DNA of 64,000 nucleotides, taken from NCBI RefSeq assembly GCF_036417845.1, contig NC_090014.1, positions 1 to 64,000 on the forward strand. Direction: 5' to 3'. Positions 1 to 64,000 of the stretch are shown piece after piece (within the stretch, counting starts at the first letter, position 1; every line of letters starts with the position of its first letter). Under the pieces are notes generated by a model that was not told the origin of the DNA, made no database searches, and worked only from the letters and a program-made list of their open reading frames with translations. Origin of the DNA: Apteryx mantelli (lineage: Eukaryota; Chordata; Aves; Apterygiformes; Apterygidae). The position numbers were made by a program, and so were the translations under genes.

Positions 1-22
1 TCGCTTCCTCCTCGTCGCCCAG
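1..22 (+). CDS. RASGRP2: RASGRP2 coding exon (3' end only), CDC25 domain
   Basis: The window opens inside an exon. Reading from base 2 gives RFLLVAQ, matching the helix of the RasGEF domain that precedes [10 protein letters not shown] in RASGRP proteins. The exon ends CAG before GTGCGC, phase 0. The start lies outside the window. The short intron that follows (23-156) is GC-rich with small repeats of GCCCCACGGC. Confidence 0.8.
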
Positions 23-3000
23 GTGCGCCCCACGGCTGCCCCACAGCCGGCCCCGCGGCGCGGCCGCCCCCCCCGCCCCACGGCGGTGCCGCCCCACAGC
101 GCCGCTGCCCCACGGCGCCGCTGCCCCACGGCGCCGGCGCCCCGCTGCTCTTGCAGAGGCTGCTGCAGCTGCAGAACTTCAACACGCTGATGGCCGTCGT
201 GGGGGGGCTGGGGCACAGCTCGGTGGCCCGGCTGCGGCACACGCTGGCCCTGCTGGGCCCCGACACCACCCAGGTGGGTCCGGGCAATGGGTCCCCCGCG
301 GTCCTGGGTCCCCGTGACCCCCCCCCCCCGTGCAACGTGTCCCCTCATGTCCTGTGTCCCCGTGACCCCCCGTGCAACGTGTCCCCTTGTGCAATGTGTC
401 CCCGTGTGTCCTGGGTCCCCGTGACCCCCTGTGCAACATGTCCCTTTGTGCAACATGTCCCCTTGTGTCCCCATGTCCCCTTGTCCCACTGTGCAACGTG
501 TCCCTTTGTGTCCTGTATCCCCATGACCCCCCATGCAACGTGTCCCCTGTGTCCCCATGTCCCCTCATGCGCCATGTCCCTGTGCACCACGTCCCCTCGC
601 ATCCCCATGTGCCCTCCTGTCCCCATGACCCCTCGTGTGCCATGTCTCTGTGCACCGCATCCCCTCGTGCAACGTGTCCCCCCCGTGTCCCCACGTCCTC
701 TCATGCACCATGACCTTGTGCACTATGTCCCTTTGTGCAACGTGTCCCCGTGTCCCCTCGTGTCCCCATGACCCCTCATGTGCCATGTCCCTGTCCACCA
801 TGTCCCCTCATGTCCCCACATCCCCTCGTGCACTGTGACCCTGTGCACCACGTCCCTTTGTGCAATGTGTCCCTGTGTCCCCTCGTGTCCCCACATCCCC
901 TCGTGCACCATGACCCTGTGCACCACGTCCTTGTGCAATGTGTCCCCTCGTGCACCCCGTGCCCCCCGGTGCGACATGTCCCCTCGTGTCCCCATGACCC
1001 CTCATGCACCATGACCCTGTGCACCACGTCCCTTTGTGCAATGTGTCCCCGTGTCCCCTTGTGTCCCCTCATGTCCCCACGTCCCCTCGTGCACCACGTC
1101 CCCCTGTGCACTGTGACCCTGTGCACCACGTCCCTTTGTGCAATGTGTCCCCTCGTGCACCCCGTGCCCTCCGGTGCGACATGTCCCCTCGTGTCCCCAT
1201 GACCCCTCATGCACCATGACCCTGTGCACCACGTCCCTTTGTGCAACGTGTCCCCTTGACCCCTCGTGTCCCCATGACCCCTCATGTGCCATGTCCCTGT
1301 CCACCATGTCCCCTCGTGTCCCCATGACCCCTCATGCACCATGACCCTGTGCACCACGTCCCTTTGTGCAACATGTCCCCTTGACCCCTTGTGCACCACA
1401 TGCCCCCTGGTGCAACGTGTCCCCTCGTGTCCCCACGTCCCCTCATGCACCATGACCTTGTGCACCACGTCCCTTTGTGCAATGTGTCCCCCCCGTGCCC
1501 ACCCGTGCAGCATGTCCCCTTGTGTCCCCATATCCCCTCGTGCACCGTGACCCTGTGCACCATGTCCCTTTGTGCAACATGTCCCCTTGTGTCCCTCGTG
1601 CCCCCTGGTGCAACGTGTCCCCTCGTGTCCCCCCGTGCCCCCCGGCGCGACGCGTGCCCGCGGCAGCTGTGGGAGTCGCTGACGGAGCTGGTGAGCTCGG
1701 CGGCAACTACGGGCGCTCGGCGCTACCGGCGGTGCCTGGCCGCCTGCCGCGGCTTCCGCCTGCCGGCGCTGGGCGTCCACCTCAAGGACCTGGTGGCCTT
1801 GCACGAGGCGCTGCCCGACTGGCTCGACGGCGCCCGCACCCGCCCCAACCCCGCCAAGATGCAGCAGCTCTTCGGCATCCTCAGCGAGCTGGCGCTCGTG
1901 CAAGGCATCTGCCCGCCCCTGCGCGGCGACCCCGACCTGCTCAACCTGCTCACGGTGCGTCCCCGCGCGAGGCGGGGCGGCGCTCGTGCGAGGCGGCCGT
2001 GCCGTGTGTGTGCGTGCCGCCAGCGGTGCATCCCCGTGCAAGGCAGCCCTCGTGCAAGGTGGCTGTGCCGCGTGCATGCAGCCAGCGGTGGGTCCCTGTG
2101 CACCCCGGCCCTCGTGCACGCCCTCGTGCAAGGTGCCCCCTCCATGCACACCAACCCCGCCCTGCCTGCGGTATGCGCCCTCGTGCACACTCTTGTGCAC
2201 ACCCTCATGTGCGGCCTCGTGCGAGGTGCCCCCTCCATGCACACTGACCCCAACCTGCTCGGGGCGCACACCCTCGTGCGCACCCTCGTGCATGGCCTCA
2301 TGCACGCCCTTGTGCGAGGAGCCTCCTCCATGCACGCTGACCCCAATCTGCTTGTGGCACGTGCCCTCGTGCGTGGCCTCGTGCGAGGTGCCCCTTCCAT
2401 GCACCCCAGCCCACTTGGAGTGCACACCCTCGTGCACACCCTCGTGCATGGCACCCCCTCCATGCACACTGACCCCAACCCGCTCGGGGCGCACACCCTC
2501 GTGCACACCCTCGTGCACGCCCTCGCACGCGCCCCCGTGACGCGGCCGCCGCCCCGCCAGGTCTCGCTGGACCAGTACCAGACGGACGACGAGCTCTACC
2601 AGCTCTCGCTGCAGCGCGAGCCGCGCGCCGCCGACGGGGTGAGCGTGCGAGGGGCGTGCGAGGGCGTGCGAGGGTGTGCAAGCCCCCGGGGGGTCCCGAG
2701 CTTCCCCCCCCCCGGCTCCCCGCAGGCCCTCGTGCAGCGGCCGTGGGGCACAGTGGAGGGGGGGGACGACGTGCAATGGGGGGGTGACGCGTGGGTGTGC
2801 GACACGTGGGGCCGTGCGACATGGGGGGGCCGTTCCCACGCTGTAGCTGCCCCCCTCCCGGGGGGGGGGGGCTGGGACCCCAAAGTGCCCCCCCCAAGGG
2901 GAGGGCTGGCCTGTCTGTCCCCCCCCCGCGTGGGTCTGACCCCCATGTCGTGTTCCCCCCCCATGTGGGTCTGACCCCATGTCCCCCCCCCCACATCTCC

Positions 3001-6000
3001 CCCCCCATGCGGGTCTGACCCCACGTCCCGTTCCCCCCCCCCCATGTCGTGTCCCCCCCCCCATAGGTGGGTCTGACCCCCACATTGTGTGTCCCCCCCC
3101 CCCAGGGCGGCCCCCCGGCGGCGCTGCCCCTCCCCGGCCCCCCCCATGTGGGTCTGACCCCCACGTCCCATCCCCCCCCATGTCTTCTCCCCCCCATATG
3201 CGGGTCTGACCCCCACATTGTGTCCCCCCCCATGTGGGTCTGACCCCCATGTCCCCCCCCCCACATCTTCTCCCCCCCCATGCGGGTCTGACCCCACGTC
3301 GTGTCCCCCCCCCCATGTCGTGTCCCCCCCCATACGTGGGTCTGACCCCCACGTCCCGTTCCCCCCCCCCATGTCGTGTCCCCCCCCCCATAGGTGGGTC
3401 TGACCCCCACATTGTGTGTCCCCCCCCCCCCCCAGGGCGGCCCCCCGGCGGCGCTGCCCCCCCCATACGTGGGTCTGACCCCCATGTCCCCCCCCCCAGG
3501 GCGGCCCCCCCGGCGGCGCTGCCCCCCCCGCCCCCCCGGCGGCCTTCGACGCCTGGGCTCTGGCCGTGAAGCCCCGACCGGACCCGGCGCTGCTGCGGGC
3601 CCACGTGGAGAAGATGGTGGAGGTGGGGGGCGGTGTGGGGCTGGGGGGGGGTGGGGGGGATGTGGGGGGCTGGGGGGGGACGGGGGTGTGGGGGCGGTGT
3701 GGGGCTGGGGGGGGTGGGGGGGATGTGGGGGGCTGGGGGGGGACGGGGCTGTGGGGGCGATGTGGGGCTGGGGGGGGTGGGGGGCAGGTGTGGGGCTGGG
3801 GGGGGACGGGGGTGTGGGGCGGCTCCGGGGCAGCTATGGGCCCGTGGGGTGGCTGTGGGGCAGCTGCAGGGGGCACAGTGGGGGTGGCGCCGTGGGGCGG
3901 TGGTGACGCTGTGGGGTGACGCCGTGGGGCGATGGGACAGCACTGTGGGGCAGTCGGTGGCGCCATGGGGTGGTGCCATGGGGCGGTGGCAGTGCCGTGG
4001 GGTGACGGTGATGCCGTGGGGCAGTCGGTGACGCTGTGGGGTGGTGGTGATGCTGTGGGGTGACGCCGTGGGGTGATGGTGATGCTGTGGGGCAGTCGGT
4101 GATGCTGTGGGGTGGCGCTGTGGGGCAGTGGCGGGGCTGTGGGGCAGTGCCATGGGGTGACGGTGATGCCATAGGGCAGTCGGTGATGCCGTGGGGTGAT
4201 GGTGACGCCGTGGGGTGGCGCCGTAGGGTGATGGTGGTGCCATGGGGCAGTCAGTGACACTGTGGGGTGATGCCATGGGGTGGTGGCGGCGCCGTGGGGT
4301 GATGGTGACGCCGTGGGGCAGTGGCGGCGCCGTGGGGCAGCGCCATGGGGCGGTGGTGGCACCGTGGGGCAGTCGGTGATGCTGTGGGGTTGGTGGTGAC
4401 ACCGTGGGGTGGTGCCATGGGGTGACGGTGGCGCCGTGGGGCAGTTGGTAATGCTGTGGGGTGACGCTGTGGGGTGGTGGCGGTGCCGTGGGGTGATGCT
4501 GTGGGGTGACGGTGGCTCTGTGGGGCAGTCAGTGATGCCATGGGGTGATGCTGTGGGGTGGTGGCGGCGCCGTGGGGCAGTCGGTGACGCCGTGGGGTGA
4601 CGGTGGCGCTGTGGGGCGGCGCCGTGGGGCAGTCGGTGACGCCGTGGGGCGGTGGCGGCGCCGTGGGGTGACGGTGGCGCTGTGGGGCGGCGCCGTGGGG
4701 CAGTCGGTTTTCCGGGCGTTCGACGTGGACGGCGACGGGCGAATCTCGCGCGCCGAGTTCGAGTCCGTGCGCGACAACTTCCCCTACCTGCGCGCCTTCG
4801 CCGAGCTCGACGCCGACCGGTGAGGGACCCCCCGGGGCCCCCCCGGACCCCCAACACCCCCCCGGACCCCCAACACCCCCCCCCGGGACCCCCCCGGGGC
4901 CCCCAACACCCCCCCCGGGACCCCCCGGACCCCCTGGGACCCCCCCGGGACCCCCCCGGACCCCCAACACCCCCCCCGGGACCCCCCCGGGGCCCCCCGG
5001 GACCCCCAACCCCTCCTGGGACCCCCCCGGACCCCCTGGGACCACCTGGGACCCCCAACACCCCCCCGGACCCCCAGGGACCCCCCCCCTTCTGGGACCC
5101 CCAGGGACCCCCAGGGACCCCCAACACCCCCCCCGGGACCCCCAACCCCTCCTGGGACCCCCCCGGACCCCCTGGGACCCCCCACCCCTTCTGGGACCCC
5201 CAGGGACCCCCAACACTCCCCCGGGGCCCCCCCGGGACCCCCAACCCCTCCTGGGACCCCCCCGGACCCCCAACACCCCCCCCGGGACCCCCCCGGACCC
5301 CCCCCGGGACCCCCAACCCCTCCTGGGACCCCCCCGGACCCCCTGGGACCCCCTGGGACCCCCAACACCCCCCGGGACCCCCAGAACCCCAGGGACCCCC
5401 CCGGGACCCTCTGGACCCCTCTGGACCCCCCCGGACCCCCCCGGGACCCCCAACCCCTCCTGGGACCCCCCCGGACCCCCTGGGACCCCCTGGGACCCCC
5501 AACACCCCCCCGGACCCCCAGGGACCCCCAACCCCTCCTGGAACCCCCAACACCCCCAGACCCCCAAGGACCCCCAGACCCCCCGGACCCCAACCCCTCC
5601 TGGGACCCCCAACCTTCCTGGGACCCCCCACCCCTCCTGGGACCCCCCCAGAACCCCCCCAGACCTCCCGGGACCCCCTGAACCTCCAGGGACCCCCCGG
5701 ACCCCCCAGACCCCCTGGGACCCCCAACACCCCCGGACCCCCAAGGACCCCCTGAACCTCCAGTGACCCCCCGGGATCCCCTGGGATCCCCGGGACCCCC
5801 CCCCGAACCCCTTGTGACCCCCCCCGGACCCCCCGGGACCCCCAGGGACCCCCTGAACCCCCGTGACCCCCCCCCAGGACCCCCAGAGACCCCCTGAACC
5901 CCCCAAGAACCCCCAGGGACCTCCAACCCCACCTAGGACCCCCAAGGACCCCCAATTCTCCCATCCCCAGGGGCCCAGGCGTCTGGTGCCCCCCCCCCCC

Positions 6001-9000
6001 AAGGAAGGGGCCCAGGTGTCCGGGTGCAACCCCACCCCCCCGGGCAGCAGCAGCGGGGCCCAGGCGTCCGGGCGCTTCCCCCCCCCAAGGAAGGGGCCCA
6101 GGCGTCCGGGCGCGACCCCCCCCAAGGAAGGGGCCCAGGCGTCCGGGTGCAACCCCCCCCCCCCCAAGGAAGGGGCCCAGGTGTCCGGGTGCAACCCCAC
6201 CCCCCCGGGCAGCAGCAGCGGGGCCCAGGCGTCCGGGCGCTTCCCCCCCAAGGAAGGGGCCCAGGCGTCCGGGCGCGACCCCCCCCCCCCGTGCCGCCCC
6301 CCCCCCAGGGACGGCAGCATCAGCCGGGAGGAGATGCTGCGCTACTTCCTGCAGGCCAGCGAGGGGCTCGAGGGCAAGATGGGCTTCGTGCACCGCTTCG
6401 AGGCCAGCGGCGCCCTGCGTCCCGCCGCCTGCCGCCACTGCCGCAGCCTGGTCAGCGCCGCGCCCCCCTCGCACGCGCCCCTCGCACGCCCCTCGCACGC
6501 CCCTCGCACGCCCCTCGCATGCGCCTTGCACGCACCTCGCATGCGCGGACCCCTTGCACGCCCCCCTTGCATGCGCGCCCCTCGCACAGACCCCCTCGCA
6601 TGCACGCCCCTCGCACGTGTGCCCCTCGCACGGACCCCTCGCACACATCCCTCACACGCACCTCGCACGCACCCCCCCCCCACGCCTTGCACATCCCTCG
6701 CATGTGCGCCCCTCGCACAGACCCCTTGCAACGCGCGCCTCTCGCACGGACCCCTCGCACGGACCCCTCACACACCTTGCACATGCCCTCGCGCGGACCC
6801 CTCGCACGCGCCCCTCACACCCCTCGCACGCACCGCACACCCCTCACACGTGCCCCTTGCACGCGCCTCGCACGGACCCCACGCAGGGGTGGTGGGGCGC
6901 TCTCTGTGTGCACGTCTCGCACGAGGCATCGCAGGGGTGTCGCAGCGTGCACGTCTCGCACGAGTGCATCCCGCACGGGTGCTGTTGCACGGGCGCCGGG
7001 TTGTGCACGTCTCGCACGAGCGTATCCTGCACGGGGTTCTTGCACGGGGGTTGCTGGGTGCTCTTCGCGTGTGCACCTCGCACGGGTGCTGCTGCACGGG
7101 CGCCGGGTTGTGCACGTCTCGCACGAGCGTATCCCGCACGGGGGCCTCGCACGCGTGGGGCCGCCCCTGCCCTGACCCCCCCCCCTTGTCTCCCCAGATC
7201 CTGGGCATCTACAAACAGGGCCTCAAGTGCCGGGGTGAGTGCGGGGGGGGACACGGGGGCGGGGGGTGCAGTGGGGGTGCAGTGGGGGTGACAGGGGCCT
7301 GCTATGGGGGGTGCAATGGGGGAGTGCAATGGGTGCACGCTGGGGGTGCAGTGGGGGGGTGAAATGGGGAGTGCAATGGGGGGGTGCAACAGGGGGAGCG
7401 AAGGGGGGCTGCTGGGGGTGCAAGGGGCAGGTGCAATGGGGGGTGCAATGGGGTGCAATGGGGAATGCTGGAGGTGCAGTGGGGATGCAACGGGGGGTGC
7501 GGGGGGTGCAATGGGTGCAGTGGGGGGGTGCAGCGGGTGCAATGGGGGGTGCAATGGGGGGTGCAATGGGGGGGTGCAATGGGGGGGTGCAATGGTGCAA
7601 TGGAGGGGTGCAATGGGGTGCAATGGGGAATGCTGGAGGTGCAGTGGGGGATGCAATGGGGGGCGCGGGGGGGTGCAGCGGGTGCAATGGGGGGTGCAAT
7701 GGGGGGTGCAATGGGGGGGTGCAATGGTGCAATGGAGGGGTGCAATGGGGTGCAATGGGGAATGCTGGAGATGCAGTGGGGGGTGCAATGGGGGGTGCAA
7801 TGGGGGGTGCAATGGGGGGTGCAATGGTGCAATGGGGGGGTGCAATGGGGTGCAATGGGGAATGCTGGAGGTGCAGTGGGGGATGCAATGGGGGGCGCGG
7901 GGGGGTGCAGCGGGTGCAGTGGGGGGGTGCAGCGGGTGCAATGGGGGGTGCAGGGGGGGTGCAGCGGGGGTGCCACGGTGCCGCCGCCGCCCGCAGCCTG
8001 CGGGGTGACGTGCCACGAGCAGTGTCGCGAGCGGCTCCGCGTCGAGTGCCGGCGCCGCACCAAGAGCGTCGGCGGCGAAGCCCCCCCGGCCCCCCCCGGC
8101 CGCTCCTTCAGCTTCTCCCTGCCCCGGCCCCGGCGGCTCTCCCTGCGCCCCCCAGGTGGGGCCCAGGCGTCCGGGATCGCGACCCCCCCCCCTCCCCAAG
8201 GGGCCCAGGCGTCCGGGACCCCCGACCCCCCCCCAAGGGGCCCCGGCATCCAGAACCCCCAACCCCTCTCCAAGGGGCCCAGGCATCCGGGACCCCCAAC
8301 TCCCCCCCTCCAGGGGCCCAGGCGTCCGGGACAGTGACTCCCCCCCTCCAGGGCCCCCAGCATCTGGGACCCCCACTCCCAAGGGGCCCAGGCATCCGGG
8401 ACCCCAACTCCCCCCCCTCCAGGGGCCCAGGCGTCCAGGATCCCCGACCCCCCCCGGCCCAGGGAGCCCCCCCCCACCCCCACAGGGAGGGACCCAGGCG
8501 TCCGGGCAGCCTCCCTCCACCCCAGCCCCCCCCCGCCCCCCCCCCCCCAGGGGGCCCAGGCGTCCGGGCCCCATCCGCCTCCTCCGGGCCTGTCCGCGCC
8601 CGATAACCCCCCTCCCGCCGGGCCCCGGTTCCTGTTCGCGCCTCTCCGTGGGGGGGGGGGGGAACCCACTTCCCCCCCCCCCCCCCGGGGGGCCCAGGCG
8701 TCCGGGCGGGGGCTGAGCGGGGCCCTGTCTGTCTGTCTGTCCGTCCCCCCCCCCCAGAGACCCCCGAGGACGTGCAGGCGGTGGAGGACGGCGTCTTCGA
8801 CATCCACCTCTAGGCAGGTAGCGGCCCGGACGCCTGGGCCCCTCGTGGGGGGGCCCCGGACGCCTGGGTCCCCTTTGCAGGGGGGTCCCGGACGCCTGGG
8901 CCCCTTTGTGTGTGTTTGGGGGGGGGGGGCCCGGACACCTGGGTCCCTCGCTCCCCCCCCCCCCCCGTGACCTCTCCCCTCTCTCCAGGGTCTCCCGGTC

Positions 9001-9134
9001 TCCGGCTCTTCCTGACCCCGCTGGACCCGGGACCCCCCCGGACGCCTGGGGTCCTCTTTGGGGGTGGGGAGGGGGGATTTGGGGGGGGGGGGGAGGGAGC
9101 TGCCTGTGCTTGTACCCAGAGCCGCGAGAATAAA
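1..9134 (+). CDS. RASGRP2: RASGRP2 (CalDAG-GEFI), 3' part of the gene, ten coding exons
   Basis: Ras guanyl-releasing protein 2 is a calcium-regulated exchange factor, chiefly for Rap1, known for integrin activation in platelets and neutrophils. Joined exons 2-22, 157-273, 1667-1954, 2561-2638, 3500-3622, 4704-4819, 6309-6450, 7198-7234, 7997-8155 and 8758-8813 give 379 codons including the stop, with every GT-AG junction in phase. The protein shows the end of the CDC25 RasGEF domain ([43 protein letters not shown]), two EF-hand loops, a complete C1 zinc pattern and the tail [10 protein letters not shown]. The tail and the DVDGDG loop fit RASGRP2 better than RASGRP1, 3 or 4. The human protein is about 609 residues, so roughly 230 N-terminal residues lie upstream of the window. 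NRXN2 follows on the same strand. Confidence 0.96.
157..273 (+). CDS. RASGRP2: RASGRP2 coding exon, CDC25 RasGEF domain
   Basis: Thirty-nine codons beginning [18 protein letters not shown] and ending [21 protein letters not shown] is a strongly conserved core segment of the RasGRP catalytic domain. Acceptor CTCTTGCAG and donor GTGGGT flank it, phase 0 at both ends. Confidence 0.95.
274..1666 (+). repeat. Intronic VNTR, GTGTCCCC-type
   Basis: Almost the whole RASGRP2 intron from about 300 to 1650 is a degenerate minisatellite built from short blocks such as CTCGTGTCCCCATGACCCC and CCCTTTGTGCAACGTGTCC. Longer blocks recur (for example the GTGCGACATGTCCCC block near 970 and 1175), showing higher-order duplication. 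No exon is seen. Confidence 0.85.
1667..1954 (+). CDS. RASGRP2: RASGRP2 coding exon, CDC25 RasGEF domain
   Basis: Ninety-six codons, LWESLTELV to PDLLNLLT, containing [17 protein letters not shown] and [11 protein letters not shown], close to RASGRP2. Acceptor GCGGCAG and donor GTGCGT, phase 0 at both ends. Odd points: the family motif GNYG is encoded at 1702-1713 but one base out of frame with the exon, so the in-frame product there reads [20 protein letters not shown] donor-like site lies inside the exon at 1691. Confidence 0.94.
1955..2560 (+). repeat. Intronic VNTR, CCCTCGTGCACAC-type
   Basis: RASGRP2 intron filled from about 1975 to 2530 with repeats of CTCGTGCACACCCTCGTGCA and a longer block starting CCTCCATGCACACTGACCCC, seen about five times. 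Open frames here are repeat artefacts. Confidence 0.85.
2561..2638 (+). CDS. RASGRP2: RASGRP2 coding exon, end of catalytic domain
   Basis: Twenty-six codons, [20 protein letters not shown] followed by PRAADG. This is one of the most diagnostic RASGRP2 stretches (human [20 protein letters not shown]). Acceptor CCCCGCCAG, donor GTGAGC, phase 0 at both ends. Confidence 0.96.
2639..3499 (+). repeat. Intronic C-rich VNTR with copies of the next exon's start
   Basis: From about 2880 the intron repeats GGGTCTGACCCC alternating with long C runs and CATGTCGTGTCC. Two units (3104-3130 and 3434-3460) contain a CAG acceptor plus GGCGGCCCCC...GGCGGCGCTG, the first bases of the exon that starts at 3500. 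Confidence 0.85.
3500..3622 (+). CDS. RASGRP2: RASGRP2 coding exon, linker before EF-hands
   Basis: Forty-one codons: a Gly/Pro/Ala-rich start ([15 protein letters not shown]) then [20 protein letters not shown] and VEKMVE, aligning with the human EEWTSAAKPKLDQ...HIEKMVE linker. Acceptor chosen at 3498-3499 because it keeps phase 0 from the previous exon and leads into the conserved part. The two upstream acceptor copies lead only into intronic repeat. Donor GTGGGG, phase 0. Confidence 0.88.
3623..4703 (+). repeat. Intronic G-rich VNTR carrying acceptor copies
   Basis: 3623-3830 is GGGGCTGGGGGGG-type repeat. From about 3840 to the exon it is a ~20-bp minisatellite of GCCGTGGGGTGACGGTGGTG type. 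Many units read GTGGGGCAGTCGGTGA, the same bases as the true acceptor and exon start at 4701-4708 (CAG then TCGGT). No polypyrimidine tract precedes the exon. Confidence 0.85.
4704..4819 (+). CDS. RASGRP2: RASGRP2 coding exon, first EF-hand
   Basis: Encodes [20 protein letters not shown] to FAELDADR. The 12-residue loop [12 protein letters not shown] has acidic or oxygen ligands at positions 1, 3, 5 and Glu at 12, as in a calcium-binding EF-hand. The second loop begins here (DADR) and continues in the next exon. Entry phase 0, exit phase 2 (CG then GTGAGG). Confidence 0.95.
4820..5960 (+). repeat. Intronic VNTR, GGGACCCCC-type
   Basis: About 1.1 kb of near-pure GGGACCCCCC / GGACCCCCAACACCCC repeats, with strong strand asymmetry (C-rich on +). 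The collagen-like and proline-rich open frames here come from the repeat. No exon is seen. Confidence 0.9.
5961..6308 (+). repeat. Cluster of the dispersed GGCCCAGGCGTCCGGG motif
   Basis: About nine forward copies of GGCCCAGGCGTCCGGG separated by CCCCAAGGAAGG and GCAGCAGCGG spacers. This is the first cluster of the locus-wide motif. It ends in the C-rich tract of the next acceptor. Confidence 0.85.
6309..6450 (+). CDS. RASGRP2: RASGRP2 coding exon, second EF-hand and start of C1
   Basis: Begins with the base completing Arg, then [20 protein letters not shown], finishing the second EF loop [12 protein letters not shown]. It continues [17 protein letters not shown] then AACRHCRSL. This supplies the His and first two Cys of the C1 domain (H-X12-C-X2-C). 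The donor GTCAGC is non-optimal but is the one that keeps frame. Confidence 0.95.
6451..7197 (+). repeat. Intronic VNTRs, CCTCGCACGC-type
   Basis: 6464-6890 repeats CCCCTCGCACG / CGCACGGACCCCT. 6905-7160 repeats GCACGTCTCGCACGAG with GCATCCCGCACGGG. A normal pyrimidine tract and CCCAG precede the exon at 7198. Confidence 0.85.
7198..7234 (+). CDS. RASGRP2: RASGRP2 coding exon, C1 domain core
   Basis: Thirty-seven bases encoding [12 protein letters not shown] plus one base. It is identical in sequence to the remembered human C1 segment and carries the third zinc Cys. Acceptor TCTCCCCAG, donor GTGAGT, exit phase 1. Confidence 0.96.
7235..7996 (+). repeat. Intronic VNTR, GGGGTGCAATGG-type
   Basis: A ~12-bp minisatellite (GGGGGGTGCAAT) with a higher-order block containing GGGAATGCTGGAGGTGCAGT recurring about every 100-170 bp (near 7463, 7627, 7760, 7858). 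It extends almost to the acceptor at 7996. Confidence 0.88.
7997..8155 (+). CDS. RASGRP2: RASGRP2 coding exon, end of C1 and basic tail
   Basis: Encodes [20 protein letters not shown] then RTKSVGG, completing C-X2-C-X4-H-X2-C-X7-C, so all eight C1 zinc ligands are present across three exons. [16 protein letters not shown] follows, as in the human [16 protein letters not shown] tail. Entry and exit phase 1. The dispersed GGCCCAGGCGTCCGGG motif begins four bases after the donor GT. Confidence 0.96.
8156..8757 (+). repeat. Cluster of the dispersed GGCCCAGGCGTCCGGG motif
   Basis: About a dozen forward copies spaced 20-60 bp in C-rich sequence, some decayed at CpG (GGCATCC, GCGTCCAGG). It ends in a short GTCTGTCTGTCTGTCC tract and the acceptor at 8757. 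Confidence 0.85.
8758..8813 (+). CDS. RASGRP2: RASGRP2 last coding exon and stop
   Basis: Encodes [18 protein letters not shown] followed by TAG at 8811-8813. The human RASGRP2 C-terminus is [16 protein letters not shown]. Entry phase 1 agrees with the preceding exon. Confidence 0.97.
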
Positions 9135-9170
9135 CCGTGTGTCCGTGCGTCCGTCTGCTCTGTGCTGGGG
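8814..9170 (+). promoter_or_regulatory. RASGRP2: RASGRP2 3' UTR with polyadenylation signal
   Basis: AATAAA at 9129-9134 is followed by a GT-rich stretch (9138-9168), a good cleavage and polyadenylation site. Just after the stop, GGCAG/GTAGCG (8818) looks like a donor, and CTCTCTCCAG ending at 8988 looks like an acceptor. The 3' UTR may therefore be split by a small intron (about 8819-8988) holding four reverse copies of the dispersed motif. The intron is inference; the poly(A) signal is seen directly. Confidence 0.75.
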
Positions 9171-9480
9171 GGGGGCCCGGACGCCTGGGCCCCCCGGACG
9201 CCTGGGTCCCCTGGGGGGGGGCAGAGCAGGGGGTGGGGGGGGACCGGCCGAGGGCCCAGGCGTCCGGGCCCCAGGTGAGGGCACTGAGGGGCTGGGCAGG
9301 AGCCTCGTTAGCGGAGCGGCTGCTAACGAGCCCCTCGTTACCCCGAGATGGGGCCCAGCTGGGCCCGGACGCCTGGGCCCCCTGGAAGGAGGGGGGAAGG
9401 GGGGAGCCGGGGCTCCCGGACGCCTGGGCCCACTGAGGGAGTTGCCAGGTCAGTGGGGGGTTGGGGGGGGGGCCCAGGCG
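9170..9480. repeat. Intergenic motif cluster including stem-loop element, copy 1
   Basis: Dispersed-motif copies in both orientations surround a ~200-bp unit (9242-9440) that recurs at 37966-38166. The unit contains CTCGTTAGC (9304-9312) and its exact complement GCTAACGAG (9322-9330), a 9-bp stem with a 9-base loop. Confidence 0.85.
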
Positions 9481-10015
9481 TCGGGCTTCTCCCTGTGGGG
9501 CATGGGGGGGGGGGGGCTTGGGGTCTCTATGGGGTGGCCCCAGCCCCATAGGGTCTCTGTGGGGCACCTATGGGCTCTATAGGGTGCCTATGGGTGACTA
9601 TGAGGCTGTTTGGGGTCTCTACGGGGCACCTATGGGGCTCTGGGGGGTGATTTGGGGTCTCTATGGGGCACTTATGGGGCTCTGGGGGGTGATTTGGGTG
9701 TCTATGGACAATTTGGGGTCTCTATGGGGCACCTATGGGTCTTTCTGGGTGCTTTTGAGTCTCTGTGGGCAGTTTGGGGTCTCCATAGGTCTCTGTGGGG
9801 CAGTTTGGGGTTGCCATGGTGTCTCTATGGGGCACTTATGGGTCTCTGTGGGGCAATTTGGGGTCTCTATGGGGCAGTTCAGGGTCTCCATAGGTCTCTG
9901 TGGGGCAGTTTGGGGTCACCGTGGGCTCTCTATAGGGCCTCTGCACGGTCTCTATGGGGCACCTATGGGAGCTGCCTGGGGTCTCTATGGGCAGCTCAAG
10001 GGTGCCCAGCGGTGC
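9480..10015. repeat. Intergenic VNTR, TCTCTATGGGGCAC-type
   Basis: Repeats of GGGGTCTCTATGGGGCAC and CTATGGGTCTCTGTGGGGCA fill the region. No gene is seen. Confidence 0.88.
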
Positions 10016-10930
10016 CGTGTGCTCGTGCGAGGTGTGCGCAAGCCGTGCGTGAACCGTGTGCGAGCCGTGCTCGTGCGCACCGTGCCCGCGTGTGCACCCT
10101 GCTCGTGCGAGGCGTGCGCGGGCCGTGGCCGTGCTCGTGCGAGCCGTGCCCACGTTGCACCATGCTTGTGCGAGCCCTGTGCAAGCCGTGGGTGCGCCGT
10201 AGCCGTGCACAAGCCGTGCGTGAACTGTGCGCGGGGCCGTGGCGGTGCTGGTGCGAGCCGGGGCCGTGCGCGGGTGGGTGCTGGTGCGAGCCGTGCGTGG
10301 AGCCGTGCGAGCCGGAGCCGAGCCGTGCACGGGGCCATGCGAGGCATGCGTGGGGCCGTGGCAGTGCTGGTGTGAGCCGGGGCCGTGCAAGCGGCGTGCG
10401 AGGCGTGCAGAGGCAGCCGTAGCCGTGGGCGTGCACGAGCCGTGCGTGGGGCCGTGCGAGGCGTGCGTGGGGGCCGTGGCGGTGCCGGTGCGAGCCGGGG
10501 GCCGTGCGAGGCGTGCACAGAGCCGTGCACAGAGCCGTGGGCGTGCACGAGCCGTGCGTGGGGCCGTGCGAGGCGTGCGTGGGGGCCGTGGCGGTGCCGG
10601 TGCGAGCCGGGGCCGTGCGAGGCGTGCACAGAGCCGTGCACAGAGCCGTGGGCGTGCACGAGCCGTGCGTGGGGCCGTGCGAGGCGTGCGTGGGGGCCGT
10701 GGCAGTGCCGGTGCGAGCCAGGGCCATGCAAGGCGTGCACAGAGCCGTGCACAGAGCCGTGGGCATGCACGAGCCGTGCGTGGGGCCGTGCGAGGCGTGC
10801 GTGGGGGGCCGTGGCGGTGCCGGTGCGAGCCGGGGCCGTGCGAGGCGTGCACAGAGCCGTGCACAGAGCCGTGGCCGTGGCCGTGGGCGTGCACGAGCGG
10901 TGCGCGGGGCCGTGCGCGCGGCCGCGGCGG
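10016..10930. repeat. Intergenic VNTR, GCCGTGCGAGGCGTGCG-type with 111-bp period
   Basis: The block starting GCGTGCGTGGGGGCCGTGG recurs at about 10461, 10573, 10684 and 10795, a period of 111-112 bp. Because 111 is a multiple of three, several frames stay open. The flanks are more degenerate copies of the same words. Confidence 0.88.
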
Positions 10931-11040
10931 CGTCGGGACTGCGGGAGCCGCGGCGCGTCCCCGTGCGGGCGCCGCCGGGCCGGAGCGGGGACGGGGACGG
11001 GGACGGGGACGGGGCCGCCGCCGCCGCAGCAGGTACCTGC
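10931..11040 (+). other. Short CpG-dense non-repeat segment
   Basis: Between two minisatellites, about 100 bp of CpG-rich sequence contains a GGGGAC hexamer run (10985-11014) and ends GCAGCAG/GTACCTG, a possible splice donor. It could be a non-coding first exon of NRXN2 or only residual GC-rich sequence. Nothing coding is recognised. Confidence 0.3.
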
Positions 11041-12000
11041 CGGGCCGGGGGGCGATGGGGGGGGCAGCGATGGGGGGGCAGGACGGGGGGGCTGCAGCGA
11101 TGGGGGAAGCAGCGTTGGGGGCTGCGGGATGGGAACCGGCGCTGGGGGATGCAGGGATCGGGGTGCAGCGAGGGGAACCGGGACGGGGGGGTGCAGCAAC
11201 GGGGGGTGCAGGAATTGGGGGTGCAGCGAGGGGAACCAGGAATTGGGGGTGCAGGGCTGGTACCGGGATGGGGGGGGTGCAGGAATCGGGGTGCAGCAAT
11301 GGGGGGTGCAGGAATCGGGGTGCAGCGATGGGAACCAGGGATGGAGGGATGCAGGGATGGAGGATGCAGGAATTGGGGGTGCAGGAATTGGGGTGCGGGG
11401 CTGGGTACCGGGGATGGGGGGGTGCAGGGATGGAGGATGCAGGAATCGGGGTGCAGGAATTGGGGTGCTGCAATGGGTCCCAGGATGGAGGATGCAGGAA
11501 CTGGAGTGCAGGAATCGGGGTGCAGCAATGGGGGGATGCAGGAATCGGGGTGCGGTGATGGGTCCCAGGGATGGGGGGGTGCGGGAGTTGGGGGGCTGCA
11601 GGAATTGGGGTACTGGGGCAGGGGGTGCCGGAATCGGGGTGCAGCAGTGGGGGGGTGCAGGAATTGGGGTGCGGTGATGGGGGGGTGCAGGAATTAGGGT
11701 GCAGCGCCGGGTCCCAGGGCTGCAGGAATCATGTCCGGGGCTGCAGGGTCGGGGGGGGCAGGGCTGGGTCCCAGGTTTGGGGGGCTGCAGGGTCGGGGGG
11801 GGCAGGGCTGGGTCCCAGGTTTGGGGGGGCTGCAGGGTCGGGGGGGGCAGGATGGGGTGTTGGGGTACCAGGGCTGCAGGACGGGGCTGGGGGGCTGCGG
11901 GGGGGGCGATGCAGGACGGGGGGGGCTGCAGGGGCCGGGGGGGACACACGGGGATGGGGTGCAGGGTGGGTGCTGGGGGCGCCGGGGAGGGATGGGGTGG
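11041..12000. repeat. Intergenic VNTRs, GGGGTGCAGGAATCG-type and GGGCTGGGTCCCAGG-type
   Basis: 11041-11720 repeats GGGGGTGCAGGAATCGGGGT with variants GGGTGCAGCAATGG. 11720-11850 has three or four ~45-bp units containing GGGCTGGGTCCCAGGTTTGG. No gene is seen. Confidence 0.85.
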
Positions 12001-12039
12001 GGTCATGGGGGCTGGGGGGGCCTCATCCTGCCCCATTGC

Positions 12040-12475
12040 AAGGGTCCGGGGGGCTGGGGACCCCCCTGTATCGCCGGGGGGGGGGCTGGAGGCCATGTCC
12101 TGCCCCATTGCACAGGTCTGGGGGCCGCATCCTGCCCCCCTTATTGCATTGGTTTGGGGGCCACATCCTGCCCCATTGCACAGGTCTGGGGGCCGCATCC
12201 TGCCCCCCTTATTGCATTGGGATGGGGCCGCATCCTGCCCCATTGCACAGGTCTGGGGGCCCGCATCCTGCCCCCCTTATTGCATTGGTTTGGGGGCCAC
12301 ATCCTGCCCCATTGCACAGGTCTGGGGGCCGCATCCTGCCCCCCTTATTGCATTGGGATGGGGGCCGCATCCTGCCCCATTGCACAGGTCCGGGGGCCGC
12401 ATCCTGCCCCCCTTATTGCACGGGGCTGGGGGCCGCATCCTGCCCCATTGCACAGCTCCGGGGGCCACGGTGCAG
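12040..12475. repeat. Intergenic ~67-bp tandem repeat, about six copies
   Basis: CCCCATTGCACAGGTCTGGG recurs near 12103, 12171, 12237, 12307, 12375 and 12441 (spacing 66-70), alternating with CCCCCTTATTGCATTGG. Copies are highly similar, implying fairly recent expansion. Confidence 0.9.
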
Positions 12476-12589
12476 CGCAGACCCGGCCGGGGGGCCCAGC
12501 CCCACCCTGGCCCCCGGTGCAGCCCGGGGCCGGCGTGCGACGCACACGCGTGTGCACCCCGGTGGCGGGCAGAGGAGGTGGGGGGGGTT

Positions 12590-13960
12590 CCCGGCCGGGG
12601 GGGTGTCGGGGCGCGCGGGGCGGCGTGTGCACGTGCGTGTGTGTGTGCGTGTGCAGGGTGGCGCAGGGTGTGCGGGGCTGCGGGCGGGTGTGCGCCGGGG
12701 GGTGTGGTTGTGGGGGGGGTGCGTGTGTGTGGCTGTGGGGTTGCGTGTGCGTGCATGGGGTGAGTGTGCATGGATGTGTGTGTGCATGGGGTGTGTGTGT
12801 GTGCATGTACGGGGGTGTGCGTGCATGGATGTGTGCATGCACGGGGGTGCGTGTGCATGCATGGGGTGAGTGTGCATGGATATGTGCATGCACGGGGGTG
12901 CATATGTGTGCATGGGTGTGTGTGTGCATGCACAGGGGTGCGTGTGCATGTATGGGGTGAGTGTGCATGGATGTGTGCGTGCACAGGGGTGTGTGTGCAT
13001 GCATGGGTGAGTGTGCATGGATGTGTGCGTGCATGGGGTGTGTGTGTGCATGGACATATGCATGCACGGGGGTGCGTGTGTGTGCATGGGTGTGTGTGTG
13101 CATGGACGTGTGCGTGCACAGTTTTGTGTGTGCATGCACGGGGATGTGTTTGTATTTGTATTTTGCATGGACGTGTGCATGCATGGGGGTGCGTGGGCAT
13201 GGGCAGGAGCATGCACTGTGTGTGTGCACAGTTGTGTGTGTGCATGCATGGGTGTGTGTGTGTACAGCTGTGGCATGGACGTGTGCAGGACTGTGTGTGC
13301 AAGCAGGGTGTGTGTGTGTGTGCACAGGCGGGTGCGTGCAGGGTGCATGTGTGTGCACGGCTGTGCACGCAGGGTGTGCACGGGGATGCGTGCAGGGCAC
13401 GAGGGGGTGCGTGCACGTGTGCAGGGTGCGTGTGTGGGGCCGTGCAGGTCTGGGGCACGTGTGTAAGCGGCTGTGGGGCTGTGCATGTGCATGTGTGTGC
13501 ACAGGGCTGCGTGCACAAGTGTGTGCGCACAAGTGTGCGTGCATGGATGTGTGCGTGGCTCTGGGCGTGCAGGGCTGCGTGTGCGCATACGTGTCTATAT
13601 GCATGTGCAGGGCTGCGTGTGCATGCGTGGACAGGCGTGCACAGGACTCGGGCACGTGACGGGGCTGCGTGTGCACGGTCACGTGCGTGTGTGCACAGTC
13701 GCGTGCACGCGTGTCCATGTGCGGGGATGCGCCTGGGCCTAGCCGTGTGCACACGTGCATGGAGGTGTGTGTGTGTGCGGGGCTGCGTGTGCGCACGTGT
13801 GCGGGGCCCCTTGCACACGCAGGGGGTCGTGCACGTGGTGCGAGGCTCCGCGTGTGCGTCCCCACGTGCGTGTGCCAGCGCGGGCACACGCGTGTGCGAG
13901 GGCCGTGCACACACCAGTGCACGGACCCTGTGTGCACGAGGGGGGTGTCACGGGCGTGCG
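12590..13960. repeat. Intergenic TG/CA-rich VNTR (GTGTGCATGCA-type)
   Basis: Alternating purine-pyrimidine repeats such as GTGTGCATGCACGGGGGTGC and GTGAGTGTGCATGGATGTGT run for about 1.3 kb, becoming more degenerate toward 13950. Such tracts can adopt Z-DNA. No gene is seen. Confidence 0.88.
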
Positions 13961-14019
13961 AGGACAGGGGGGACCCCGGCGCCAACCGGGCCCCGACAGG
14001 GGAAACTGAGGCACCGCAG

Positions 14020-15260
14020 CGTCCGGGGGGGGGCCCAGGCGTCCGGGGGGGGGCCCAGGCGTCCGGGGGGGCCCAGGCGTCCGGGGGGGGCCCAGGCGTC
14101 CGGGGCCCGCCCTGCTGCTGGGCGCTGGCTCCTGGGGGTGCTCGTTAGCAGAGGACTAACGAGGTTTGGGACCTGATTGGCTTTAATTAGCGCCCCCCCC
14201 CCCCACACCCATGTGCCTGGCCCAGCCATAGGGCGCCCGGACGCCTGGGCCCCCGGGGGGGGGTGGGGGGGCACCCGGACGCCTGGGTCCTCCACCCTGC
14301 CCCCCCCCCCTTCTCCTCCCGGTGACCTTCAGGCGCCCTGGGGAGATGGGGAGGGCCCAGGCGTCCGGGTGCCCCCCCACCCCACCCCAGGGGGCCCAGG
14401 CGTCCGGGTGCCCCCAGGAGCGATGGCTGGGGGGGGGGGGGGGACGGGGGGGCAAACCCGGACGCCTGGGCCCCCGGGGAGCGTTGTGGGGGGGGGGAGG
14501 GGGGGCACCCGGACGCCTGGGCCCCCGGGGAGGGGGAGGGGCGGGTCGGTCCCTCTCGGCCATGACGGCAGCTTTCATTAACCGCCGCCGCCGCTGCTGC
14601 CGGGTGGGCGAAAGGCTCCGCGCGCCCCCCCCTCCCCCCCCCCCCCAGGGGGCCCAGGCGTCCGGGAGCCCTGAGACACCCCGCAGCCCCCTCCCCCCCC
14701 CCCAGGGGGCCCAGGCGTCCGGGGGCCCCTGCACCCCCCCCCCCCCACGCACCCAGGGGCCCAGGCGTCCGGGTCCCCTCCTCCCACCCAGGGGCCCAGG
14801 CGTCCGGGCCCCCCCCCCACCCGCAGGTGGGAATCGATAGTTAATTAACTCCGAGTCGGAAAAGGGGGGACAGCGGGGGAAGGGCGCGACCAGGACGCCT
14901 GGGCCCCTCCTGGCCGGGGAGGGGGGGGGGGGAAGAGCTTGGGGACCCGGACGCCTGGGCCCCTTGGGTGGGGGGGGTAGATCTCTCCTCGGACGCCTGG
15001 GCCCCTTGTGGTGCTGGAGCCCCCCGGACGCCTGGGCCCCAAGATTGGAGGGGGTAGATTCCCCCCCCCCCCGGACGCCTGGGCCCCCCCGGGTGTTGGA
15101 GCCCCCCCCCGGACGCCTGGGCCCCTTGGGGGGGGGGGTAGATCCCTCCTCGGACGCCTGGGCCCCAAGATTGGAGGGGGTAGATTCCCCCCCCCTGGAC
15201 GCCTGGGCCCCCCCGGGTGTTGGAGCCCCCCCCGGACGCCTGGGCCCCTTGGGGGAGGGG
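14020..15260. repeat. Dispersed-motif cluster upstream of NRXN2, with AT-rich islands
   Basis: Forward copies at 14032-14105, 14366-14410 and 14650-14815. Reverse copies at 14237-14290, 14457-14525 and 14890-15245. Between them lie a third stem-loop (14141-14163: CTCGTTAG and CTAACGAG arms), TTTAATTAG (14182) and TTAATTAA (14842), unusual AT-rich homeodomain-like words in this GC-rich setting. Confidence 0.8.
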
Positions 15261-15309
15261 AGGGGGGGTCGGTGCTGTCAATCCCGCTCCCCCCTGCAGG
15301 TGCAGCAGT

Positions 15310-15400
15310 TACCGTGATTGGCTAATTATGCGGCGCATGTTAATGAGCCCCGTTACCCAATGAGGGCTATAAATAACCCGGGGGCTCATTTGCATAATGC
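15310..15400 (+). promoter_or_regulatory. NRXN2: TATA/CCAAT/octamer promoter, probably NRXN2-alpha
   Basis: Within 80 bp are an inverted CCAAT box (ATTGG, 15317-15321), TAATTA (15323-15328), CCAAT (15357-15361), TATAAATAA (15368-15376) and octamer ATTTGCAT (15388-15395). The spacing predicts initiation near 15393-15405 on the + strand. The next + strand gene is NRXN2, whose signal-peptide exon lies 2.6 kb downstream. Assignment to alpha is inference. Confidence 0.65.
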
Positions 15401-15706
15401 CGGATCCCCGGTGCCCCGTTACCGCGGTGACCGGCATCCACCCCCCCCCCCCCGCCCCAATCACCGTTAATTAACCGGCACTGGTAACGAGGAGGGGGGA
15501 GGAGGGGCAGGGCCCGGACGCCTGGGCCCCTTCCCGGACGCCTGGGCCCTCCCGGATGCCTGGGCCCCCCCGGACGCCTGGGCCCCGGCGGCGGGTGGCC
15601 GGTCCCCTCTGACACTCGCTCTCCCCCCAGGTGCCACCACCGCTGCCACCGGACCCCCCGGCCATGCTGTAGCCCCCCGCGGTGGCCCCGGCACTGGTGG
15701 GGCCCC
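15400..15706 (+). other. NRXN2: Presumed NRXN2-alpha 5' leader
   Basis: Contains TTAATTAA (15469-15476), five reverse motif copies (15515-15590), a good acceptor CTCTCCCCCCAG ending at 15630, and a two-codon upstream frame (ATG CTG TAG, 15663-15671). A possible donor CCGCG/GTGACC near 15427 would pair with the acceptor to remove a ~200-bp intron. Transcription here is inferred from the upstream promoter. Confidence 0.4.
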
Positions 15707-17953
15707 ATGGCCCGTGTGGACGCCGCGGCCCCCCGAGACCCCGTGGCTCGTCCGGGCGTCGAGGTCCACCGAGGCGTCGAGGTCCACCGAGACCCTACGG
15801 CCAACCCGGCTCCTGTGGTCCATCTAGACGTTGAGGTCCACCAAGACCCTACGGCCGATCCAGCCCCTACGGTCCGTCTAGACGCTGAGGTCCACCAAGA
15901 CCCTACGGCCGATCCAGCCCCTACGGTCTGTCTAGACACTGAGGTCCACCAAGACCCTACGGCCAATCCAGCCCCTACGGTCCATCTAGACGCTGAGGTC
16001 CACCAAGACCCTACGGCCGATCCAGCCCCTATGGTCCATCTAGACACTGAGGTCCACCAAGACCCTACGGCCAATCCAGCCCCTACGGTCCGTCTAGACG
16101 CTGAGGTCCACCGAGACCCTACGGCCAATCCAGCCCCTACGGTCTGTCTAGACACTGAGGTCCACCAAGACCCTACGGCCAATCCAGCCCCTACGGTCCG
16201 TCTAGACGCTGAGGTCCACCAAGACCCTATGACCGATCCAGCCCCTACGGTCCGTCTAGACGTCGAGGTCCACCAAGACCCTACGGCCGATCCAGCCTCT
16301 ACGGTCCGTCTAGACGTCGAGGTCCACCAAGACCTTACGGCCGATCCAGCCTCTACGGTCTGTCTAGACGCTGAGGTCCACCAAGGCGCCGACGTCCCCT
16401 GGGACTCCACAGCCAACCAAAGCCCCGCGTTCCGCCTAGACGCTGACGTCCACCGAGGCACCGAGGTCCCCCAGGACTCCGCGGCCGACCGAGCCTCTAT
16501 GGCCTGTCTAGACACCAGGGTCCGCCAAAACATCGAGGTCCGCCGAGGCCCTGTGGCCGACCAAGCTGCTATGGCCTGTCTAAACGTTGAGGTCCACCAA
16601 GACACCGAGGTCCCCCGGCGCTCTGTGGCCTGTCTGGACATTGAGGCCCACCAAGGTACCAAGGTCCACCAGGACTCCACGGCCAACCAAACCGCTACGG
16701 CCTGTCTAGACTCCAAGGTCCACCAAGACCTCAAGGTCTACCAGGACTTTATGGCCAACCAAACCTCTGTGGCTCATCTACACCTTGAGGTCCACCAAGA
16801 CATGAAGGTCAACCAAGCCTCTACGGCATGTCTAGACGCCGAGGTGCACCGAGACACCAAGGTGCAACAGGACTTGAAGGTCCACCAGGACTTCCCGGCC
16901 AGCTCTATGGCCTGTCTAGACCCCAGTGTCCACCAAGCCACAAAGGTCCCCCAGCGCTCCGTGGCCAACCAAGCCTCTGTGGCCCATCTAGACACCAAGG
17001 CGCACCGAATCATGAACGTCTACCTAGGCATGAAGGTACACCAGGACACCAAGGTCCATCAAGCCTCCCACGTCCACCAAGATATGAAGATCCACCAAGG
17101 CCCCATGGCCAACCGAGCCTCTGTGGTCCATCTAGACGCCAAGGTGCACCAAGGCACCAAGGCACACCAAGACATGAAGATCCACCAAGGCCCCATGGCC
17201 AACCGAGCCTCCAAGGTGCACCAAGGCACCAAGGCGCACCAAGATATGGAGGTCCACCAAAGCTCCATGACCAACCGGGCCTTTGTGGCCCACCTAGACG
17301 CCAAGATGCACCAAGATATGGAGCCCCACCAAGGCTCCATGACCAACCAAACCTCTGTGGCCTGTTTAGACGCCAAGGTGCACCAAGACACGGAGGTCCA
17401 CCAAGGTTCTGTGGCCAACCGAGCCTCCAACGTGCACCGGGGCACCAAGGCGCACCAAGACATGGAGGTCCACCAAGGTTTGGTGGCCAACTGTGCCTCC
17501 AAGGTGCACCAAGGCACCAAGATACACCAAGATACGGAGGTCCACCAAGGTTCGTTGGCCAACCGAGCTTCTGAGGTGCATGGGGGCACCAAGATGCACC
17601 AAGACATAGAGGTCCAACAAGGTTCGTTGGCCAACCGAGCTTCCGAGGTGCACTGGGGCGCCAAGATGCACCAAGACACGGAGGTGCACCAAGGTTCGGT
17701 GGCCAACCGAGCCTCCAACGTACACCGGGGCACCAAGATGCACCAAGACATGGAGGTGCACCAAGGTTCGTTGGCCAACCGCGGCTCCGAGGTGCACCGG
17801 GGCACCAAGATGCACCAAGACATGGAGGTGCACCAAGGTTCGTTGGCCAACCGCGGCTCCGAGGTGCACCGGGGCACCAAGATGCACCAAGACATGGAGG
17901 TGCACCAAGGTTCGTCGGCCAACCGCGGCTCCGAGGTGCACCAAGGCACCAAG
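15707..17953 (+). repeat. NRXN2: Frame-preserving 54-bp and 72-bp tandem repeat, open in the NRXN2 frame
   Basis: From ATG 15707 the NRXN2 reading frame stays open without a stop to the donor at 18716. 15791-16384 is eleven 54-bp units encoding DPTADPAPTVRLDAEVHQ and variants. From 16385 to about 17953 units are mostly 72 bp (24 residues), e.g. DMEVHQGSLANRGSEVHRGT. All unit lengths are multiples of three and no frameshift or stop occurs despite many substitutions. GC is lower than in surrounding DNA. It may be 5' UTR or a long N-terminal extension. No known domain resembles it. Confidence 0.75.
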
Positions 17954-18716
17954 ATGCACCAAGGCCCGGGGGTCGCCCACGCCTCCAAGGCTCCCCGAGG
18001 CCCCAGGCCGCCCCGCGCCTCGGCCCCGCGCCTGGGCCTGGCGCTGCTGGCGCTGGGGGCTCTGCTGGCGCCGGGGGCGGGCGGCTCGGCGCTGGAGTTC
18101 GTGGGGGCGCCGGGGCAGTGGGCCCGTTACGGGCGGTGGGCGGCGGGCGCCGGGGGCCAGCTGAGCTTCAGCCTGAAGACGAACGTGACGCGGGCGCTGC
18201 TGCTCTACCTGGACGACGGCGGCAACTGCGACTTCCTGGAGCTGCTGGTGGCCGAGGGGCGGCTGCGGCTGCGCTTCGCCATCGCCTGCGCCGAGCCGGC
18301 CACGGTGCAGCCGCCGACGGCGGTGAGCGACGGGCGCTGGCACATGGTGCTGGTGACGCGCGACGCCCGGCGCACGGCGCTGGCGGTGGACGGGGAGGCG
18401 CGGGCGGGCGCCGTGCGCTCCAAGCGGCCCGAGATGGCGGTGGCCAGCGACCTCTTCGTGGGCGGCATCCCGCCGGACGTGCGCCTCTCGGCGCTGACGC
18501 TCAGCACCGTCAAGTACGAGGCGCCCTTCCGCGGCTGGATGGCCAACCTCAAGGTGGGCGACGCGCCCGCCGCCTTGCTGGGCGCCCAGGGCGTGCGGGG
18601 CGACGCCTGCGCCCGCCACCCGCCCTGCGCCCACGGCGGCCGCTGCGCCCTGCGCCACGGGCAGCCCCGCTGCGACTGCGCCGGCACCGGCTACCGCGGG
18701 CCCTTCTGCGAGCAAG
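17954..18716 (+). CDS. NRXN2: NRXN2-alpha exon: signal peptide, LG1, EGF1
   Basis: From the last in-frame ATG (17954, A at -3) the product is 254 residues: a 26-residue n-region, hydrophobic [16 protein letters not shown], likely cleavage near GGSA, then [20 protein letters not shown] and the LG1 domain ([52 protein letters not shown]). EGF1 follows with six cysteines from [15 protein letters not shown] to GPFCEQ. Many other in-frame ATGs lie in the upstream repeat, so the true start is uncertain. Exit phase 1, donor GTGAGG. Confidence 0.93.
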
Positions 18717-21700
18717 GTGAGGCGATGGCGCGGGCGCGCGGGGCTCCTTGCACGGGCGCGCGGGGCTCCTTGCACGGGCGCGGGTCCTTGCACCAACATG
18801 GGTCCTTGCACAGGCGTGCGGGGGGGGGGGGGCCCATGCACCAACATGGGGGTTCTTGCATGGACACAGGTCCTTGCGCTGGTGCGGGGGTTCTTGCACG
18901 GATGCAGGTTCTTGCATCAATGCAGGTCCTTGCACCGGTGCGGGTCCTTGCACCAACACAGGTTCTTGCACCCACAGGGGTTCTTGCACTAATGCAGGGG
19001 TCCTTGCACAGGCGCACGGGGGGGCCGTGCATGGGTGTGGGGGCTCTTGCATGGACACAGGGGTCCTTGCACGGACACGGGTCCTTGCACTGGCACGGGG
19101 GTCCTTGCACCAGCATTGGGGTCCTTGCACGGACACAGGTCCTTGCACCAACACGGGTCTTTGCGCTGACGTGGGTCCTTGCATGGGCGCAGGGGTTCTT
19201 GCACCAACACAGGTCCTTGCACCGACGCAGGGGTCCTTGCACCGGCGCGGGGGTCCTTGCACTGACGCAGGGGTCCTTGCACCAGCATGGGAGGTCCTTG
19301 CACCAACACGGGTTCTTGCACGGATGCAGGTTCTTGCACGGACACATGTCCTTGCATGGATGTGGGTCCATGCACCGGTACAGGGGTCCTTGCACGGACA
19401 TGGGTTCTTGCACCAACATGAGGGTTCTTGCACCAACACGGGGGTTCTTGCACAGATCCAAGTTCTTGCACCAACACGGGGGTTCTTGCATGGACGTGGG
19501 TTCTTGCACCAACACGGGTCCTTGCAAGCTGCGATGTGGCTGCGCTTTCGGGTGGCCCTTGCACAGCCTGGTGTCCTTGCACGTTGCAACGTCTCTGCAC
19601 CACCTCGTGTCTTTGCACGTTGCAATGGCCTTGCACCGACGCGGGGCCTTGCACTGACCTGGGTCCTTGCACCGATGTGAGTCCATGCACTGACGTGGGT
19701 CCTTGCAAGCTGCGATGTGGCTGCGCTTTTGGGTGGCGCTTGCACAATCCTTGCACGTTGCAATGTCTCTGCACCACCTCGTGTCTTTCCACGTTGCAGT
19801 GACCTTGCACCAACGTGGGTCCTTGCAAGCTGCAATGCTTTTGGGTGGCCCTTGCGCAGCCCTCGCACATTGCGATGTCTCTGCACCACCACGGGTCCTT
19901 GCACCACCTCGAGTCTTTGCACATTGCAATGTCCTTGCACCGACGCGGGGCTTTGCAAGCTGCGATGTGGCTGCGCTTTCAGGTGGCCCTGGCACGTCCT
20001 GGTGCCTTTGCACGTTGCAATGACTTTGCACCGACGCGGGGCCTTGCACCACCTCGTGTCTTTGCACATTTCAATGCCTCTGCGCTCCCTTGTGCTTTGG
20101 CAGATCCTTGTGTCTTTGCACGTTGCAACGTCTCTGCACCATTGCGGGTCCTCGCACATTGCAACGTCTCTGCACCACCTTGTGTCTTTGCACACTGCAG
20201 TGTCCTTGCACCGACGCGGGGGCCCTGCAAGCTGCGATGTGGCTGCGCTTTCGGGTGGCCCTTGCACGGCCTGGGGTCTTTGCACATTGCAATGTCTCTG
20301 CGCGTCCACGTGCCCTTGCACCGCCTCGTGCCCTTGCGCAGCCTTGCGTCCCCGCGCGTTGCAATGTCTCTGCGCGTCTTTGCACGTCCTCGTGCGAGGC
20401 TGCGTGCCGTCGCACGCCGCGGAGTCTCTGCGCTTCCGTGTGGCTTTGCACGGCCGCGTGGCTTTGCGCGTTGCAATCTCCCTGCTCTTCCGCGCGTCCT
20501 CGTGGCCCCTGCGAGCTGCGACGTCTCTGCCCTCCCGCGTGTCTTTGTGCATCCTCGTGTCCTTGCACCTCGCAGTGTCCTTGCACGTTGCAAAGCCTCT
20601 GCATGTCTGTGTGTCCTTGCACGTGGCAAAGCCTCTGCGCGTCTGCGTGTCCTTGCACGTCCCTGCGTCCTTGCACGTCCTTGCGCCTTCGCACACCCTC
20701 GTGTCCTTGCGTGCCCTCGTGTCCTTGCCTGTCCTTGTGCCTGTGCACTCCCGCGCGCCCTCGCGCACCGTCGTGTCTTTGCACGTCCCGGTGCCCTTGC
20801 ACGTCCCCGGGTCTTGGTGCCCTTGCACGTCCCGGTGCCCTTGCACGTCCTCGTGCAGGACAGGGAGGGAGGGGGGAGGCCTGGAAGGTCCCTCCCGGAC
20901 GCCTGGGCCCCTCCCGGACGCCTGGGCCCCCGTGCGAGACCCCCCCCCCTTGCACGACTCCCCCCCCCACACACACACACTTTGCCCCAGGCGCCGCCGT
21001 GACAACCGGGCGCCGTTGCCGCAGCGACAGCATCCTCGCGGGCCCGTTGCCGGGGGAAGGCTGACCCGTTGCCGGGGCGACGGCGGCGCCCTGGCAACCC
21101 GGGGCAGGTTGCCATGGAGACGGCCGGTCCGCCTGTCTCCCTGGGAACGGTTGCCGGGGCGCGTCGCCACGGGGATGTTTTTCCTCCGCGCCGCCGCCGC
21201 CGCGTCCTTGAGGCCGCTGGGGGGAGACGATGCAGGGGGGGAACGGGGGCCCTGCGGGTGTGCGATGGGGCGTGCAAATCCCCCCGGGGTGTGCGATGGG
21301 GCGTGCAAACCCCCTGGGGTGTGCAAACTCCCCTGGGACGTGCTATGGGGTGTGCAAACCCCCCCAGGGCGTGCAAACCCCACTGGGATGTGCTATGGGG
21401 TGTGCAAGCCCTGGAGGAGTGTGCAAACCCCACGGGGACGTGCTATGGGGCGTGCAAAGCCCCCTGGGTCATGCAACCCCCCCTGGGACGTGCTATGGGG
21501 CGTGCAACCCTCCCCCCCGGGGTGTGCAAGGCCTGCTGGGAGGTGCTATGGGGCGTGCAGACCCTGCTGGGGTGCACTGCGGGGTGTGCAAGCCCTGGAG
21601 GAGTGTACAAACCCCACGGGATGTGCCCTGGGACGTGGAAACACCAGCAGGGCGTGCAAACCTCGCTGAGGCATTGCGCAGGGCGTGCAAAATTCTCTGG

Positions 21701-24700
21701 GCCGTGCAAAGCCCGCTGGGATGTGCAACAGGGTTTGCAGACCCTGGAGGAGTGTGCAAACCCCTCTGGGCCATGCAAACCTCGCTGGGCCTTGCTATGG
21801 GCCGTGCAAAGCCCGCTGGGATGTGCAAACCCTGCTGGGCCGTGCAAACCTTGCTGGGTCGTGCAAACCCTGCTGAGACGTGCAATGGGCCGTGCAAACC
21901 TTGCTGGGTCGTGCAAACCCTGCTGAGACGTGCAATGGGCCGTGCAAACCTTGCTGGGCTGTGCAAACCTTACTGGACTGTGCTACGGGCCGTGCAAACC
22001 CCTTTGGGGCATGCAATGGGCCGTGCAAACCTTGCTGGACCATGCTACAAGCTGTGCAAACCCCTTTGGGTCGTGCAAACCTTGCTGGGTTGTGCAAACC
22101 CCTCTGGGCCGTGCAAACCCTGCTGAGACGTGCAATGGGCCGTGCAAACCTTGCTGGGTCGTGCAAACCCCCGTTGCCCCCCGAGGACACCACAACCCAC
22201 CGCCCCACACCCACGTGCGCGTGTCGCACGGCCCCGGTGCACATGGGGGGCTCGCAGGCCTCGTGCGAGCGCCCCCCTTGCACGTTCCCCCCCCCTTGCA
22301 TGTTCCCCCCCCCTTGCACATCCCCCCCCCTTGCACGTCCCCCCCCCCTTGCACGTCCCCCCCCTCTCCCAAGGGCAGCCCGAGGTCGCGGGACGCCGGC
22401 GTGGGGCCTCGCACGGGTTCTCGCACGGGCTCCATCGTCCCCGCGCGCTAACGGCCTCCTTCTCTCCCGCCCCGCCGCCGCGCCGTGGCCGCCCCGCAGA
22501 GGAGCTTCCCGTGGAAGGTGAGCCGAGCCGAGCCGTGCCGCGCGTGCGAGGCCGCGTGTGCGAGGCCGGGCCGGGTGGGGGGTGTGTGTGTGTGTGCGGC
22601 GCTCAGGGACTCGTGCAAGCCTCGGATCTCGTGCGTGGGGCAGCGCTGGTGCAAAGGTCGGGGGGGGCTCGTGCAAAGCTCAGGGGTTTCATGCAAAGGT
22701 CGGGGACTTGTGCAAAGCTCAGGGGGTTTTTTGCGTGGAGCAGGGCTTGTGCAAAGCTCGGAGGGACTCGTGCAAAGCTCTGGGAGTTCGTGCAAGGCTC
22801 AGGGGTTCATGCACAGCTCAGGGACTCGTGCAAGCCTCGGATCTCGTGCGTGGAGCAGTGTTGGTGCAAAGGTCAGGGACTCGTGCATGGAACAGGGCTC
22901 GTGCAAAGCTTGGGGACACTCGTGCAAAGCTCAGGGGTTTCGTGCAAAGGTCAGGGACTTGTGCAAAGGTCAGGGACTCGTGCGTGAAGCAGGGCTCGTG
23001 CAAAGCTCTGGGAGTTCGTGCAAGGCTCAGGGCTTGTGCGAAGCTCACGTCTGTGCCCAGAGCCGGAGCTTGTGCGACGCTCGGGGGCTCGTGCACGTCG
23101 CGGGGGCTTGCACGACGCTCGGGTCCGTGCGACGCTCGGGGGCTCGTGCCACACTCGGGCCTCGTGCGTGTCGCGGGGCTCGTGCGACGCTTGGGGGCTC
23201 GTGCACGCTGCAGGGTCCGTGCGACGCTCGCCGCCGTGCGCAGGGCAGGTGCTCGTGCGAGGTCGGGGGGGTTGCACGGCTCAGGGGTCCGTCTGCCCCA
23301 CGTCACACGCGTGTGCACCCCGTGGTGCGTGTGCGTGGGGGGGGGTGTTTCGTGTGCCCACGTGCCGCACGCGTGTGCTTGCCGTGTGCGTGTCGGCAGG
23401 GCTCTGCGGGCCTGGTCTGTGCCCGTGTCCTGGGCAGCACACACGCATGTGCGAGCCAGGTCTGTGTGCAAGGACGTGCACACGCGTGTGTGAGCTGGGT
23501 CCATGTCCAGGACAGTGCGCACATGTGTGTGAGCCAGGTCCATGTGCAAGGAAGTGCGCACGTGTGTGCGAGCCGGGTCTGTGTCCGGGGCGGTGCGCAC
23601 GCATGTGCGAGCCGGGTCTGTGTCCAGGGCGGTGCACATGCATGTGTGAGCTGGGTCTGTGTGCGAGGACGTGCACACGCATGTGCGAGCTGGGTCCATG
23701 TGGGAGGACATGCACATGCGTGTGTGAGCCAGGTCTGTGTGCGAGGCCATGTACACGTGTGCGAGCCGGGTCCATGTGCGAGGACATGCACATGCGTGTG
23801 AGCCGGGTCCGTGTGCGAGGATGTGCACATGCGTGTGCGAGCCGGGTCTGTGTCTGGGGCGGTGCACACACGTGTGCGAGCCGGGTCCGTGTGTGAGGAC
23901 GTGCACATGCGTGTGAGCCGGGTCCGTGTGTGAGGACGTGCACATGCGTGTGAGCCGGGTCCATGTGCGAGGCCGTGCACACGCATGTGCAAGCTGGGTC
24001 CGTGTGTGAGGATCTGCGCACACACATGTGCAAGCTGGGTCCGTGTGTGAGGCCGTGCACACGCGTGTGCGAGCCGGGTCCGTGCGCGAGGATCTGCACA
24101 CGCCTGCGCTGCCCGTGACAGCGCCGCACATGCGTGTTCCCCAGCGCCAGGCCCCGCCCCCTGGGGATGACATCACCCCCGGCTGCCCAATGAGAAGCGG
24201 CCATGCAAATGAGGGAGGGGAGTGGCGCAGCCAACGAGCTGGGGCACTGCAGAGGGCGGGGGGGGGGGTGGCAGGTGCCTGGGCGGGGCTATGCAAATGA
24301 CAGGGGCTAAGCAGCCAATGGGGTGGCAGGATCTAACGGCCAGTGAATGGAGGGCTGGGTTGGGCGGGGCTTGCACGAGGGGCGTGTGACATGGGGGTGG
24401 GGCTTGCAGAGGGGGGACAACACGGGGCGTGTTTGGGGGGCGGGGCTTGCACAAGGGGCACGCAACGTGGGGGCGGGGCTTGCACGAGGGGCGTGCGACA
24501 CGGGGCCTTTTGGGGCGGGGCTTGCACGAGGGGCGTGCGATGCACGGGGGGGCGGGGCAGCCCTGAGCGGAGCGGGGAAGCGTCCTTGTCCCCGTGTCCC
24601 CTGCGAGGCTTGGGGGGGGGGGGGACACACACATCCCCGTGCAAGGCCCCGCGTCCCGTGCGAGCCGGGGGGCTGGTGCCCTCGTGCGAGGCCCCGTGTG

Positions 24701-27700
24701 AAGCTGCCATCCTCGTGCGAGGCCCCGTGCGAGGCCGGTGCCCCCGTGCGAGGCCCCGTGCAAGGATGGTGCTTCCGTGCGAGGCCCCGTGCAAGGCCGC
24801 CATCCTCGTGCGAGGCCCCGTGCGAGGCGGCCGCTCGCTCCGTGCCCCCCCCCCCCCGCTTGCACCGTTGCAGCCCCCCCTCCCCCTTCCCCCCCCCGTC
24901 GCCGGGAGAGGACAGAAAGGGGAAAAGAAGCATTTTGGGGGCGATGCTTCGCTTTCCGCCTTTGCGTCCGTCCGTCCGTCCCGCCCCGTCCGTGCGTCCG
25001 TGCGTCCGTCCCGGCATCCCCGTGCGATGCCTGTCACAAGTTAAAAGCGGCTTTTAAATTGTGGCTGGGGGGCGCGGGACCCCCCCCCGCCCCCCCCCGT
25101 GACTCGTCTCTTCTCTCTCCTCCCTCCTCCCTTTGCCTTTGCTTCTTTTTCGCTTTTTTCCTTTTTTTGGCGTTTTTTTTGCTTTTTTTTTTTTTGCTTT
25201 TTTTTTTTTGCACTTTCCCCCCTTTTTTGCATTTTTCCCCCCTTTCTCTCTCTCTCTCTTCTCCCCCCCCTCCCCCCCCCCCCAAGGTCCTGCTCACCTG
25301 ACGCTAAGCAGCCAAGGTATGACGCGCCCTCCCCTCCCCCCCCCCCCCCCGCGCTCGTGCGACGGGTCCCGTCCCCCCCCCCCGTCCCCTCCCCCCCCGC
25401 CCCCCCCCGCAGCGTGCGGCCGTGCGGCACGACGGGCGGGTCCCTCGCACGGGGACGCCCCCCCCCCCTTGCACGGGGAGCCGGGGGAGCGGGCCAACGC
25501 GTCGCCTTGCACGAGGGGGAAGCGGGGGGTGCGTCGCCTTGCACGGGGACCCCGGGGAGCGTGCAAATGGGTCGCCTTGCACGGAGACCCGAGGGTCCCC
25601 TTGCACGAGGGAGAATTGAGCGTGCATCGCCTTGCACGGAGACCCGAGGGTCCCCTTGCACGAGGGAGAATTGAGCGTGCATCGCCTTGCACGGAGACCC
25701 GAGGGTCCCCTTGCACGAGGGAGAATTGAGCGTGCATCGCCTTGCACGGAGACCCGAGGGTCCCCTTGCACGAGGGAGAATTGAGCGTGCATCGCCTTGC
25801 ACGGAGACCCGAGGGTCCCCTTGCACGAGGGAGAATTGAGCGTGCATCGCCTTGCACGGGGACCCGAGGGAGTGTGCAAGCGCCTCCCTTTGCACAGAGA
25901 GCTGGGGGTCTCCTTGCACGGGGACCCGAGGGAGAATTAGGGGTGCATCACCTTGCACGGGGACCCAAGGGAGCGTGCAAGCGTGTCCCCCCTTGCATGG
26001 GGACCCGAGGGAGAATTGAGTGTGCAATCACGTTGCACGGGACCCAAGGGAGAATTGGGGGCTGCATCGCCTTGCACGGAGCCCTGAGGGTCCCCTTGCA
26101 CGGGGACACAAGGGAGCGTGCGTGCGCCTCCCCTTGCACAGAAAGCTGGGGGTCCCCTTGCACAGGGACCCAAGGGAGAGTTGGGGGGGTGCATCGCCTT
26201 GCACGGGGACCCAAGGGAGAACTGAGCGTGCATCGCCTTGCACGGAGCCCTGAGGGTCCCCTTGCACGGGGGCACAAGGGAGCGTGCAAGCGCGTCCCCC
26301 TTGCACGGGGACCCGAGGGAGAACTGAGCGTGCATTGCCTTGCACGGAGACCCGAGGGAGCGTGCAAGCGCGTCCCCTTGCACAGAAAGTTGCGGGTCCC
26401 CTTGCACGGAAACCCAAGGGTCCCCTTGCACGAGGGAGAGTTGAGCGTGCATCACGTTGCACAGGGACCCGAGGGAGCGTGCAAATGCATCGTGTTGCAC
26501 GGGGACCCGAGGGAGCGTGCAAGCGCGTCCCCTTGCACGGAAAGCTGCGGGTCCCCTTGCACGGGCGCTCGAGGGTCCCCTTGCACGAGGACGCGAGGGA
26601 GCGTGCGTGCCCCCCCCCCCGCCCCTTGCACGCCCGCGGGGCCCCGTCGCCTCACGCGTCTCCTCCCGCCCAGGGCCCGCCGAGGTCGCCGAGGGGGGGC
26701 CCGGCCACGGCGCCGCCGAGAGCCAGCAGGCGGCGAAAGGTCAGTGCCCCGGACGCCTGGGCCCTTCCCCTCCCCCCCCCCACCCCCCCCCGCCGGGGCC
26801 CAGGCGTCCGGGGCCCTCCCGGGGCGCGCGCACACGCGTGTGCCAGGCGTGTTCCCGCGGGGCTCGGGGTCAGGCGGGAGCCTCGAGGTGCTGCACACGC
26901 GCGCACGCGGCTCTCGCACGGCGGGGGCACGCGTGGCCCTGGTGCACACGTGTGTGCACGCATGTCGGTGCAAATCCACCCTGCACACTCACAGTGTGCG
27001 CGTGTGCTGTGCACGCTCGCGGGTGCACGTCTGCCCCTGCACGCTCACAGTGTGCACACGTGTGCTGTACATGTTCGCGGGTGCACGTCCGCCCCTGCAC
27101 GCTCACGGTGTGCACACGTGTGTGCACACATGTCAGTGCAAACCCACCCTGCACGCTCATGGTGTGCGCGTGTGCTGTGCACGCTCACAGGTGCACATCC
27201 ACCCCTGCACGCTCACAGTGTGCACACGTGTGCTGTGCACGCTCGCAGGTGCACGTCCGCCCCTGCACGCCCCCGGTGCATGGTTGCACCAGGGTTTCAT
27301 GCCCAGGCTGCTTCTCTGCGTGCTCCCAGTGCACCCACGCCGTGCACGCAGGCTGTGCACACGCGTGTGCATGCACGCAGGTGCATATTCACCCATGCAC
27401 GCTCCACACACCTCTCCGCAGTCTCCTAGCACACCCTCAGCATGTTGTGCACATGCGTGTGCATGCACGCAGGTGCACATCCCACCCACGCACACCCCAC
27501 ACGCCTCTCTGCAGGCTCCTAGCACACCCTCACCATGCACACATGCCATGCACATGCGTGTGCATGCACACAGGTGCACATCCCACCCATGCACGCCCCA
27601 CACGCCCCTCTGCAGGCTCCTAGCACACCCTTAGCATGCCGTGCACACGCGTGTGCACGCACACAAGTGCACATCCATCCATTCACACCTCACACGCCTC

Positions 27701-30700
27701 TCTGCATGCTCCCAGCACACCCTCACCATGCACACATGCCGTGCACACGCATGTGCATGCACGCAGGTTCACATCCACCCGTGCACGGGCCCAGAGCGAA
27801 GGTTGCGCCGGGGATTCGCGCCCAGGCCGATGCATCAGCGCCGGGTGCGCGGGTGCAACGCGCGTCGGCGCGACGGGTGCTGACGGCGCGGCGGCCCCGC
27901 AGGGAAGGAGGAGTACGTGGCCACCTTCAAGGGCAACGAGTTCTTCTGCTACGACCTGTCGCACAACCCCATCCAGAGCAGCACGGACGAGCTGACGCTG
28001 TCGTTCCGCACGCTGCAGCGCAACGGGCTGCTGCTGCACACGGGCAAGTCGGCCGACTACGTGAACCTGTCGCTCAAGAGCGGCGCCGTCTGGCTCGTCA
28101 TCAACCTGGGCTCCGGCGCCTTCGAGGCCCTGGTGGAGCCCGTCAACGGCAAGTTCAACGACAACGACTGGCACGACATCCGCGTCACCCGCAACCTGCG
28201 CCAGGTAGGGCCCCCCCCCTCCACCGCCGCCGCTGCTGCCGCTAAGGGCCCAGGCGTCCGGGCCGGCCCCGGACGCCTGGGTCCCTTCCCTTGGGTGGGT
28301 GTCCCGGACGCCTGGGTCCCTTCGCCGGTGGTGTCCCGGACACCTGGGCCCCCTCCCTGGGTGGGTGTCCCGGATGCCTGGGTCCCTTTGCTGGGGCACA
28401 GTCCCGGACGCCTGGGCCCCCTCCCCGGGTGGGTGTCCCGGACGCCTGGGTCCCTTCCCCAGGGCTCCATGGGACCGGCTGAAGCCGGAGCCCCGGACGC
28501 CTGGGTCCCTTCCCCAGTTGGGTGTCCCGGACGCCTGGGTCCCCTCCCCAATTCCCTATGGGGTCAGCTAGGTGGGGAGTCCCGGATGCCTGGGCCCCTT
28601 CCCCATGCTCCATGGGGCAGGCCAGGCTTTGCGCCCCGGACGCCTGGGCCCCTTCCCCATGGGGTTGATGTCCCCGGACGCCTGGGCCCCTTCCCCATGG
28701 GGTTGATGTCCCCGGACGCCTGGGCCCCTTCCCCATGGGGCTGATGTTCCCGGACGCCTGGGCCCCTTCCCCATGGGGCTGATGTTCCCGGACGCCTGGG
28801 CCCCTTCCCCATGGGGCTGATGTTCCCGGACGCCTGGGTCCCTTCCCCATGGGGCTGATGTCCCTGGACGCCTGGGCCCCTTCCCCATGGGGCTGATGTC
28901 CCCGGACGCCTGGGTCCCTTCCCCATGGGGTTGATGGTTGATGTCCCCGGACGCCTGGGCCCCTTCCCCATGGGGCTGGTGTTCCCGGACGCCTGGGCCC
29001 CTTCCCCATGGGGCTGATGTTCCCGGACGCCTGGGCCCCTTCTCCATGGGGCTGATGTTCCCGGACGCCTGGGCCCCTTCCCCGGCGGGTGGGACACGGG
29101 GGGGTGGTGTCAGCGGGGGGGGGGGGGGGGTGGTGATGGTGACACCGACCGGGGGGGGGGGGGGGGTCGCCCCCACCCCTCTCTAACGAGGTTTCTACTT
29201 CTCTCCCCCCCCCGCCCCTGCCGCCCCCCCCCCCCCCCGTGCGACGGCGGCACCAGCAACCGCCCCCCCCCCATATGTGTGTGTGCGACTAACACGCTTG
29301 GCGGCCCCCCCCCACTAACCCCCCCCCACTAACCCCCCCTCCCCCACTAACCCCCCCCCGCCCCCCCCCGCCGGGCCCGCCAGTCACTTGCGGTTCTGTT
29401 GTGTTTTGTCGTTTTCGGGCGGCTTTTGCCCCGTTCGCCCGGCAGCACGCGGGCATCGGACACGCTATGGTAAACAAACTCCATTACCTGGTAGATATCC
29501 GCCTCTCTCGTTGTCTTCTCGGGGCCCCGAGGCCCCGGCGCTTCCCCCCCCCCCCGCCCCCCTGTCCCCCCCCCCCGACCCCTTTTCCATCGGGTTTCGC
29601 CCCGGTTCCGGCTGCCCCCCCCCCCTCCCTGGGGTGACACGAGCTCGTGGGGCCTCGGGCGCTGCCGGCCCCAGCGAGCGGCTGCCGGGCCTCGGGGGGG
29701 GCTGTTATGGGGGGGGGGTTACGGTTTGGGGTTTTTTTTTGTTTTTTTCCCCTTTTTTCCTTTTTTTTCCATTTTTTTGTTATTTTGCACTTTTTTTGTT
29801 CTTTTATTACTTTCCCCTTTTCCTCCCCCTCCCCCCTTCTTCACATTTCTTACTTTCCCCCTTTTCTTTTCCCCCCTTTTCTTTTCCCCCCTTTTCTTTT
29901 CCCCCCTTTTCTTTCCCCCCTTTTCTTTCCCCCCTTTTCTTTCCCCCCTTTTCTTTCCCCCCTTTTCTTTTCCCCCCTTTTCTTTCTTTTTTCCCCATTT
30001 CCCCCAATTTTCTATCTTTCCCCATTTTCTGTCATTTTTCCCCCATTTTCTGTCATTTTTTTCCCCATTTTCTGTCATTTTTCCCCATTTTCTATCTTTT
30101 CCCCCCATTTTCTATCATCTTTTTCCCCATTTCCCCCCTTTTCTTTCCTTTTTTAAACTATTTTTAAAGGGTTTTTTTTTTGCCCCCCCCCCCCCCCGTG
30201 TCCCCCCCCCCAAATCCCCGACCCGGCGCCAGAAATGCAAAATCCCGGGAAAAGGCCCCAGCTGCGTCGCCGGTGCCGCACGGGGGGGCCCTGCCGTGTC
30301 CCCCCCCCGCCGTGGCCTCGCACGTGGCCTCGCACGTGGCCTCGCACGCCTCGCACGCCGCTTCGCCTCGCACGGCCCCGCGGCGCTGCCTTCCTCCCGC
30401 CGCCGCCGCCTCCTCCTCCTCCTCCCTCCTCCTCCTCCTCCTCCTCGCGCCCGGGGACGCCGCCGGCCGGCGCGACGCGGCCTGACCCCCCCCCCCCGCC
30501 AGGGCGTGCGATTGCACGAGTGTGTGTGTGTGTGTGTGAGTGTGCAAACGTGCGAAAGCACGGCCGGGCGCGTGTGCGCACGAGTGTGCGCGATTGCACA
30601 AGGTCACGGCTCTGCGTGCATGTGCACAAGCGTGCGATTGCACGGTGCCGCAGATGGGTGTGTGCGTGTGCACAAGCGTGTGATTGCACAAGGTCACGGC

Positions 30701-33700
30701 TCTGCGTGCATGTGCACAAGTGTGCGATTGCACAGTGCCGCGGATGGGTGTGTGCGTGTGCACAAGCATGTGATTGCACGGGGTCATGCTCTGTGTGCAC
30801 GTGCACAAGTGTGCAATGCACAGTGTTACAGATGGGTGTGCACAAGCGTGTGATTGCACAAGGTCACGGCTCTGTGTGCGTGTGCACAAGCGTGCGATTG
30901 CACGGTGCCGCGGATGGGTGCGCGTGTGCACAAGCGTGTGATTGCACAAGGTCACGGCTCTGCGTGTATGTGCACAAGCGTGCCATTGCACAGTGCCGCG
31001 GATGGGTGTGTGCACACAAGTGTGATAGCCCACGGTTATGGCTGGGTGTGCATGTGCGTGAGTGATCGCACGGGGTTGCGGATGGGTGCACGTGTGCAGG
31101 CGTGTGCAATTGCACGGGGTCACGGCTCCACGTGTGCATGCACAAGTGTGCAATTGCACAGGGTTATGGATGGGCGTGCATGAGAGTGTGGTTGTACCAG
31201 GTGTGCATGTGCAGGCGTGTGCGGTTGCATGGCGTCGTGGCCGGGCCGTGCGTGTGCGCTGGTGCCGGATCACGCCTGGGGCGGGACCGCGGCTGCCGTG
31301 TGCACAGCTGGGTGTGCGTGTGCACCAGAGCAGCGTCACGGCTGGGGCGCACACGCGTGTGCGTCGATGCCAGGCCCAGGCCGGTGTGTGTGCGTGTGCC
31401 CGGCCGTGCGCGGTGCAGGGCGTCTCTCGGCATCGGTGCAAGAGGGGCTTGTGCAGGGTCACCCCGTGTGCACACGCGGGTGTGCATGTGTTCAGGGCAA
31501 CGTGCTCTGGGGAGCGTGCATGCGTGTGCGTGTGTGTGTGTGTGCATGCAACTGTGTGCCTCTGTGTGGGGGTATGCACATGCAACCATGTGCGTGTGTG
31601 TGCAAGTGTGTGCATATGCATGTGTGTGCAGGTGTGTGTGTGCAAGCGCGTGCATATTTGTGTGCGTGCAACTGTGTGCATCTGTGTGTGGGCATGCGTG
31701 TGCATGTGTGCATGCATGTGTGTGTGCAACTGTGTGCATATGTGTGCGTGCGTGCAGCTGTGTGTGCATATGTGTGTGCATGCAAGCATATGCAGGTGTG
31801 TGCAACCATGTGCATGCGTGTGTGTCTGCGTGCGTGCAAGCATGTGCATATGAGTGTGTGCGTGCAGGTGTGTGCAGGTGTGTGTGTGCATCTGTGTGTG
31901 TGCAACTGTGCATCTGTGTGTGTAAGCGTGTGCATATGCATGTGTGTGCAACCATGTGCATGTGCGTGTGCATGTGTGTGTGTGCATGTGTGCAAGCGTG
32001 TGCATATGCGTGTGCAGGTGCGTGCAATCATGTGCGTGTGCATGCATGCGTGTGCAGGTGTGTGTGCAAGCGTGTGCGTGTGCGTGTGCAGGTGCGTGTG
32101 CAAGCGTGTGTGCGCCCACGGGGGAGCGTGCGAGATCACACCGCTACCCACCCCCCGGGCCCCGTCGCCCCCGTCCCGCCGGCGTCCCCCCGCGCCCCCC
32201 GTCCCGTCCCGTCCCGTGCCGTGCCGTGCCGTGCACGCCGCCCCGCTCGCACGCCCCTCGCACGCCCGTGCACGCGCCTCGCACGCCCCTGCACGCCCTG
32301 CCCGGCCGCGGGGCGCTGAGCCCCGCCGCGCTCGTGCCGCCCGGCCCCACTAACGCCGCCCGCCCCCACTAACAGCCATTTTTCTGTCTGAGCTTGGTCC
32401 CGTCCGAGACCCCCCAAACTCGTTACTAACCCGTCACGTCACGTCGCCCCCCCCCCCGTCGTCACCCCACGTGTCACCTCCCCCCCGTCCCCCCCCCCCC
32501 AGGTGCAGCCCGGACGCCTGGGCCCCTTGGAGGGGGGACCCGGACGCCTGGGCCCCCCCTTGGGTTGTTTTGGGGGGGGGGGGTTGGGGCCCAGCCTGGG
32601 GGGCTCCGTGTCCCGGGGGGGCCGAGGGGCCCCGGTGCCTCCTCGCACGAGCCCTGGGTGCAGCCTCGCACGAGGCCTCGGTTGTGACCTTGCACAAATC
32701 CTTGGTGCCTCCTTGCACGGGGCCCCGGTGCAACCTTGCACAAGCCCTAGTGAGTCTTTGCACAAGGCCCAAGGTGCCTCCTTGCACGAGGCCCTGGTGC
32801 ATCTTTGCACAAGTCTTTGGTGCTCCTCACACGAGGCCCCGGTGCAACCTTGCACAAGCCCCGGTGCAACCTTGCACAAGTGCTTGGTGCCTCCTCACAC
32901 GAGGCCTCAGTTGCATCCTCGCACGAGGCCCTGGTGCATCTTTGCACAAGCCCTAGTGCGCCTTTGCACAAGGCTCTGGTGCAACCTCACACAAGTGCTT
33001 GGTGCCTCCTTGCGCGAGGCCTCAGTTGTGTCCTTGCACAAGTCCTGGGTGCAGCCTCACACGAGGCCCAGGTGCATCTTTGCACGAGGCCCTGGTGCAA
33101 CCTTGCACAAGCCCTAGTGCGTCTTTGCACGAGGCCCAAGGTGCATCCTTGCACGAGCCCTGGCCTCCAGCCCCCCGGCCCCGTGCGAGGCCCCCCCATG
33201 TCCCCCCATGTCCCCCCCCCGTGTCACCCCCATCCCGCGGGGCTGGGCCCCCCCCCCCCAGACACAGAAATGGCTGCGGCGGCGGCGGCGGCGGCGGGGT
33301 GGGCGCCCGCTGAGGCCGGCCCGCTCGTGCCGCAGGTGACCATCTCGGTGGACGGCATCCTCACCACGACGGGCTACACGCAGGAGGACTACACCATGCT
33401 GGGCTCCGACGACTTCTTCTACGTGGGCGGCAGCCCCAACACCGCCGACCTGCCCGGCTCCCCCGTCAGCAACAACTTCATGGGCTGCCTCAAGGACGTG
33501 AGCGCCGGGGGGCTGCGGGGGGCAACGCTGCACGGGCTGCACTGGTGCACGGGCTGCACAGGGCCACGGGGTGCAATGGTGCATGGTGCATGGGGTGCAT
33601 GGGACATGGGGTGCAACGGTGCACGGGGTGCAATGGTGCACATGGTGCACGGGGCCATGGGGCGCAACGATGCATGGTGCATGGGGTGCAATGGTGCATG

Positions 33701-36700
33701 GGGTGCATGGGACATGGGGATGCAATGGTGCACAGGGCGCTGCGGTGCACAGGGCGCAGTGGTGCATGGAGTGCAATGGTGCACAGGGTGCTGCAGTACA
33801 CGGGACACAGGGTGCAACGGTGCACAGGGTGCACAAGGCCACGGGGTGCAATGGTGCATGGGACATGGGGTGCAACAGTGCATGGGGAGCACAGAGACAT
33901 GGGGTGCAACGGTGCACGGGACACAGGGTGCAACGATGCACAGGGTGCACAAGGCCACGGGGTGCAATGGTGCATGGGACATGGGGTGCAACAGTGCATG
34001 GGGAGCACAGAGATATGGGGGTGCAACGGTGTACGGGGTGCGATGATGCATGGGACATGGGGTGCACAGGGGCACGCGCGGGTTGCAGTGGTGCATAGGG
34101 CGCGTGGGGACACGGGGCGCACGGGGGCACGCAGGGACGGTGCATGGGGTGCAACGGCGCTCAGAACATGGGGTGCAACGGTGCATGGGGGTGCACGGTG
34201 TGGGGGTGCGCAGGGACACAGGGGGGTGCACGGGGGTGGTGCACGTGCGTTGCTCACACGTGCTGTGCCGCATCCCCGTGCATCGAGCCGGGCACCCACG
34301 TGTGCCGTGCATCGCACATACGTGCCATGCCAGTGCTCCTGTGTGCCGTGCACGGCCCATGTGTGCTGTGCCTTGCAAATGCGTGCCGTGCCGTGTCCCC
34401 GTGCACCGAGCCGGGCACCTGCGCGTGCCGTGCATCGCATGTACATGCCATGCATGGCCCCCCCCCGCGTGCCATGCGTTGTGTACGTGCACTGTGCATT
34501 GCACGCGTGCGCTGTGCATGGCCCGTGCGTGCTGTGCATTGCGTGTGCATGCCGTGCATTGCGTGTGCACGCCACGCATTGCATGCACGTGCCGTGCACG
34601 GCCCCTGGGCACCGTGCATCGCGTGTGCATGCTGTGCATCGCGTGTGCATGCCGTGCATTGCGTGTGCACGCCACGCATTGCATGCACGTGCCGTGCACG
34701 GCCCCCGGGCACTGTGCATTGCGTGTGCATGCTGTGCATTGCATGTGCACGCCACGCATTGCATGCACGTGCCGTGCACGGCCCCCGGGCACCGTGCATC
34801 ACGTGTGCATGCTGTGCATCGCGTGTGCATGCCGTGCATTGCATGTGCACACCATGCATTGCATGCACGTGCCGTGCACGGCCCCTGGGCACCGTGCATC
34901 ACGTGTGCATGCTGTGCATCGCGTGTGCATGCCGTGCATTGCATGTGCATGCCACGCATTGCATGCACGTGCCGTGCACGGCCCCCAGGCACTGTGCATT
35001 GCGTGTGCATGCTGTGCATTGCATGTGCACGCCACGCATTGCATGCACGTGCCGTGCACGGCCCCCGGGCACTGTGCATCGCGTGTGCATGCTGTGCATT
35101 GCGTGTGCATGCCGTGCATTGCATGTGCACACCACGCATTGCATGCACGTGCCGTGCACGGCCCCCAGGCACTGTGCATCGCGTGTGCATGCTGTGCATT
35201 GCGTGTGCATGCTGTGCATTGCATGTGCATGCCACGCATTGCATGCATGTGCCGTGCACGGCCCCCGGGCACAGTGCATGGTGTGTGCATGCCGTGCATG
35301 GTGTGTGCATGCCGTGCATGGTGTGTGCATGCTGTGCATAGCGTGTGCACACTGTGCATTGCATGTGCATGCTGTGCATGGCGTGTGCATGCCGTGCATT
35401 GCACGTGCGCGCCGTGCACGGCCCCCCCAGGCACCAGGCCGCGGCCGACACGTGCCGTTGCGGTTGCGGCGCAGGTGGTGTACAAGAACAACGACTTCAA
35501 GCTGGAGCTGTCGCGCCTGGCGCAGGAGGGCGACGGGCGCATGCAGCTGCACGGCGCCCTGCTCTTCCGCTGCGAGGCCGTGGCCGCCCTGGAGCCCGTG
35601 AGCTTCGCGGCGCCCGACGCCTTCCTGGTGCTGCCGGCGTGGCGCGCCAAGCGCACCGGCTCCGTCTCCTTCGACTTCCGCACCACGGAGCCCAACGGGC
35701 TGCTGCTCTTCGGGCACGGGCGGCTGCAGGCGCCGCGCGACGGCCGCCCCCCCCGCGGGCCCCCCCGCGCCGACTACTTCGCCCTGGAGCTGCTCGACGG
35801 CCACCTCTACCTGCTGCTCGACATGGGCTCGGGCGGCATCAAGGTGCGCGCCAGCGCCCGCAAGGTCACCGACGGCGAGTGGTGCCACGTGGACTTCCAG
35901 CGCGACGGGCGCAAAGGTGCGCGTGCACGGAGGGGTTGCACGGGATGCAAAGGGTGGGTGTGCACGGAGGGGGTGCGTCGGTGCAAATGGGTGTGCGTGC
36001 ACGGAAGGGTTGCACGGGGTGCAAAGAGTGGGCGTGCACGGAGGGGGTGCGTCGGTGCAAATGGGTGTGCGTGCACGGAGGGGTTGCACGGGGTGCAAAG
36101 GGTGGGCGTGCACGGAAGGGTTGCACAGGGTGCAAATGGTGTGCGCGTGCACGGAAGGGTTGCACGGGGTGCAAAGGGTGCGCGTGCATGCAGGGGGTGC
36201 GTCAGTGCAAATGGGTGTGCGTGCACGGAGGGGTTGCACAGGGTGCAAAGGGTGCACGTGCATGGAAGAGGTGCATCAGTGCAAATGGGTGTGCGTGCAC
36301 GGAAGGGTTGCACGGGGTGAAAAGGGTGCGCGTGCACGGAGGGGGGTGCGTCGGTGCAAATGGGTGTGCGTGCACGGAGGGTTTGCACGGGGTGCAAAGG
36401 GTGCATCCTCGTGCATCGCTGTGCATCCCTGTGCACCCTGCACATTCCCATGCGTCCCTGCGTGTCCCCATGCACCCCACACATCCCTGCGCAGCCTGCA
36501 CATCCCCACACGTCCCTGTGCCTCCCCGTGCACCCCGTGCATCCCTGTGCACTGTGCGCTCTGCACATCCCTGCATGACCCTGCGCATCCCTGTGCACCC
36601 TGCACATCCCTGTGCATCCCTCTGTGATCCCTGTGCACCTTGCACATCCCTGCACATCCCTGTGCATCCCTGTGCATCCCATACACCCTATGCACCCTGC

Positions 36701-39700
36701 ACATCCCCAGTATCCCTCTGCATCCCTGTGCACCCTGCTCATCCCTGTGCATCCCTCTGTGATCCCTGTGCACCCTGCACATCCCTGCACATCCCTGTGC
36801 ACCCTATACACCCTATGCACCCTGCACATCCCCAGTATCCCTGCACATCCCTGTGCATCCCTCCGTGATCCCCGTGCACCTTGCACATCCCTGCACATCC
36901 CTGCGCACCCCTCCGTGATCCCCGCGCACCCTGCACATCCCTGTGCACCCTGCACATCCCTGCACATCCCTGTGCACCCCATAGACCCTATGCACCCTGC
37001 ACATCCCTGCGCACCCCTCCGTGATCCCCGCGCACCCTGCACATCCCTGTGCACCCTGCACATCCCTGCACATCCCTGTGCACCCCATAGACCCTATGCA
37101 CCCTGCACATCCCTGTGCATCCCTCCATGATCCCCACGCACCCTGCACACCCCCAGCCCCCCGCGCGCGTCCCCGGGGTGGCGGCGGCGGCGGCACGGTC
37201 TGACGCGGGCGCCCCGGCAGGCTCGGTGTCGGTGAACAGCCGCAGCACGCCGTTCCTGGCGAGCGGCGAGAGCGAGATCCTCGACCTGGACTCGGAGCTC
37301 TTCGTGGGGGGGCTGCCGGCGGGGCGGCCGGGGCTGCCGCTGCCGCCCGAGGTGTGGACGGCCTTCCTGCGCTACGGCTACGTGGGCTGCCTGCGCGACC
37401 TCTTCGTGGACGGGCGCAGCCGGGACGTGCGGGCGCTGGCGGCCGCCCAGGCGGCTCCCGGCGTGGCCCCCGCCTGCGCCCGCGAGCCCCCCCGGCACTG
37501 CGCCGCCGGGCCCTGCCGCCACGGCGGCCTCTGCCGCGAGGGCTGGAACCGCTTCGTCTGCGACTGCCTGGCCACCGGCTACCTGGGGCCGCGCTGCGAG
37601 ACAGGTGGGCCCGGACGCCGGGGCCCCTTGGCGGGGGGGGGGGGGGTGCACCCGGACGCCTGGGCCCCCTCTGGGGGTGGGGGGAACCCGGACGCCTGGG
37701 CCCCTGCAGCACCCGGACGCCTGGGCCCTCTGGGTGGTGGGGGGCACCCGGACGCCTGGGCCCCTGCAGCACCCGGATGCCTGGGCCCCCTGGGAGTGGG
37801 AGGCACCTGGACGCCTGGGCCCCCTGGGTGGTGGGGGGCACCCGGATGCCTGGGCCTCCGAGGGGGTGGGGGGAACCCGGACGCCTGGGCCCCTGCAGCA
37901 CCCGGATGCCTGGGCCCCCTGGCAGTGGGGGGCACCCAGATGCCTGGGCCCCCTGGGGCGATGGGACCCGGCCGAGGGCCCAGGTGTCCGGGCCCCAGGT
38001 GAGGGCACTGAGGGGCTGGGCAGGAGCCTCGTTAGCGGAGCGGCTGCTAACGAGCCCCTTGTTACCCCGAGATGGGGCCCAGCTGGGCCCGGACGCCTGG
38101 GCCCCTGGGAGGAAGGAAGGGGGCTGCAGGGGGGAGCTGGGGCTCCTGGACACCTGGGCCCCTCAGGGGGGTCTCCCGGATGCCTGGGCCCCTCGGGAGC
38201 CTCCCAGATGCCTGGGCCCCTTGGGGAGCTCCCGGACGCCTGGGCCCCTCAGGGGGGTCTCCCGGACGCCTGGGCCCCGGGGTGACGGCGGGGCCCCGCA
38301 GAGGCGGCGGTGCTGAGCTACGACGGCAGCATGTACCTGAAGATCCTGGTGCCGGGGGCGGCGCACACGGAGGCCGAGGACGTGGCGCTGCGCTTCATGT
38401 CGCCCCGCGCCTACGGGCTGGTGCTGGCCACCACGTCGCGCCAGTCGGCCGACACCCTGCGCCTGGAGCTCGACGGCGGCCGCATGAAGCTCACCGTGAA
38501 CCTGGGTGAGCCCCGAAACCGCCCCGAAACCGCCCCGAATCCTGGGCAACGCGGGTGCACGAGGGGCCCCGAGCCTTGTGCAACGCAGGTGTGCAAACAT
38601 CCCTGAGCCTTGTGCAACGCGGGTGCACGGACCCCCGGGAGCCCCGTGCAACACGGCTGCACGAGGGGCCCCAAGGCCGTTGCACCGGGGCCCCCGTCCC
38701 GTCCCGTCCCGGCCGGGTTCCCGTTGCACCCGCGGGTGCCGCCCCGCTCCCTCCTTCCTCCCCTCCCTCCTCCTCCTCCTCCTGCCCCGTCCCCGGTTTT
38801 GGAGCCTTTGTGACCTCGGGCTCTGCCAGCCGGGACACGCGGCCGGGACCCCCCGGGATCCGGGATCCCCCTGGGATGTGGGATCCTCCTATGGGATCAG
38901 GGATCCCTCCCAGGATGTGGATCCCTCCTGGATCGGGGATCCTCCCCCTGGGTTCAGGGATCCCCCCCAGGATCGGGGATCCCCCCTGTGGGATGCGGAT
39001 CCCTCCGTGGGTTCAGGGATCCCCCCAGGTTTGGGGATCCCCCCCTGGGTTCAGGGATCCCCCCTGGGATTGAGGATCCCCCTGCAGGATGTGGATCCCC
39101 CTTGGGATCAGGGATCCTCCTTATGGGGTCAGGGATCCCCCCCCCAGGTTTTGGGATCCCCCCATGGGATGCGGATCCCTCCGGATCAGGGATCCCCCGG
39201 GATCGGGGATCCCCCTGCAGGCTGTGGATCTCCCCCCCCCCCCATGAGTTCGGGGATCCCCCCGGGGTCCCGGCGCGTTTCCCTCTCCGCCCCGATGCGG
39301 TTGACGACTGCCGTGGGGCCCAGCCTGGATCCACCGGATCCCCCCTGGATTCCCCCTGGATCCCCGGGCTGGGCTCTGCGAGGTGGCCGGGGCCGGGACC
39401 CCCCTGCTGCCGCTGCCACCGCCGCCACCGCCCGGTGCCCGAGCCGCCCCCGACGCCCCAATCTGCCCCCGTGCGCGGTGCTGCACGTGCCAAGAGCCTG
39501 AGCCGTGCACGGCGCTGCGCAGCCCTGATCAGCCCCCGTGCGCGGCGCTGCACAATCCTGGTCCCCTGTGCACGGCGCTGCACGTCCTCAGTGCCCCGTG
39601 CACGGCGCTGCGCAGCCCTGATCAGCCCCCGTGCGCGGCGCTGCGCAATCCTGGTCCCCCGCGCACGGCGCTGCATGTCCTCAGTGCCCCGTGCACGGCG

Positions 39701-42700
39701 CTGCGCAATCCTGCTCCCCCGCGCACGGCGCTGCACGTCCTCAGTGCCCCGTGCGCGGCGCTGCGCAATCCTGCTCCCCCGTGCACGGCGCTGCACGTCC
39801 TCAGTGCCCCGTGCACGGCGCTGCGCAGCCCTGATCAGCCCCCGTGCACGGCGCTGCACGTGCCAAGAGCCTGAGCCGTGCACGGCGCTGCACAGCCCTG
39901 ATCAGCCCCCGTGCGCGGCGCTGCGCAATCCTGGTCCCCTGTGCACGGCGCTGCACGTCCTCAGTGCCCCGTGCACGGCGCTGCGCAGCCCTGACCAGCC
40001 CCCGTGCGCGGCGCTGCACAATCCCGGTCCCCTGTGCACGGCGCTGCACGTCCTCAGTGCCCCGTGCACGGTGCTGCACAGCCCTGATCAGCCCCCGTGC
40101 GCGGCGCTGCACAATCCTGGTCCCCTGTGCACGGCGCTGCACGTCCTCAGTGCCCCGTGCACGGTGCTGCACAGCCCTGATCAGCCCCCATGCGCGGCGT
40201 TGTGCAATCCTGGTCCCCTGTGCACGGCGCTGCACGTCCTCAGTGCCCCGTGCACGGTGCTGCGCAGCCCTGATCAGCCCCCGTGCGCGGCGTTGTGCAA
40301 TCCTGGTCCCCTGTGCACGGCGCTGCGCAGCCCCAGTCCCTCGTGCACAGCAATGCAAAGCCCTGATGCCTCGTGCACGGCGCTGCACGTCCTCAGTGCC
40401 CCGTGCACGGTGCTGCACAGCCCTGATGTCCCGTGCACGGCGCTGCACATCCCACGGGCCTGTGCTGTGCACGGCGCTGCACGTCCCCAACACCCCATGC
40501 ACGGCGCTGCACAGCCCCAATCTGCCCCCGCGCACGGCGCTGCACAACCCCAGTCCCCCGTGCACGGCGCTGCACGTCCCCAAGCGGAGCCGCGCGCGGT
40601 GCCGGCGGCAGTCGGTGGCAGTCGGTGGCAGCAGTGGCGGTGGCAGCAGCCACCTCGCGGCGGTCGTCCCCGGGGCGGCGGCAGCGACGGCGGCGGCAGC
40701 GGCGGCTCCGCGACGGCTCTGAAGCTGCCTCTCTTCTCTCCCCAGACTGTGTGCGGATAGGCTGCCTCCCCAGTAAGTCCCGCGCGTCCGCCCGTCTGTC
40801 CCTCCGCCCGTCTGTCCCACCGTCCATCTGTTCATCCGTCCCATCATCCCTCTATCCAACCGTCCCTCCATCCATCCATCCCGACGTCCCTCCAGCCATC
40901 CCTCTGTCCATCCGTCCATCCATCCATCCTGCCGTCCCTCCATCTGTCCCTCTGTCCGTCCATCCGTCCATCCCTCCATCTGTCTGTCCGTCCGTCTGTC
41001 CATCCGTTCATCCATCCCACCATCCCTCTATCCAACTGTCCCTCCATCCATCCATCCCGACGTCCCTCCATCCGTCCCTCTGTCCATCCGTCCGTCCATC
41101 CATCCTGCCGTCCCTCCGTCTGTCCCTCTGTCCATCTGTCCGTCCATTCATCCGTCCCCCTGTCCATCTGTCCATCCCCATCCGTCTCTTTGTCTGTCCC
41201 ACCATCCCTTTATCCGACTGTCCCTCCCTCCATCCATCCGTCCTGCCATCCCTCCGTCCGTCCCTCCGTCTCCGTCCTGCTATCGCTCCCTCTGTCCGTG
41301 CGTCCTGCCGTCCCTCCCTCCATCCCTCTGTCCATCCCTTCTTCCTTCCTTCTCTCCCTCCCTTGGGTGTCTGACCCCCCCCCGGACGCCTGGGCCCCTG
41401 CACACGCACACGTCAAGGGCACCACGAGGGCTTGGCGTGTCCTGGGCGTGCACGTGCCTGGGGGGACACGGGGACACGCGTGTGCAAGGACATGGGGACA
41501 CGTGGGGACACGCGTGTGCAAGGACACATGAGTGCAGGGACACGCGTGTGCAGGGACATGGGGACCCGTGGGGACACGCGTGTGCTGAACACGTGTGCAG
41601 GACACAGGGACACGCGTGTGCAAGGACATATGGGTGCAGGGACACGCGTGTGCAGGGACACAGGGACCCGTGGGGACACACGTGTGCGGGGACACGGGGC
41701 CGTGGCGTGTGCTGGCCTCGCCCGTCCCCTCGTGCACACGCAGGGACCCGGCGTGTCCGGGACGGGGCACACGCGTGTGCAGGTGCCCGAGGCCCCGCGC
41801 GCCCAGGTAAGGCCGGTGTTGCACACGCGTGTGCAGGGGGGGGCCGGTGTCGCACACGCGTGTGCGCGGGGCCACGGACGCAGGTGGGGGGGGGGACGCG
41901 GGGGGCCCTCGTGCAAGGGGGGGGGCGACCCCTGTTACCCCCCCTGCCCCCCCCCAAGGGGCCCAGGCGTCCGGGGCTCCTGCCCCCACCTCGGAGGGGC
42001 CCCGCGGGGGGGGGGGGGGCAGGGACACGCACACGCGTGTGCACACGCACCCGCACGCCGCAGCCGTGTCCCCCCCCCAGCCCCGAGCCGTGTCCTTGGC
42101 GTGTGCGGTGGCGGCGGCTCCCGCGGGTGGGCGGCGGGGCCGGGACACGCGTGTCCTTGGCGTGTGGGCGCGTGGGCGTGTGCACGCACGGCTTCGGGGG
42201 GGGGTTGCGCCCGTGTGCCTGCACCCTGGCCGCAGGCTGCGTGGGGGGTGCGTGGCGTGTCGCAGGCGTGTGCGTGGCGTGTCGCAGGCGTGTGCATGCC
42301 GCGTGTCTGCGGCCTGTGTGCGTGGCGTGTGCCGTGTCGCAGCCGTGTGCGTGCAGGGTTGGCTGCAGCCGTGTGCGTGGCGTGTCGCAGCCGTGTGCGT
42401 GCAGGGTGGCTGCAGCCGTGTGCGTGGCGTGTCGCAGCCGTGTGCGTGCAGGGTGGCTGCAGCCGTGTGCGTGGCGTGTCGCAGCCGTGTGCGTGCAGGG
42501 TGGCTGCAGCTGTGCAGGTGGCGCGTTGCAGGCGTGCGCGTGGCATGTGGCTGGCGTGTCGCAGGTGTGCAGGCAGCACGTTGCAGGTGTGTTGGTGGCG
42601 TGTGTGCGTGGCATGTTAGCCATGCGCGTGCAGGGCACTGCAGCCGTGCAGGTGGTGCGTTGCAGGCGCGTGCGTGGTGCTCAGGCGGCATGCGGGCAGT

Positions 42701-45700
42701 GTGTGCGTGGCGTGTCGCAGCCATGTGCATGCAGAGTGTTGCAGCTGTGCAGGTGGCATGTTGCAGGCGTGTGCGTGGTGTGCAGGCAGCGTGTGTGTGG
42801 CGTGTCGCAGGCGTGTGCATGCAGGGTGTTGCAGCTGTGTGCGTGGTGTGTGTGTGGTGTGGTGCAGGCATGTGCATGCAGGGTGTTGCAGCCGTGCAGG
42901 TGGTGTGTCGCAGGTGTGTGTGTGCAGGGTGTTGCAGCCGTGTGCATGGCGTGTGTGGTGTGTTGCAGGCATGTGCATGCAGAGTGTTGCAGCCGTGTGC
43001 ATGGCATGTTGCAGGCGTGTGCATGCAGGGTGTTGCAGCCATGTGCATGGTGTGTGTGTGGTGTGTCACAGGCGTGTGCATGCAGGGTGTTGCAGCCGTG
43101 TGCATGGTGTGTGTGTGGTGTGTTGCAGGCGTGTGCATGCAGGGTGTTGCAGCCATGTGCATGGCGTGTGTGTGGCGTGTCGCAGGCGGGCGCATGCAGG
43201 GTGTTGCAGCCGTGTGCATGGTGTGTGTGTGGTGTGTCGCAGGTGTGTGCATGCAGGGTGTTGCAGCCGTGTGCATGGCGTGTGTGTGGCGTGTCGCAGG
43301 CGTGTGCATGCAGGGTGTTGCAGCCGTGTGCATGGTGTGTGTGTGGTGTGTCGCAGGCGTGCGCATGCAGGGTGTTGCAGCCGTGTGCATGGCATGTTGC
43401 AGGCGTGTGCATGCAGGGTGTTGCAGCTGTGTGCATGGTGTGTGTGTGGTGTGTCGCAGGCGTGTGCATGCAGGGTGTTGCAGCCGTGTGCATGGTGTGT
43501 GTGTGGTGTGTCGCAGGCGTGCGCATGCAGGGTGTTGCAGCCGTGTGCATGGCATGTTGCAGGCGTGTGCATGCAGGGTGTTGCAGCTGTGTGCATGGTG
43601 TGTGTGTGGTGTGTTGCAGGCGTGTGCATGCAGGCATGTTGCAGCCGTGTGGGTGGCGTGTTGCAGCCGTGCGGGTGGCGTGCGGGTGGCGTGTGCATGG
43701 CGTGGGGCGCCGCGGCATGGCGTGTGCGTGGCGTGTGGGTGGCATGTGCGTGTGCATGTGCGTGGCGTGTGCGTGGCGTGTGCGTGGCGTGTGCGTGGCG
43801 TGTGCGTGTGCATGTGCGTGGCGTGCGGGTGGCGTGTGCGTGGCGCGGGGCGGCGCCGGGGCGTGTCGGCCGCGCTGACGGGCGCCCCGCAGGCAAGGGC
43901 CCCGAGACGCTGTTCGCGGGGCAGCGGCTGGACGACAACGAGTGGCACACGGTGCGCGTGGTGCGGCGCGGCCGCAGCCTCCAGCTCTCCGTCGACAACG
44001 TCACCGTCGAAGGTGCCGGCGCGCGGGGGCACGCGGGGGGCACGTGGGGGGACGTGGGGGCACGGGGGGACGTGGGGACAGCAGGACACGGGTGCGCACA
44101 GCACGGGGTCGCGGGTGCACAGGGGACATGGATGCACATGGGATGGGGGTGCATGGGGACATGGGGACATGGCACAGGGATGCGGATGCACGAGAACTTG
44201 GGGATGGCGGGACACGGGTGCAGAAGGACACGGGTGCACATGGGACACGGGTGCACAGGGGACATGGATGCACATGGGATGGGGGTGCATGGGGACCTGG
44301 GGACAGCAGGACACGGGTGCACATGGGGCATGGGGACGTGGGTGCACAGGGGACACGGGGACATGGGGACATGGCACAGGGATGCAGATGCACGAGAACT
44401 TGGGGATGGTGGGACACGGGTGCATGGGGACACGGGTGCTCATGGGACACGGGTGCATGGGGACGTGGGGACAGCAGGACTTGGGCAGGGCTGTGGGCAC
44501 AGGGACATAGGCGCAGATGTGGGTGCAGGATATCAGGGTGCAGGGCCGCGGGTGCCGATGCAGGTGCGGGGGTGCAGATGCGGGTGCAGAGGTGCAGGTG
44601 CAGGGGTGCAGATGTGGGTGCAGGGGTGCAGATGCAGTGCAGGGGTGCTGGTGCAGGGCTGTGGGTGCAGATGCAGAGATGTGAGTGCAGATGTGGGTGC
44701 TGATGCAGGCCCACAGGTGCAGGGGTGCAGATGCAGGTTCAGGGATGAAGACACAGGTTCAGGGGTGCCGATGTGGGTGCAGGGGTGCAATGCAGGGTTG
44801 TGGGTGCAGATGCAGGTGCGGGGGTGAAGATACGGTTCGGGGTGAAGATGCAGGTGCAGGGGTGAAGATGCGGGTTCAGGGGTGAAGATGCAGGTTCAGG
44901 GGTGCAATGCAGGGTTGCGGGTGCAGATGTGAGTGCAGGGGTGCAGATGTGGGTGCAGGGGTGCAGATGCAGGGTTGCAAGCGCAGATGCGGGTGCAGGG
45001 GTGCAGATGCAGGTTCAGGGGTGCAGATGTGGGTGCAGGGGTGCAATGCAGGGTTGCGGGTGCAGATGCGGGTGCAATGCAGGGGTGTGGGTGCAGGTGC
45101 AGGTTCAGGGGTGCAGATGCAGGTTCAGGGGTGCAGATGCGGGTGCAGGGGTGCAGATGCGGGTGCAGGGGTGCAATGCAGGGTTGCGGGTGCTGATGCA
45201 GGTGCAGATGTGGGTGCAATGCAGGGTTGTGGGTGCAGATGCGGGTGCAGGGGTGCAATGCAGGGTTGCGGGTGCCGATGCGGGTGCAGATGTGGGTGCA
45301 ATGCAGGGTTGCAAGTGCCGATGTGGGTGCAGGGGCGCAATGCAGGGTTGTGGACGCAGGTGCAGGGGTGCAGATGTGGGTGCAGGGGCGCAATGCAGGG
45401 TTGCAGGTGCAGATGCGGGTTCAGGGGTGCAGATGCAGGTGCAGGGTTGTGGGCGCAATGCAGGGTTGTGGGTGCCGAGGTGGGTGCAGGGGTGCAATGC
45501 AGAGTTCTGGGTGCAGGTGCAGGGTTGTGGGTGCAGATGCGGGTGCAGGGGTGCAGATGCAGGTGCAGGGTTGTGGGCGCAATGCAGGGTTGCGGGCGCC
45601 GGCGCGAGGCCCGGGGGCGCGAGGCTCCCCCCGCCCCCCCACCCACGCCCCCGCCCCCCCCCCCGGGAGCAGGGCAGATGTCGGGGGCGCACACGCGCCT

Positions 45701-48700
45701 GGAGTTCCACAGCATCGAGACGGGCATGGTGACGGAGCGGCGCTTCCTGGCCGTGGTGCCCTCCAACTTCCTGGGCCACCTCAGCGGGCTGCTCTTCAAC
45801 GGGCTGCCCTACCTGGACCTCTGCAAGAACGGCGACATCAGCTCCTGCGAGCTCAACGCCCGCTTCGGCCGCCGCGCCATCGTCGCCGACCCCGTGGCCT
45901 TCCGCGGCCGCGGCTCCTACGTGGCCCTGGCCACGCTGCAGGCCTACGCCTCCATGCACCTCTTCTTCCAGTTCAAGACCACCGCCCCCGACGGCCTCAT
46001 CCTCTTCAACGGCGGCAACGGCAACGACTTCCTCGTCGTGGAGCTCGTCAAGGGGTGAGCGGGGCCGCGGGCGCCTCGGGGACGGGTCTAGGGACCTCGG
46101 GGACCTCAAGGATGCGTCGAGGACCTCAAAGACCTTGGAGATGGGTTGAGGACCACAGGGACCTCGGGGATGGGCTGGGGACCACAGGGACCACAGGGAT
46201 GGGTTGAGGACCACGGGGACCTCGGGGATGGGTTGAGGACCACAAGGACCTTGGGGACGGGCTGGGGACCACGGGGACCTTGGGGACAGGCTGGGGACCT
46301 CAGGGACCACAGGGATGGGTTGGGGACCACGGGGACCTCAGGGATGGGTTGAGGACCACAAGGACCTTGGGGACGGGCTGGGGACCACAGGGACCTCGGG
46401 GATGGGCTGGGGACATCAGGGACCTCAGGGATGGGTTGAGGACCCTGGGGACCTTGGGGATGGCCTGGGGACCACAAGGACCTCGGGGATGGGTTGAGGA
46501 CCTCAAAGACCTTGGAGATGGGTTGAGAACCACAGGGACCTCGGGGACGGGCTGGGGACCTTAGGGACCTCAGGGATGGGTTGAGGACCTTGGGGACGGG
46601 CTGGGGACCACGGGGACCTCAGGGACGGGTTGAGGACCACGGGGACCTCGGGGATGGGTTGAGGACTTTGGGGACCTCGGGGATGGGTTGAGGACCACGG
46701 GGACCTCGGGGATGGGTTGGGGACCTCAGGGATGGGTTGAGGACTTTGGGGACCTCGGGGATGGGTTGGGGACCACGGGGACCTCAGGGATGGGTTGAGG
46801 ACCACGGGGACCTCAGGGATGGGTTGAGGACCTCGGGGACCTCGGGTATGGATTGGGGACCTTGGGGACCTTGGGGATAGGCTGGGGACCATGAGGACCT
46901 CGGGGATGGGTTGGGGACCTTGGGGACCGCGGGGATGGCCTGGGGACCGCGGGGACCTTGGTGATGAGTTGAGGACCTCAGGGACCTCAGGGACAGGCTG
47001 GGGACCATGGGGACCTTGGGGACCTCGGGGACCTTGGGGATGGCCCAGGACCACGGGGACCTCAGGGATGGGCTGGGGACCTCGGGGATGACCTGGGACC
47101 CCAGGGACGTCCTACTCCTCCTGGGGACCTCTGGGATGGCCTGGGACCTCGGGGACGACCTGACCTTAACTGGGACCTTGGGGACATCCTGGGGACCTCT
47201 GGGATGTCCTACCCCCCCCCCCGGGACCTTGGGGACGTCCAGCCCCCCTGGGGGCCTCTTCTCCAGCCTTAGGCCCCGCCCCTTTGCACCAGGCCCCTCC
47301 CCCTGGCACGGACCCCACCCCTTTGCACCAGGCCCCGCCCCTGCAGAGCGGGCCCTGGCCCCTGCTGTGGACCCCGCCCCCCTGGCAGCCTCTGCCCCAC
47401 CCCTGCGCTTTAGGCCCCGCCCTGCCCATTGTTAGCCACGCCCCCAGCAGGAGAGGCCCCGCCCCTTCAGGCTGGGCTTTGCTCCCTGCAGCCCCAGCCC
47501 CGCCCCCCCCAGGCCAAGCCCTGCCCCTGCAGGCTGGCTCCACCCCCTCAGCATAGCCCCACCCCCATCCTAGCCCCACCCCCAGCAGTGGCCCCTCCCC
47601 CCCAGGTATTGACCTAGGCAATGGCCCCTGGGCTAGCCCTGCCCCCATTCCAAGCCCTGCCCCCATTCCAAGCCCCTCCCCTTGACCATTCCCCACCCCC
47701 TTGGCCAGGACCCGCCCCCTTGACCAGGCCCCACCCCCGCAGGTACATCCACTACATGTTCGATTGGGCGATGGGCCCTGGGCTAACCCCAGGCCCCGCC
47801 CCCTGGGACAGGCCCCGCCCCCCACCCCCGCAGGTACATCCACTATGTGTTCGACCTGGGCAATGGGCCCTGGGCTAACCCTAAGCCCCACCCCCATTCC
47901 AAACCCCTCCCCTTGACCAGGCCCCACCCCCTGGGTCAGGCCCCACCCCCTAACAGGCCCCGCCCCTGCAGGTGCATCCACTATGTGTTCAACCTGGGCG
48001 ATGGGCCCTGGGCTAGCCCCGCCCCCTTGGCGAGGCCCCGCCCCCTTGGCGAGGCCCCGCCCCCTTGGCGAGGCCCCGCCCCCGCAGGTACATCCACTAT
48101 GTGTTCGACCTGGGTGACGGGCCCTGGGCTAACCCCAAGCCCCTCCCCCTTGGCCAGGACCCACCCCCTTGGGCAGGCCCCGCCCCCTGGTCCAGGCCCC
48201 CGCCCCCTGACGAGGCCCCCGCCCCCCCGCAGGTACATCCACTACGTGTTCGACCTGGGCGACGGGCCGTCGCTCATGAAGGGCAACTCGGAGCAGCCGC
48301 TGCACGACGGGCGCTGGCACGAGGTGGCCGTGGCCCGCGAGGGCGGCAGCCTGCACGGGCTGCGCGTGGACGGGCGCCCCCGTCACCCCAGCACGGCCAG
48401 GGCGCCCGCAACCTCGACCTCAAGGGTGCGCCCCGCGCCCGGGGGGGGAGCCCCCCATGGCGGGGAACCCACGGGGTGCACGCGTGGCGGGGGGGTGCAT
48501 GCATGGGGGGGAGCCCCACGGGGTGCATGCATGGGGGAGCACCCCTGGGGGAACCCATGGGGCACGCGCGTGCATGGGGGGGGGCATGTGCATGGGGGGG
48601 AGCCCACGGGGTGCATGCATGGGGGGGGAGCCCCACGGGGCACGCACGTGCATGGAGGGGGGCGTGCATGGGGGGGGAGCCCACAGGGTGCATGCATGGG

Positions 48701-51700
48701 GGAGCACCCCTGGGGGGAACCCACGGGGCGCAACGCGTGCATGGGGGGGGCATGTGCATGGGGGGGGAGCCCACGGGGTGCATGCACGGGGGGTGCATGC
48801 ATGGGGCAGGCAAACGGGCATCCCATGATGGGGGAACCCATGGGGGGGAGCCCATGGGGTGCATGCATGGGGGGGGGTGCATGCATGGGGGGCAGGCATG
48901 GGGCAGGCAAACAGAGGTGCCCATGATGGGGGGACCCTGTAGGGTGCATGCATGGGGGGGGGAGCTCCTGGGGTGCATGCATGGGGGGGGGCACCCATAG
49001 GGTGGAGCCTATAGGGTGCATGCATGGGGGGGGGGAGCCCCTAGGGTGCATGCATGGGGGGGGGGGCGGCGTGCATTGGGCAGGCAAACAGGGGCGCCCA
49101 CGATGGGGGAGCCCATGGGGTGCTTGCATGGGGGGGGGGGCACCTATAGGGTGGAGCCTATAGGGTGCATGCATGGGGTATGTATGCGGGGGGCACCCAC
49201 GATGGGGGGAAGCCGTGGGGTGCAGGCTTGGGGGGGGGCACCCAATGTGGGTGCGAGTTTAGAGGGTGCATGCATGGGGGGGGGCACCTATAGGGGGGAG
49301 CCTATAGGGTGCATGCATGGTGGGGGGGGCGTGCACGGGGCAGGCAAACAGGGGTGCAGGCTTGGGGGGGTGCCACGGGGGGGGGCACCGATGTGGGGGG
49401 ACCCATAAAGGGGAACCCATGGGGGGGGCACCTATGGGGGGGCATGCAAGTGGGGAGCACCCATATGGGGGATCCATGGGGGAGGGACCCATAGGGTGGC
49501 ATGCATGGGGGGGGCACCTATGGGGGGAGCACCTGGGGGGGGGGTTTGTGCAGGGGTGGGTGTGCATTGGGGTGCACCCGGGGGGGGGGTCCTGCATGGG
49601 GGGGGGGGGCCCCAATGGGGGGTGCACCCGGGGGGGGGGTTGTGCATTGGGGTGCACCGAGGTGGGGTTGTGCACGGGTGAGTGTTCGTGGGGGGGGGGC
49701 CCACGGGGGTTGTGCATGGGTGGGGGGGGGTGCAGGGGGCCCCCGGGGGGGGTCGTGCAGGGTGGGCGTGCAATGGGGGGGCACCCAGGGGGGTCGTGCA
49801 TGGGGGGGGTCCCAACTGGGGTGCACCCCAGGGGGGTTGTGCATGGGTGGGTGTTCACGGGGGGGGGCACCCAGCAGGGTTGTGCATGGGGGGTCCCCAA
49901 TTGGGGTGCACCCAGAAGGGTTGTGCATGGGTGGGTGCTTATGGGGGGGGCACCCAGGGGGGTCATGCATGGGGGGGTCCCCAATTGGGGTGCACCCAGG
50001 GTGGGTGTGCATGGGTGGGTGATCATGGGGGGGCACCCAGGGGGGTCGTGCATGGAGGGTCCCCAATTGGGGTGCACCCAGGGGGGTCGTGCATGGGTGG
50101 GCGCTCATGGGGGGCACCCAGGAGGGTTGTGCATGGGGGGTCCCCAATTGGGGGTGCACCCAGGAGGGTCGTGCACGGGTGGGTGTTCACGGGGGGGGGC
50201 CCTGGGGGGGGGGGTCTCGCGCGGCGGGCGGCGGGGACGGTGACGGTGACGGCGGCGCCGGGGGTCCCGCAGGGGAGCTCTACATCGGCGGCGCGAGCCG
50301 GGCGCTGCTGGGGCGGCTGCCCAAGCTGGTGGCGTCGCGCGGCGGCTTCCAGGGCTGCTTGGCCTCCGTGGACCTCAACGGGCGCCTGCCCGACCTGCTG
50401 GCGGACGCCCTGCACCGCGTGGGCCACGTCGAGCGCGGCTGCGACGGTGAGCGCGCAGCGGGGGGGGGGCGCGGGGGGGCCTGCAGGGTGCACGGGTGCA
50501 TGGGGTGTGCAAGGTGCACGGGGGCCACGTCGAGCGCGGCTCTGCGACGGTGAGCGGGGGGCACGGGGTGCACGGGGTGCACGGGTGCATGGGGTGTGCA
50601 AGGTGCACGGGGGGCCACGTCGAGCGCGGCTGCGACGGTGAGCGGGGGGGCGCGGGGGTGCACGGGGTGCACGGGTGCATGGGGTGTGCAAGGTGCACGG
50701 GGGCCACGTCGAGCGCGGCTGCGACGGTGAGCGGGGGGGCGCGGGGTGCACGGGGTGCATGGGTGCATGGGGTGTGCAAGGTGCACGGGGGCCACGTCGA
50801 GCGCGGCTGCGACGGTGAGCGCGGGACGCACATGGGGTGTGCGAGGGGGGGCGCGGGGTGCGCAGGACACATGCAGTGCGCAGGGCGCGTGGGGTGTGCA
50901 GGGCTGTGCACGGGGGGGCCCCAGGGCCGTGCAAGGTGCAGGGGGTGTGCAGGGGGCACAGCGCGCGTGGCGCGCGTAGGGGGAGCAGGGCACCGCGCGA
51001 CGCACGGGGCACGCGGGGCAGGTGGGGGGCACGGGGGGCACACGGTGCTTGGGGCGTGCGAGGTGCACGGGCTGTGCAGGGTGCGCACGGGGCTGCACGA
51101 GGGCGCACGGGGGGCACATGGGGGGTGCGCGGGGCTGCACGAGGGCGCACGGCGGGGGAAGCAGGGATGCACAGGGGCAGAGGGGCACGTGGAGGCTCCC
51201 AGAGAGGGGGTGGGGGGGTGCACAGGTGGCACACGAGGGTGCACGGGGGGCGCAGGAGGGTGCACAGGAGCGTGCACAGGTTCGCAGGGGTGCACAAGGG
51301 TGCACAGGAAGGGTCCGAGGGCGCCCGAGGGTGCACAAAGGCACACGCGGGTGCACGAGGGTGCACGAGGGCACACGAGGGTGCGTGACCGCAACGCGGG
51401 GGACGCGGGGACACGGGGGGGGGGGGCGCCCGGGTCACCCCTCCGCGCCGGCGCCCGCAGGCCCCAGCACCACGTGCACCGAGGAGTCGTGCGCCAACCA
51501 GGGCGTCTGCCTGCAGCAGTGGGACGGCTACACGTGCGACTGCACCATGACGGCGTACGGGGGCCCCGTCTGCAACGACCGTGAGTGCCGCCGCGGGTGG
51601 CCCGGGCCCTCGCACGGGGCGCGCGCGTGTGTGTCCCCCTGGCCCTCGCACGGGCGCGCGTGTGTCCCCATGGACCTCGCACGGGCACGCGTGTGTCCCC

Positions 51701-54700
51701 CTGTCCCTCGCACGGGCACGCGTGTGTCCCCATGGCCCTCACATGGGCATGCACATCCCCATGGCCCTTGCACAGACACGTGTGTCCCCATGGCCCTCGC
51801 ACGGACACGTGTGTCCCTTGTGTGGGTGCACATGTCCTTGTGGCCTTTGCACGGACATGTGTGTCCCCGTGTCCCTTGCACAGACACGTGTGTCCCTTGC
51901 ATGGGTGCACGTGTCCCTGTGGCCTTTGCATGGACACGCGTGTCCCCGTGTCCCTTGCACAGGCACGTGTGTCCCTCACGTGGGTGCACGTGTCCCTGTG
52001 GCCCTTGCATGGACACGCGTGTCCCCATGTCCCTCGCACGGACACATGTGCTCCCGTGTCCCTTGCACGGACACGCATGTGTCTCTGTGGCCTTTGCACA
52101 GACATGTGTGTCCCTCACACGGGCACATGTATGTTCCCATGTCCCTCATATAGGTGCGCGTGTCCCCGTGGCCTTTGCACAGATGTGTGTGTCCCCGTGT
52201 CCCTCGTACAGACACATGCGTGTCCCCATGTCCCTTGCATGGGCACGCGTGTCCCTGTGTCCCTTGCATGGACGTACGTGCTCCCGCGTCCCTTGCACAG
52301 ACACGCGTGTGTCCCCGTGGCCCTCGCACGGCCATTGCACACGCGTGTGGCACGAGGGTGTGCGAGGACGTGTAAGGACCCGTGACCCAGCACCCCCCAC
52401 ACACACCCCCCCAGGGGGCCCAGGCGTCCGGGAGCCCCGGCTCCCCCCACACACACCCCCCAAGGGGCCCAGGCGTCCGGGAGCTGCCCCCCCCGGCTCT
52501 GCCCCCCCCGGCCCTTGGGGTGCCGTGGGGCCGGGTGACACCCCGGGGCGACGCCGTGGGGCCGGACGGGGGTCCCGGGGCCGCTGTGGGGCCAGGTGAT
52601 GCTGTGGGGCCACGTGTGGGTCCTGCAGCCGCCGTGGGGCCGGATGTGGGTCCCGGCGGTGCTGTGGGGCTGGATGATGCCTGTGGGGCTGGATGTGGGT
52701 CCGGGGGCTGCCGTGGGGCCGGATGTGGGGCCAGGCAGCGCCGTGGGGCCATGTGTGGGTCCTGGAGCCGCCGCCGTGGGGGCTGGAGGTGGATCCGGAC
52801 GGTGCCGTGGAAGCCACCGTGGGTCCAGCTGTGGGTCCGGCTGGTGCCATGGGGGCCGCCATGGGGCTGGATGTGGGTCCGGGTGATGCCGTGGGTCTGG
52901 CTGTGGGGCTGGACGTGGGTCCAGCTGTGGGTCCCAGCGGTGGATGTGGGGCCAGACGTGGGTCTGGCTGGTGCCATGGGTCCAGCTGTGGGTCTGGCCA
53001 GCGCCATGGGTCCCCCATGGGGCTGGACATAGGTCCAGCTGTGGGTCCCAGAGGTGGATGTGGGGCCAGATGTGGGTCTGGCTGGTGCCGTGGGTCCCGG
53101 ATGTGGGTCTGGCTGGTGCTATGGGGCTGCTGTGGGGCGGATGTGGGGCCGGCCGGCGCCGTGGGGCCGGATGCGGGTCTGGCTGTGGGTCCCGGGGCTG
53201 GATGTGGGGCCAGACGTGGGTCTGGCTGGTGCCGTGGGTCCCCCATGGGGCTGGACATGGGTCCGGCTGTGGCTCCCAGGGGTGGATGTGGGTCTGGCTG
53301 TGGGTCCAGCTGGTGCCGTGGGGCCGCCGTGGGGCCAGATGCAGGTCCGGCCGTGGGTCCCAGGGCTGAATGTGGGACCAGCTGTGGGTCCGGCCAGTGC
53401 CATGTGTCCCCCATGGGGCTGGACCTGGCTCCAGCTGTGGCTCCCAGGGGTGGATGTGGGTCCGGCCGGCACCGTGGGTCCCCCATGGGGCTGGACGTGG
53501 GTCTGACCGTGGGTCCCGGGGCCGGATGTGGGTCCGGCCGTGGGTCGGCGCCGCCGTGGGGCGGGGGTGGGGGGGTGTCTGGCCGTGGGGCCGCCCTCCC
53601 CCTTCCTCCTCCTCCTCCTCCTCCTCCCAGCCCCCCCCCCGCCGCTCCCTCCCCCCGCCTTCCTCCCTCCCTCCCTCCCTCCCTCCTCCTCCTCCCCCTC
53701 CTCCTCCCCCCGCCGTCCCTCGCCTCTGCAGCACACGGCGCCCGCGCCCCACGGCGCCCCACGGCACCCCGGCGCCCCCCGCGCCCCACGGCACCCGCAG
53801 CGCCGCCGCCGCCGCCGGACCCCCGCCCAGGCCAGCCGCCCCGCCGCCCCTCCGTCCCTCCGTCCGTCCGTCCGTCCCGCATCCATCCATCCGTCCGCCC
53901 GTCCGCCGCCATCCTGCATCCCGCGTCCCGCCGGCTCGCATCCCTCCATCCCTCCGTCCTCCATCCTCCATCTCTCCATTCTCTATCCTTCATCCCTCCA
54001 TCCTCCATCCTTCCATTCTCCATCCCTCCATCCTCCACTCATCCATTTCTCCATCCCTCCATCCTCTGCTCGTCTATCCCTCCATCCTTCCATCCGTCAT
54101 CCTTCCATTCGTCCATCCCTCCATCCTCCATCCTTCCATCCCTCCATCCTCCTCTTCTCTGTCCTCTTGTCCATCCTCCGCTCCTCCATCCCGCATCCCT
54201 CCATCCCGCATCTCTCCGTCCTCCATCCCTCGGCGCCTCCGTCCCGCCCTCTTCCCCGTCCTCCATCTCTCCAGCCCCCGGCCCTCCACCTCTCCGCCCT
54301 CCATCCCTCCATCTTCCACCTCCGGAGGAGCCGGAGGATGCTGGAGCCTAGCTGAGCCCCCCCCTCCCTCTTCCCCCCTCCCCGTCCTCCGTCGCCCCTT
54401 TCTCCTCCATCCTCCATCCATCCATCCGTCCGTCCATCCCCACCTCCATCGCTCCGTCCCTCCTTTCTCCTTCCCTTCATCCTCCGTCCTCATCCCTTCG
54501 TTCCCTTCATTCCTGCTTCCTCCATCCCCCCTTTCTCTGTCCCTTTCTCCATCCTCCTTCCATCCCTCCATCCCTCCATCCCTCCATCCCCCGGCCCCGG
54601 CCGCCCCCCGCATGCGCCCGCGCCCTGAGCCCCCCCCGGGGGCAGCCGGGGACCCCCCCGGCCCCGGGTTCGGCGCGGGGAGGGGGGGGGGCGTCTCCCC

Positions 54701-57700
54701 CTTTTCGGGGAGATTCGGGGCGATTCGGGGTCTCGCCTCCGGCGCCGGCTGCCGAGGGGGGGGGTTGGGCTCCCCCCCCCTCCCCGCCCCAGCCCGGTTT
54801 TGGGGGGATTTTTGGGGGCACCCGGGGCTCTCTTGGGGGGGGGGAAGGTCCGGACCCCCCCGGGCTCTTTTGGGGGGATTTAGGGGACCCCCCCGGCCCC
54901 GTTTTAGGGGGATTTTAGCCCCCCCCGGCCCCATTTTGGGGCGATTTGGGGCCCCATTTTGGGAGGATTTTGGTGTCCCTCCCCCCCCAGCCCCATTTTG
55001 GGGGATTTTTGAGCACCGCAGGGCCCCATTTTGGGGGGATTTCGGGGGATTTCGGGGCCTCCTCCAGCCCCATTTTGGGGGGGGATTTCGAGCACCACAG
55101 GCCTCATTTTGGGGGGATTTGGGGGGATTTTGGGCCCCCCTCAGCCCCATTTGGGGGGATTTTTGAGCACCGCGGGCCCCATCTGGGGGATTTGGGGGGA
55201 TTTGTGGCCCCCCCAGACCTATTTTGGGGGTATTTGGGCCCATTTTGGGGGTGATTCGGGCCTCCCCCACCCCCCTTTTTGGTGCCCCCCACCCGGTTTT
55301 GGGTGCCGCCAGCCCCANNNNNNNNNNNNNNNNNNNNNNNNNNNNNNNNNNNNNNNNNNNNNNNNNNNNNNNNNNNNNNNNNNNNNNNNNNNNNNNNNNN
55401 NNNNNNNNNNNNNNNNNNNNNNNNNNNNNNNNNNNNNNNNNNNNNNNNNNNNNNNNNNNNNNNNNNNNNNNNNNNNNNNNNNNNNNNNNNNNNNNNNNNN
55501 NNNNNNNNNNNNNNNNNTCTTTTTGGGGTGCCGCAGCCCCGGTTTTCGGGTGCTCTGAGCTCATTTTGGGCGACGTCCCCCTGACCCCATTCCTGGGCCC
55601 CCCCCCGGCCCCTTTTTTGGGTGCCCTGAGCCGTTTTTGGTGCTCTCAGCCCCTTTTTGGGCCCCCCCCAGCCCGTTTCCGGGCCCCCCCAGCCCAGTTT
55701 TTGGGTGCCCCGAGCCCCTTTTTGCCCCCCCTTGAGCCCGTTTCTGGGCCCCCCCAGCCCATTTTTTGCTCCCCCCAAGCCTCTTTTTTGGCCCCCCCAG
55801 CCCATTTTTGCCCCCCCCAGCCCATTTTTGGACCCCCCAGCCTGTTTTTGGCCCCCCGAGCCTGTTTCTGGGCCCCCCCCAGCCCCTTTTTGGCCCCCCC
55901 CCAGCCCCGTTTCCGGGCTCCCGGAGGCCGTTTTTTCCTCCTTTTTTTTGAGGGGGGGGTCTTTTTTTTCCCCTTTTTTTTTGGGGGGGGGGTCGGGACA
56001 CCCACGCGGCTCCCACCCCGGGGCGCACGGGGGGGGGGGGGCGGGGGCGGCGCTGAGGCGGGGGGGGGGCCCCCCGCTCCCATGGGGGCCCGGGGCCGCT
56101 GAGGGGGGCGCATGGGGGGCCCCGGGGCGCTGGGGCTGGCGCTGCTGGCGCTGGGGGTGCTGGCGGCCCCGGGGCGCCCGGCGCGCGTCTCCTCCAGCCT
56201 CTCCACCACCCACCACGTCCACCACTTCCACAGCCGCCACGGCACCGTGCCCATCGCCATCAACCGCACGCCCTTCCTCACCCGCGGCGCCCACGGTGAG
56301 TCCCCCCCCCCCCCCGGCCTTCGGCCTCCTCTTCCTCGCGGGGAGACCCCCCGGCCCGGCCCGGCCTTCCTCCTCCTCCTCCTCCTCCTCCTCGCGGGGG
56401 ACCCCCAGACCTGGCCTTCCTCCTCCTCTTCCTCGTGGGGACCCCCCCAGACCCGGCCTTCATCCTCCTCTTCCTCATGGGGACCCCCCCAGACCTGGCC
56501 TTCCTCCCCCTGTTCCTCACAGGGACCCCCAGACCTGGCCTTCCTCCTCCTCTTCCTCATGGGGACCCCCCCAGACCTGGCCTTCCTCCTCCTCTTCCTC
56601 ATGGGGACCCCCCCAGACCTGGCCTTCCTCCTCCTCTTCCTCATGGGGACCCCCCCAGACCTGGCCTTCCTCCTCCTCTTCCTCATGGGGACACCCCCAG
56701 ACCTGGCCTTCCTCCTCTCTTCCTCATGGGGACCCCCCCAGACCTGGCCTTCCTCCTCCTCTTCCTCATGGGGACACCCCCAGACCTGGCCTTCCTCCTC
56801 CTCTTCCTCATGGGGACCCCCCCAGACCTGGCCTTCCTCCTCCTCTTCCTTGCGGGGACCCCAGACCTGGCTTCATCCTCCTCTTCTTCCTCGTGGGGAG
56901 ACCCCCAGACCCGGCCTTCCTCCTCCTCCTCCTCTTCCTCGCGGGGACACCCCCAGACCCTGCCATCATCATCATCCTTGCGGGGAGCCCCAGGTCCGGC
57001 CTTCCTCCTCCTCCTCTTCCTCACCGGGACCCCCAGACCCAGCCTTCCTCCTCCTCTTCTTCCTCCTGGGGACACCCCCAGACCTGGCCTTCCTCCTCCT
57101 CTTCCTCACAGGGACCCCCCCCAGACTTGGCCTTCCTCCTCCTCTTCCTCACCAGGACCCCCAGACCTGGCCTTCATCCTCCTCTTCCTCGTGGGGACAC
57201 CCCCAGACCCAGCCTTCCTCCTCCTCTTCCTCGCAGGGACCCCCCCAGACCTGGCCTTCCTCCTCCTCTTCCTTGCGGGGACCCCCAGACCCTGCCATCA
57301 TCATCATCCTCGCAGGGAGACCCAGGTCTGGCCTTCCTCCTCCTCCTCTTCCTTGCGGGGAGCCCCAGACCTGGCCTTCCTCTTCCTCCTCTTCCTCATG
57401 GGGACCCCCAGACCTGGCCTTCATCCTCCTCTTCCTCACCGGGACCCCCAGACCCTGCCATCATCATCATCCTCGGGGGGACCCCCCCCAGACCCAGCCT
57501 TCCTCCTCCTCTTCCTTGTGGGGACCCCCAGACCTGGCCTTCATCCTCATGGGGACACCCAGACCCTGCCATCATCATCATCCTCATGGAGACCCCCAGG
57601 TCCTGCCCTCATCCTCATCGTCCTCACGGGGACCCCCCCAGACCCGGCCTTCCTCCTCCTCCTCCTCCTCTTCCTCGTGGGGACCCCCCCAGACCTGGTC

Positions 57701-58719
57701 TTCCTCTCCTCTTCCTCACAGGGAGCCCCAGAACCAGCCTTCATCCTTATGGGGACCCCTAGGCCCTGCCTTCATCCTCATCATCCTCGCAGGGAACCCT
57801 GGGCCCGGCCTTCCTCCTCCTCTTGCATACGGGGACCCCCAGACCTGGCCTTCATCCTTATAGGAACCCCCAGACCGTGCCTTCATCATCATCTTCCTCA
57901 CAGGGAGCCCCAGATCTGGCCTTCCTCCCCATGGGGACCCCCAAGCACTGCCTTCATCCTCCTCTTCCTCATGGGGAGCCCAAGACCTGGCCTTCAGCCT
58001 CCTCCTCCTCTTCCTCCTCACAGAGACCCCCCCCCCCCCAGGCCCTGCCTTCATCATCATCATCATCCTCACGAGGACACCCACAGACCTGGCCTTCGTC
58101 CTCGCGGGACCCCCAGGCCCTGCCTTCATCCTCCTCATCCTCACAGGGACCCCCAGACCCTGCCTTCATCCTCCTCCTCATGGGGATCCCTGGCCCCCTT
58201 CATCCTCCTCCTCCTCCTCCTCACAGGGACCCCCCCCAGACCCGACCTTCCTCCTCATGGGGACCCCCCAGACCTGGCCTTCATCCTCCTCCTCCTTATG
58301 GGGATCTCCAGACGCTGCCTTTCATCATCCTCCTCCTCGCGGAAACCCCCAGGCCCTGCCTTCATCCTCCTCCTTCTCATGGGGTCCCCCAGACCTGGCC
58401 TTCAGCCTCCTCCTCCTCTTCCTCCTCACAGGGACCCCCCCCAACCCTGTCTTCATCCTTGTGGGGATCCCCAGACCCTGTCTTCATCCTCCTCCTCCTC
58501 ACAGGGACCCCCAAACCTGGCCGCCTTCCTCCTCCTCCTCCTCCTCATGGGCCCCCTCAGGGATCGCAGCCTTCCTCCTCCCTCCTCTTCCTTCCTGACC
58601 CCTCCTCCAGGGAACCCCGAGAGCCCCAGAAGCCCCCGGCCTTCCTCCCTCCTCCTCCTCCTCCTCCTCTCAGAGCCCCTCCCCGGCCCCCCCGCCCTGC
58701 TCTCCCCCATCCGCCCTCT

Positions 58720-58753
<34 letters not shown>

Positions 58754-61700
58754 GTCTCCCCTCTCCTTCCTCCCTCCCAGGGGTTTCCCTCCCCTCCCGG
58801 CCCCCGGCATCATCCCCGTCCTCGCGCGTGAGCCCCCGTGCGCCTGCACCAGCCCCGTCCTCGTGCACGAGCCCCCGCGCACGGCCCCGTCCTCGTGCAT
58901 GAGCCCTTGTGCACCTGCACCAGCCCCGTCCTCGTGCACCAGCCCCCGGCCCTGTGCACCAGCCCCCGCGCACGGCCCCGTCCTCGTGCATGAGCCCCCG
59001 TGCGCCTGCACCAGCCCCCGGCCCTGTGCACCAGCCCCCGTCCTCGTGCACCAGCCCCCGCGCACGGCCCCGTCCTCGTGCATGAGCCCTTGTGCACCTG
59101 CACCAGCCCCGTCCTTGTGCACCAGCCCCGTCCTTGTGCACCAGCCCCCGCACACGGCCCCGTCCTCATGCAGCATCCCCGTGCGCCTGCACCAGCCCCC
59201 GTGCACAGCCCCGTCCTCGTGCACCAGCCCCGTGCGCCTGCACCAGCCCCTGCCCCTGTGCAGCAACCCCCGGGCATTGCACCAGCCCTCGGCCCCCGTG
59301 CATGAGCCCCTGTGCATTGCACCAGCCCCCGTGCGCCAGCCCCCGTCCCTGTGCAGCATCCCCGTGCGCGGCCCCCTCCTTGTGCATGAGCCCCCGTCCC
59401 TGTGCATGAGCCCCCGTGCACCTGCACCAGCCCCCGTGCATGGCCCTGTTCCCATGCACCAGCCCCTGTGCATCGCACCAGCACCTGGGCATTGCACCAT
59501 CCCCGTGCACCAGCCCTGGCCCCGCGCACCAGCCCCCGTCTCCGTGCACCATCCCCGTGCATTGCACTAGCCCCCGGGCATTGCACCAGCCCTATGTGCC
59601 AGCCCCCGTCCCTGTGCACCTGCACCAGCCCCCGTGCACGGCCCTGTCCCCGTGCATGAGCCCCCGTCCCCATGCACCAGCCCCCGGGCATTGCACCAGC
59701 CCCATGTGCCAGCCCCTTGTCCTCGTGCACCAGCCCCCGTGCACGGCCCCGTCCTTGTGCATGAGCCCCCCGTCCCCGTGCACCTGCACCAGCCCCTGTG
59801 CACAGCCCCGTCCCCATGCACCGGCCCCCGGGCATCGCACCATCCCTATGCACCAGCCCCCGTCTCCGTGCACCATCCCCGTGCACCAGCCCCCGTGCAT
59901 GGCCCTGTCCCCACGCACCAGCCCCCGTCTCCGTGCACCATCCCCGGGCATCGCACCAGCCCCCGGGCATTGCACCAGCCCTATGCACCAGCCCCCGTCT
60001 CCGTGCACAGCCCCGTCCTTGTGCACCAGCCCCCCGTCCCTGTGCACGAGCCCCCAGGCATTGCACCAGCCCCCGTGCACGGCCCCGTCCCCACGCACCA
60101 GCCCCCGTCCCCGTGCACCTGCACTGTCTGTGCACCATCCCCGTGCACCTGCACCGTCCCCGTGCGCACCGTCCCCGTGCGCAGCCCTGTCCCCATCCCC
60201 GTGCATGGTCCCTGTGCACCATCTCTGTCCCCGTCCCCGCGCACCAGTGACGGGTTTGGGGGGGTCGGCACCGTCCCCGTGCGCGGCCCCGGCCCCTCCT
60301 CAGCGTCCGTGCTGGGTTTGGGGAGCTTGGGACGGATTTGTGGGGGTCTGCGCTGGATTGGGGGGGGGGGTTGCTGGATTTAGGGACTTTGCGATAGATT
60401 GGCGGAGTTTGTGCTGGATTTGGGCGTTTGCACCGGATTCGGGGAGTTTCGGGTGGATTTGGGTGGTTTGTGCTGCATTTGGGGGGTTTGTGAGAGGTTG
60501 GAGGAGTTTGTGCTGGATTTGGGGCGTTTCGGGTGGATTTGGGGCCGGTGCTGGCCCTCATCTCCCCCCCCCTTCTTGCCCTTGGAGCCGCCGCGTCGCT
60601 GCAGGGGAGGGCGCACACGCGTGTGAGAGCGTGCACACGTGTGTCAGGGGCGTGCACACCCATCTGTGCGCATGCACATGCATGTGAGAGCATGCACACA
60701 CGTGTCAGGGGCGTGTATGCCCATCTGTGCGTGTGCACACGCGGTGTGCAAGTGTGCACACGTTTCGGGGTGTGCATGCCTGTCTGTGCGCATGCACACG
60801 CGTGTCCCCACGTGCGTGCCCACGCAGGCCCTTGCACACGCGTGCTGGGGCATGTGCGCACACGGGGCTTTGCACACACGTGTGTGCACGCCCAGGCGCT
60901 GAGCGCAAGCGTGCGGGTCTGTGCGTGCACGGGGGGCCCTGCGCGCTCTGCGCGTCGCACGCGTGTCACACGTGTGCACGTGTGTCCGTCCGCCCTCGTG
61001 CGCCCCGGCGGCCCTCGCACGGGGACACGTGGGCGCCGGTGCAGCCCTCGTGCGAAGCCGCCGTGCGAAGAGCCGGCGCAGCGGGGGGGGGGGGGGGGGG
61101 GGGGGGGGGCGGCTGCACCCAGCCTCGGCGCTGACCTACATTGCAGCGCGGGGGAGGGGCTGCGCCCGGATGCCTGGGCCCCCCCCGCCCCTCCCCCAGA
61201 GACAGCAGGGGGCCCGGGTGTCCCTTGGGGGGGGGGGGAGTGGGGGACACCCGGACGCCTGGGCCCCCTGCCCCCCTTCCCACCCTGGACACCTGGGTCT
61301 CATCCTACCTGGCTGCCTGGGCCCCTCCCGGACGCCTGGGCCCCTCCCAGACCCCCTGGGTCCCTCCCAGATGATGGGGTCCCACGTTGCCTGGGTACTG
61401 GGGTCCCTCCCGGACGCCTGGGCCCCTCCCGGCTGCTGGGGATCCTTACACGGCCCGGACGCCTGGGCCCCTCCTGGCTGCTGGGGATCCCGCACGTCCC
61501 GGACACCTGGGCCCCTCCCAGATGGGGTCCCGCGTGTCCCGGACACCTGGGCCCCTCCCAGCTGCTGGGGATCCCGCACGGCCCGGACACCTGGGCCCCT
61601 CCCAGATGGAGTCTTGCGTGTCCCGAACACCTGGGCCCTTCCCAGATGGGGTCCCGGACACCTGGGCCCCTCCAGGCACCGGGGGTCCTTCACGTCCCGG

Positions 61701-64000
61701 ACACCTGGGCCCCTCCCGGGTGCTGGGGTTCCCGCACATCCCGGACACCTGGGCCCCTCCCAGATGGGGTCCTTCACGTCCCGGACACCTGGGCCCCTCC
61801 CGGGTGCTGGGGTTCCCACACATCCCGGACACCTGGGCCCCTCCCCGATGGGGTCCCGCGTGTCCCGGACGCCAGGGCCCCTTCTGGGTGCCGAGGGGGG
61901 GTCCCGCGCTGCCCGGACGCCGGGGCCCCCCCCTGAGAGCCGTCTCCCCGCAGCGGGCACCACGTACATCTTCGGCAAGGGGGGGGCGCTCATCACCTAC
62001 ACGTGGCCCCCCAACGACCGGCCGAGCACCCGCGCCGACCGCCTGGCGCTGGGCTTCAGCACGCAGCAGCGCGACGCCGTGCTCGTGCGCGTGGAGAGCG
62101 CCTCCGGCCTCGGCGACTTCCTGCAGCTGCACATCGTAAGCGCCCGCCCGGACGCCTGGGCCCCTTGCGGGGGGGACGGGGGGTGCCCCGGACACCTGGG
62201 CCCCTTGGGGAAGGGAGGAGGGGGGTGCCCCGGACACCTGGGCCCCTTGGGGAAGGGAGGAGGGGGGGTGCCCTGGACACCTGGGCCCCTGGAGGAGGGT
62301 GGGGGTGGCAGGGGTGGCCCCGGACACCTGGGCCCACCGGGAAGGATGTGGGGTGGAGAAGGGGGTGACTGGGTCCCCTGGGGGGGAGGGGGGTGGCCCC
62401 GGACACCTGGGTCCCCTGGGGGGGAGGGGGGTGGATTGGGAGCCTCCGGACACCTGGATCCCCTGGGAAAGGTGGTGAGGTGCCTGGACGCCTGGGTCCT
62501 CTGTGGGGCGCCCGGACGCCTGGGCCCCCCTGGGAAGGGTGTGGGGCGGATTGGGGGGGGGTGGTGCCCGGATGCCTGGGTCCCTGGCAGGTGATGTAGG
62601 GGGGGGATTGGGAGCCCCCGGACGCCTGGGTCCCCTGGGAGGGTATGGGGTGCCCGGATGCCTGGGTGCTCTGTGGGGCACCCGGACACCTGGGCCCCTG
62701 GGAAGGGTGTGGGGCGCCCGGACGCCTGGGTCCCCCCCGTCCCCCCCGGGGGCCGGCGCAGCTGAGCCGGTGATTCAGCTGCTTCCGCCCCCCCCCCCCC
62801 CCCGTCAGCACCAGCCTCCGGCTCCAGCCGCCCCCGGACGCCTGGGCCCCTGGAGCGGGGGTGCCCGGACACCTGGGTCCCTGCGAGAAGTGGGGGGGGG
62901 TGGCAGGGCCCACCCGGACGCCTGGGCCCCCCCCTCCCCCCCCCGGTGTGTGGGACGCATCCGCCAAAGCGGCTCTGCCACCACCCACCCTCCCCCTCCC
63001 GCCCGGATTAATTTTGGTGCCGCGACGGGGGGGGGGGGGGGGGGGGGTCGTTATTTCGGTCGCGATTAATGCGATTCTCCCTGGGAAACGTCGCTCTGGT
63101 GCGGCAGGGGGAGGGGGGGGGTCCCCGTGGGGAGAGGGCCCAGGCGTCCGGGAGCCCCCGCTCCGCCCCATGACCCCCAGGGACCCCGGCGTCCGGGTGA
63201 TGCTGGTGCCTGGGGGCCCAGGCGTCCGGGGCGGGGGCCCAGGCGTCCGGGGGGGGGGGTGTTCCGCACGGCTGACGCTGGCCCGCAGGCGCAGGGGGCC
63301 GTGGGGAAGGGGCCCAGGCGTCCGGGGGGGGGTGGTGTTCCGCACGGCTGACGCTGGCCCCGCAGGCGCAGGGGGCCGTGGGGGGGGGCCCAGGCGTCCG
63401 GGGGGGGGGGGGGCGTTTTCGGCACGGCTGACGCTGGCCCCGCAGGCGCAGGGGGCCGTGGGGGGGGGCCCAGGCGTCCGGGGGGGGGGGCGTTTTCGGC
63501 GCGGCTGACGCTGGCCCCGCAGGCGCAGGGGGCCGTGGGGAAGGGGCCCAGGCGTCCGGGGGGGGGGGGGCGTTTTCGGCGCGGCTGACGCTGGCCCCGC
63601 AGGCGCAGGGGGCCGTGGGGGGGGGGCCCAGGCGTCCGGGGGGGGGGGGGGCGTTTTCGGCACGGCTGACGCTGGCCCCGCAGGCGCAGGGGGCCGTGGG
63701 GGGGGGGCCCAGGCGTCCGGGGGGGGGGGGTGTTCCGCACGGCTGACGCTGGCCCCGCAGGCGCAGGGGGCCGTGGGGGGGGGGCCCAGGCGTCCGGGGG
63801 GGGCCCAGGGCGTCCGGGGGGGGGGGGTGTTCCGCACGGCTGACGCTGGCCCCGCAGGCGCAGGGGGCCGTGGGGGGGGGCCCAGGCGTCCGGGGGGGGG
63901 GGCGTTTTCGGCGCGGCTGACGCTGGGCCCCGCAGGCGCAGGGGGCCGTGGGGGGGGGCCCAGGCGTCCGGGGGGGGGGGGGGGCGTTTTCGGCGCGGCT
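17954..64000 (+). CDS. NRXN2: NRXN2 (neurexin-2 alpha), signal peptide to LG6 start; 3' end beyond window
   Basis: Neurexins are presynaptic single-pass receptors that bind neuroligins, LRRTMs, cerebellins and dystroglycan. Seventeen exons are placed: 17954-18716, 22500-22517, 25287-25316, 26674-26739, 27903-28204, 29446-29490, 33336-33497, 35475-35916, 37221-37604, 38302-38505, 40746-40772, 43893-44012, 45673-46054, 48233-48425, 50273-50446, 51461-51580 and 61954-62135. The order is LG1-EGF1-LG2-LG3-EGF2-LG4-LG5-EGF3-LG6 (start), the canonical alpha layout. Phases agree throughout except in 48233-48425 (two extra C). Arg/Ala-rich substitutions distinguish it from NRXN1 and NRXN3, and adjacency to RASGRP2 supports NRXN2. 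The rest of LG6, stalk, transmembrane segment and PDZ ligand lie downstream. Confidence 0.96.
18717..20870 (+). repeat. Intronic VNTRs, GGGTCCTTGCAC-type and TTGCACGTTGCAATG-type
   Basis: 18730-19540 repeats GGGTCCTTGCACCAACACGG-like units. 19540-20870 is built of CTTTGCACGTTGCAATG and a longer block starting AGCTGCGATGTGGCTGCGCT (19530, 19709, 19958, 20229). Degeneracy rises toward 20870. No exon is seen. Confidence 0.85.
20870..20990. repeat. Two dispersed-motif copies and a CA tract
   Basis: Reverse motif copies at about 20897 and 20914, then C-rich sequence and a short ACACACACACAC run near 20970. No coding signal. Confidence 0.7.
20990..21240 (+). promoter_or_regulatory. RFX/X-box-like motif cluster in NRXN2 intron
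   Basis: About 250 bp of non-tandem sequence holds many GTTGCC/GGCAAC words. GTTGCCATGGAGAC (21108-21121) fits the classical X-box bound by RFX factors, with TGGCAACC at 21092 and further GTTGCC at 21023, 21049, 21068 and 21151. A regulatory role is inferred from motif density. Confidence 0.5.
21240..22180 (+). repeat. Intronic VNTR, GTGCAAACCCC-type
   Basis: Units such as GGGCGTGCAAACCCCCTGGG with GTGCTATGGGG, and later GCAAACCTTGCTGGGTCGTG, about 35-50 bp each. 22180-22440 becomes CCCCCCCTTGCACGTT repeats and plain GC-rich sequence. Confidence 0.85.
22500..22517 (+). CDS. NRXN2: NRXN2-alpha SS1 microexon 1
   Basis: Eighteen bases between CCCCGCAG and GTGAGC, phase 1 at both ends, encoding EELPVE after EGF1. 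It aligns with the human NRXN2 segment EEHPMEG at alternative splice site 1. Flanking splice signals are good, and skipping preserves frame. Confidence 0.82.
22518..23320 (+). repeat. Intronic VNTR, CTCGTGCAAAGCTC-type
   Basis: Repeats of GGGACTCGTGCAAAGCTCAG and GGGGTTTCGTGCAAAGGTC, changing after about 23090 to GTGCGACGCTCGGGGGCTCG. No exon is seen. Confidence 0.85.
23320..24115 (+). repeat. Intronic VNTR, GTGCGAGCCGGGTCCGTG-type
   Basis: About a dozen units of roughly 40-60 bp built from GTGTGCGAGCCGGGTCCGTG plus GAGGACGTGCACATGC, TG-rich on the + strand. Confidence 0.85.
24120..24350 (+). promoter_or_regulatory. Octamer/CCAAT/CRE-like cluster in NRXN2 intron
   Basis: Non-repetitive block with TGACATCA (24168-24175), CCAAT (24187-24191), ATGCAAAT octamers (24203-24210 and 24291-24298), GC box GGGCGGGGC (24281-24289) and CCAAT (24315-24319). 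It resembles a POU/NF-Y/Sp enhancer or promoter. Function is inferred. Confidence 0.5.
24351..24860 (+). repeat. GC-box-bearing VNTR and GTGCGAGGCCCC repeat
   Basis: 24360-24560 has five units containing GGGGCGGGGCTTGCA, so Sp1-type GC boxes are repeated. 24640-24850 repeats CTCGTGCGAGGCCCCGTGC. Confidence 0.8.
24861..25286 (+). repeat. Pyrimidine-rich tract leading to the microexon acceptor
   Basis: After CGTC repeats (24965-25010) and an AT-rich patch (25035-25065), 25105-25285 is an almost uninterrupted C/T tract with TTTTTTGC repeats. It is an unusually long polypyrimidine tract ending at AAG before the SS1 microexon. Confidence 0.8.
25287..25316 (+). CDS. NRXN2: NRXN2-alpha SS1 microexon 2
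   Basis: Thirty bases, phase 1 at both ends, encoding [10 protein letters not shown], matching the human NRXN2 SS1 insert GPAHLTLNSEG. The acceptor is AAG after the long pyrimidine tract; the donor is GTATGA. Skipping preserves frame, as expected for a cassette. Confidence 0.92.
25440..26640 (+). repeat. Intronic VNTR with perfect 55-bp core array
   Basis: CTTGCACGGAGACCC occurs at 25576, 25631, 25686, 25741 and 25796, an exact 55-bp period with essentially identical units. Beyond 25860 the units (TTGCACGGGGACCCGAGGGA) become irregular to about 26620. Confidence 0.92.
26674..26739 (+). CDS. NRXN2: NRXN2-alpha putative SS1 exon 3
   Basis: Sixty-six bases between CCGCCCAG and GTCAGT, phase 1 at both ends, encoding [20 protein letters not shown] then AK. 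Position, phase symmetry and open frame fit an SS1 cassette exon, but the Gly/Ala-rich peptide is poorly conserved, so this is less certain than the other microexons. Confidence 0.6.
26740..27900 (+). repeat. Intronic VNTR, GCACACGTGTGCTGTGCACG-type
   Basis: One motif pair in opposite orientations (26748 and 26798), then 26940-27300 with ~57-60-bp units containing GTGTGCACACGTGTGC and GGTGCACGTCCGCCCCTGCA, and 27330-27800 with GCACGCAGGTGCACATCC. These words are self-complementary and may form cruciforms or Z-DNA. Confidence 0.85.
27903..28204 (+). CDS. NRXN2: NRXN2-alpha exon: first part of LG2
   Basis: Encodes [20 protein letters not shown] through [20 protein letters not shown] and [17 protein letters not shown]. 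It is nearly identical to the mammalian LG2 (the neurexophilin and dystroglycan-binding region). Entry phase 1, exit phase 0, donor GTAGGG. Confidence 0.97.
28205..29100 (+). repeat. Dispersed-motif array with 38-bp period
   Basis: One forward copy (28247), then about 25 reverse copies. From about 28620 to 29080 the reverse motif forms an almost regular 38-bp array with the spacer TTCCCCATGGGGCTGATGTT. This is the most ordered motif cluster in the window. Confidence 0.9.
29100..29445 (+). other. Homopolymer-rich intron segment
   Basis: G runs (29116-29170), C runs and CCCCCACTAAC repeats (29310-29360). CTAACGAGGTTTCTAC at 29183 resembles the flank of the stem-loop at 14156. No exon before 29446. 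Confidence 0.6.
29446..29490 (+). CDS. NRXN2: NRXN2-alpha SS2 exon with internal alternative donor
   Basis: Forty-five bases between GCCCGGCAG and GTAGAT encode [15 protein letters not shown], the complete SS2 insert of mammalian NRXN2. ATG/GTAAAC at 29467-29475 is an internal donor that would give the known short form HAGIGHAM (24 bases). Both lengths and full skipping keep frame, so three SS2 isoforms are possible. Confidence 0.95.
29491..29719 (+). other. Intron segment, GC-rich, no feature
   Basis: C-rich and CpG-rich sequence after the SS2 exon. No recognisable repeat array or exon. Confidence 0.5.
29720..30175 (+). repeat. Polypyrimidine microsatellite, TTTTCTTTCCCCCC-type
   Basis: About 450 bp of pure or nearly pure T/C, with a regular 14-bp unit (CCCCCCTTTTCTTT) at 29860-29980 and CATTTTCTGTCATTTTTCC units at 30015-30120. 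Mirror-symmetric pyrimidine tracts can form triplex (H-DNA). Confidence 0.9.
30180..30495 (+). other. CpG-dense intron segment
   Basis: C runs, CCTCGCACGTGG repeats (30312-30365) and a CTCCTCCTC triplet run (30405-30445). No exon is recognised. Confidence 0.5.
30496..32115 (+). repeat. Intronic TG-rich VNTRs, ~89-bp units then GTGTGCATATGCA-type
   Basis: 30590-31170: CAAGGTCACGGCTCTG recurs near 30598, 30687, 30857 and 30947 (about 89-bp spacing, one unit variant at 30776). 31500-32115: GTGTGCATATGCATGTGTGT-type alternating repeats. Confidence 0.87.
32116..32635 (+). other. Degenerate repeats and two motif copies
   Basis: GTCCCGTCCCGTGCCGTGCC (32200-32235), CTCGCACGCCCC words, a non-repetitive stretch (32340-32430), then two reverse motif copies (32512, 32540) and a G run. 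No exon is seen. Confidence 0.6.
32636..33180 (+). repeat. Intronic ~36-bp VNTR, CTTGCACAAGTC-type
   Basis: About fifteen units combining CCTCGCACGAGGCC with GGTGCATCTTTGCACAAGCC. The words CGCACGAG and TTGCACAA are imperfect palindromes. Confidence 0.85.
33336..33497 (+). CDS. NRXN2: NRXN2-alpha exon: central LG2
   Basis: Fifty-four codons: [40 protein letters not shown] and [14 protein letters not shown]. One difference (V for I) from human is apparent. Phase 0 at both ends, acceptor GTGCCGCAG, donor GTGAGC. Confidence 0.98.
33498..34250 (+). repeat. Intronic VNTR, GTGCAACGGTGCATGG-type
   Basis: Repeats of GGGGTGCAATGGTGCATGGG with ACATGGGGTGCAACAGTGC. Longer blocks around 33830-33900 and 33950-34020 are near-identical (~120 bp apart). 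Confidence 0.87.
34251..35440 (+). repeat. Higher-order repeat of 20-bp GCGTGTGCATGCTGTGCATT monomers
   Basis: 20-bp monomers of alternating purine-pyrimidine are organised into larger units ending GCCGTGCACGGCCCC. That boundary occurs near 34591, 34691, 34771, 34871, 34971, 35051, 35151 and 35251, i.e. units of 100, 80, 100, 100, 80, 100 and 100 bp. Confidence 0.92.
35475..35916 (+). CDS. NRXN2: NRXN2-alpha exon: end of LG2 and start of LG3
   Basis: Encodes [74 protein letters not shown] and [16 protein letters not shown] Pro/Arg-rich loop ([15 protein letters not shown]) replaces the Gly/Ser-rich loop of mammals. Entry phase 0, exit phase 1, donor GTGCGC. Confidence 0.97.
35917..36410 (+). 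repeat. Intronic VNTR resembling the preceding exon-donor junction
   Basis: Units combine GTGTGCGTGCACGGAGGGGT with TGCACGGGGTGCAAAGGGTG. The word GGGTGCAAAGGGTGCGCGTG (near 36171) resembles the true junction GGGCGCAAAG/GTGCGCGTGC at 35907-35926. Confidence 0.8.
36411..37150 (+). repeat. Intronic VNTR, CCCTGCACATCCCTGTGCA-type
   Basis: Short CACATCCCTG words combine into larger near-identical blocks of ~100-120 bp containing CCATAGACCCTATGCACC (36990, 37087) or CCTATACACCCTATGC. Confidence 0.87.
37221..37604 (+). CDS. NRXN2: NRXN2-alpha exon: end of LG3 and EGF2
   Basis: Begins [20 protein letters not shown], continues [35 protein letters not shown], then EGF2 with six cysteines ([20 protein letters not shown] then [15 protein letters not shown]). 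Phase 1 at entry and exit, donor GTGGGC, directly followed by a variant of the dispersed motif. Confidence 0.97.
37605..38301 (+). repeat. Dispersed-motif cluster including stem-loop element, copy 2
   Basis: Reverse motif copies at 37608-37960 and 38088-38280 flank 37966-38166, a near-identical copy of 9242-9440 (constant offset 28,724). The stem-loop is at 38028-38054. One copy is thus in an NRXN2 intron and the other between the genes. Confidence 0.9.
38302..38505 (+). CDS. NRXN2: NRXN2-alpha exon: start of LG4
   Basis: [60 protein letters not shown], matching LG4 of mammalian neurexins. Phase 1 at both ends, acceptor GGCCCCGCAG, donor GTGAGC. Confidence 0.97.
38506..39470 (+). repeat. Intronic VNTRs, GTGCAACGCGGGTGCACG- and GGGATCC-type
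   Basis: 38560-38690 has GTGCAACGCGGGTGCACG units. 38860-39270 is a ~20-bp repeat of TGGGATCAGGGATCCCCCC. 39270-39470 is GC-rich single-copy-like sequence without a recognisable exon. Confidence 0.8.
39471..40590 (+). repeat. Intronic 93-bp VNTR, GTGCACGGCGCTGCACG-type
   Basis: AGCCCTGATC recurs at 39521, 39614, 39987 (as CTGACC), 40080, 40173 and 40266, with exact 93-bp spacing within each run. Monomers are ~31 bp (CCCCGTGCACGGCGCTGCAC). 93 is a multiple of three, so long artefactual frames result. Confidence 0.92.
40746..40772 (+). CDS. NRXN2: NRXN2-alpha SS3 microexon
   Basis: Twenty-seven bases, phase 1 at both ends, encoding DCVRIGCLP, with Ser formed across the next junction. It corresponds to the SS3 insert (human DCLRVGCAPS). 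The acceptor TCTCTTCTCTCCCCAG is strong and the donor is GTAAGT, the best consensus donor in the gene. Skipping preserves frame. Confidence 0.94.
40773..41375 (+). repeat. Intronic CATC/CGTC tetranucleotide-derived VNTR
   Basis: CCATCCATCCGTCCCTCTGT-type repeats. A block from about 40800 recurs around 41000 (TCCATCCCGACGTCCCTCCA at 40870 and 41053), a ~180-bp duplication. Confidence 0.9.
41376..42200 (+). repeat. Intronic repeats, GGGACACGCGTGTGCA-type, and motif copies
   Basis: Reverse motif at 41383, then 41460-41700 units of GGGACACGCGTGTGCAGGGA, a forward motif at 41957, and GC-rich degenerate sequence with ACACGCGTGTGC words. No exon is seen. Confidence 0.8.
42200..43870 (+). repeat. 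Intronic 57-bp VNTR, GTGTGCATGCAGGGTGTTGC-type
   Basis: Early part: 56-60-bp units with GGCTGCAGCCGTGTGCGTGG. From 43030 the word GTGTTGCAGCC recurs at exactly 57-bp spacing (43030, 43087, 43144, 43201, 43258, 43315), then truncated units. 43680-43860 is GCGTGGCGTGTGCGTGGCGT. Many units contain TGTCGCAGGC, acceptor-like on +. Confidence 0.9.
43893..44012 (+). CDS. NRXN2: NRXN2-alpha exon: central LG4
   Basis: Encodes [20 protein letters not shown] then [20 protein letters not shown], including the conserved DDNEWH turn. Phase 1 at both ends. The donor GTGCCG is weak, but the junction with GQM in the next exon is exact. Confidence 0.97.
44013..45620 (+). repeat. Intronic VNTRs, GGGACACGGGTGCA- and GGGGTGCAGATGCGGGTGCA-type
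   Basis: 44040-44490: blocks of GGATGCACATGGGATGGGGG with GGGACATGGGGACATGGC. 44510-45600: ~20-bp units GGGGTGCAGATGCAGGTTCA with interspersed GTGCAATGCAGGGTTGCGGG. Confidence 0.88.
45673..46054 (+). CDS. NRXN2: NRXN2-alpha exon: end of LG4 and start of LG5
   Basis: [100 protein letters not shown] and VVELVKG. Highly conserved. Entry phase 1, exit phase 2, donor GTGAGC. Confidence 0.98.
46055..47170 (+). repeat. Intronic ~29-bp [24 protein letters not shown]-type
   Basis: About 35 units of ~29 bp (GGGGACCTCGGGGATGGGTT plus GAGGACCAC) with few other words. No exon is seen. Confidence 0.92.
47171..47600 (+). repeat. Intronic C-rich repeats (CCCCGCCCCTTTGCACC-type)
   Basis: GGCCCCGCCCCTTTGCACCA and CCCCACCCCC words rich in inverted GC boxes, grading into the partial-exon copies that begin near 47600. 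Confidence 0.8.
47600..48232 (+). repeat. Tandem partial copies of the next NRXN2 exon start
   Basis: Acceptor plus the first ~36 bases of exon 48233-48425 are copied at 47743, 47834, 47972 and 48088, with a decayed copy at 47606. Translations are [36 protein letters not shown] and [12 protein letters not shown]. After GGGCC each copy reads TGGGCTA and returns to C-rich repeat, whereas the true exon reads GTCGCTCATG. Confidence 0.93.
48233..48425 (+). CDS. NRXN2: NRXN2-alpha exon: central LG5, frame broken by two extra bases
   Basis: Starts (completing Gly) [20 protein letters not shown], then [20 protein letters not shown] and HGLRVDGR. The expected continuation ending [14 protein letters not shown] is present but two bases out of frame. 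Length is 193; the family needs 191. The surplus bases sit in C runs 48377-48381 and 48386-48389. Read literally, the frame reaches TGA at 51548-51550 in EGF3. Either homopolymer error or a lesion. Confidence 0.9.
48426..50270 (+). repeat. Intronic G-rich VNTRs, GGGGTGCATGCATGGGGG- and GGGTTGTGCATGGGTGG-type
   Basis: 48470-49330: GGTGCATGCATGGGGGGGGA with AGCCCACGG. 49330-49550: GGGGGCACCTATGGGG. 49550-50200: GGGGTGCACCCAGGGGGGTC with GTGCATGGGTGGGTG. Many G4-compatible runs on the + strand. No exon is seen. Confidence 0.88.
50273..50446 (+). CDS. NRXN2: NRXN2-alpha exon: end of LG5
   Basis: [40 protein letters not shown] and [19 protein letters not shown]. The ASRALLGR loop differs from human SKNMFSN; the rest is near-identical. 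Intended entry and exit phase 1, donor GTGAGC. Confidence 0.97.
50447..50830 (+). repeat. Four downstream copies of the exon end plus donor
   Basis: GGCCACGTCGAGCGCGGCTG followed by CGACG/GTGAGC, the last bases of exon 50273-50446 with its donor (GGCC at 50422), recurs at 50523, 50613, 50702 and 50790, separated by GTGCACGGGTGCATGGGGTG spacers (period 88-101). The first copy has a 2-base TC insertion. Confidence 0.93.
50831..51460 (+). repeat. Degenerate GTGCACGGGGGGCAC-type repeats
   Basis: GTGCAGGGGGCACAG, GGGTGCACGAGGGCACACG and related words continue from the preceding array with increasing decay up to the acceptor at 51460. Confidence 0.75.
51461..51580 (+). CDS. NRXN2: NRXN2-alpha exon: EGF3
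   Basis: [40 protein letters not shown]: a complete EGF repeat with six cysteines, nearly identical to human. Phase 1 at both ends, donor GTGAGT. It joins 61954 to form Pro (C + CG). Confidence 0.98.
51581..52380 (+). repeat. Intronic VNTR, GTGTCCCCATGTCCCTTGCA-type
   Basis: About 27-30-bp units: CACGCGTGTGTCCCCATGGC with CCTCGCACGGG. Similar in wording to the unrelated array in the first full RASGRP2 intron (274-1666). Confidence 0.87.
52381..52500. repeat. Two dispersed-motif copies
   Basis: Forward GGCCCAGGCGTCCGGG at about 52418 and 52466 in CACACACACCCCCC sequence. Confidence 0.8.
52501..53600 (+). repeat. Intronic VNTR, GGATGTGGGTCCGGCTGTGG-type
   Basis: ~20-bp words (GCCGTGGGGCCGGATGTGGG, GGTCTGGCTGGTGCCATGGG) combine into longer duplicated blocks. 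Open in several frames on both strands; no conserved protein is visible. Confidence 0.88.
53601..54600 (+). repeat. Pyrimidine-rich repeats, CTCCTC and CATCCCTCCATCC types
   Basis: 53600-53720 is CTCCTCCTCCTCC with CCTCCCTCCCTCCC. 53880-54600 is CATCCTCCATCCCTCCATCC, tetranucleotide-derived. Confidence 0.88.
54601..55317 (+). repeat. CCCCATTTTGGGGGGATTT repeat up to the gap
   Basis: From about 54780, ~35-40-bp units with CCCCATTTTGGGGGGATTTT and GAGCACCGC. The array runs directly into the run of N. Confidence 0.85.
55318..55517. other. Assembly gap, 200 N
   Basis: Exactly 200 unknown bases with the same class of repeat on both sides. The round number suggests a placeholder of unknown true length. 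It lies about 600 bp upstream of the beta start codon. Confidence 0.98.
55518..56111 (+). promoter_or_regulatory. NRXN2: NRXN2-beta promoter and 5' leader region
   Basis: 55540-55930 has GGGCCCCCCCAGCCCATTTT repeats, then two T-rich tracts and a CpG-rich leader. No TATA box is evident. A seven-codon upstream frame (ATG 56082, TGA 56100-56102) ends ten bases before the beta ATG. Promoter activity is inferred from position ahead of the beta exon. Confidence 0.5.
56112..56295 (+). CDS. NRXN2: NRXN2-beta specific first exon
   Basis: ATG 56112 opens [20 protein letters not shown] (signal peptide), then [20 protein letters not shown] and [17 protein letters not shown], the hallmark beta-neurexin histidine-rich segment (human [20 protein letters not shown]). 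Ends phase 1 before GTGAGT and joins 61954 to give [13 protein letters not shown], as in human beta. The signal is shorter than human NRXN2-beta. Its hydrophobic core ([15 protein letters not shown]) closely resembles that of the alpha exon here ([15 protein letters not shown]). Confidence 0.96.
56296..58840 (+). repeat. Intronic 42-bp VNTR, CCAGACCTGGCCTTCCTCCT-type
   Basis: 56400-57300 is a fairly regular 42-bp array (CAGACCTGGCCTTCCTCCTC plus TTCCTCATGGGGACCCCC). To 58700 the units vary in length. Pyrimidine-rich on +. 42 being divisible by three explains long open frames. Confidence 0.92.
58841..60240 (+). repeat. Intronic VNTR, GTGCACCAGCCCCCGTGCA-type
   Basis: Words GTGCACCAGCCCCCGT, GCATTGCACCAGCCCC and CACGGCCCCGTCCTCGTGCA combine for 1.4 kb. 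No exon is seen. Confidence 0.9.
60241..61140 (+). repeat. GTGCTGGATTTGGGG repeat, TG-rich repeat and G27 run
   Basis: 60310-60550: TTTGTGCTGGATTTGGGG-type. 60610-60980: CACACGTGTGTCAGGGGCGT and GCATGCACACGCGTGT. 61083-61109 is an uninterrupted run of 27 G. Confidence 0.85.
61141..61940 (+). repeat. Dispersed-motif array in NRXN2 intron
   Basis: About 20 reverse copies, many as the CpG-decayed form CCGGACACCTGGGCCCC, with spacer CTCCCAGATGGGGTCC and period ~35-40 bp. It ends just before the acceptor of the LG6 exon. Confidence 0.9.
61954..62135 (+). CDS. NRXN2: NRXN2 exon: start of LG6 (alpha and beta)
   Basis: Completes Pro (alpha) or Ala (beta), then [40 protein letters not shown] and [20 protein letters not shown]. 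This is the domain that binds neuroligin and LRRTM. Entry phase 1, exit phase 0, acceptor TCTCCCCGCAG, donor GTAAGC. SS4 lies further downstream. Confidence 0.98.
62136..62950 (+). repeat. Dispersed-motif array
   Basis: Reverse motif copies from 62148 to 62720 and at about 62833, 62867 and 62915, separated by GGGGAAGGGAGGAGGGG-type spacers. 62950-63130 is C/G homopolymer-rich intron with no exon. Confidence 0.88.
63130..64000 (+). repeat. Nine tandem copies of an acceptor plus exon-start module
   Basis: Each ~77-81-bp unit (one 97) holds CGGCTGACGCTGGCCCCGCA, G, then GCGCAGGGGGCCGTGGGG, then a forward dispersed motif and a G run. Acceptor AG precedes 63289, 63366, 63446, 63523, 63603, 63684, 63761, 63858 and 63936. 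The post-acceptor bases translate AQGAVG, matching DQGTVG that starts the next LG6 exon. None continues into the conserved VIFNVG, so the real exon lies beyond 64000. Confidence 0.93.

Follow-up and report, generated by a model that had tools for sequence, protein, structure and literature searches.

The window analysed here, the whole stretch of 64,000 nucleotides, carries on its plus strand the 3′ part of RASGRP2 followed by a large part of NRXN2, a neighbourhood which we take to be known synteny. Gene models comprising 23 exons were built, with AG at every acceptor and GT at every donor except for two NRXN2 first exons, whose starts (17990 and 56150) are approximate and were excluded from the acceptor counts. 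This model may miss small alternatively spliced NRXN2 exons, and some introns may contain an unmodelled exon. In RASGRP2 the final exon has its acceptor at 8758; the BLAST, exact-match, matched-null and site-model counts used 8767, 9 bases off, and since the 24-mer at 8758 lacks a local duplicate, as does that at 8767, the count of 3/43 given below is unaffected.

Among solved chains, the joined translation of the RASGRP2 exons gave its top and longest match to RasGRP1 (4l9m_A, E 4.3e-86), with RasGRP2 second (6axf_A, E 1.6e-64, 158 residues) and the EF hands of RasGRP2 ranked lower (2ma2_A, E 9.1e-28); the gene is called RASGRP2 because of the RasGRP2 match together with its position beside NRXN2. 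The NRXN2 exons match neurexins, the leading match being neurexin-1-alpha, and the exon at 61954 is most similar to neurexin-2-beta (E 1.9e-35). GC content in 2-kb bins ranges from 0.59 to 0.79, and the introns are heavily covered by repeats (635 TRF rows for the window, 150 of the 635 inspected); these two properties point to an avian dot chromosome as the setting. There is a single gap of 200 bases (55318-55517), and Rfam searches at the gathering threshold and tRNA searches over the window each returned no matches.

Between the two genes, at 15243-15519, lies a unique and less GC-rich tract (0.64) containing TATAAATA and ATTTGCAT, motifs that suggest a promoter or regulatory element. An open frame of 1389 codons (15488-19654) passes through a minisatellite and joins NRXN2 alpha exon 1 without a change of frame; the minisatellite repeats mainly at multiples of 18 nt, and the absence of stops may be due to periods that are divisible by 3. 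Within the same exon, 18032-18051 resembles 56130-56149 at the start of the beta first exon (20 nt, 95%, 32.2 bits). Both lie in leucine-rich, signal-peptide-like stretches, and the similarity could be due to chance.

Table 1. Features considered in the window, with strand and the evidence for each; exons and junctions are named in the text by coordinate
Feature	Position	Strand	Evidence
RASGRP2 intron holding captured acceptor copies from exon 3500	2639..3499	+	BLAST, exact matches, direct reading
RASGRP2 exon, source of captured acceptor edge	3500..3622	+	boundaries and RasGRP homology
RASGRP2 intron occupied by CCGTGGGG-type array	3623..4703	+	exact matches; local duplication 0.85
RASGRP2 EF-hand exon	4704..4819	+	boundaries and RasGRP homology
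NRXN2 intron with four acceptor-capture copies and a decayed remnant	46055..48232	+	BLAST, direct reading, site score
NRXN2 exon, source of acceptor copies	48233..48425	+	neurexin homology, boundaries
NRXN2 exon, source of captured donor edge	50273..50446	+	neurexin homology, boundaries
NRXN2 intron with four donor-capture copies	50447..51460	+	BLAST, direct reading, site score
Terminal array of nine acceptor copies, whose source is probably the following NRXN2 exon	63270..64000	+	direct reading, neurexin alignment, site score

Copies of exon edges in adjacent introns

The 23 modelled exons were compared by blastn-short with the introns and intergenic stretches, after the screen used for exon stuttering (PMC12954441), which calls for a match of at least 20 nt and at least 42.1 bits in a proximal intron. 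Thirteen proximal matches of at least 20 nt were obtained, of which ten reach 30 bits, and all ten fall within the three introns adjoining exon 3500 (two), exon 48233 (four) and the exon end at 50446 (four). Nine of these ten exceed the maximum of 38.2 bits seen in 20 mono-shuffled and 20 first-order Markov control runs, and eight reach the published 42.1 bits (2/2, 3/4 and 3/4, respectively). The 18 distal matches, the best at 32.2 bits, are inside the shuffled range. Match thresholds, and the 14-mer filter used below, were our own choices. The match at 47743 (34.2 bits) is itself within the shuffled range, and is counted as a copy because it is in register with its neighbours and shares their joint. 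Three of the four matches of exon 48233 extend to its base 1, and three of the four at 50446 extend to the last exon base; BLAST matches of exon 3500 begin at exon base 7, and exact matches do span its border. Four junctions inside the window have exact copies that span them; all of these copies lie within 5 kb and none is far away.

It is clear that tandem copies of an exon edge together with its splice site are present at three places in RASGRP2 and NRXN2. Before exon 48233 the copied exon starts are at 47743, 47834, 47972 and 48088, each with about 35 exon bases, and the remnant of a fifth, decayed copy lies near 47602. The donor copies after 50446 have exon ends at 50549, 50637, 50726 and 50814, spaced by 88-101 nt, and each consists of the last 26 exon bases followed by GTGAGC. 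Exon 3500 has two upstream copies of its acceptor, in which the exon part begins at 3106 and at 3436 and runs for about 30 bases; they diverge immediately after the common exon part, within a C-rich stretch, and therefore one or two captures are possible there.

The original prediction had placed such arrays at five junctions, and the remaining two fare less well. In the terminal array the unit GCAG/GCGCAGGGGGCCGTGGGG (the slash marking the exon border) occurs nine times, with exon starts at 63289, 63366, 63446, 63523, 63603, 63684, 63761, 63858 and 63936, and its source exon would lie beyond the window end. The copied start reads in phase as AQGAVG and lengthens the neurexin-2-beta alignment of the preceding exon (..LHIDQGTVG), so that derivation from the next NRXN2 exon, past 64000, is probable; that exon would be expected to start with GCGCAGGGGGCC. 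The case for exon 4704 is weak. The preceding intron holds six exact copies of GCAG/TCGGT which extend over 9-45 intron bases but only five exon bases (TCGGT), too few for exon capture, and exon 4704 has no proximal blastn-short match of at least 30 bits; it was rejected as a strong junction capture.

In two arrays the copies share a joint. In all four donor copies at 50446 it is GTGCACGGGGG(G)/CCACG, and in the four full copies of 48233 it is GGGCC/CTGGGCTA (the slash here marking the joint), while the nine terminal units are alike beyond the copied exon start. Because the joints are shared among copies, this suggests one capture per array followed by amplification, rather than repeated copying of the exon. 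Looked for as a possible sign of slippage, G or C runs of at least 3 lie near two of three breakpoints, against a background of 0.23 (7-nt windows, in which longer runs are clipped), and on inspection the breakpoint at exon 3500 sits among C runs 7-8 bases long.

Compared over the first 35 bases of exon 48233, its four copies differ from it at 13 positions in all, comprising ten CpG transitions, two other transitions and one gap; the ten represent six distinct changes, some shared between copies, and in every CpG difference the exon carries the CpG form. This pattern suggests copying from exon to intron with little constraint on the copies thereafter. The donor copies at 50446 show no substitutions over 26 exon bases, one of them having a 2-base insertion, and are probably younger. 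Decay of CpG in the copies offers a means of ranking captures by age and of polarising the copying, from exon to intron.

The reading frame switches between the start and the end of exon 48233-48425. This is probably the result of assembly indels in C runs, although it is possibly real.

A separate observation concerns an 18-base core, CCCGGACGCCTGGG(C/T)CCC, which is dispersed over 5974-63971 in 12 clusters with sharp edges and spacings of mostly 30-60 nt. Its central 13-mer gives 145 matches with at most one mismatch, against 0.79 expected, in both orientations (97 and 48), and an exact 11-mer of the core turns up in 10 of the 24 intervals, intronic or intergenic; because of this recurrence the arrays are not wholly private to each intron. 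One core trails each of the nine junction units of the terminal array, and none was found in the four other introns of the original prediction (those of 3500, 4704, 48233 and 50446). The core might be a recognition or initiation site for arrays across a dot-type chromosome, with junction capture where it adjoins an exon, as at 63270-64000, but we regard this as unlikely, and because the core is missing from those four introns it would explain at most a subset of the captures. The core 13-mers were found in no paper of the openly licensed PMC literature (CC0, CC BY and CC BY-SA).

Predicted use of the copied splice sites

Splice sites were scored with a simple matrix trained on the sites of the window itself, which favours copies by construction and included one acceptor 9 bases off. 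The donor copies at 50446 score 11.0, equal to the real donor, with which they are identical over -3 to +6. Acceptor copies score 6.7-13.6 for exon 48233 (real site 16.3) and 7.2 and 12.6 for exon 3500 (real site 8.2), the nine terminal copies score 5.6-11.7, and those of exon 4704 range from -5.0 to 4.3 (real site 4.3). In support of the original prediction, real splice sites have been copied into introns, and some of the copies score about equal to their originals on this crude matrix.

Use of any of the four donor copies, of both exon 3500 copies or of the 48233 copies at 47743 and 48088 is predicted to shift the frame. The copies at 47834 and 47972 would give in-frame extensions without a stop; these paths are uncertain because they pass through the frame change in exon 48233-48425. 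NRXN2 is heavily alternatively spliced in mammals, and for this reason its copied splice sites would make a clean test of any effect of exon stuttering on transcripts.

Local duplication at exon borders and within introns

A 24-mer was called locally duplicated if a copy with at most 3 mismatches lay within 3 kb. By this measure 57% of intronic 24-mers (n=49,288) are duplicated, against 0.8% at a far control distance, compared with 7.2% of junction-spanning 24-mers (n=1,058) and 0.9% of exon-interior 24-mers (n=4,158). Only 3/43 24-mers centred on a junction are locally duplicated. Exact matches spanning the border occur at 4/43 junctions, a figure that includes exon 4704, as against 2190/3985 random intronic points and 82/3978 exon-interior points, and in a null matched intron by intron (2000 draws of 42 pseudo-junctions each) the mean was 24.6 and the minimum 14. 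Duplication climbs with distance into the intron, crossing one half at 48-100 nt from the border. In the three capture introns (3500, 48233 and 50446) local duplication is 0.52, 0.69 and 0.36, within a range of 0.33-0.85 for all introns. Complexity-filtered 14-mers common to adjacent introns number zero in 16 of 20 pairs and 1-23 in the other four.

These counts run against the earlier proposal of a process that begins at the edges of exons, since junctions show a depletion of duplications, and within this window junction capture is below the intronic rate. Most simply, duplication would be frequent throughout the introns and would be removed, or less tolerated, where it touches a splice site. 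Such avoidance would reflect selection on the splice sites; alternatively, the depletion is possibly a mutational shadow of the exon. Depletion of junction capture relative to intronic duplication offers a simple genome-wide gauge of how strongly splice sites are protected where introns are very repetitive.

Interpretation and comparison with known systems

With a probability of roughly 0.87, the whole is explained by exon stuttering, in which local duplication runs past an exon border, the product is amplified and the copies are unconstrained by-products. Introns of an avian dot-type chromosome would fill with mostly private tandem arrays by repeated local duplication, for which the likely engines, the DNA being G/C-rich, are slippage, template switching or unequal exchange, possibly with gene conversion, and the exons would persist through selection. 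Occasionally a duplication would overrun the exon border, taking with it some 26-36 exon bases and the splice site, and the compound unit of exon edge and intron would then amplify within the intronic array. The resulting copies would be potential decoy splice sites, decaying as unconstrained DNA and, if used, shifting the frame in most cases tested.

Were expansion instead to begin preferentially at exon edges, as the only unique sequence left, junctions would be favoured seeds. Three to four introns do have junction copies with the border inside the unit, and in PMC12954441 more than 90% of captured sources lie at most 1 base from the exon border; a border position of this kind, however, is expected from any duplication that extends from an intron into an exon, and with junctions depleted in each comparison (3/43 against 57%, 4/43 against 2190/3985, null minimum 14/42) we consider such seeding very improbable. 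The copies might also be kept because they modulate or diversify splicing of NRXN2 or RASGRP2. The identity of the four donor copies with the real donor over -3 to +6 would fit such a function, as would the stop-free in-frame extensions opened by the 48233 acceptor copies at 47834 and 47972, two of four. Against it, a frame shift is predicted for the donor copies, for 47743 and 48088 and for both copies of exon 3500, the loss of CpG from the 48233 copies argues for a lack of strong constraint, and a site model trained on real sites scores identical copies well by construction. A splice-tuning role appears very unlikely.

An assembly artefact, through a collapsed or over-expanded long-read consensus in the repeats, has in its favour the 200-base gap and the frame change in 48233-48425, which make local base errors likely, and the near-identity of the copies within the 50446 array and within the 63270 array. 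Set against this, most of the differences between the 48233 copies and the exon are CpG transitions, only one gap of 1 base occurs and the spacers are unequal in length, and PHF8 introns of the published class were checked on raw nanopore reads (PMC12954441), so that an artefact is also very unlikely. That the copies represent genuine exons, duplicated or alternative, and not decoys is the reading to which we give the least credence, as extremely improbable: they retain an acceptor or donor along with a coding start or end, but the matches span only about 20-38 of 123-193 exon bases and take in one exon end, and hence none is a complete exon.

The original prediction knew of no named class for such arrays. 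A name does exist, "exon stuttering", given by Hron et al. 2026 (PMC12954441) to arrays on chicken dot chromosomes; that paper describes 115 genes and 236 introns, 190 of the introns on dot chromosomes, and reports that 86% of dot-chromosome introns vary in length among chickens. It was the only paper using "exon stuttering" or "sequence stuttering" among the matches listed. Neither NRXN2 nor RASGRP2 appears in its main text, and a search of the literature on the two genes in birds gave nothing relevant by title. The likeness to the published class, as described in PMC12954441, is close. Here too, an exon edge and its splice site recur as local, direct tandem copies in the adjacent intron, the introns are very GC-rich and filled with repeats, and the exons are otherwise single-copy; the 42.1-bit threshold is passed in three introns with the copies confined to adjacent introns, and the source lies mostly at most 1 base from the exon border. 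To this description the present analysis adds the measure of depletion, the joints shared among copies, and the polarity and decay of CpG. The three introns belong to exon stuttering, the 63270 array probably does, and exon 4704 does not.

Other systems are less alike. A tandem repeat which likewise multiplies a donor site is known from IFI6/6-16, a single human gene, reportedly with a much shorter repeat unit; that repeat is not known to be part of a chromosome-wide process. Internal tandem duplication within a gene is said, in work of Gao and Lynch from 2009, to be able to copy splice-site sequence and so to create introns. Those duplications make new introns, whereas the copies in RASGRP2 and NRXN2 sit in existing ones.
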